From a virus, in the IMG/VR virus record IMGVR_UViG_3300021090_000077, positions 1 to 32,743 of that record: DNA of 32,743 nucleotides. One strand, given 5' to 3'. This document shows, piece by piece, positions 1 to 32,743 of the stretch (the first letter of the stretch is position 1; every line of letters begins with the position of its first letter). Under the pieces are notes generated by a model. That model worked only from the letters and a program-made list of their open reading frames with translations. It was not told where the DNA came from and ran no database searches. A program made the position numbers and the translations under genes.

Positions 1-1593
1 GGCTCGTGCCTGCTCGGCTACCTGACGATCCTCGAACGTAGCCTCGTGCTGTGCCTTTGTTTGTGCTGCTGCAACCGAGTCCACGACTACCAGCAGAGGA
101 TTTGTCGGGTCCTTGGGACGAAATTCTTCACCGATGAATTCGATGAAAGAAAAAAGCTCCTCCAACGACTCAGGACGGGAGAGGAGGAAACGTTGTCCAA
201 CGTTCACCCCAAGGTCCTTGAAATACTCCTCGGAAAGTGTTTGTTCCATGTCAGCGTAGACGACTGAGCCTCCTAACTTCTGACATTCTCGTGCGATCAT
301 TCCTGCGAGCGTAGAATTATGAGTTATGGTAAAATCGCCAAGCACGATGTGGTGGTTCCCGTCCACAGTAAGCCCACAAAATTTTCCCGGCCCGACGTAT
401 TCAATGCGCACTCCACCAGCGTGTTCAAATACCATTCCATCAGGAGCTTTTTTTCTTTGGAGCAAGCAAGGAATTCTATGAAGAGCACCAGATAGATGCG
501 CTTTGAAGTACCGGCCCTTGAAGGTGCTTTCTCCACGCTTGATCGTACCGATAAATTCTTTCGGACTTCCCGCTCTTAGCCCAAGCGAACGAGCAACCCA
601 CACTACATCAGAAAGAAGCTCTTGAACCTTACTGGTTACTTGGTATTGCCGTCCTTGTGAGAGGTATCCGTCAGCACGCTTATGCACACCTTGAAGATGC
701 CCGTCAGCATCCAGATATCCTGCGAGCAATTGAAGACGTACGTTGATTGAGTTACGTTTGTAGCTATCGGGTACAAATTTCCTAGTTCCATCGAACCCTA
801 GAAGACGCATTGCAGCTAATAACGGATTTCCCTCTCCACGTTTTGACGATATCCGAACTCGCGTAGCCTTGCTTCTGCCGTCTCGATGTTCCCACGTCTT
901 CAAACGTAAACGCTTTGCGTAGCCACGGAGATACTCCAAAACTTCCGGATCGGCACTTGTGACTTCACAAGGTCCGCTTGTCGTTCCATCTCCTAACCAC
1001 ATGCCTACATAGTAAGGCTCCACAGGAATTGTTATCGCCGAAAATTCAAGGCACCCTGTTTTACAAGCATATAGGCGGGTCCTCGCCCTGTGCTTGAAAA
1101 GTTCAGAAGCGGTAACTAAAACCCTTACCCCATGTGTGGCCAGAACTAGCTGATGGTTCCCCGTTACTAAATACGGTTCACTCGTTGTTTTTTCAGGAAT
1201 AACACGAAAAAGTACCTCCTCTCCAAAGTTTTTTTCTTCTACCCGACGAGGCTTACCATCGTCCCCCATAACAAGATCCCCTACGAGAACTTCCTCAACA
1301 GCACGCACTTGCCCATCTGCCATCAAAATAAGAGTCCCTAAACCAACACATTTTCCTTCCGAAGGATTCCGCGAGTACAACTCACAGATTCTTCCACCTG
1401 CGATTCCGCCACCAAGCGCGGCATCCAGATTGAGAGCGCCTGTTGAAATCCAGTGGGGGATCTTAGTGTAGCCCCTGCCTTCCACCAGAAAAATAGCAAC
1501 CTCGGGACCGAACTTTTTCTGCGCAGCCTTACCGATGGCTTGAAGAGGATCAAGGGCGGGCGAACCCGCCCCCTCTCCTTTCTTTTCCGTCAC
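1..1593 (-). CDS. RecA/UvsX-family recombinase, intein-containing, 3' end cut by window edge
   Basis: Strand-exchange ATPase of recombination-dependent replication. The frame is open from a GTG start to the window edge, so the C-terminal part is missing. After removing the intein the protein reads STGALNLDAALGGGIAGGR, then the P-loop NPSEGK-ST, then the Walker B segment LLVVVDSVAAA, in the usual RecA order and spacing. The P-loop is unusual: the first Gly of GxxxxGK is absent and the loop is one residue longer than in RecA (SRNPSEGKS against GPESSGKT). T4 UvsX also has a divergent P-loop. The GTG overlaps the stop of the ssDNA-binding protein gene (GTGA), so the two are probably translationally coupled. 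Only this GTG gives the full N-terminal region. The UvsY-like and gp32-like genes just upstream favour a UvsX-type role. Confidence 0.9.
   Translation of the reverse strand, partial: MTEKKGEGAGSPALDPLQAIGKAAQKKFGPEVAIFLVEGRGYTKIPHWISTGALNLDAALGGGIAGGRICELYSRNPSEGKCVGLGTLILMADGQVRAVEEVLVGDLVMGDDGKPRRVEEKNFGEEVLFRVIPEKTTSEPYLVTGNHQLVLATHGVRVLVTASELFKHRARTRLYACKTGCLEFSAITIPVEPYYVGMWLGDGTTSGPCEVTSADPEVLEYLRGYAKRLRLKTWEHRDGRSKATRVRISSKRGEGNPLLAAMRLLGFDGTRKFVPDSYKRNSINVRLQLLAGYLDADGHLQGVHKRADGYLSQGRQYQVTSKVQELLSDVVWVARSLGLRAGSPKEFIGTIKRGESTFKGRYFKAHLSGALHRIPCLLQRKKAPDGMVFEHAGGVRIEYVGPGKFCGLTVDGNHHIVLGDFTITHNSTLAGMIARECQKLGGSVVYADMEQTLSEEYFKDLGVNVGQRFLLSRPESLEELFSFIEFIGEEFRPKDPTNPLLVVVDSVAAAQTKAQHEATFEDRQVAEQARA
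316..1350 (-). mobile_element. Intein in the RecA/UvsX P-loop with LAGLIDADG-type endonuclease
   Basis: This in-frame 345-residue insertion lies between the P-loop Lys and the following Ser. It begins with Cys (CVGLGTLILMADG, block A), has the block B motif TGNHQ, and ends DFTITHN followed by Ser as the +1 nucleophile. Two dodecapeptide-like motifs, WLGDGT and LLAGYLDADG, mark a LAGLIDADG homing endonuclease. All splicing residues seen (Cys1, block B His, penultimate His, terminal Asn, +1 Ser) are intact, so splicing should be active. The ends resemble those of the CobS-like gene's intein (ADG-x-[VI]-R near the N-terminus, TxDG...DF...THN at the C-terminus), so the two are probably related. 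Confidence 0.93.
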
Positions 1594-2633
1594 TTCTTGC
1601 CCATGCGGGTGGCAATCCGATCACGCATCTCCTTCAGGCTCGTCGGCTGCGCTTCGGAAGCAGGCGGCGGTACGACTGTCACCACCACAGACTGCGGAGA
1701 CGCCGGAAACTCCGCTCCCGGCCCGAAGGGTAGGCCAGCCATGGCTGTTGCCGGAGGAGCCGCTACGACCGCCACGACAGGCGCAGGAGCCACAAGGGCA
1801 GGTGCGGCAGCCACAGGGGCCGGTACAGAGACCGAAGGCATCACAGGGGATGTAGGAGTGACCGGCGGGAAGGTCACCGGCTGGACGCCCACCTCGTGCG
1901 AAACCGTGCCTGCCGGAACCTGTCCGGGCGGGCTGTACGGTACGCTAACAGGAAATGACACGGTAGCAGGTGCGGGCTCGTCATCAAGCCCGAGGAACAT
2001 GGCGAGAGCCTGTCGCATGGTTTCATGCGTGGCAGGCTTGACCTCATCGTTCAGGTTCTTCGCCAGTGAAAAGAGTTTCTCGGTCTCTTCCTGCGTAGCC
2101 GCCAGTGAACTGCGGTTCATAAGCGCGCGAATGTCGTAGCGTGTTTGCTTGCCAACGCCTTTCCGGTCAAGGAAGACATCAATCCCCTTGTAGATGTCGA
2201 GAAAATCAGGGTAGTGCTCCACGTCAAGCACGAACGTCATGATTGGCTCGTGAATACGTGGACCCACCGCAAGGATTTTAGGCCCTTCCTTTTCCTTGCC
2301 ACGCACGAGGATGTTCCAGAGAAAACGTTTCTGTGGAGCCAGACCGCCACCAACCTCCGCCTCGTTCGCAACCTCACTCTTTTTCATGCTTCTGGACTTC
2401 ATGCAGATGTCACAAAGCCCGACAAGGCCCTCCGTGGCGAGGCATACGAAGCTCTTGTTGACATCACCACCGAGGAAGTGCTGAACATATTCGACCCAAG
2501 GCACGGTAGCGCCGGGCCAGCCCGGCAGGATTCGGATGTGGTTCGGGCCATTTTCGGCTCTGAAATAATTGATTCCACGGTTTCGGGTAAAGGCAGCAAA
2601 CTGTGCTTGCATCTTCGCAAAATCGAGGGTCAT
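1590..2633 (-). CDS. gp32-like single-stranded DNA-binding protein
   Basis: Coats ssDNA during replication and recombination. Residues His52, Cys64, Cys74 and Cys77 reproduce the zinc-ligand order and nearly the spacing of T4 gp32 (His64, Cys77, Cys87, Cys90). The flanking IRILPGWPG and later G-x-DVFLDRKG/YDIRAL segments fit the OB fold of this family. Residues from about 215 to 325 form a long Pro/Ala/Val-rich, probably disordered linker. The protein ends in a basic segment (RDRIATRMGKK), not the acidic tip common to many SSBs, which is odd. An AAGGA ribosome site precedes the ATG. The gene sits between the UvsY-like and RecA/UvsX genes, the set that cooperates on ssDNA in T4-like recombination. 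Confidence 0.85.
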   Translation of the reverse strand: MTLDFAKMQAQFAAFTRNRGINYFRAENGPNHIRILPGWPGATVPWVEYVQHFLGGDVNKSFVCLATEGLVGLCDICMKSRSMKKSEVANEAEVGGGLAPQKRFLWNILVRGKEKEGPKILAVGPRIHEPIMTFVLDVEHYPDFLDIYKGIDVFLDRKGVGKQTRYDIRALMNRSSLAATQEETEKLFSLAKNLNDEVKPATHETMRQALAMFLGLDDEPAPATVSFPVSVPYSPPGQVPAGTVSHEVGVQPVTFPPVTPTSPVMPSVSVPAPVAAAPALVAPAPVVAVVAAPPATAMAGLPFGPGAEFPASPQSVVVTVVPPPASEAQPTSLKEMRDRIATRMGKK

Positions 2634-2703
2634 GGGAGTTTTCCTTATGGTTATGGTTGAAGTTTTGAGATTGTGGTCTGCGTTCTTTACCGTGTATTTT
2701 TTT

Positions 2704-3297
2704 CTACCTCCTCCCCATCATGTCCTGCCCAACTGTTCCCGCGGCTTCGACAAGAGCAGCTTCGTGCGCTGCATCCTTCCTAGCCCCGAAAGTCGCGGCA
2801 GCGCCTCCGGGATATTTCTTTAGGAAGTCACGGTTGAGATTCTCAATTTCCGCGCGCATGTGAGCACCGAGTGAAATGAGAATCGACCCCTTTTCCCGGA
2901 CGGCTTCGTAGGCACGCTTCGTCAGATCCGCCTGACTCTTCAGCGCATCGACCTCCCGCTTTTTTTGCACGTACTCTTCGTCACCGTAAACGAGTTGTTT
3001 GATCTGCGTCTCGGTCGGCTTTTCGGCCTTTTCCTTGTCACCCGGACCCGGCTTGAAAAGGAGGCGGACCATGGTGGAGACATTCGCCTCAAACAAATCA
3101 AGGTCGGTCTCTGCCTGCTGTGCAGCCGAAGCAGCCTGCTCATAAAGCACGCCGTACCAAGCCATCAAGGCCGGCTGTTTGGCAAACTCGTCCGAGATAT
3201 TATCTACGTTGATGTTGGTGTCGGTAACGAGATCAACCGTGTGTAATTTCCCGTAGGCAGCTACATTGAACCGCAGAATACTCGTGTCTCGTGTCAT
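2704..3297 (-). CDS. UvsY-like recombination mediator (probable)
   Basis: 197 residues, mostly predicted helix. The pattern (a Trp-containing helix MAWYGVLYEQAASAAQQAE, a middle segment with TETQIKQLVYGDEEYVQKKREVD, then a helix with A-x4-REKGSILISLGAHMRAE) follows the order seen in T4 UvsY and its phage relatives, which load UvsX onto gp32-covered ssDNA. It is longer than T4 UvsY (137 residues), with extra N- and C-terminal segments. A strong AAAGGAG precedes the ATG by seven bases. The position directly upstream of the gp32-like and RecA/UvsX genes supports the call more than the sequence does. The alternative is a conserved phage protein of unknown function. Confidence 0.5.
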   Translation of the reverse strand: MTRDTSILRFNVAAYGKLHTVDLVTDTNINVDNISDEFAKQPALMAWYGVLYEQAASAAQQAETDLDLFEANVSTMVRLLFKPGPGDKEKAEKPTETQIKQLVYGDEEYVQKKREVDALKSQADLTKRAYEAVREKGSILISLGAHMRAEIENLNRDFLKKYPGGAAATFGARKDAAHEAALVEAAGTVGQDMMGRR

Positions 3298-3309
3298 TGA
3301 CGGGCTCCT

Positions 3310-6300
3310 TTACCATGCGAAATCCTCGACGCCACCCCACGTTTCACCAAGAGCACCACTGACCCTGAGTGGAACTCCAGATGCCTCGAAGAACGGCAAG
3401 CCGGGATGTTCTAAAATGTCTTTGACCTTCAAAGCGACTTCCTCGACTTCGACGAGCGGAACGCTAAGGACCAGAGAGTCATGGACAGTTGCTTTGATCC
3501 TAGCACGTTTTCCGGAGAAGTCAAGCCATTCCTTGAGACGAATCAGGCCCCACAGGCACAGGTCTGAAGCGTCAGACTGGATAGGACTATTGACAGCCCG
3601 GCGAAGTGCCGCCTGAAGCCGACCCTGATTAGAAAAAATGCTTGGAAGCCGAGCGTCAGGAAGCAACCGCCTCCGTCCAAACTTAGATTCCGAAAATCCG
3701 TAACGACGCGCCCGCCTTCTAGTTTTTTCGATCCATTGACTCAGGCCGGGGTACTGTTGAAGATACTGGCTGATGAATGCTGAAGCCTCGTCCTCGGTCA
3801 TTCCAGCAGTCTCAGCAACCTTCCTTGGACCCGCACCATAAAGGATGGCAAAATTGAGCGTCTTGGCCTTATGCCGCAACAGTTTATTTTCCGGACGGGT
3901 CATCTCCTCAATGGTCTTCCCGAAAAGCTCGGCACCAACCGCTGAATGAACGTCGTAGCCAGCACAAAAAGCCGCCACAAGTTTCGGGTCCTGACTGTGC
4001 ATGGTCGTGACCACATATTCCAGTGTCTTGAAGTCCACGTCGAACATTAGCGATTCCGAGTCATCCGGTAGAAAGACCCGGCGCAATTCCTTGTTCTTCG
4101 GAATCTGCTGGCAATTCCCTGCCGCGCCCGAACTGGACAGGCGCCCGGTGTTGTGTGTCACAAAGCCACCCGTCACGTGCGAATGTTCATGTGCCACAAC
4201 AAGCCCATACGTTTGCGCTGCGGGCAGTAATGAAATGGACTTAACCACGTCATTCAAAAATATCACACGCTTTTCCGCATCGGAGCGCACCGGCCAGCGT
4301 TTGCCTGAGCGAATATCCCGCACGTGTTCCCAACAAACCCCTAACTCCAGCGCGATTTTCCTATTATTTATGTGTGGATTTTCCCGTGCATAGAGCACTT
4401 GCTGTTCAGTTAGCTTAGTCACGCCCATGCGACGTTTCAACATGGACCCATGCGCTACGGCGTCTTTCTTGTTATCGAAATCCGTACCCCACCTTAGATT
4501 ACCTACTGTATTGTCCCATGAAAAACCGTTGAGGTGACGAACCTCCGGCTGGTTTTCCTGATTGGGCACAAAGGCTTGTGCTACCAGTCGATGCACCGTA
4601 AAATCTCTTAAATCCACACCACGTACTTGCGATCCATTACGCCGCAACGTTACCTTCAAATGCCCCCAACGCCCTTTAGAACGTAGAGACACGAGTCGAT
4701 AAACCTTGTCATTGCGAATCCTGCCCCACGAGCTAACGCTGAAATCCTCAAAGTCCGTCACCTTTTTCCACCGTTCCGGATTAGAATGAACTTTAACTAC
4801 TGTACCGGGTCGCAGTTCACGTGCTTCCACCCAACCCTGCGGCGTCAAATAAGGATGATTTCCGGTTGTTTGTAGGCACAAACCACCCACACTACGAACT
4901 TCATAGATGGGTTTTATGCTATTATCAACAAGAACCTCTACCTCAGCGCTTTTTCCAGTGTGTGTGATAACCTGATCTCCAGACCGTACTTGCTCAACCG
5001 CAAGATACCCGCGGTTCGTCAACACTAGTTCACCCGCGGCTAAACATATTGCCCCACCCCAATCTCCAGCGTCGTCATCAAAGTAACTCGTCATGTTGTA
5101 GTGGAAATGCAACCTGCTGTCCAGAGCGACTCCTTCCTTCCACCGCTCATAGAAGCCCGTATAGAGTTTTTCCAGCGCACGGGATTCAAGGATCAGGTCG
5201 ATAACCGGGTGCGTACCCTTGAGATCGTTGAGAGCCAGACGTGCCGTGGACGCTGCACCCTTCGGAGTCTGCCGGGTCGGTGTCAGCCCGAGAATTTCGT
5301 AGAGCATAACACGCAGATGCGCAGGGGATGTGAGCATGAAATCGACTTTAGCTCTAGCCTTGAAAATCTCAAGCGGCCCTTCCAGAAGAGTCCGGGTCTT
5401 CTGTCGCACTTCCACAAGCTTGGTCTGCAACAGCGCTCCATACTCTTCGAGGTACTTCAGGTCGATTTTCCAGCCGTCTATTTCGACTGATGTGAGAGCG
5501 TTGGATGCCCGAGCAAGAAAACCCGACAGGAAGGTCAACCGGGTGTCCTTGGCGAGAATATCGCAAGCCGCTACTGCGAGCCGGTACGTCACCTCAGCGT
5601 CAAGGCAGCCGTACCAGAAAAGCGTATCGAGCGGACACAAGAAAGAGTCCCCCTCGTCATCTTTCATGGCTTTGTCCGCCTGCCGCTTTGTGTCTTCGTA
5701 ACCTCCGTAGGGAGAAACCTCCCATGCGATTTTCTTGAGAGACCGCGCAGGCAGGCCACGCCGCAAATGGTCGAACACCATTCCATCGAACTGAATTGTT
5801 GGGAAAATCCCAAGCGAATGAGCAATTGCCACCTGATCGAATTTCGCGTTGAACCCAACGAGAGCGTGGCCCTCTCTAGGGTAGGACCTGAAAAACCCTC
5901 CAAGTATTTCGGCCATCCCATCAAGCCAGTTCGACGGCAGCGTGATTTCAGAGTGTGTGATAGGTACAAAATACGCTGTGTCTTCAGCACCGCAGAACTG
6001 AATCGAGGTTAAAAACCTAGCATCCAGAGTAGGTAAATGCCATGGGTCCAATCTACGTGTTTCTGTATCGAACGCTACAATCGTACGATCAAACAGATCC
6101 GTCACCATGCTCTTGAGCCCTTGAACGTCCGTCACGAGCCTGTAGCTGCCAAGATGGGTCGTCTTGTGATGCTCCATTGAAAACGGAGCGTAGCCCGGTG
6201 TCGCGTAATTTTTGGCCAGTGTCAGGTCGAATACCAGAGCGTCTCGTTCAGAGGGAGAAAGAATAGCCTGAAAAAGATGAGCCGTAGAAATCAACTTGAC

Positions 6301-6762
6301 TTTACGAATCGGCGAAACTTCTACGTCGATGACTTGACTCCTGACACTGCCCGCCTTGAGGAACTGAGCCAGCACTGCGGAAGTTGCGGTCTTCCCGAAC
6401 GACACGACAATGCAAACGGACGGGTGGTCCTCAAGCTCTTCGATAAGCCACGGACGACACGCAAGGACCTCCTTCTTGGCGATCTTGTAGTCATGCGTGG
6501 CCGCGCACCGCGTACCGTACGTGTACGCTACCTGCGACGTGTCTATTCCGACTTCGGAAAATACCTCACGTAACAGAACGAATTTCTCTTCCGGTGTGCT
6601 GAATGGCAAACCTCCGATATCGTTCTCATCGTCGGACGGGTTGTCACCGACAAACAGAATTCTAGCGTCCGGTGCTCCGGTGTACCGAACAGGCGTTACC
6701 GCACGATTAAGCCGCCTCTCGTGAAGCGGGCACTTCGTGCAGGCGTCAAGTCCTGCGTTCAT
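3310..6762 (-). CDS. UDG - 3'-5' exonuclease - family A DNA polymerase fusion, with HNH intein
   Basis: Replicative polymerase with three domains. Residues 1-185 resemble a family-4 uracil-DNA glycosylase: four putative Fe-S cysteines (Cys8, Cys11, Cys86, Cys102), the active-site-like loop GDNPSDDEND-x-GG-x-PF and a downstream AHLF. The exonuclease follows, with D232/E234 (FDTET), N305/D309 (NAKFD) and the YxxxD motif Y384/D388. The polymerase has TGR at 872-874, motif A D910/E915, motif B R963, K967, F971, Y975, and motif C H1094-D1095-S1096, where bacterial PolA has HDE. An intein occupies residues 573-871, leaving about 851 residues after splicing. A UDG-like N-terminal domain on a phage PolA is known in SPO1. 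The start overlaps the stop of the small basic gene (ATGA), so expression is probably coupled. Confidence 0.95.
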   Translation of the reverse strand: MNAGLDACTKCPLHERRLNRAVTPVRYTGAPDARILFVGDNPSDDENDIGGLPFSTPEEKFVLLREVFSEVGIDTSQVAYTYGTRCAATHDYKIAKKEVLACRPWLIEELEDHPSVCIVVSFGKTATSAVLAQFLKAGSVRSQVIDVEVSPIRKVKLISTAHLFQAILSPSERDALVFDLTLAKNYATPGYAPFSMEHHKTTHLGSYRLVTDVQGLKSMVTDLFDRTIVAFDTETRRLDPWHLPTLDARFLTSIQFCGAEDTAYFVPITHSEITLPSNWLDGMAEILGGFFRSYPREGHALVGFNAKFDQVAIAHSLGIFPTIQFDGMVFDHLRRGLPARSLKKIAWEVSPYGGYEDTKRQADKAMKDDEGDSFLCPLDTLFWYGCLDAEVTYRLAVAACDILAKDTRLTFLSGFLARASNALTSVEIDGWKIDLKYLEEYGALLQTKLVEVRQKTRTLLEGPLEIFKARAKVDFMLTSPAHLRVMLYEILGLTPTRQTPKGAASTARLALNDLKGTHPVIDLILESRALEKLYTGFYERWKEGVALDSRLHFHYNMTSYFDDDAGDWGGAICLAAGELVLTNRGYLAVEQVRSGDQVITHTGKSAEVEVLVDNSIKPIYEVRSVGGLCLQTTGNHPYLTPQGWVEARELRPGTVVKVHSNPERWKKVTDFEDFSVSSWGRIRNDKVYRLVSLRSKGRWGHLKVTLRRNGSQVRGVDLRDFTVHRLVAQAFVPNQENQPEVRHLNGFSWDNTVGNLRWGTDFDNKKDAVAHGSMLKRRMGVTKLTEQQVLYARENPHINNRKIALELGVCWEHVRDIRSGKRWPVRSDAEKRVIFLNDVVKSISLLPAAQTYGLVVAHEHSHVTGGFVTHNTGRLSSSGAAGNCQQIPKNKELRRVFLPDDSESLMFDVDFKTLEYVVTTMHSQDPKLVAAFCAGYDVHSAVGAELFGKTIEEMTRPENKLLRHKAKTLNFAILYGAGPRKVAETAGMTEDEASAFISQYLQQYPGLSQWIEKTRRRARRYGFSESKFGRRRLLPDARLPSIFSNQGRLQAALRRAVNSPIQSDASDLCLWGLIRLKEWLDFSGKRARIKATVHDSLVLSVPLVEVEEVALKVKDILEHPGLPFFEASGVPLRVSGALGETWGGVEDFAW
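4150..5046 (-). mobile_element. Intein in DNA polymerase with NUMOD4/HNH-type homing endonuclease
   Basis: A 299-residue insertion immediately before the conserved TGR of the polymerase domain. Splicing blocks: Cys1 in CLAAGELVLTNRG, block B TTGNHPYLT, and C-terminal GGFVTHN with Thr at +1. The central part is not LAGLIDADG. It begins with a NUMOD4-like segment (W-K-K-V-x-DFEDFSVSSWGRIRN), continues with an HNH_3-like core (VHRLVAQAF, RHLNG, DNTVGNLRWGT) and ends in an IENR1/HTH-like DNA-binding segment (LTEQQVLYAREN...IALELGV). This architecture is typical of free-standing and intron HNH homing nucleases. It indicates an origin different from the other four inteins here. Confidence 0.92.
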
Positions 6763-6950
6763 CTGTGATAATATGTTTTCTCTTCGGCACGCTTCAACCG
6801 CCTCATCGCCAGTCGAAGCTGACGTTTCTCAAAACGACGTTTCTTCCGCTCGGCGGCTCTTTGAAACACCGCCGTATAGTAGACACTTGCCTTTTTTCCA
6901 GCCTTGCGAGGTACTCCCCGAGAGGATTTCTTCTGTGGAGGCTGACTCAC
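6759..6950 (-). CDS. Small basic protein, unknown function
   Basis: A 63-residue, strongly Lys/Arg-rich protein, largely helical by composition (AERKKRRFEKRQLRLAMRRLK). A very strong AAGGAGG site precedes two tandem GTG codons. The second is better spaced and is taken as the start, so the protein could be one residue longer. Its stop overlaps the polymerase ATG, which suggests its main contextual role is with or just before the polymerase. The composition would suit nucleic-acid or ribosome binding, but I do not recognise a family and assign no function. Confidence 0.6.
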   Translation of the reverse strand: MSQPPQKKSSRGVPRKAGKKASVYYTAVFQRAAERKKRRFEKRQLRLAMRRLKRAEEKTYYHR

Positions 6951-6965
6951 CACACTCCTCCTTTT

Positions 6966-9071
6966 TCAGGCAGCGCTTTTTGCGATATCAGACAGGAACA
7001 GTTGGAGCAGAACATCCGGAAGATGACTGAACTCAAGCAGTGTCCGGCTGTTCTTGAAGAATTTACTGACACAGTTGTCGTTGCCGAGACCAATCCCGTA
7101 AACCGAGACACCCATTTTCTCAAGCTGCCGAATGACCGCACCGAGGTGGTTTGCCAGACACTGCATATTGGCACTGTTACTGTGCGGCCAGCCATCCTCG
7201 AACACGAAAAGCATCTTACGCTTCTCTGGTCGGGTCAGCAAGCGCGCTGCGCACGTAGCGATGGACTCCCCATCGACGTTGTTTCTCTGATACAAAGCCT
7301 CTTGATTGGCCAATACAGGCAGGGCATCCCGGAATGGCATGGAGAACGACTTGAAAATTGGAATTACCAGCGCTTCGTTTCGCGTGTAACCATACTCGTG
7401 AGGCTCCGGAAGTGTACGTCCTGTCGTAAACCCAATGATCTCAAATGGTATGTGCAAACGGTCGAGAAGCAGACCCAACACACCGACAGCCTCCAGCGTC
7501 AGACCGATTTTGTTTGCGCTCCCCATTGAGCCAGAGCAGTCCACGATAAGCTGGACGGCAATATTCTTGCGCGAATGTGCTTCAAAACGACGCAGAAACA
7601 GCGAGTCCAATTCCGGTAGCGGGCCAGCAAGAGAGGTGATTTTACGAGGGTTGATCCGAGAACCTTCACTGTTAGGCAAATATCGTCTGGCGAATTGCCC
7701 TACCAGATGCCGCGAAATCGCCCCCAACGAAAGTGACTGCACTTTTTTCGTATATTCGTTCACCACGGCGGCATTATCCGACGCAGGATGCTGCTCTATG
7801 GTGTCCTTATCCGTCGAGGAATGCCAAAGATGCAGCGGGTCGTCTGAGAAATCATTCGGCGGCGGGAGAACCAGACGGTCCTGCTTGAAAAGCATGAATA
7901 TCTGCTTGCCCCGCGCACACCCACCAACCGCGGTTTTTTCGAGAGCCTTTTCGAGAGCTTTCAATTCCTTGGGACTCAGTTCCAATCCCTCTTCCTCCTG
8001 CTCACCCTGCTTACCCTTCTCGCCCTGCTCTTCGCTCTCCTTTTGCTTATCGTCTTTTCCCCCGCTCGACTGTTCACTCTCTTCCTCGTCCCCCTCTTCC
8101 TCCTCGTCACTTTCCTCCTCTTTCGAACGCGCAGGAGAAAAAGCAGAGTGGAAAGGACAAGGAAGACGCTCCTTCTCACCACCTTGCTCTTCCGCACTTT
8201 TCTCGGTCTTGGTTTTGGTTTTCTTGCTCTTGTTTTTTTCGCTCTTCTGCTCATTTTTTTCTATGAGAACGATGGTTGTTCCACCACTCACTTTGCCGTC
8301 ACAGTCTTTCGGCTCAGGAGCAGATTTGAGCAATTCGAGAATGTACTTGAAACAGGCCAGCATGAGAGGCTTACCATATTCGAAAACCCGGATAGAGGAC
8401 TCCAGTGACACGAGCTTATCGTGGTCCACAAGGTCGAGCATTTTCAGGATTTCAGGGTCAAGCTCCGAGTCTGATGGCAAGCTTTCGTCAACCATCCACG
8501 GCATCCCTTTGCGCGCCAGCAGGAGACGCATTATGAGGTTAAAAAAGTCAACCTCCGCATCGGCGTTCTCCCCGGAGAAAACTTCTCTATAGTCAGCCGC
8601 ACTGTCATACAGTCTTCGCAAATAGGTTTCCGCCCCCGGAAAGCGCTCCACCCACAGATGCTCGATTCTGATATCCTCCAAAGCGTTCTCCACGTTGGAA
8701 ACTACGGTGGACGCGACCCCATGCATTTCCTTCGGGGCAGAACAAGCATCTAGAATGCTCTTAGCGCACTGACTGACGAGAAAACTGCGAGGCGTGTTCT
8801 TGTTGTGACTGTTGACGACGTGTGAAGCTTCGTGGTCGAGCAGACCGTTCAAAATGTCAAACCACAGGTCTTTTTTCTCGGCAGGCAACTTGTGCCGCTT
8901 CTGGTACGCCTTCGCCATTGCCTCAAGCTGCGCGTCAGAAGCCTCGGGCAGGTAGATCGTCGTGCTGTCCGAGTGGGGTATAACATTACGAGCGAATTTC
9001 ACGCTCACCCCTGTCCGGGCCGTCAGGACCCTAGCCAGCTTCACCAGATACGGTTCGTATGTTGACTGCAC
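6966..9071 (-). CDS. CobT-like protein: HExxH domain, acidic linker, VWA domain
   Basis: 701 residues. The N-terminal third contains HEASH (residues 80-84), a match to the HExxH zinc-metalloprotease signature, in a helix context LLDHEASHVV. Residues of roughly 280-385 are a highly charged, Glu/Lys-rich, low-complexity linker. A VWA domain follows with an intact MIDAS start LIVDCSGSMGSANK near residue 510. This layout matches the CobT subunit of aerobic cobaltochelatase and phage relatives that pair with MoxR/CobS AAA+ ATPases. The CobS-like partner is encoded four genes upstream in the same direction. A real role in cobalamin synthesis is unlikely in a phage; an AAA+/VWA remodelling or chelatase-like function on an unknown target is more plausible. 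GTG start with AAGGGGAG site. Confidence 0.85.
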   Translation of the reverse strand: MQSTYEPYLVKLARVLTARTGVSVKFARNVIPHSDSTTIYLPEASDAQLEAMAKAYQKRHKLPAEKKDLWFDILNGLLDHEASHVVNSHNKNTPRSFLVSQCAKSILDACSAPKEMHGVASTVVSNVENALEDIRIEHLWVERFPGAETYLRRLYDSAADYREVFSGENADAEVDFFNLIMRLLLARKGMPWMVDESLPSDSELDPEILKMLDLVDHDKLVSLESSIRVFEYGKPLMLACFKYILELLKSAPEPKDCDGKVSGGTTIVLIEKNEQKSEKNKSKKTKTKTEKSAEEQGGEKERLPCPFHSAFSPARSKEEESDEEEEGDEEESEQSSGGKDDKQKESEEQGEKGKQGEQEEEGLELSPKELKALEKALEKTAVGGCARGKQIFMLFKQDRLVLPPPNDFSDDPLHLWHSSTDKDTIEQHPASDNAAVVNEYTKKVQSLSLGAISRHLVGQFARRYLPNSEGSRINPRKITSLAGPLPELDSLFLRRFEAHSRKNIAVQLIVDCSGSMGSANKIGLTLEAVGVLGLLLDRLHIPFEIIGFTTGRTLPEPHEYGYTRNEALVIPIFKSFSMPFRDALPVLANQEALYQRNNVDGESIATCAARLLTRPEKRKMLFVFEDGWPHSNSANMQCLANHLGAVIRQLEKMGVSVYGIGLGNDNCVSKFFKNSRTLLEFSHLPDVLLQLFLSDIAKSAA

Positions 9072-9083
9072 GAGACTCCCCTT

Positions 9084-9317
9084 TTACAGCGAGAACTTCT
9101 TCGGCTTGTCCGGCGACAAGAGCCTCATCTTGGTTTCGGTGGTCGCCTTCTCCAGCGCCTGCACGATCCGCGCTACGTCGTTCTCGGAATACTCGTAGAC
9201 ATCCCGGTTGGCGAGCCGTCCGAGCATTTCGATTTTTTCCAGAGCCGCGGAAGTCCGCATGTTGGCGAGTCGTTTGAATTTCTCCGCCTTCGTCTCTTCG
9301 GGTTTCTCTGCTACCAT
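9084..9317 (-). CDS. Conserved phage-type hypothetical protein (77 aa)
   Basis: I chose the ATG preceded by AGGAGGAG, which gives 77 residues and avoids overlap with the upstream gene; an upstream start in the same frame lacks a ribosome site and would overlap by about 100 bases. The sequence is charged and helical, with the core RLANMRTSAALEKIEMLGRLANRDVYEYSENDVARIVQALE. I recall similar short proteins in other phages, with the pattern of an (L)ANR...YEY...DV segment, but no known function. It lies 12 bases upstream of the CobT-like gene, so it may belong to the AAA+/VWA gene set. Confidence 0.75.
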   Translation of the reverse strand: MVAEKPEETKAEKFKRLANMRTSAALEKIEMLGRLANRDVYEYSENDVARIVQALEKATTETKMRLLSPDKPKKFSL

Positions 9318-9333
9318 GGTCTCCTCCTCTTTC

Positions 9334-9825
9334 TCAGTTGATCTTGATTTTACGCCGAACGATATTCCGCACGGCACCATCAACAAAGCCGTTCCAATAA
9401 GTAGAAAAGTCACTGTCAGGCGACACCCCATCGTTCAGTATATGCTGAACAACCTCTTTGGCAACACTCCCCGCTTCGTCATCGTTGACCTCGTGAAACT
9501 GCTTGCAAACGTTGAGAGGTTCGAGCACTCTCCAGTGTACCATCCCCTTTTTCGTGTTCCACCAGTCCTTGTCCGGATCGAGCGCAGCCACCGCAAGCTC
9601 GTAGGCTGCTTCTGGATAGAATTTGATGGCCTTCTTTTTGATCCACGGTTCGTCTCGAAGATGAATCACGGTGACGGAATGATCGGTCCAAAGCGGATGC
9701 GCCCAACGAACCCGAACGATCCACGCCGCTAACATACATCCCGGTGTTGTCCTCCACTCAGGGAACTCCCACGCAATGCCAAGCGGTGTCTGTATGACAG
9801 GTTCAGGCCGTATTTTCGACGCCAC
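9334..9825 (-). CDS. Hypothetical protein between CobS-like and 77-aa genes
   Basis: 163 residues, GTG start three bases after the stop of the CobS-like gene. The sequence is rich in Trp and aromatic residues in its N-terminal half (WEFPEWRTTPG, WIVRVRWAHPLWTDH) and soluble throughout; no signal peptide, membrane segment or known motif is visible. I do not recognise a family. The tight spacing on both sides makes it part of the CobS-CobT transcription unit, so a link to the AAA+/VWA machine is possible but not shown. Confidence 0.65.
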   Translation of the reverse strand: MASKIRPEPVIQTPLGIAWEFPEWRTTPGCMLAAWIVRVRWAHPLWTDHSVTVIHLRDEPWIKKKAIKFYPEAAYELAVAALDPDKDWWNTKKGMVHWRVLEPLNVCKQFHEVNDDEAGSVAKEVVQHILNDGVSPDSDFSTYWNGFVDGAVRNIVRRKIKIN

Positions 9826-9828
9826 TGC

Positions 9829-11913
9829 TCAGACAACCTTGAGTCGAACCATCAGGCTTTCCACTACGTTCTTTTCCGTTGGCGGCAGGCTCGGCAGGAG
9901 AGTCAGCCCCAACGCGCGTTTGACGGACCCTGTGAAAATAATGGCCTCTACAGTGTGGTGGATCATCCTCGTCGAGAACGGAACTGTCAAGGACGTGGTT
10001 GCGTCATAGGCCGCGCGATATTCCTTGACGAAGTTGAGGAGGTTTTCCACCAACAGACGCCCCGCGTCCTTCTCGAAGAGTTTGCCGAACTTTTTCTTAA
10101 GAATCTCCCGTTCCTTGTCGAGCGAGCAGTATGCCACCTGCACCCGAAACGCGAACCGTGACAAGGACGCGAAATTCTGGATTTGCGTTCCGGCGTAGAT
10201 CCCCCGCGGGTCCGGATTGATGCCGTCTGTGTTTCCAGTCGCCACACAGCGCCAATCCTTGTTCGGACGGATTAGCTCCTCCGTCTCGGGGATGTGGAGG
10301 ATCGGGTCTTCCGACTCCAGAATCGGGTTGATGAGGATGGTTGCCGAAGGTGTGCCTACGTCGTACTCATCCGCGAGATAAGTGGCGGGACGCAAAATCG
10401 AGAGTGCCAATGTTCCGCGGCGGAAGCGAAACTGGAGTCCGGTTCCTGACGGATTTGCGCTCGCCATGAAAGCACCGATCATTTCCGCTCTCGCAGAATG
10501 TTCATCGAAGTTCTGCCGGATGACCTCTTTTCCACGACGAGCGCAGAATTGAATCACCGATTGACTGTTGTGAGTCACCATGAAGTCATCAAGGAAATAG
10601 CGCCCATCACCGTCAAGCGTGAATCCGTAGAACTTCTCAATGCCCAACTTCTCCACTGTGAATCCCGTCCTGAGCACGGACTTCTGTTGTGCTCGTCTCG
10701 GAGCGCGCTTCCGTGAAACACGACAGGGAACAACAGAGCAGTCACCAGAAATCCCCACCCGGAAATAAGTTCCCCCACCTCCGGTCTGACATCTTTTTTC
10801 GCAGGGCTTCACGTAAGCCGCCAGACCAACGCTACGAGAAATGAAAGCCACATCATTCGCCAGACGTTCTGACTTTGAGATAAAGTCAAATCCGCCTCCT
10901 TGCATGTGGCCATCTGTATCCATCAACCCGGCAAGAATCTGAAGTCTGACACTGCGAGGGGCGATCTTGAATTCCTGCGGAATGAATTTCTCTCCGGCAC
11001 GAGCGCCCCGTAGCCCCAACTTTTTCAACATAACCCCGAGAGGATTTCCAACGTGGGGGCCAATTCCCTTACGAATCGGACGAGACTTCGTTCGACTAAT
11101 GGAGTACGTAATAGCCTTCCCGGCAACGCGCTGCTCCCTTAATGCGAGACCTAAGCGGCGGAGTGCAAAACGGACGTGCTTCACAATCTCGGAATCACCG
11201 GAGGTAAGGGTATAACATCCCAACCCCAACCCACCGTCTCCAAGAAGAACCCCGAGAAGATATGGAGAAAGTGCCCGCCTCTCGCGGAGCTTATCAGGAG
11301 GTCGCGTAAAATCCACCGCTTCTCGAAACAGCTTGAACATTCTCTTTTTCGTCGAACTCCACGTCAGCCACATCTTCACCGGAACATCCACAGTGTTTCC
11401 ACTGCCGGTCCTCACGAGCGTCAACACGTGTTCATCGTTAACAACGAATGGATTTCCCTTTACAGGGACAATCCGGTACATCTGCCCTTCCCCTACGTTC
11501 ACTGATTTCACAGTACGAGCCTTCGATACCGCAGCGTATTGTGTGGGGTTTTCCGTTTTGGAATCCGGAGAAGCAAGACGATCACCGGGAAGAATGTCCT
11601 CGACTTTTCTGATCGTTCCGTCCGCTAGAAGGATGCCCTGTCCCTTTCGATGACATTTCCCGCTCCCGGTCTGCCCCCACAGGTAGACATGCCGCCCGAG
11701 CGACTCACCGAGAATGAGCGCCTCCAGCACGCCCACGTCGAAGACGAACGTAGGGTCAACTCTCGGTACGAACGTTTTGTAGGGGTCATCGTCGCTGTGA
11801 CGATAGGTCCAGACAGTCAAGTCCATCAGGGATTTTGAAAGCTTGACCTCGGGGAAGACTTCGGAAACCTTTCGGGAGGTTTTCTCGATGGCCTGCTGAC
11901 TCGTACTGTCCAT
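9829..11913 (-). CDS. CobS/MoxR-like AAA+ ATPase with P-loop intein
   Basis: MoxR-clade AAA+ ATPase resembling the CobS subunit of cobaltochelatase. After intein removal it is about 331 residues, normal for CobS. Walker A is GQTGSGK-S, Walker B YLADEYD, and sensor 1 VATGNTDG follows, with the arginine-rich AAA+ lid after it. The start chosen is the ATG preceded by TTGGAGG. The reading frame extends 51 bases further upstream, but that part includes the promoter -35 and -10, so it cannot be in the transcript. ATP-driven CobS rings work with VWA proteins of the CobT type; one is encoded downstream and another VWA-like protein lies near 20.5 kb. The cellular target is unknown. Confidence 0.9.
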   Translation of the reverse strand: MDSTSQQAIEKTSRKVSEVFPEVKLSKSLMDLTVWTYRHSDDDPYKTFVPRVDPTFVFDVGVLEALILGESLGRHVYLWGQTGSGKCHRKGQGILLADGTIRKVEDILPGDRLASPDSKTENPTQYAAVSKARTVKSVNVGEGQMYRIVPVKGNPFVVNDEHVLTLVRTGSGNTVDVPVKMWLTWSSTKKRMFKLFREAVDFTRPPDKLRERRALSPYLLGVLLGDGGLGLGCYTLTSGDSEIVKHVRFALRRLGLALREQRVAGKAITYSISRTKSRPIRKGIGPHVGNPLGVMLKKLGLRGARAGEKFIPQEFKIAPRSVRLQILAGLMDTDGHMQGGGFDFISKSERLANDVAFISRSVGLAAYVKPCEKRCQTGGGGTYFRVGISGDCSVVPCRVSRKRAPRRAQQKSVLRTGFTVEKLGIEKFYGFTLDGDGRYFLDDFMVTHNSQSVIQFCARRGKEVIRQNFDEHSARAEMIGAFMASANPSGTGLQFRFRRGTLALSILRPATYLADEYDVGTPSATILINPILESEDPILHIPETEELIRPNKDWRCVATGNTDGINPDPRGIYAGTQIQNFASLSRFAFRVQVAYCSLDKEREILKKKFGKLFEKDAGRLLVENLLNFVKEYRAAYDATTSLTVPFSTRMIHHTVEAIIFTGSVKRALGLTLLPSLPPTEKNVVESLMVRLKVV
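10567..11655 (-). mobile_element. Intein in the CobS-like P-loop with LAGLIDADG-type endonuclease
   Basis: A 363-residue insertion between Lys and Ser of GQTGSGK|S, the same junction used in the RecA/UvsX gene. Cys1 (CHRKGQGILLADGTIRKVED), a block B-like segment with VVNDEHVLTL, and the C-terminus DDFMVTHN followed by Ser are present. The two endonuclease motifs are LLGVLLGDGG and ILAGLMDTDG. Block B lacks the usual TxxH Thr (NDEH instead), the only mild departure among the splicing motifs. The N- and C-terminal blocks resemble those of the RecA/UvsX intein. Confidence 0.92.
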
Positions 11914-11935
11914 GGACTTCCTCCAAGTGTCCTCC

Positions 11936-11964
11936 ATATTACACCTGTAACAACCCGAAGTCAA
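11936..11964 (-). promoter_or_regulatory. Promoter of the CobS-like gene with inverted-repeat operator
   Basis: TTGACT, a 17-base spacer and TAATAT on the minus strand form a near-consensus sigma-70-type promoter. The spacer and -10 contain the block GTTACAGGTGTAAT, found again in the promoter at 22881-22909. Inside it, TTACA and TGTAA form a perfect inverted repeat around GG, so a regulator could bind on top of the -10 region. The expected transcript start is about 16 bases before the chosen ATG and leaves the GGAGG ribosome site in the leader. Confidence 0.8.
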
Positions 11965-12905
11965 GGGGTGGCAGCAACTTTTTTCGCTGTAGAAAGCGCC
12001 TCCTGCACCTCAGCCGTCAAAGCCTCACCCGGATCTTTAGAGCGTGGCAGACGGGCAAGACGGACCTCCGGGACATGCAGGACGAGGCGTCTGGCGAGTG
12101 CGGACGCCTGCGATACCGCATCCGTGTCGAGGAACACCGTGACTTTCTTGAATCGAGCAGCGATCAAGGCAGCGACCTGCCGCTCCGTGGCCACTCTACC
12201 GAGAAGGGCCAGAAAATGCGCACCGTGACGCATGGCGTCGAAGACTCCCTCGACAACGACCACCTCCGCACAAACTCCTTTCGCCTTGTCGAGCGAAAAC
12301 ACATAATCCTTCACCGAAACTTCTTTGTCGGAGGAGGACAGAATCTTGAGCGGCTTCTCTCCCGTAATGTCCCTCGCCACCCAACCCACGAGCCGCTTGT
12401 CCGGACTCCTGACTGGAACGATGACTCTTCTACCGAGCCGCCCCGATGGAGCGAAACCAATTTCGAAAAACCGTGCGTCTACGAGTGACAGCCCCCTTCC
12501 ATTGAGGTAATCCAGCGCAGCCTTCCGTGCCACTTCATGCCCCGGAAAATTCGACCAGACCGGATGATACCCCTCCGGAAATTGTAAAGAATAGGTCTGT
12601 GCGCACGACCTTGGAGGCACAGCGTAGGAAAACGCCCCGAGTTGTGGTTCATCCTCTCCAATCACGTAATCCGAAGGTTTCAGATCGGGATTTTCTGCGG
12701 CCACACGAAGCAGTAACTTCCAAAAATTCCCACGCTCCTCACAACGGAAACAAAAGTAAAGCCCCGAGGTGACATTTACATAAAAATGCCACTTCTTGTG
12801 ATCCCCATGAAAGGGGCAAGGCAAGTTGATTTCCTTGCCCCCCATGGAGACTCGCATGGTCTTTCCAAAAGCGTCTTGACAAAACTGCTTCACGAGATAG
12901 GTCAT
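11961..12905 (-). CDS. DnaG-like DNA primase
   Basis: Synthesises RNA primers for lagging-strand replication. The N-terminal CHC2-type zinc motif is Cys30, His33, Cys52, Cys55. The TOPRIM core shows VVVVEG with Glu219 and VFLDTD with Asp260 and Asp262, the metal-binding acidic residues. At 314 residues it is short and has no C-terminal helicase-binding domain of bacterial DnaG size, as in T4 gp61-type and other phage primases. The ATG overlaps the stop of the helicase gene by four bases, which fits a primase-helicase pair acting at the fork. Its end overlaps the -35 of the CobS-like gene promoter. Confidence 0.9.
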   Translation of the reverse strand: MTYLVKQFCQDAFGKTMRVSMGGKEINLPCPFHGDHKKWHFYVNVTSGLYFCFRCEERGNFWKLLLRVAAENPDLKPSDYVIGEDEPQLGAFSYAVPPRSCAQTYSLQFPEGYHPVWSNFPGHEVARKAALDYLNGRGLSLVDARFFEIGFAPSGRLGRRVIVPVRSPDKRLVGWVARDITGEKPLKILSSSDKEVSVKDYVFSLDKAKGVCAEVVVVEGVFDAMRHGAHFLALLGRVATERQVAALIAARFKKVTVFLDTDAVSQASALARRLVLHVPEVRLARLPRSKDPGEALTAEVQEALSTAKKVAATP

Positions 12906-14323
12906 GTTACGGCTTCTTTCTCAGATCCGGCAGATTCAGGCTTTTCAGGTTCTTCCAATGATATGATTTCTTCTATCGGACCCACACCACTCATCAATTC
13001 CGATGCCGGAACGATGCGCGATGTGTAAAGCGAGGGCAACGCGAACATCGCTTTCGACAGGTCTTGGTAGAAACGAATTTCAAGATGGCGCGCACCGCTT
13101 CGATTTTTTGCAATGAAAACACGTGAGACGTTCTTCTGTGATTCTTCAGGTGTCTGACAGATCGTAAAAACGTAGTCTGAAATGTTGACCTTGGAAATGT
13201 CTTCGCTTACGTCGTACATATTGACGACTCGGCTCTTCATTCCATGGCGATTTGACTGTGTGGCTGTGACAAGGATGATGTTGTGCTGTTTGGCGATTTT
13301 ATGCAGGTTCGTGTAGACAGAGCTAAGCTCGAAGCGGTGCGCTTCATATCGACGGTCCTGAGCTTTCATCAGGTCAGCGTAGTCAACGAGTACAACGTCT
13401 GGTACGAATTTCACATCACGTTTGAGAGACGTGAGAAGAGCAGAAAGATCGTCAGGAGTGAGCGTGTTTTCAGGATACCCGATGATACGTAATGAATCTC
13501 CATATTTGGCAAAATCCTTTTGCATTTTCGCTCTGACTTTCCCCGCCTGCTCGTTGAGCAGGTTCGTTTGGATTCCGGAGAAGCACGAGTCGAAACGTTC
13601 GATGATTGAGTCTGGCTCCATTTCAAGTGTCACGTGCAAAACCTTATACCCGCGAAGAATAGCCTCCCTTCCAGCGTGAACCAAAGCAAATGATTTTCCA
13701 CTGTTGGATGGGCCGACGAACAGTGTCAACGTACGTGAAGCGATTCCCCCTCTGATGTAGTGATCCAGATTGCCGATAGCCAGTGGCAATCGTTTGGTAA
13801 AGACGGTAGGAGTGACGCGTTCATCACAGCGTTTGTCGATCTCAGGTAAAGAAAAGAAATCCGCCGTGCCAAAATTTCGTTCAGTGGCAATGAGAGAAGC
13901 AGTCGTGATATCCGAAACGATGCCATCAAAGTTGTGACGTTCAAGGTGCTTTTCCGCTTCTACGATGGCTCGTGAAAATGCCTGTCGCCGGATATAGGTT
14001 CTCAGGTGGTCAGCGTAGAAAGATAAGTGAGCGAGTGGCGCGGTCAGGAGATCGTCGAAAATAGATGCGTAAACTTCCCGCTCCTCCGCAGACAACGACG
14101 GGTCTGAAGCAAAGAAGTCCACCATCAACATGAAATCCGGTCTCTGGCCATACTGGTCCACGTAGTTTTTCAGGAATTTTGCAATCCGGTTATAGTAGGC
14201 GTCCCCCCAAAAATCAGGAGTCAAAAGATTCCACCATCTCCGGAAGAAGTCCTCGTCCAGATAGCAGCCAGCCAGAATAGTCTGGACGGCGACCGGGGAC
14301 AACTCTACAAAGACCGGAACCAC
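12902..14323 (-). CDS. DnaB/gp41-like replicative DNA helicase
   Basis: RecA-fold hexameric helicase. Walker A is GPSNSGKS near residue 209, followed by KVLHVTLEM (motif 1a with the acidic residue), Walker B VVLVDYADLM and the H3-type LVTATQSNR with Gln. The N-terminal half is helical, as in DnaB/gp41. GTG start; spacing of 13 bases from the preceding gene and a four-base overlap with the primase gene. The C-terminal tail is acidic (EEIISLEEPEKPESAGSEKE), possibly a partner-binding tail. Unlike the other P-loop proteins here, it carries no intein. Confidence 0.92.
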   Translation of the reverse strand: MVPVFVELSPVAVQTILAGCYLDEDFFRRWWNLLTPDFWGDAYYNRIAKFLKNYVDQYGQRPDFMLMVDFFASDPSLSAEEREVYASIFDDLLTAPLAHLSFYADHLRTYIRRQAFSRAIVEAEKHLERHNFDGIVSDITTASLIATERNFGTADFFSLPEIDKRCDERVTPTVFTKRLPLAIGNLDHYIRGGIASRTLTLFVGPSNSGKSFALVHAGREAILRGYKVLHVTLEMEPDSIIERFDSCFSGIQTNLLNEQAGKVRAKMQKDFAKYGDSLRIIGYPENTLTPDDLSALLTSLKRDVKFVPDVVLVDYADLMKAQDRRYEAHRFELSSVYTNLHKIAKQHNIILVTATQSNRHGMKSRVVNMYDVSEDISKVNISDYVFTICQTPEESQKNVSRVFIAKNRSGARHLEIRFYQDLSKAMFALPSLYTSRIVPASELMSGVGPIEEIISLEEPEKPESAGSEKEAVT

Positions 14324-14336
14324 AACGCTCTCGGTC

Positions 14337-14939
14337 TCAGGCTAGGTAGTCGGATAGGACGACGGCGGAGACAGGATCGTTACGGTGAGTTTCCAGCAAG
14401 CGTTGAAACGCTGGCTGGTGCTTGATGAATTCCTTTGGAAAGAGACGAACCAAAAACGGGTCTTTGAACACGTCCTCGACACTGGAAAGGTCGTGACGCA
14501 ACGACAAAAGCGAATCAAGCACACGCCACCCCTGTGTCTGCTCGACACCTTTTTGCCGCGCATCCTCTAACGCATCCATCCTTTTTTGCCACGCTTTGTA
14601 CCGCCGTACACAGCCCTTGTTGACCCCGATGTATTGCGACGTGGGATAATCAGGTGCGTACGGATTTGGCCTGACCCACTCAGAAAACTGCGCCAGCAGA
14701 AAGTACACGATGTTGATTTTCTTCTTCTCGCAGAACTCCACTACTGCCGTCATTGGATGCCAGAGTTGGAAGTTTTCCGGTATTACTCCAGTACGCAGTA
14801 CGTTTCGGCAGGTGGTATACGGAGCAACTCGCTTGACAAGAAAAAAATAGAAACGAAGAGCCGCGAGAACATGCTGCCGTTCGACCGCGCTGTTAGGACG
14901 AAACTTCTGACCACAATCCCTCTGTGTCGTCGAATTCAT
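14337..14939 (-). CDS. Unknown protein between two helicase genes
   Basis: 200 residues, soluble, helical, with conserved-looking aromatics (EFCEKKKINIVYFLLAQFSEWVRPNPYAPDYPTSQYIG) and a C-terminal half suggestive of an all-helical fold. The start overlaps the end of the UvsW-like gene by about 47 bases; no good later start exists before an internal ATG some 70 residues in. Position between a UvsW-like and a replicative helicase would suit a helicase loader or accessory factor, but no sequence signature supports that. Confidence 0.65.
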   Translation of the reverse strand: MNSTTQRDCGQKFRPNSAVERQHVLAALRFYFFLVKRVAPYTTCRNVLRTGVIPENFQLWHPMTAVVEFCEKKKINIVYFLLAQFSEWVRPNPYAPDYPTSQYIGVNKGCVRRYKAWQKRMDALEDARQKGVEQTQGWRVLDSLLSLRHDLSSVEDVFKDPFLVRLFPKEFIKHQPAFQRLLETHRNDPVSAVVLSDYLA

Positions 14940-16416
14940 CGTAGCTCTCCAATTCTTCAGTCTTCACTATGCTCGGTACGGGGCCTTCTGCGAAAAACAT
15001 CTTAGAGAAGAACTTTTCCTCTTCATACACACGAAGACGAGCCTTGAAATGATTCACAAGGTAGCGATTGGTCACGTCGGCGATGTCAATGACTTCGAGA
15101 ACACCGGATTTTGGACGCAAGCCACGCCCGATCCTCTGCATGACCCGAACAAAGGATTTCGTCGGAGCCGCCATCAACACCACATCCAGATCGGGCACGT
15201 CAGTGCCTTCATCGAAAATCACCGTCGAGCAAAGAATCTGAATCCGACCCTGACGGAAATCCTCTACAGCCTTGTTGACGATCTCCCGATAGCTGGAGGA
15301 CTTTGAGTCCTTACGAGCAATGAACGCCGCGCATATACCCGCGGGCGCGGTTTCCTTGAACGCTTTTTCCAATTCCCGAACGAAGCGAACTGAGAAGCCC
15401 CCAATGACGAGCACACGCCTGCCCTGCCGTGCCCTGTCGATAGCAATATCCATAACCCGACGAGTACGTGCTGGATTTTGTGCAACAAGGTAAGTCAATG
15501 CCTCACGCCACGTGAGGTGTTCCAGTCCGGCTGGCTCGCGATTTTCGTAGACTGTCAGTATCGCCTGCGCGAGATAGCCTTGTGTCTGGAGCGAGGCTGG
15601 CGCCATGTCATAAAGCAGCGGCCCTGTCCGCGACATCAAAAGCAGGTCCACGTCCTCGTTCTTCGTCAAGGGCGTCCCACTCATCCCGATGCGCACGGAA
15701 GCCGGGCACGCGTCCATGACCCGCTGAAACGTTCTCGCTCCCCCTCCGACACGATGTGCTTCGTCCGCAATGAGGACCCGAGTACCCCTCAGCACTTCCA
15801 ACATCCGAACGTCCTTGTTCAGTACACGGAGCGCGAGCGTGTCAATGGACGCAACAAGAAACTTTCCGGGGCGAAAATCATCGGCCATCAGGAGTCCGAT
15901 GTTTCCGGCGCCTAGATAGTCACGTAGCTTGTCGCAGGTCTGGTCCACGAGGTACTGCCCGTGAATCACTACGAGCCCCGGCACGTCAAACGCGTGCAGG
16001 ATCATGGCCGCGCACAGGGTCTTACCAGCACCAGTTGGCAGCCGTAGGCTTCCACGCTGATACTGAAGTGCCCGGTGTACTGCTTCGATTTGGTATTCCC
16101 GAGGTGTCAACGAGCCAAACGGTTTCGTGATCGAATTAATCACTGGCAGTGGCACCGCATCGGGAAGGTAGAAAGCTTTAAGTGTGTGTCCTGCCGTCTT
16201 AAGAGTCTCATCTACCATCGACAGAACTCCGGTAGGGAACGTCCCCGCGGTCGGGTTCAACAGGTGGAGCTTGCCATCCCACTTTCGCTGCTTGAAGGCA
16301 GTCGTGAACTGGTAGTTTTTCTTGTAGCAGGACAACGCCGCGTCCACCAGCTTTTTCGGATACGCCTCCATGAAGCGTGATCGGATATTGCCGACGTGGA
16401 CCCGGATTTCACTCAC
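14893..16416 (-). CDS. UvsW-like superfamily II DNA helicase
   Basis: DEAH-type helicase/translocase, 507 residues. Motif I LPTGAGKT, motif II IADEAH, motif III GMSGTPL and the C-terminal motif VI QRIGRGLRP are all intact. T4 UvsW of similar size (about 500 residues) unwinds R-loops and remodels branched intermediates to switch from origin-dependent to recombination-dependent replication, which fits the UvsX, UvsY and gp32 homologues in the same gene array. GTG start, preceded by AAGGTG and overlapping the upstream stop by four bases. Confidence 0.9.
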   Translation of the reverse strand: MSEIRVHVGNIRSRFMEAYPKKLVDAALSCYKKNYQFTTAFKQRKWDGKLHLLNPTAGTFPTGVLSMVDETLKTAGHTLKAFYLPDAVPLPVINSITKPFGSLTPREYQIEAVHRALQYQRGSLRLPTGAGKTLCAAMILHAFDVPGLVVIHGQYLVDQTCDKLRDYLGAGNIGLLMADDFRPGKFLVASIDTLALRVLNKDVRMLEVLRGTRVLIADEAHRVGGGARTFQRVMDACPASVRIGMSGTPLTKNEDVDLLLMSRTGPLLYDMAPASLQTQGYLAQAILTVYENREPAGLEHLTWREALTYLVAQNPARTRRVMDIAIDRARQGRRVLVIGGFSVRFVRELEKAFKETAPAGICAAFIARKDSKSSSYREIVNKAVEDFRQGRIQILCSTVIFDEGTDVPDLDVVLMAAPTKSFVRVMQRIGRGLRPKSGVLEVIDIADVTNRYLVNHFKARLRVYEEEKFFSKMFFAEGPVPSIVKTEELESYDEFDDTEGLWSEVSS

Positions 16417-16871
16417 CGCTTTTCACCTTGAACGAGATCGCGCAGTCGCGGACCGCCGACAGCCATTTCCGAAAAACCCTTGAATTCGGTATCTAGCTTC
16501 TGACCGCAAAACGTCCGACTAACCACGGTCGATGGTAGATGTGCGAATGCCAGTTTAACCTCTTCCACGTACTCGGCTTTTTTCGTCCCATCTATCAACC
16601 TGTCGATAAACAGGTCCTCGACAAACAGGATGAAACGAACCTGCCCCGTTTGAGAAGAATTCCAGTCGCGAGCGACATCAACACGTTCACGAATAGTGGG
16701 CAGCGCACGAATTCGAAGAAGGACTTTTTCGAACCCGACACGCGCGACGGTATACTGAACGTGGGTCTCCCGAGAAAGAACACACGAAGCTTGAAGCGCA
16801 GCGAGAATTCCTTCAACACGGTTATTCAGGACCCCGACCTCTTCTGCCAGCCGTGACAGAGCTTCATCCAC
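16413..16871 (-). CDS. Unknown first gene of the replication arm
   Basis: I chose the GTG preceded by GGAAGGAG, giving 152 residues. The frame stays open for 92 more codons upstream to an ATG with no ribosome site, but that upstream part looks non-coding (C/G homopolymer runs and hairpins). The protein has an N-terminal helix (DEALSRLAEEVGVLNNRVEGILAAL, coiled-coil-like) and a mixed C-terminal half. It contains no motif I recognise. As first gene ahead of the helicase/primase block it may be a replication-associated factor; this is position only. Confidence 0.6.
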   Translation of the reverse strand: MDEALSRLAEEVGVLNNRVEGILAALQASCVLSRETHVQYTVARVGFEKVLLRIRALPTIRERVDVARDWNSSQTGQVRFILFVEDLFIDRLIDGTKKAEYVEEVKLAFAHLPSTVVSRTFCGQKLDTEFKGFSEMAVGGPRLRDLVQGEKR

Positions 16872-17215
16872 TAGGAGGCTCCTTCCGAGGTTCAGTCCCC
16901 TCCCCCCTTTCCAACCTGCTAATACCGAGGGGGGCCGGAGAAGCCCAAGGTAGACCCTCCGCGATGAAATTGCAAGGGGGAGTGCTATCCCGCTTTCTAC
17001 GAAGCTCTTAGAAGGCTCAGCTTGACAGGGTATGATGTCGGGCATACATTGGGCGTTCAACACGGCCCGCCGCCCGGTGGGCTCAGCCTGCGGGTCTCGG
17101 GGGAGGCAACAGCCTCCCTCGAACCTTTTCAGGTCTTCCGCTAACATACGTAGAATCAGTAGGTTAGAGAATTACCTCACCTAAAGTCTTCATTATCAAT
17201 GAGTTAACCTAGTCC
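16872..17215. other. GC-rich structured intergenic region between divergent gene blocks
   Basis: About 270 bases (16872-17140) are unusually G/C-run-rich with several stems: a perfect 7-bp hairpin GGGAGGC-AACA-GCCTCCC (17101-17118), and, in plus-strand reading, CCCUC/GGGGG enclosing GCGAU-GAA-AUUGC around 16955-16990. A leftward leader RNA or a small RNA on either strand would be compatible. The remaining 75 bases before the plus-strand promoter are AT-rich and could hold a leftward promoter or an origin, but I see no convincing -35/-10 pair for the minus strand. No known RNA family was recognised. Confidence 0.45.
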
Positions 17216-17244
17216 TTGACAAACGACTACTTAGTTATTACATT
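17216..17244 (+). promoter_or_regulatory. Plus-strand promoter, leaderless start at 17251
   Basis: TTGACA, a 17-base spacer and TACATT. The block TTAGTTATTACATTAA (17231-17246) recurs in the promoter at 31191-31219. The ATG of the next gene lies seven bases after the -10, where transcription should start, so the mRNA would be leaderless. An AAGG lies only one base from the ATG and cannot serve as a ribosome site. Confidence 0.75.
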
Positions 17245-17250
17245 AAAGGC

Positions 17251-17973
17251 ATGAGACAGAAATCAACTCACAGCGGGGCCTGCCAGCTTTGCGGCCACAC
17301 GCAGAAGCTCCCCGGTGAACGTCTGTCCCTCCATGGCTACTCTGTCAAGTGGAACTGCTTCACCGGAACCTGCCCCGGTTCACGAGAACTTCCCTACGAA
17401 CTTTCGTGCGACCTCCTGCCACCGCGGGCCAAGATCGCGCACGAAGAGTCCGTCCGTCTTTTCACGTGGGCTGACGAAGTAGCAGCACTCACCGAAATCA
17501 TATGGCTCCGCGAAGAGGTACTGATCGCAGGACGCAGGGAACGTACGTGGAAGCAGATCCCCGTCGCCAACATCACCATCGGCCTGTACGGGACAATCGA
17601 GTGGACCGGGCAAGACGGGCGCAAAAACATCCACCGTGACTACAACAACACCACCCCTGAAAAAGCCGTCTCTGCCGCCAATGCTGTGAGGGCCGAAATC
17701 ACCCGGACTGACGCCAAGCACTACGTCGATTATGCGAAATGGTGCGAAAGGCGTGCCGCCGAGTGGACGCTCAAGTCCCTCCAAGCCAACGTCCCCGAGA
17801 AACCGAAGACCCCGAAGTGCAGCCGCGTCATCGGTCAGACGTACACCGGACGTGCCCGTCGCTGTGGCAAGCTACTCGCTATCGGGCAGGCATTCCTTTG
17901 CGTGTACCACGCTGCAAGGGACGAGGCGAAAAAAAAGGTTCTCGCCCTTACTGAAAAACAGGAGCCGTCATGA
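17251..17973 (+). CDS. Conserved hypothetical protein with N-terminal cysteine cluster
   Basis: 240 residues. The N-terminal segment C-x2-CGHTQKL...HGYSVKWNCFTGTCPG resembles a family of small phage and plasmid proteins that begin with this zinc-ribbon-like cluster. A second Cys/His group lies near the end (CSRVIGQTYTGRARRCG...CVYH). The middle is hydrophilic and helical. Function is unknown; a metal-binding, possibly nucleic-acid-contacting role would fit. It is the first gene of a plus-strand operon; its stop overlaps the next ATG by four bases. Confidence 0.8.
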   Translation: MRQKSTHSGACQLCGHTQKLPGERLSLHGYSVKWNCFTGTCPGSRELPYELSCDLLPPRAKIAHEESVRLFTWADEVAALTEIIWLREEVLIAGRRERTWKQIPVANITIGLYGTIEWTGQDGRKNIHRDYNNTTPEKAVSAANAVRAEITRTDAKHYVDYAKWCERRAAEWTLKSLQANVPEKPKTPKCSRVIGQTYTGRARRCGKLLAIGQAFLCVYHAARDEAKKKVLALTEKQEPS

Positions 17974-18320
17974 AACTAACGTGGCGCAACGTTCCCTGCT
18001 GGACTGGTCGGCACACTGTGACGAACCAGAACGCGCAAAAAAGTACCGATGGTCGTTTCGAGATCCACGTCTCAGGTCCTCGTGGCATCACCCGCCGTGG
18101 TGTGTACCTCACCGACAACACGGTGAAAAGCGGCTTGGACCACGTGAAGGGATTTCAAACGATTCGCGAGGCGAAGCTCCACGCAAACAAGCTCGTGTCC
18201 TGTAACGAGTGCGGTGGACCCCTTGTGAGCGAAAACACCCCCGGACTCTGTGACGCTTGCGACAAAATCATCAATCCTAACGAAAAAATCTGCAACCACA
18301 CAGGAGCCTGCCCATGCTAA
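17970..18320 (+). CDS. Small protein with C-terminal zinc ribbon
   Basis: 116 residues. The C-terminal half holds CNECGGPL...GLCDACDK (two CxxC pairs about 18 residues apart, a typical zinc ribbon) and then a further Cys-rich tail CNHTGACPC. The N-terminal half is basic and strand-rich (RFEIHVSGPRGITRRGVYLTD). No catalytic motif is visible; a nucleic-acid or protein-binding role is a guess. Translationally coupled to the preceding gene by an ATGA overlap. Confidence 0.75.
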   Translation: MKLTWRNVPCWTGRHTVTNQNAQKSTDGRFEIHVSGPRGITRRGVYLTDNTVKSGLDHVKGFQTIREAKLHANKLVSCNECGGPLVSENTPGLCDACDKIINPNEKICNHTGACPC

Positions 18321-18607
18321 CCGAACCAAGAAAAAAACCCGAGGGAGAAACGGTAATGTGGTGGTGGCTTTCGTTCTGTGACCCTGAGAAGCCCGCAGGA
18401 CAGCGTTTCGTTGGTGTTACCCTCGTGCGGGGAAGTGCCTTTCTGCAAGCCGTGCAAGAAGCTCACCGTCTAGGCATCAATCCCGGTGGGGAGGTGAAGG
18501 GTACACAAATCCCCGAGCCTGCTCCAAAATTCAGGAATCGGCTGCTTGGTCGGGAGGAGACAGAAAACATACCACCGTTCGAATGGAAGAAAAAGAAAAA
18601 TGGATGA
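18314..18607 (+). CDS. Conserved phage hypothetical protein (WWWLSFCDP type)
   Basis: 97 residues from the ATG with AGGAG seven bases upstream and overlapping the previous stop. An internal ATG at 18356, preceded by GGGAG, would start the protein at MWWWLSFCDPEKPAGQRFVG, which is where similar phage proteins that I recall begin, so the shorter form is quite possible. The core (LSFxDP...GQ-x-FVGV...AHRLGINPGGEV) belongs to a widespread phage family of unknown function. Confidence 0.75.
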   Translation: MLTEPRKKPEGETVMWWWLSFCDPEKPAGQRFVGVTLVRGSAFLQAVQEAHRLGINPGGEVKGTQIPEPAPKFRNRLLGREETENIPPFEWKKKKNG

Positions 18608-18644
18608 ATCCCGCTTCACACAGCCCGTGAAAATTCACTGAGCA

Positions 18645-18947
18645 GTGATCGTGCGCTACGGTCGTGGCGCGCTTCCCGAAGGCTTCTTACCAGTTTACAG
18701 TGTCGGCGACGAGGAGGAGGCCAAAGCCCTGCTCATCATGTCCTGTGGCCGAAATCTTGCCGGTGAATTCGTGGCTTCTGAGCTTGCCAGAGAGCAGACG
18801 CTCGATAACCTGCAAGCCTTCTCCGACAAACTCCACGAACGCCACGCCATGCTCAAAAAAGCCGGGCGCTGCCGATGCGTTACGTCTCCAGCGGAGGGGC
18901 GTACACTCGCACGTTCTCGCGGGAAGGGCCGTAGCTCCAAAGCCTGA
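18645..18947 (+). CDS. Conserved hypothetical protein, convergent overlap with purZ-like gene
   Basis: 100 residues from a GTG. The first 75 residues look like a real conserved phage protein (ALPEGFLPVYSVGDEEEAKAL, then ACG-like SCGRNLAGEFVASELA and LQAFSDKLHERH). The last 25 residues are basic and low in complexity; they are read from DNA that also encodes the C-terminus of the PurA/PurZ-like enzyme on the other strand (68 bases of overlap). The 3' extension may therefore be recent. No ribosome site stands out. Function unknown. Confidence 0.65.
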   Translation: MIVRYGRGALPEGFLPVYSVGDEEEAKALLIMSCGRNLAGEFVASELAREQTLDNLQAFSDKLHERHAMLKKAGRCRCVTSPAEGRTLARSRGKGRSSKA

Positions 18948-20043
18948 TAGGGAGCCCAGTTTCTTCAATCAACGCCGAGCACACGCGCAAGTAGTGTGAA
19001 ACATCACCAACTTGATCTAAACAGGTTACTGCCAGCGAAGGCGCAACACACAGCCCTACCTCTTTAGCTCTCCGAAGATCACGTGCAATAGCCTGCCCGA
19101 TGAGCTTCACATCCAAATGCCCGAACCGAAGTGTACCCTGAAACTCATTCTGTGCATTCGTCTCGTCCGGATAAGAAAGGGTCAAGTCCTCTGTTGGAAA
19201 TGGACCAGCCCCGTGCCGCGTCATGTACGCTCGCGTGACATAAATAACTTCAAGCTCACTGATGCCGTTCCGCCGCGCAAGCGTGATAACGTTCGTCAGG
19301 CCAGTCCGGCTCCGCGTAACGTGAGGAAAAAACTCGTGCTCTTCGTCCAGCAAAAGCCCCTGCGCACCCTCGAAAATCACGTCACGACCTTTCGGTAGTC
19401 GGTCGGCAAACGTGCTGGCCGCGAGGAATTCCCCCATTGCTTTTTCGAAGTCATCCCGTATTCCTGACGAGACCATCCGGGAAACAAATTCGATAGACGG
19501 TTGGTACGAAAATACGTTCATGCGACCCATCGAATAATCAGACGTAACCCGCAGGAAATCACGAAGCCAGATAGGTGAAGCCGCTTTGCAAATATGCCCC
19601 GGCAAGATGGTGCTGCGTGTCACCGTCTCATTGATTCCGTACCCACAAGAGCCATGACGCGCTTCGCCACGTGCCCGTTCCAATTCTTGATTCACCAGCA
19701 TGTCATACGGCGTTGTAAAAACCGCGGAAGGATCAACGATCAAGGCTGGCCGCGGAACGTTCCCGAGCATATCGAGTGCGTTTTGCTCTTTCCGCCATAG
19801 CAGAGGATTCACGAGAAAAGTGTGAGCCAAGTAAGTAGCGGCACCCGCGAAGGTGCCGCTACCCACGTGAGAGAAAGCGTGACGACGCTCCGGCCTGACA
19901 ACCGTGTGGCCAGCCTGAGCGCCACCGTTGAACCGAACGACAATGGCATCTGGATTTTTCGCGGCAAGGTAATCGACGACGAGACCCTTCCCCTCGTCGC
20001 CGAACCCGGCCCCTATAACAGCCGTGACTTTCAACGATGGCAT
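18880..20043 (-). CDS. purZ: PurA/PurZ-family adenylosuccinate synthetase (phage type)
   Basis: Joins aspartate to IMP (PurA) or dGMP (PurZ, the committed step to 2-aminoadenine DNA). It has 387 residues against about 430 in bacterial PurA. Visible sites: P-loop-like GDEGKG with Asp16 and Lys19, GGAQAGH with His46, GSCGYG at 131-136 where PurA has GTTGRG, EGAQG at 225-229, HVTRSRTGL at 241-249, a short FQGTLRFGHLD in place of the PurA TTGRRRR loop, and TCLD at 340-343 (PurA TKLD) that keeps the guanine-contacting Asp. The altered substrate loops and short length fit phage PurZ or PurZ0. The retained catalytic Asp, replaced in characterised PurZ as I recall, and the GTP-type Asp fit PurZ0 or PurA. 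It is the last gene of its operon. Confidence 0.8.
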   Translation of the reverse strand: MPSLKVTAVIGAGFGDEGKGLVVDYLAAKNPDAIVVRFNGGAQAGHTVVRPERRHAFSHVGSGTFAGAATYLAHTFLVNPLLWRKEQNALDMLGNVPRPALIVDPSAVFTTPYDMLVNQELERARGEARHGSCGYGINETVTRSTILPGHICKAASPIWLRDFLRVTSDYSMGRMNVFSYQPSIEFVSRMVSSGIRDDFEKAMGEFLAASTFADRLPKGRDVIFEGAQGLLLDEEHEFFPHVTRSRTGLTNVITLARRNGISELEVIYVTRAYMTRHGAGPFPTEDLTLSYPDETNAQNEFQGTLRFGHLDVKLIGQAIARDLRRAKEVGLCVAPSLAVTCLDQVGDVSHYLRVCSALIEETGLPIRLWSYGPSRENVRVYAPPLET

Positions 20044-20044
20044 C

Positions 20045-20920
20045 TTACGACGCGCTGACGAGTTGAGCCGTCACCGCTCGGACGGCCAGAGCGGAATCCC
20101 CGGTCCAGCCGCTGACCACATCAGCAGGCTGAGCGCCTTCCACCAGTTGAATGCAGGCGACGATGCCTTCCGCGAGTCGTTCGATGTCCGGCACGAAGAT
20201 GGCCCGCTCGTTCAGAAGCGCCTTCCAGTTTTTCTCGACCTGCTGATCGGGAACCGGCTTGACGATGAGGTGGAACACGTGCCAGTCTTTCTGCACATGG
20301 TCAAGCAGCACCCGCGTGTCCATGTCGGACTCTCCCTCGGCATTGAGGAAGGTTTTGAGTTGCGACCTCGTGGTGAGCAGGTGCGGAGACTCGTCACCGA
20401 TGGTGAAAATGTATCCCTTCCTGTGACGCTTCCGAATCGCATCGCATTTCGTCCGGTAGGCCGCGAAAAACCACGCGAGCGCGTAGGACTCGCCACCATT
20501 TCCACCACCAGCCCCTTCGAGGTACATCTTGGCGATCTGTTCGACCAATGGATCGGACGACGCCTCGAATTGCGTGACCTGCAACGGTGCGCTGTCGCAG
20601 TTGGCGTCACCAAGAGCCACGCACATGATCTGCGGGTCAGGAACCGGTTTTCGAGCGTAAAGCTCCTTCATGATCGTGCCGAGGCCACCCTTGATGATCT
20701 GCTCGGCCAGAATCCCCATCGAGCCCGTCTCGTCTGCCCCGAGGATGATTGGGGTTGCTTCGGGGTTAGCATTCGAATCCACCGCCTCCCGGAACTTGAT
20801 CTTGGCAGGGTCCAGATCCGGATGCATTCCGGACTGCGAAAAAATCTGATCCCTGCTTTTGGTACTCGTTGCCCGGACGTGCCGGTCCCAATCCACATCG
20901 GAAAATCGCGCGTTACCCAT
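20045..20920 (-). CDS. VWA-domain-like protein
   Basis: 291 residues. A modified MIDAS start, ILGADETGSMG (Asp63, Thr65, Ser67; D-x-T-x-S instead of D-x-S-x-S), opens a VWA-like Rossmann fold. Downstream hallmarks of the phage VWA family that I recognise are VPDPQIMCVALGDANCDSAPLQVTQFEAS and LEGAGGGNGGESYALAWFFAA, the latter carrying the expected Thr/Asp-type cluster. VWA proteins of this kind usually serve a MoxR/CobS ATPase as adaptor. Here the CobS-like gene is 8 kb away but uses the same promoter element. The ATG overlaps the 53-aa membrane gene by eight bases and the stop lies one base from purZ. Confidence 0.85.
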   Translation of the reverse strand: MGNARFSDVDWDRHVRATSTKSRDQIFSQSGMHPDLDPAKIKFREAVDSNANPEATPIILGADETGSMGILAEQIIKGGLGTIMKELYARKPVPDPQIMCVALGDANCDSAPLQVTQFEASSDPLVEQIAKMYLEGAGGGNGGESYALAWFFAAYRTKCDAIRKRHRKGYIFTIGDESPHLLTTRSQLKTFLNAEGESDMDTRVLLDHVQKDWHVFHLIVKPVPDQQVEKNWKALLNERAIFVPDIERLAEGIVACIQLVEGAQPADVVSGWTGDSALAVRAVTAQLVSAS

Positions 20921-21074
20921 GATTTTTCCTCCTGTTGGCGAAGCGTTTCAGATACCACTCACGGACAGCACTAAAAATAAATGCTGCTAAAATAAGAGCC
21001 CACACCCACCAGTAGTGGCAGAACGCCCACAATTGTGCTCGCCACATGGCATTGAAAAATTCCTCGTCTGTCAT
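20913..21074 (-). CDS. Small membrane protein (53 aa)
   Basis: Below the usual length cut-off but supported by context: its ATG overlaps the upstream stop (ATGA), and its stop overlaps the start of the VWA gene. An AGGAGG at its end serves the VWA gene. Sequence: acidic N-terminus (MTDEEFFNAM), one hydrophobic Trp-rich membrane helix (FCHYWWVWALILAAFIF), then a basic tail (REWYLKRFANRRKNHG). The positive-inside rule predicts N-out/C-in. Function unknown; it could anchor a complex or act in lysis. Confidence 0.7.
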   Translation of the reverse strand: MTDEEFFNAMWRAQLWAFCHYWWVWALILAAFIFSAVREWYLKRFANRRKNHG

Positions 21075-21232
21075 TGTTCCGCACTCGCGTATTCGTGGTA
21101 TGCCTCATGCTCCATCTGCACCCACCGCTTACAAGACCCGAAACCAAAAAGCAAAAACAGAATCAACGCATACACTGCCCCGACGAGCGAAATGGTTTCC
21201 TTCCCCGGCTCGATGAACGAGTCATCCTGCAT
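21071..21232 (-). CDS. Small membrane protein (53 aa)
   Basis: The ATG preceded by AGGGAG gives 53 residues; a longer in-frame start would overlap the zinc-finger gene more without a ribosome site. One membrane helix (TISLVGAVYALILFLLFGFG) is followed by a Cys-Lys-Arg patch and an acidic tail (MEHEAYHEYASAEQ). It overlaps the upstream gene by 11 bases and the next by four. Together with its neighbour it forms a pair of equal-sized single-span proteins, whose function cannot be told from sequence. Confidence 0.7.
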   Translation of the reverse strand: MQDDSFIEPGKETISLVGAVYALILFLLFGFGSCKRWVQMEHEAYHEYASAEQ

Positions 21233-21446
21233 TTTGCTTCTCCCTGATTTTCGTGATCGCACTGATGGGTTTCCCGAGCAGGTTATCGAAACTTTCCTGT
21301 GTCACGACTTCGTAGGGAGGACCACAGTACGGGTGTCCGCACATCAAGCACGCCGCCCGCTGCGCACCGTTGTACCTCCGACACTTACAGCATCCCCATC
21401 CGGGCAATAGGTTCGGGATATTCGTCAAGAGCTTACATTCTTCCAC
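21222..21446 (-). CDS. Small protein with RanBP2-type zinc finger
   Basis: 74 residues, GTG start with AGGAGG. Residues 17-36 read W-x-C-x2-C-x3-N-x6-C-x2-C (Trp17, Cys19, Cys22, Asn26, Cys33, Cys36), an exact match to the RanBP2/NZF zinc-finger consensus. In eukaryotes such fingers bind ubiquitin or single-stranded RNA; bacterial and phage examples are less studied. The rest is a short hydrophilic tail (YEVVTQESFDNLLGKPISAITKIREK). The match includes the structural Trp and Asn, not just the Cys pairs, so chance is unlikely. The ligand is unknown. Confidence 0.75.
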   Translation of the reverse strand: MEECKLLTNIPNLLPGWGCCKCRRYNGAQRAACLMCGHPYCGPPYEVVTQESFDNLLGKPISAITKIREKQNAG

Positions 21447-21455
21447 AGATCCTCC

Positions 21456-21569
21456 TCACGCCGCGTGCGGCCTGCCACGACGTAGCACGTGGCACCGAGA
21501 CAGGCCGCTCCACGACTTCGCCTCGAACTCCGATAACTTATTAGACCGACGCAAGGCGCAACGCCCCAT
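21456..21569 (-). CDS. Possible 37-aa basic ORF
   Basis: Fills the gap between the methyltransferase-like and zinc-finger genes. ATG starts five bases after the upstream stop, with a G-run that could act as a weak ribosome site, and the stop lies ten bases before the next start. The peptide is Arg/Ser/Lys-rich (MGRCALRRSNKLSEFEAKS). It coincides with a strong hairpin, so the stretch may instead be a structured intercistronic element. Confidence 0.3.
   Translation of the reverse strand: MGRCALRRSNKLSEFEAKSWSGLSRCHVLRRGRPHAA
21467..21508. repeat. Hairpin-forming inverted repeat
   Basis: Perfect 8-bp arms GCGGCCTG and CAGGCCGC with a second nested pair TGCCACG/CGTGGCA. The two pairings partly compete. 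There is no U-tract, so a terminator is unlikely; an mRNA-processing or stability element in the minus-strand operon is possible. Confidence 0.55.
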
Positions 21570-21574
21570 TGGCT

Positions 21575-22552
21575 TTAACCCCCCACGCGAGAGCACCTTT
21601 TTTCCTTCTCTTCGTTCAGTTCATCCCACGCAGTCCCGAACATTTTTTCCCACTTCGGACTCCCGACCTGTGTCAGAAAAAGACGCATCAAGCCCATGAA
21701 TGCCGGGTCCTTCTTGATTTCCTCCCCGCACAAGAAATGCGCTTCCGGCTTCATGCACACACGCGGATAGGCCCCAATCGTAGCCTTTCGAAAAGCGTAA
21801 TGCGCCGGGGACCAGTGAAGATCCTTCAACTCGGCACACCGCTGATTCGCCAGCGAGCCGACCATCTGCCCGAGCATTTCTGGTTCGGCCCAACATTCCA
21901 GCTTCCGCGCACCAAATTTCGACCGGACGAGACGGCGAAGCGGGGCCACGGTTGTCACCCACTCCATTTCTGACGTGGGATACCAGATATCAAAGAACGC
22001 GTGATCCCACCACCACACCTTCAACTCGCGCAGGAAAGCAAAAAGGTCAGCCTGTCGCACGGTAACCTTGCTTGGAAGATCCTGCCCACAGAGCTTGACG
22101 ATATCCGGTTCGATTTCGATGACCTCGACCGAAGAGACCTCGGGCTTTTGTGCCACAAGACGCGCGACCACCGAGAGCCCCAAGCCTCCGATCAAAACCC
22201 TGCCTCGTGCCTTGCGCACAAAATTATTCATTTGGTAAAGTTCTTGCGGGTGGTCTGACATCAAGGTGTCACCGTCCCGGACCAGACGATGCACCAACAG
22301 ATCCTGAGCAGGCTGTACTTTGATTATTCTCTGCCCGGTCATGATTGCGGAGCGTGGAGAAACAACCGTGACACACTCGTCTTTTCGATACAGCTTGTGC
22401 TCGACAGCAAAATCCCCGACCTTCTTTTTTTGAAAACGAATCGGAGACTGGAACGCTTCCCGCGCTCGCATGGTCATCTGCTTTTCAGTCAGTGTCCCTT
22501 GAGTTAGACTGAAACTGGTAGGAAGAGAAAAGCTACGTCGAGAATTTTTCAT
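21575..22552 (-). CDS. Spermidine-synthase/methyltransferase-like Rossmann-fold protein
   Basis: 325 residues from an ATG that shares one base with the upstream stop (TGATG). Residues around 105-140 contain RVLIGGLGLSVVARLV, VEVIEIEPDIV and later RQADLFAFL, the glycine motif, acidic residue and motif IV region of class I SAM-dependent enzymes; spacing and the IEIEPD segment most resemble polyamine aminopropyltransferases (SpeE fold). Many phages carry such proteins of unknown substrate. The C-terminal half (WAEPEMLGQMV...) matches nothing I know. Possible substrates are a nucleotide, DNA or a polyamine; the last would matter for DNA packaging charge. Not assignable further. Confidence 0.75.
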   Translation of the reverse strand: MKNSRRSFSLPTSFSLTQGTLTEKQMTMRAREAFQSPIRFQKKKVGDFAVEHKLYRKDECVTVVSPRSAIMTGQRIIKVQPAQDLLVHRLVRDGDTLMSDHPQELYQMNNFVRKARGRVLIGGLGLSVVARLVAQKPEVSSVEVIEIEPDIVKLCGQDLPSKVTVRQADLFAFLRELKVWWWDHAFFDIWYPTSEMEWVTTVAPLRRLVRSKFGARKLECWAEPEMLGQMVGSLANQRCAELKDLHWSPAHYAFRKATIGAYPRVCMKPEAHFLCGEEIKKDPAFMGLMRLFLTQVGSPKWEKMFGTAWDELNEEKEKRCSRVGG

Positions 22553-22869
22553 CACGCTACTCGTTCGAAAAACGGTAGAGCGGGCTCGTATCGGTCCCCT
22601 TCCGTCAACCCCCGCGCACGACACGCGAGGCATGACTCGCACGAGCCCGCTCCACCTGCGAACCCTTGGGAGTTACGGAACCTTCGAAAATAGCCGGATG
22701 AACCTGTGTCAGTCCCCTTCACCGCAGAAGTAGTGGCCACTTCTCCTGCGGTTGAGGCCACGGCAAACCTACCGACACTTCCCGTGGTCAGAAAGCGATC
22801 TTGCGGCACCCTCAAGTCCACCCGGCCCATCTTGTTGCTTCTCGGACGGTTGTCGTCGTAATCGAGCAT
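22552..22869 (-). CDS. Small Gly/Ser/Thr-rich protein with CxxC, first gene of operon
   Basis: 105 residues (110 if the ATG inside the promoter -10 were used, which is unlikely). The chosen ATG is about five bases after the predicted transcript start, so translation would be nearly leaderless. The middle is Gly/Ser/Thr-rich and the C-terminus holds CESCLACRARG, a short CxxCxxC cluster. Composition is not strongly protein-like, but the one-base TGATG overlap with the next gene and the promoter just upstream support it. Function unknown. Confidence 0.55.
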   Translation of the reverse strand: MLDYDDNRPRSNKMGRVDLRVPQDRFLTTGSVGRFAVASTAGEVATTSAVKGTDTGSSGYFRRFRNSQGFAGGAGSCESCLACRARGLTEGDRYEPALPFFERVA

Positions 22870-22880
22870 ATCAGACCATA

Positions 22881-22909
22881 ACATTACACCTGTAACGGTG
22901 AAAAGTCAA
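22881..22909 (-). promoter_or_regulatory. Minus-strand promoter of the PurZ/VWA operon with inverted-repeat operator
   Basis: TTGACT, 17-base spacer, TAATGT. It shares the 14-base block GTTACAGGTGTAAT and the flanking TTGACTT with the CobS-like gene promoter. The inverted repeat TTACA-GG-TGTAA lies across the -10. It is placed back to back with the plus-strand promoter of the packaging operon, with only 13 bases between the two -35 boxes. Confidence 0.8.
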
Positions 22910-22922
22910 GGGAAAAAACGGG

Positions 22923-22951
22923 TTGACAGGAAATTCACAGCCCGCTACCTT
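22923..22951 (+). promoter_or_regulatory. Plus-strand promoter of the packaging/head operon
   Basis: TTGACA, 17-base spacer, TACCTT. The next ATG (22958) begins seven bases after the -10, so the message is predicted to be leaderless, as at 17251. It lacks the 16-base block shared by the other two plus-strand promoters, so it may belong to a different expression class. Confidence 0.65.
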
Positions 22952-22957
22952 GTTCTC

Positions 22958-23542
22958 ATGCCCGCTTCGGCAGCCGACGTGGAAGCATTTCTGGACGAGG
23001 AACTATCGGTTCCGCTCGACGAACAAACGAACCTCCAGAATTTCCGCCTCACTGTTCAAGCCAAGATTTACGACCTGCTCGACCGGTGGACCTCTGAAGC
23101 CCGAGCCTCTACCGCATCCATGAGTGAGGGGCGCAATGCCCTGCTCGACGCGACCGTTTACGGGAACTTCCGATCTGTAGCTTACGCCAACCACGACCTC
23201 AACACGACCGTAAAAGACGCAGTGGAGAGCCTCCTACGCATCACCGGCCAGTTCGACACTCCGGCTCAAGTCGAAGCAGGATTGGCCGAACGCGAAGGTA
23301 CAGCACCTCCCCGACACAAGGCGCTGACCGATCTGGACAAGCTGGATGGTCCCGCGCGTGATCGTGTAAGACAAATGGTGGCCACAATCCTGTCCGCGGC
23401 GGTCTCTCTGACTCCCCCGATTCAGGCCGTCAATGTGACTACACAGATCAAGCGCAAGGAGAAACTTCGGAAACTCCTAGAGAAGGGACCCCTCCGTGTC
23501 CGTAGGCCACAAAAGAAAGCCACCGATAGCGCCGGGAATTGA
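22958..23542 (+). CDS. Possible small terminase subunit
   Basis: 194 residues from the leaderless ATG; the frame extends 60 bases further upstream to a GTG, but that stretch is the promoter. The protein is helical and hydrophilic with an acidic N-terminus (ADVEAFLDEELSVPLDE) and a basic C-terminus (IKRKEKLRKLLEKGPLRVRRPQKK). It lies directly upstream of the large terminase and overlaps it by 47 bases. Position and composition suit a DNA-recognition small terminase, but I see no helix-turn-helix and recognise no family. Confidence 0.5.
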   Translation: MPASAADVEAFLDEELSVPLDEQTNLQNFRLTVQAKIYDLLDRWTSEARASTASMSEGRNALLDATVYGNFRSVAYANHDLNTTVKDAVESLLRITGQFDTPAQVEAGLAEREGTAPPRHKALTDLDKLDGPARDRVRQMVATILSAAVSLTPPIQAVNVTTQIKRKEKLRKLLEKGPLRVRRPQKKATDSAGN

Positions 23543-26500
23543 CGCTACCTTCGAAACCGTCCCGGCAGCCAAGGGGCTGATAGCTCTCATCGACGAACAT
23601 GTACTGGTCCTGCCGCCAGAGGAGCGAGAACTAGTCAGGACGATCATCAAAGTATGGTCCGAGTCGGGCGATGATGAAATACTGGCCGAAGCCCGCTCCC
23701 GTGATTACATCGGCGGGCACATGCCCGTGGACCCACACACCTTTCTCACAGACCCTTATTTCCTCGGGGATTTTGCCAAGGCGATTTACCCAAAATGGAG
23801 AGCCGACCTAGAATACGTCCTCGACCCTAAAAACCAGATAGAACAGTGGGCACTCGTAGGCGCTCAAGGCACAGGAAAGTGCCGAAAAAAATCCGCCTCT
23901 ATCACTCTATGGGGTGGACAAGTTGTTACAGCCGAGGCCCTTGTAGGAAAGTCCTTCGCTCTCCCCACCCTTCTGAATGGGAAGGTCAGAAAAGCCCGCG
24001 CTTGGGCGGAATGGAACCGCATCGAACCTACTTTCACTCTCGAAACTCATACAGGAAAACTAGCTGAAGCCAACAGCGACCATCCCTTTTGGGTAACACC
24101 ACGTCTCGACGATGTTTCAGAATCCACACGTCTAGGCCGTCGAATGAAACTCGGCCCCGCCGGTTGGCAGAAATTAAAGAATATCTCCCCCGGCGATCTC
24201 GTGGCTATACCTGATAGCCTTCCTGTCTTTGGTACAAAGCCTCTTCCAGATCACGAAGTCAAGCTCCTAGCTTACCTCATCGGAGACGGAAGCCTTTCCA
24301 CATCAAACATCCGTTTCACGCAGACTTCAGGACCACAACTTTTCGAATTTCTAGCCTGCGTGAAAAAAGCCGACGCCGTAGCGATCAACTATGCCCCTAT
24401 GCAGTACCGTATCGTGGGACAAGTACGTACTATAAGACACCATTATCCGGGATCAAACCCAATTCTTAATCTCGTTCGAGAGCATGGTCTCGAAGGAAAA
24501 CTCTCCAAAGAAAAAAGAATTCCATCCACCATCTTCGTGCTTCCGAAACAACAACTCGCCCTTTTCCTTTCCCGTCTTTATTCGACTGATGGGTGGGCAC
24601 ACTACAGGCCAAAACAAAACGGACGAGGCAGCGAAATAGGTTACTGTACAGCATCTCACGGCCTTGCTATGGACCTCATGCGACTTCTTCTTCGTTTTGG
24701 TCTTCATCCTGTACTGACTTACAGACGAGTTTCTTCATCTAAAGATGGCCTAAAAAAATTCAACGCGTGGACCTTGACCCTTCGCGCCCACGATCAGATC
24801 CGGCGATTCGCGTCCGAAATTGGCATTTTCGGAAAGGAAAAGGCCCTCACCAAAATCGTTGAACACTCGAACCGCTGGCTTAATTTTCCTAGAAAACGAA
24901 AGTTGCTCAAGGGCACGAAAAAGTCAATAGCTCGTCCTTGTTACATTCCATGGATGTACCGTAATGCCCTACCGGGAACGCGATGGGAATACGTTCAGGC
25001 AGTCACACCCGGCCCCACCGACATGACTGTAGCAATCGAAACAGAAAGCCATACTTTCCTAACCGAATTCTACGAACACAACACGACTGTAGCGCTCGCC
25101 GCTCAAACCTACAAGCTCTACCGCCTTTCTTGCTTGAAGGACCCACAGCGGTATTACTCACTCGACCCAACTGCGGAAATCTACTTCGGCATGTTTACGC
25201 TCAATAAGGAGAAAGCGAACGACGTTCTCTACAACAAATTTCACAAGATCCTCGAACAATCGAATTACTTCAAAGAACGTTTTCCGTTCCGAAAGCGTAG
25301 AAAAGGCCCCATGGTTTCCGGACGCCTGCAAGAGCAACTTCAAGAATCCGAGTGGGTCTACGAACTGCTCTTCCCACGGAATCTGCACGTTATTTCCGGA
25401 TCGCAGACCGCTCACGCCCTTTCGGTTGACCTTTTCTCCTGCCTGCTCGACGAGATGAACTGGAGACGAAAAAAATCCCTACGCCCTGAAGAAGATGTCA
25501 ATTCCGCCGTCACTCTCTACGAACAGGTTCTGAACCGTATCACAGGCCGCTTCATGAGCCACGGCATCAAACCGGGACTGTTGTGCGTCGTCTCGTCCAA
25601 ACGAGCCACAACAGATTTCACGGATGGACTTGTGGCACGGATGCGAAAAGAACCCGAGCATTGTTTCGTCTCAGACTACCCGTTGTGGGAAGTTAAGCCC
25701 GGAAAATACTCCACCGAAAAATTTCATGTCTTTGTCGGAGGAAGCTACGGTGAGTCACACATCATCAAGGACGAAGACCTCCACAAATACGACCTCAAGG
25801 CAAAAAACATTGTTTCACCACCTGTCGATTTCCTGCCTGACTTCAAACGAAGCATCAACTCAGCGATCCGGGACATCGGCGGAATTTCGACCGTACCCTA
25901 TTCTCTTCTATTCGAGAACGAGGAGATTATCCTCCAGAACATCGACTCGACCCGGAAATCGCCTTTCCGCATCGACGAAATTCCTCTCGGACTCAAGACC
26001 GCGCAGTCATTGGATTTCTGGTTTGACGCGACTGCTGCGACCTTCCATGACGGCTACACCAGAAAGCCCCGCTGGCACTCCAATGCTCCGAGATTCATCC
26101 ACGTAGACCTGTCCAAGAACAGGAACGCGACCGGCCTTTCGATGCTGTGTCCTCATGGCTCGAAAAAAATCATCTCCATGACCCCTGACAGAAAACAAGC
26201 AGTCGCGTTTGTGCCGCAAATATGGGTGGACTTCACCATACGCATTATAGCTCCCGAGGGCGACGAAATTGACTACGACAAGATACGGCAGTTCATCGTC
26301 TACCTCCGCCGGGTCGGTTACCCCATTCAGGCCGTCAGCTTCGACCAATTTCAATGCCTCGCAAAAGGAACCCTAATAAATACAGCGAGAGGACTCATCC
26401 CTATCGAAGAAGTGCAAATCGGTGATGTAGTCGCTTCCCGTAGTGGCCCACGCAGGGTTCAACGAACATGGATATTTGGGAAGAAAGACACCCTAAAAAT

Positions 26501-28076
26501 TATTACACGAGACGGCGAAATCATCGAAGGCACCGGAAAACACCGTATCGAGGTATCCAAAAAACACTTCCAACGTAATAGCGGACCTGTAGAACACGAG
26601 TGGGAATGGAAAAGATTAGACGAACTAAAACCGAACGACATTGTTCGTATGGTTGAGGACCCAATTCCGTTTGAAGATCGTCCCGAAAGCTCGCTTTCCG
26701 TAGAAATTGAACCCTACATTCACGGAAATCAGCGGTTGAATCGAGATGCCGTCAAGGAGATTCTTCAACAACGCGCAAACGGGGCTAACCTAGAAACAAT
26801 CGCGTGGAATTTCTCCATAGCGCAAGCCACAGTATCAGCTATCACACGAAAGAAAATACATGTTGCAGAAAAAAAGCCGTTAGATGTCTGGAAAGCCCCC
26901 TCAACGCTTACCCCAAAACTCGCTGAGTGGATGGGTCTTATTTGGGGAGACGGACATATCGGAGAACGCCACGTCAATCTGACAGTAACAAAAGAAGAAG
27001 CTGAAGACGCCCTACACGTTCACCACGAACTATTCGGATTTTTTCCGGCTTTCCACCAACGTTCTGAAAAAACTTTCGGCGAGATTAGACTTAATTCCAT
27101 GCGTCTGGTCAGGTGGTTAAACGCAAACACACTCGTTAAACCATTTATTCCGGACTCCGTTCTCCGAGGAAGTCGTGCCGCCCAAGCAGCGTTTCTACGT
27201 GGGCTCTTTGCAGCAGACGGTTCTGTAAGTAAAGACATCGGTCAAGTCACGCTTTCAACAAAACACGCCAAGCTCGCAAAACAGGTCATGGTTTTACTAC
27301 GAACAGAATTCGGAATTGCTAGTCACCTCACCCTTATTCGAGGAACCGGAGGAGGGTGTGTTCCATACTCAAAAGGCCGACATCAGTACGTAGTTCAAAT
27401 TCGTGGAAGTCGAAAAACATTTCTAGAACAAATCGGATTCAGTTACCAAAGGAAAGCCGCTCTTCTTGCTATGCATGTTAACAGACCGGGACGCCGTATT
27501 TTTTCCCGTGTTGCTAAAATAAAACCATCTCAAGCACAGGTGTACGATCTTCAGGTAGAAGATGACCCCTCCTATACAGCTAACGGTTTCATCTCACATA
27601 ATAGCGTTGATTCGATGCAGCTTCTCACCAAGACCGGCTTCACGACCAACTACACCTCGGTTGATCGCTCCGACTTGCCCTACGTCAATTTACGCAACGC
27701 CTGCTCCCAAAAGCGACTCAATATCTACCGTTACGAACCGTTGATCCACGAGCTTCGTAACCTCATTCACGACCTCGAACGGAGCAAGGTAGACCACCCG
27801 GATACAGATGTCTCTGGTGGACCGGGCTCGAAAGACGTGAGTGACAGCCTGTGCGGCGCCTATACGACTTGCGCGCAGGCTGTTGCCGCACTAAAGCCGA
27901 CCACGGCAATTCCACATCCTGTTCACATCGGGCAACACGAGACCGACACCGAACCGAGCGAAAAGGTGACGGCAATGTTCAAGGCTCTCGGCATCATCCC
28001 GACCGTTACAGGCTCTCCGGCGGACGCGTTTGCAACTGCGGACGTGGATCTGAACCCACGGAAACTACCGGAATAG
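23496..28076 (+). CDS. Terminase large subunit with two inteins
   Basis: DNA-packaging ATPase/nuclease, 1526 codons, about 709 residues after removal of two inteins. The ATPase has Walker A GAQGTGK-T and Walker B LFSCLLDE followed by MNW. The RNase H-like nuclease has acidic residues in FIHVDLSKN, SFDQFQ-S and DVSDSLCGA, the order expected for large terminases. One intein splits the P-loop, the other splits the nuclease next to its second acidic residue, so both catalytic sites are unformed until splicing. GTG start overlapping the upstream gene; weak AAGGGA site. Followed at 27 bases by the portal gene. Confidence 0.95.
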   Translation: MSVGHKRKPPIAPGIDATFETVPAAKGLIALIDEHVLVLPPEERELVRTIIKVWSESGDDEILAEARSRDYIGGHMPVDPHTFLTDPYFLGDFAKAIYPKWRADLEYVLDPKNQIEQWALVGAQGTGKCRKKSASITLWGGQVVTAEALVGKSFALPTLLNGKVRKARAWAEWNRIEPTFTLETHTGKLAEANSDHPFWVTPRLDDVSESTRLGRRMKLGPAGWQKLKNISPGDLVAIPDSLPVFGTKPLPDHEVKLLAYLIGDGSLSTSNIRFTQTSGPQLFEFLACVKKADAVAINYAPMQYRIVGQVRTIRHHYPGSNPILNLVREHGLEGKLSKEKRIPSTIFVLPKQQLALFLSRLYSTDGWAHYRPKQNGRGSEIGYCTASHGLAMDLMRLLLRFGLHPVLTYRRVSSSKDGLKKFNAWTLTLRAHDQIRRFASEIGIFGKEKALTKIVEHSNRWLNFPRKRKLLKGTKKSIARPCYIPWMYRNALPGTRWEYVQAVTPGPTDMTVAIETESHTFLTEFYEHNTTVALAAQTYKLYRLSCLKDPQRYYSLDPTAEIYFGMFTLNKEKANDVLYNKFHKILEQSNYFKERFPFRKRRKGPMVSGRLQEQLQESEWVYELLFPRNLHVISGSQTAHALSVDLFSCLLDEMNWRRKKSLRPEEDVNSAVTLYEQVLNRITGRFMSHGIKPGLLCVVSSKRATTDFTDGLVARMRKEPEHCFVSDYPLWEVKPGKYSTEKFHVFVGGSYGESHIIKDEDLHKYDLKAKNIVSPPVDFLPDFKRSINSAIRDIGGISTVPYSLLFENEEIILQNIDSTRKSPFRIDEIPLGLKTAQSLDFWFDATAATFHDGYTRKPRWHSNAPRFIHVDLSKNRNATGLSMLCPHGSKKIISMTPDRKQAVAFVPQIWVDFTIRIIAPEGDEIDYDKIRQFIVYLRRVGYPIQAVSFDQFQCLAKGTLINTARGLIPIEEVQIGDVVASRSGPRRVQRTWIFGKKDTLKIITRDGEIIEGTGKHRIEVSKKHFQRNSGPVEHEWEWKRLDELKPNDIVRMVEDPIPFEDRPESSLSVEIEPYIHGNQRLNRDAVKEILQQRANGANLETIAWNFSIAQATVSAITRKKIHVAEKKPLDVWKAPSTLTPKLAEWMGLIWGDGHIGERHVNLTVTKEEAEDALHVHHELFGFFPAFHQRSEKTFGEIRLNSMRLVRWLNANTLVKPFIPDSVLRGSRAAQAAFLRGLFAADGSVSKDIGQVTLSTKHAKLAKQVMVLLRTEFGIASHLTLIRGTGGGCVPYSKGRHQYVVQIRGSRKTFLEQIGFSYQRKAALLAMHVNRPGRRIFSRVAKIKPSQAQVYDLQVEDDPSYTANGFISHNSVDSMQLLTKTGFTTNYTSVDRSDLPYVNLRNACSQKRLNIYRYEPLIHELRNLIHDLERSKVDHPDTDVSGGPGSKDVSDSLCGAYTTCAQAVAALKPTTAIPHPVHIGQHETDTEPSEKVTAMFKALGIIPTVTGSPADAFATADVDLNPRKLPE
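23880..25082 (+). mobile_element. Terminase intein 1 (P-loop site), LAGLIDADG type
   Basis: A 401-residue insertion between Lys and Thr of the Walker A motif. Begins CRKKSASITLWGG, has a block B-like SDHPFWVT, and ends TFLTEFYEHN before Thr (+1). Endonuclease motifs LLAYLIGDGSL and FLSRLYSTDG are present; the second is divergent, so the nuclease could be weak. The N-terminal block differs from that of the RecA/UvsX and CobS-like inteins despite the identical insertion point. Confidence 0.92.
26355..27602 (+). mobile_element. Terminase intein 2 (nuclease-domain site), LAGLIDADG plus HTH
   Basis: A 416-residue insertion after SFDQFQ. Starts CLAKGTLINTARG, block B GTGKHRIEV, ends YTANGFISHN before Ser (+1). 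Endonuclease motifs WMGLIWGDGHI and FLRGLFAADG are intact. Between splicing block B and the first of these lies a helix-turn-helix-like segment (LNRDAVKEILQQRANG, then LETIAWNFSIAQATVSAI), an extra DNA-binding module. It differs from intein 1 throughout, so the two arrived independently. Confidence 0.93.
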
Positions 28077-28102
28077 CCGACTATCTAGTTGAGGCACAAA
28101 AA

Positions 28103-29908
28103 ATGGCAGAAGAACTGACCGAAGACAAGCTCGTACCTCTAGGAAAACTAGGCCCCATTCAAAGATCCCTTCTGCGACTGTTCGGTCTGGATCAGTGGAG
28201 ATACGGCCCGCGCACAACTCCATCCACGACTGCAAGAGACGCCACACTCCTTCGACGCGAACAAATGTCCATGCTGATGGGTGAGTTTTCAGCATACACA
28301 CAGCTTTCCAGCGACCGTCGCGTAAAATACGCTGACTATGATGCGATGGACGAGGGCAACCCGATAATCGCCAACGCACTTTCATTGGTCGCACAGGAAG
28401 CCACCCCGGAAGACTCTCGTAAGAAAAAGGTCCTTTGGATCGCGAGCAAAGACCCATCTGTCGAGAAACTGCTTCACCGGTTCCTCAGCGAAATACACCT
28501 TGAAGAACGCGCGTGGGGAAGCACACGCAACCTCGCCAAATACGGCGATGTGTTCCACCTACAGCTTTTCGACTATAAGGAAGCCAAGGGCGAAGAAAAA
28601 GAAATCCTGCGGTTCAAATCACTCCAGTACATCTATCCGGGACGCGTGGATCGTATCGAAGATGACGAATTGATTGGCTACCGCTCTCCGGACCTCGCTA
28701 CAATTATTCCACCCGGAAACAGTGACGGTATCTACGCTCCGTGGAATTTCACTCATGGGAGAGTAATGTCGTACGACTCAGAATCAATTTACGGGCGTTC
28801 TTTTATTGAAGAGGTCCGGAAAATATACAAGATGCTTCAGATCCTCGAAACGATGGTCGCACTGGCCCACGTGCAACGTGCTGTCGAACGCCACATCTTT
28901 ACCATCGACGTGGGCAACGCATCTGAAGAGGAAGCGCTTGGACTCGTCAAGAAATGGAAACAGTGGCTACGAAGAAAAGAATACTTCGACCCGACAACAC
29001 AGCAGTTCAAGGCCGACTTCAATCCAAACACGATTCAGGAAGACATTTTCATGCCGAAGCGTACCGGATCTGAAACAAAGGTAGATACGCTTCCAAGTCG
29101 AGTCCCTCCACAGGGACTCGTGGACGATCTGAATTATTTTCGAAACAACCTCTGCGCCGGGCTCGGCATCCCCCGTGATTACCTCGATGGAGTCACTCAG
29201 GGTGCATGGGACAGCAAGGCCGCTCTAGTAATACAGGATATCCACTTTGCCCGGAAAATCGAACGCCTTCAGCGGGGATTCCGGGAAATGGTCAAGAGAA
29301 TCTGTCAAGTGCGATTGGCGCTCGAAGGAAAAGGCGAAATACCAGACTTCGATGTCAGGATGGCGGGGTTGAGTGTCATCTCAGACCGACTGAACGAGGA
29401 TCTGTGGCAGCGGCGTGCTGAAGTCATGAGCGCGCTCGTAGCGCTTGCAGACAGCATGGGGTGGGATAAGGAAGCGTGGAGCAAACACGTCACCTCAACG
29501 TTCCTTCACGATGTTCCCGAGGAAACCCTCGAAAAGCTCCTGAACAGCATCCGCAATAACCTCCTGCAACAGCGGACAGGGATGGGAGCAGACGGAAAGA
29601 ACGGCGACGACCCGACAAAGCATGATCCTAGCAATCCCGTCTCACCCGAGCTACCGAAAAAAATGCCACGCGATGAATTCCCCGCCGGAATCAAATCGCT
29701 CTTTGCTGACGCTCTCGGAGAGGAAGCCGCCGATGCGATGGAAGAAAGCGGAACACACGACGCTGATGCTAAGAACCTGAAAAGACTCAAGGCCGACCTT
29801 TCCGCTATGAAAGAAAAAATCATCACATCATACCCGCAACTTCGTAACTTCGCGAAAGCTGCTGTCAAAGGACTCAAAGAAACCGAAAACAAAAAGGAGG
29901 CGAATTAA
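28103..29908 (+). CDS. Portal protein (T4 gp20-like)
   Basis: Dodecameric head vertex through which DNA enters. I chose the ATG after TerL (601 residues); the frame is open further upstream only as a shadow of TerL. Typical features: YADYDAMDEGNPIIANALSLVAQEAT near residue 70, IYGRSFIEEVRKIYKMLQILE, VERHIFTIDVGNASEEEA and NNLCAGLGIPRDYLDG, all in the order seen in T4-type and related portals. The tail after about residue 490 is acidic, helical and low in complexity. Strong downstream site AAAAGGAGG serves the next gene. Confidence 0.88.
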   Translation: MAEELTEDKLVPLGKLGPIQRSLLRLFGLDQWRYGPRTTPSTTARDATLLRREQMSMLMGEFSAYTQLSSDRRVKYADYDAMDEGNPIIANALSLVAQEATPEDSRKKKVLWIASKDPSVEKLLHRFLSEIHLEERAWGSTRNLAKYGDVFHLQLFDYKEAKGEEKEILRFKSLQYIYPGRVDRIEDDELIGYRSPDLATIIPPGNSDGIYAPWNFTHGRVMSYDSESIYGRSFIEEVRKIYKMLQILETMVALAHVQRAVERHIFTIDVGNASEEEALGLVKKWKQWLRRKEYFDPTTQQFKADFNPNTIQEDIFMPKRTGSETKVDTLPSRVPPQGLVDDLNYFRNNLCAGLGIPRDYLDGVTQGAWDSKAALVIQDIHFARKIERLQRGFREMVKRICQVRLALEGKGEIPDFDVRMAGLSVISDRLNEDLWQRRAEVMSALVALADSMGWDKEAWSKHVTSTFLHDVPEETLEKLLNSIRNNLLQQRTGMGADGKNGDDPTKHDPSNPVSPELPKKMPRDEFPAGIKSLFADALGEEAADAMEESGTHDADAKNLKRLKADLSAMKEKIITSYPQLRNFAKAAVKGLKETENKKEAN

Positions 29909-29910
29909 AC

Positions 29911-30288
29911 GTGCCTAACCCGTCCCCGTTGGTCCTCCTCGCCAAACGAATTTCAGAGACCCTCAACGATACCCGCATTCCCGGCGGCTCTTCATTGGAA
30001 CCAGAATGGAGTCCGGTTCTCGTACAACGCGTCCTTGGAGCAGCATCTGAGGTGATCCTCGATGCCGTAGCGCACGGAGAAGAAGTACAGCTTGGACGCG
30101 TCGGTCTCTTCTACCCGAAAGTGGTCGAAGCTAAAACGGTAGTCTCGAACCTCAATGGTGGAAAAGAAATAGACGTTCCTCGCCGCATCAAGCTCGGCTT
30201 CGATGCGACCACGCAGGCCGAGCAGAAAATTCAAAGTCTCAATTTATTTCTAGACTCTCTCGCAGCTACTTCGAATGGCAAAAAATAG
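29911..30288 (+). CDS. HU/IHF-like DNA-binding protein
   Basis: 125 residues, GTG start 12 bases after AAGGAGG. The C-terminal 90 residues follow the DNABII fold: helix ASEVILDAVAHGEEVQLGRVGLFYPKV (the HU G-x-V-x-L-x-x-x-G-x-F core), a variable arm with NLNGGKEIDVP and the closing helix with FDATTQAEQKI. The arm lacks the usual R-x-G-x-N-P sequence, so bending activity may differ. Location between portal and head-protein genes is odd for a bacterial-type HU and suggests a structural or packaging role. Confidence 0.65.
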   Translation: MPNPSPLVLLAKRISETLNDTRIPGGSSLEPEWSPVLVQRVLGAASEVILDAVAHGEEVQLGRVGLFYPKVVEAKTVVSNLNGGKEIDVPRRIKLGFDATTQAEQKIQSLNLFLDSLAATSNGKK

Positions 30289-31147
30289 CTCTCCCGCTGA
30301 CATGCTGACCGAGATCGAATTTCTCGACAGCCTGCTGTCTGGTCTCATCGAGAGTAAGGCTATTTCCACGCACGGGCATCTGAAGCACGCACCCTCCGCG
30401 AGGAATCGTCCGCGCACACAGCTTCACACCTATCAAGCGCTCGCAAATTACGATGACTGGAAATCCGCGAAAAAGTATCAGGCTTCCGTCGCCAAAAGCA
30501 AGCTCGACGAACTGAAGAGCCAGTTTCGAGCCGAGCTTCTGAACGCGGTCAAGGGTTTCAAAGACAAGCGCTACACCGGGGAAGGAATGAAGTCGATTTC
30601 AAAAGGCGCTTTCGACAAAGCATATGCCGAAGCCTACGCTCTCGGATTACGTGCTGCCGGTCTGACTCAGCTTGAGATCGGCGGCACACTCACCATGGAC
30701 CAGCACGACAAAGACTGGATGAAAAGCAGCCTCTCACACGAACGGCGTTACTGGAACGAATTCGTTACATCAGTCATTACCGGTTCCATTGACGCAGCGT
30801 GGCGGAGGTTCACGGTCGAGCAGCGAATTGAATTCTACGTGAGGACGCTCGACCACGTATACGAGACGGCGCGCGTCGTCGGGCATCCACACCATTCGAT
30901 CATGTACTGGAAGCTCAACCCGGCGGAACACTGTCAGTCTTGTTTGTTCCTCGCCACTGCTTCCCCGTTCACACGCGAGACCCTGCCCTGCACTCCACGA
31001 TCCGGCCAGACGCAGTGTCTGGCGAACTGCAAGTGCGAGCTTCGCATCGTAACGACGGCTTCCACGGAGCAATGGGATCAGGTCCGTCACCAGAACAACC
31101 GCAACCTTCTCGTGACCAAGCTCAAGGCGCTGAAGGGCCGCTCCTAG
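30275..31147 (+). CDS. MuF-like minor head protein
   Basis: 290 residues. The C-terminal region has the cysteine signature C-x2-C...C-x-PRSGQTQC-x3-CKC (HCQSCLFLA to LANCKCELRI), typical of the phage Mu gpF / SPP1 gp7 head morphogenesis family. The N-terminal half is helical with a basic coiled-coil-like section. Such proteins sit beside the portal and help assemble or package the head. It overlaps the previous gene by 14 bases. It is the last gene of the packaging/head operon before a new promoter. Confidence 0.75.
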   Translation: MAKNSSPADMLTEIEFLDSLLSGLIESKAISTHGHLKHAPSARNRPRTQLHTYQALANYDDWKSAKKYQASVAKSKLDELKSQFRAELLNAVKGFKDKRYTGEGMKSISKGAFDKAYAEAYALGLRAAGLTQLEIGGTLTMDQHDKDWMKSSLSHERRYWNEFVTSVITGSIDAAWRRFTVEQRIEFYVRTLDHVYETARVVGHPHHSIMYWKLNPAEHCQSCLFLATASPFTRETLPCTPRSGQTQCLANCKCELRIVTTASTEQWDQVRHQNNRNLLVTKLKALKGRS

Positions 31148-31190
31148 CTCTCGCGCCTGCAATAAATTAGCCTTCCCCTAACCTTTCCCC

Positions 31191-31219
31191 TTGACTTTTC
31201 ATCAATTAGTTATTACATT
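31191..31219 (+). promoter_or_regulatory. Plus-strand promoter, copy of the 17216 type
   Basis: TTGACT, 17-base spacer, TACATT, with the same 16-base block TTAGTTATTACATTAA (31206-31221). Unlike at 17251, the next ATG is 19 bases from the -10 and has AAGGAG. The 90 bases between the previous stop and the next ATG hold only this promoter; no clear terminator is visible. Confidence 0.8.
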
Positions 31220-31238
31220 AAGGGAGTAAGGAGTCACC

Positions 31239-31550
31239 ATGGAAACCACACCGGTCCTTCAAACTCCCCCGAGCGTCTACTGGTGCGGCGTCTGCCGTAT
31301 CAAGCACAACGGGCTGATCTGCCCGCAGTGGAAGACACACACTCACCCCGAGGCCGACTTCATCCTTCGCGGTTCAGGAACCGTCTACGTTCTCACCGCG
31401 ATTTCACCGGCTGCTGCCGCATGGCGCGACGAATTCCTTCCCAAAGACGCGCAGCATTGGGGCGGCGGCACCGTCATCGAACACCGCTACGTCGAAGACA
31501 TCGTGAACGGCATCCGGGCGGACGGACTCACTCTCACTCACGAACGCTGA
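31239..31550 (+). CDS. Conserved hypothetical phage/plasmid protein
   Basis: 103 residues with AAGGAG. N-terminal YWCGVCRIKHNGLICPQW has two CxxC-like pairs; the C-terminal part (TVYVLTAISPAAAAW...WHGG-like HWGGGTVIEHRYVEDIVNGIRADGL) resembles a widespread family of small uncharacterised proteins in phages and plasmids. Possible metal-binding; no function known to me. Confidence 0.75.
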   Translation: METTPVLQTPPSVYWCGVCRIKHNGLICPQWKTHTHPEADFILRGSGTVYVLTAISPAAAAWRDEFLPKDAQHWGGGTVIEHRYVEDIVNGIRADGLTLTHER

Positions 31551-31561
31551 AAGGAAAAATC

Positions 31562-32164
31562 ATGAAGCAGTCCGAGATCGAAGCTCGCGAGACACTTCTC
31601 AAAATGATTAAGCCCGGCGACACGGTTTACACCATTCTCCGGAGCCGCTCACGCTCCGGGATGTCCCGGCAGATCGGCGTTGTCGTACCCACGAAGAACG
31701 GCAACGATTTTTTCCATCCCAACTACGCGACCGCGACCCTCATCGGCGCCAAAGTGAATAAGAACGGTGACGGCGTGACAGTCAGCGGGTGCGGAATGGA
31801 CATGGGATTCCACATCGTCTACAACCTCGGTCGCGCACTCTTCCCGGACGGCTTCGGATGTGTCGGTGACGGGTCGAGCGAGCACGAGTGCAGCGAAGGT
31901 GCCGCCTGCGAAGAGCACCGCAGCCGCGCTCCTTCATGCCCGGCAAACGACCACAGTAACGGCGACCGGGATTACACGCCGCACGACTCCTGTAACTGCC
32001 GTCAGTGCCCCGTCTGCAAGGGAATGACGGTCTGTGGCGAATGTCAGACGTGCGCGCGGTGCAACGACCACAAACCGAACTGCAAGGGCTGCTCTGGCAC
32101 TCAGGGGCGGAAAATTCACTGGCATAAGGACGGCGGCTATGCACTCCGCCATCGTTGGCTGTAA
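31562..32164 (+). CDS. Conserved hypothetical phage/plasmid protein with Cys clusters
   Basis: 200 residues from the ATG preceded by AAAGGA. The family-type core GDTVYTILRSRSRSGMSRQIGVVV and GCGMDMGFHIVYNLGRALFPDGF is one I have seen often in phage genomes and conjugative elements, and the C-terminus GGYALRHRWL is also characteristic. Between them is an inserted cysteine-rich stretch (CNCRQCPVCKGMTVCGECQTCARCNDH), several CxxC pairs that suggest bound zinc. Function unknown. Confidence 0.8.
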   Translation: MKQSEIEARETLLKMIKPGDTVYTILRSRSRSGMSRQIGVVVPTKNGNDFFHPNYATATLIGAKVNKNGDGVTVSGCGMDMGFHIVYNLGRALFPDGFGCVGDGSSEHECSEGAACEEHRSRAPSCPANDHSNGDRDYTPHDSCNCRQCPVCKGMTVCGECQTCARCNDHKPNCKGCSGTQGRKIHWHKDGGYALRHRWL

Positions 32165-32175
32165 AGGAAAAAACT

Positions 32176-32388
32176 ATGTACACCACCATAAACTTCAAAA
32201 ACAAAAAGGCCCTCAAGGAAGCCGTTGCCTCGGGCAAGAAAATCAGCACCTTCCAGCCCGGCGGAATGTTTCCGGCAACGCGTGATGGCGAGATCGCGCT
32301 CGAAGGGCCGCACTACCCTGAGCCTCATCGGTGGTACGCATCCGCCACCGTGAAAAATGGAATCATAGTTCCGGGAACTGTCAAGTAA
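32176..32388 (+). CDS. Conserved hypothetical protein (70 aa)
   Basis: ATG after AAAGG. Sequence FKNKKALKEAVASGKKISTFQPGG...RDGEIALEGPHYPEPHRWYASATVKNGIIVPGTVK has the pattern of a small family common beside the preceding gene type in phages and plasmids. Probably beta-rich. Function unknown. Confidence 0.75.
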   Translation: MYTTINFKNKKALKEAVASGKKISTFQPGGMFPATRDGEIALEGPHYPEPHRWYASATVKNGIIVPGTVK

Positions 32389-32427
32389 CCTCACCCCCTC
32401 AAAACGACCGACAGAAAGGAAAAACAC

Positions 32428-32743
32428 ATGAGCGTCACTGTCAGAACGAGTCACGAACGCGCCCGCGGGTGCGGTTTCAGAAAGGGCGGAGGAAAGTATC
32501 TCGTGTCGGACGGCATCACCCTCCCGTGCGGAAAGCTCCCCCTCGAACTGGATGTCTGCCCGACCTGCCACGCGGGCTTCAAGCCGTCGCGCGGCTTCAC
32601 GTGGGTGGACGGAGACGCCCTGTTCGCCACGAAGACCTGTGACTTCTCCAGCAAGTATTGCGGCGGATGCAAGCTCAGCACGCTCAATCAGATTGGAAAA
32701 GTCGGTCTCCTGTGGATCGGCGAACAGCACTACAAAACCCCCG
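32428..32743 (+). CDS. Conserved hypothetical protein, 3' end cut by window edge
   Basis: 105 residues are visible from an ATG preceded by AAAGGA; the frame is open to the edge. RARGCGFRKGGGKYLV, CGKLPLELDVCPTCHAGFKPSRGFTWV and GLLWIGEQHYKTP match a recurring phage/plasmid protein with a zinc-ribbon CxxC. In the relatives I recall a longer C-terminal half follows. Function unknown. Confidence 0.75.
   Translation, partial: MSVTVRTSHERARGCGFRKGGGKYLVSDGITLPCGKLPLELDVCPTCHAGFKPSRGFTWVDGDALFATKTCDFSSKYCGGCKLSTLNQIGKVGLLWIGEQHYKTP

Follow-up and report, generated by a model that had tools for sequence, protein, structure and literature searches.

The five inteins carried by a genome fragment of an uncultured tailed phage are very probably mobile elements, and their high load most likely reflects frequent exchange rather than a conserved regulatory design. 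The fragment, a linear virus record of 32,743 bases, was analysed over its entire length and is referred to below as the window. In the mechanism that we propose, at least four intein lineages would have invaded conserved motifs of essential genes for replication, recombination and packaging. Each intein would be translated within its host protein and, as the intact splicing motifs suggest, would then excise itself and join the flanks. Its LAGLIDADG or HNH nuclease, presumably active, would cut the empty allele of a relative that reaches the same cell by co-infection, and repair of the cut allele would copy the intein across, a homing process to which the distribution of the elements points. 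The inteins would persist since imprecise loss at such positions is expected to be lethal to the phage, and the high load would reflect frequent DNA exchange within a phage group that has several intein-rich members.

Inteins and host genes of the window

An earlier, sequence-only reading had proposed five inteins in four genes between positions 316 and 27602. This span proved to be exact, and all five elements are in-frame insertions with matches to Hint/intein-splicing domains and to LAGLIDADG or HNH domains in Pfam and NCBIfam (Table 1; a caret marks the insertion point). For RecA1, the matching families are PF05203 (6.7e-15), PF14528 and PF05204. Four inteins possess a LAGLIDADG nuclease; that of Pol1 is of the NUMOD4/HNH type and has I-HmuI (1u3e), an HNH homing endonuclease, as its closest relative of solved structure. 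Reading frames are open throughout the 1,824 intein codons, with neither a stop nor a frameshift.

Table 1. Host genes, inteins and vacant intein sites of the window.
Feature	Position	Strand	Insertion site or supporting match
RecA/UvsX-like recombinase gene	1..1593	-	PF00154 4.2e-17; PHROG UvsX-like recombinase
RecA1 intein, 345 aa, Hint + LAGLIDADG	316..1350	-	Walker A NPSEGK^STLAG of RecA/UvsX
DNA polymerase gene: UDG-like domain + 3'-5' exonuclease + family A polymerase	3310..6762	-	Pfam/NCBIfam domains
Pol1 intein, 299 aa, Hint + NUMOD4/HNH (I-HmuI-like)	4150..5046	-	GGAI^TGRLSS of DNA polymerase A
CobS-like AAA+ ATPase gene	9829..11964	-	TIGR01650 3e-25; PHROG 249
CobS1 intein, 363 aa, Hint + LAGLIDADG	10567..11655	-	Walker A GSGK^SQSV of CobS-like AAA+ ATPase
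Large terminase (TerL) gene, 709-aa extein + two inteins	23496..28076	+	PHROGs
TerL1 intein, 401 aa, Hint + LAGLIDADG	23880..25082	+	Walker A GTGK^TTVA of large terminase
TerL2 intein, 416 aa, Hint + LAGLIDADG	26355..27602	+	TerL nuclease domain, SFDQFQ^SVDS
Empty portal site	28750..28751	+	occupied by an intein in G030 (APWNF^THGRV)
Empty MuF-type head gene site	30931..30932	+	occupied by an intein in G030 (NPAEH^CQSC)

The splicing motifs had been described as intact, which holds for most but not all of the residues concerned. All five inteins have Cys1 as N-terminal nucleophile, a C-terminal His-Asn followed by a +1 Ser or Thr, and the His of block B (TxxH); in CobS1 (NDEH) and TerL1 (NSDH), however, Asn stands in the place of the block B Thr. 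Inspection of the sequences further revealed that RecA1, Pol1 and TerL1 retain the block F His, whereas CobS1 and TerL2 have another residue at this position; TerL1 also lacks one residue close to its C-terminal end. Judged by their motifs, all five inteins should splice, and the loss of the block F His in CobS1 and TerL2 or the missing residue in TerL1 could render splicing slow in at least one of them. The acidic residues of the LAGLIDADG motifs likewise appear intact upon inspection (GDG together with DADG, DTDG, STDG or AADG). When TerL1 was modelled with AF2, which gave moderate confidence (mean pLDDT 61), the best match to the model was the TliVMA intein (7qsu). GC3 ranges from 0.39 to 0.53 in the inteins compared to 0.53 to 0.69 in the exteins, each intein lying below its own extein. 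The N-terminal intein model TIGR01445 matched none of the five window inteins and PF14890, applied at the genome level, matched only one; thus, generic models undercount inteins of this kind.

The start of the record cuts the recA gene, so that the C-terminal end of the product is lost and the extein is represented by its first 186 residues. In the polymerase, the UDG-like domain is N-terminal. Scans of the window for Rfam elements and for tRNAs found none. The gene of the CobS-like (AAA+) protein is paired with a CobT-like (VWA) gene (6966-9071, minus strand) within the block of replication genes. Besides this pair no cobalamin genes were seen in the window, and the two products are possibly a remodelling pair of the MoxR/VWA type. 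An adenylosuccinate synthetase-like gene (18880-20043, minus strand) occurs alongside the family A polymerase. As its product is nearer to PurA (1e-34) than to PurZ (3e-12; both NCBIfam) and retains the Asp of GDEGKG, a 2-aminoadenine genome is not indicated by the sequence, though it is conceivable. The adjacent VWA-like gene (20045-20920, minus strand), which has no match in NCBIfam, is 82% identical to its counterpart in the related phage G030 described below, compared to 56% for a neighbouring gene; either recent exchange or strong constraint may account for this.

Empty and occupied alleles in related phages

The exteins are continuous once the insertions are removed, as the sequence-only reading had required of true inteins, and this is evident from intein-free homologues in two phages. 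In Vibrio phage LV6, the RecA, polymerase and both TerL sites are uninterrupted at the matching junctions. The second phage, G030 (IMGVR_UViG_3300032163_000002, 141 kb), supplies by far the stronger evidence; it is a syntenic IMG/VR relative which was found via the TerL2 intein and then compared to the window with regard to gene order and exteins. Its replication genes are arranged in matching order, and the exteins of the four genes are 57-60% identical to those of the window. Gap-free alignments run across the RecA (SEGK/TS), polymerase (SGAI/TGRLSSSG), CobS (GTGK/TA) and TerL P-loop (GSGK/ST) junctions, here marked by slashes, and these are natural empty alleles. The nuclease-domain site of the G030 terminase is occupied by an intein 55% identical to TerL2. 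Occupancy of the two phages is therefore complementary: the RecA, polymerase, CobS and TerL P-loop sites are occupied in the window only, the portal and MuF sites in G030 only, and the TerL2 site in both.

TerL2-type inteins were found at DxxQ^S in three other terminases (L327 in G030, L328 in G031 and L329 in G032), whose exteins are 57%, 34% and ~22% identical, respectively, to that of the window terminase. Homing is expected to leave inteins that, at a given allele, are more similar to each other than the exteins around them. Such an excess was observed between TerL2 and its G031 counterpart (intein 50.7%, extein 34.4% identity) and between Pol1 and the same-site intein of a further relative, G003 (42.3% and 32.1%). 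Because of this excess, the sequences of both inteins fit lateral movement between alleles in a homing pattern; the comparison covers these two of the five inteins. For TerL2 and G030 (intein 55%, extein 57%), vertical inheritance fits as well as homing.

The complementary occupancy of the window and G030 also suggests a competitive role for the nucleases. Each of the two might be able to cleave the other at several positions, and with the acidic LAGLIDADG residues in place, the nucleases might act as weapons against essential genes of co-infecting phages whose sites are empty, to the advantage of the carrier over and above the spread of the intein. Plain selfish homing, however, predicts the same pattern, and we consider such a weapon rather unlikely. 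An intein arms race, in which complementary nuclease sets would make the load an asset in competition, favoured by selection on the phage and not on the intein alone, is similarly doubtful.

The sequence-only reading had gone further in a different direction and suggested that inactive precursors might couple the timing of the phage cycle to splicing conditions; under such a scheme, splicing would await a trigger from the host. Since three inteins split a Walker A motif and one a nuclease motif, the precursors are indeed probably inactive. Conditional splicing has also been described for inteins of archaeal RadA and mycobacterial DnaB, and an untested proposal of this kind exists for the pair of inteins in the terminase of cyanophage Mic1 (PMC7156551). 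A sensor intein would be kept across the orthologues of its host protein, but four of the five sites are empty in the close syntenic relative G030, and thus the timing switch is not supported. In addition, the four LV6 sites compared are all empty, two of the window inteins appear to be laterally mobile, and five mycobacteriophage TerL inteins that were assayed spliced quickly (PMC5050341). A switch of this kind would, moreover, need parallel tuning of unrelated intein lineages. Taken together, we regard conditional splicing as very unlikely to explain these inteins.

Preference for the P-loop

The RecA, CobS-like and first TerL inteins had been placed directly after the Lys of the P-loop, and all three placements are exact. 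The P-loop had also been named as a known intein hotspot, in agreement with earlier descriptions (PMC5050341; PMC5874633). CobS1 and RecA1 are members of one very large phage intein family. The tree of this family included 119 non-redundant homologues from IMG/VR, and no fewer than 117 of them interrupt Walker A, with K^S/T or G^S/TGK as the junction, in many different ATPases. As the search patterns lay within the intein, this preference is not an artefact of the search. RecA-like genes with P-loop inteins also occur at L303 and L308. TerL1 represents a second family, the examined relatives of which all reside at GRRIGK^T of other terminases. Thus, the presence of three P-loop inteins in a single phage apparently is a consequence of the site preference of their families. 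The CobS1/RecA1 family itself splits by site (L142-L221, L263-L326), members that begin with CHxxG being mostly at G^S/TGK and those that begin with CLxxG mostly at GK^S/T; CobS1 has a CH start yet occupies a GK^S site, equivalent to a shift by three codons.

Alternatively, the P-loop inteins might have arisen by copying within the genome, from one P-loop gene to the others. RecA1 and CobS1 belong to one family, share the GK^S type of site and are, at 31% identity, the most similar pair among the five. However, CobS1 groups with inteins of other phages that are mostly found at G^SGK, and TerL1 falls into another family. A sister relationship of RecA1 and CobS1 was rejected in a careful tree of 44 rows (AU p = 0.019), a result to be read with the caveat that the branch of RecA1 is long and its placement accordingly weak. 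A quick tree of 123 rows did not reject the relationship (p = 0.84), but it was unconverged and missed its optimum, and the 44-row tree was preferred. The latter disfavours duplication of a single P-loop intein within the genome, which we judge to be highly improbable. Repeated independent capture, as proposed by the initial reading, is accordingly upheld, with at least four intein lineages present and RecA1 and CobS1 not being sisters in the preferred tree. Insertions that are degenerate or inactive, or a false assembly of several genomes into one, might be considered given that the window is a metagenomic fragment and some motif residues are non-canonical, but with the open frames, the same gene order in G030 and same-site orthologues on independent contigs, this is extremely improbable.

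Intein load of the window and its relatives

The load had been regarded as unusual, which applies to its density but does not make it unprecedented. The window has 15 inteins per 100 kb. In 28 IMG/VR records, which were picked by their terminase extein and blind to intein content, we counted at least 17 inteins in 1.43 Mb, or ~1.2 per 100 kb; a single-sequence TerL query of IMG/VR had returned no matches, and an alignment query was needed. Inteins in the relatives were counted with local models of the two termini, with Pfam and by reading the sequences, and the counts are lower bounds. Under an even rate, the probability of at least five inteins in 32.7 kb is ~5e-5, although the actual counts are clearly uneven, with about six in 35 kb of G003, three in 6.2 kb of G009 and none in most others. 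As the window itself was picked from a scan, its density is to be taken as a description and not as a test. Intein-rich relatives are G003, G009, G031 and G032. For mycobacteriophages, 229 inteins have been reported across 841 genomes (PMC5050341), and mycobacteriophage ET08 has at least five in a genome of 155 kb (PMC3029335). Among the papers covered, ET08 is the only phage with at least five inteins, and higher published loads are possible.

Several relatives display further arrangements of inteins. The family A polymerase gene of G003 (L064:8153-12958) harbours three, located at ^TGR, at ILN^CDYS in motif A and at FGL^CYG. The same phage has inteins in its portal and ThyX genes and a probable, truncated one in a MuF-type head gene (L064:15657-17075), which follows HPPFHPH, seems to begin with Pro instead of Cys and is cut by the end of the contig. 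A terminase with three inteins is encoded by G032 (L398:6134-10720, also L329), the sites being G^SGK in Walker A and, in the nuclease domain, FDQFQ^S and DHPKRG^SKD. In G009 (L018, 6.2 kb), terminase inteins are positioned directly before ^TGAIGTGKS and at VIPG^SQS, and a portal intein adjoins; the central part of the VIPG^SQS intein consists of extended low-complexity sequence in which no nuclease was recognised. The polymerase gene of G031 (L397:3241-7905) contains two inteins; in one of them, Glu-Asp seems to take the place of the terminal His-Asn ahead of Ser (GLLTED^S). Another relative, G001 (L010:10172-10951), possesses a terminase P-loop intein of 260 aa without LAGLIDADG. Its splicing ends are similar to those of TerL2 (58% over the last 31 residues), which may point to a transfer from one site to another within a single gene.

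The window and its relatives constitute a natural data set on intein invasion, comprising syntenic phages of about 57% identity with complementary sites, two terminase domains that are hit, and single genes with three inteins. Rates of homing, loss and co-infection thereby become directly testable in this phage group. Our comparison also implies that, where inteins cluster in essential proteins, empty alleles should be compared before the inteins are called regulatory switches.

Comparison with known systems

The position between the Lys and the Ser/Thr of Walker A is shared by the mycobacteriophage TerL1-a intein and other phage P-loop inteins (PMC5050341), and by the K^S intein in the terminase of phiCbK, a phage that also carries an RNR intein (PMC3556154). 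In contrast to these known P-loop inteins, three P-loop genes of one phage are occupied in the window. With respect to the number of inteins in different genes, namely five, the window is comparable to ET08, which however accommodates them in 155 kb instead of 32.7 kb (PMC3029335); the gp79 intein of ET08 is a distant relative of TerL1.

The terminase of cyanophage Mic1 (PMC7156551) similarly has one intein in the ATPase domain and one in the nuclease domain. The sites differ, being LLTG^T (C-motif) and DHL^C (nuclease motif III) in Mic1 and GK^T and DQFQ^S in the window. The DxxQ^S site, now seen in four phages, lies four residues past D549, which is invariant in our alignment A1 and would be the second metal-binding Asp of the TerL nuclease domain. 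Neither this site nor a CobS-like ATPase as intein host was described in the literature searched, the coverage of which was partial, and no CobS-like host gene was among the 142 homologous loci examined; both the site and the host may thus be new.

The polymerase intein of Bacillus phage Eldridge (L006) occupies the same ^T(G/S)RL site of PolA as Pol1, but its nuclease is of the LAGLIDADG type in place of the I-HmuI-like HNH nuclease of Pol1. Among solved structures, the best relatives are TliVMA (7qsu) for TerL1 and PI-SceI (1dfa) for the CobS1 family, both of which reside in cellular V-ATPases and have low sequence identity to the inteins of the window.
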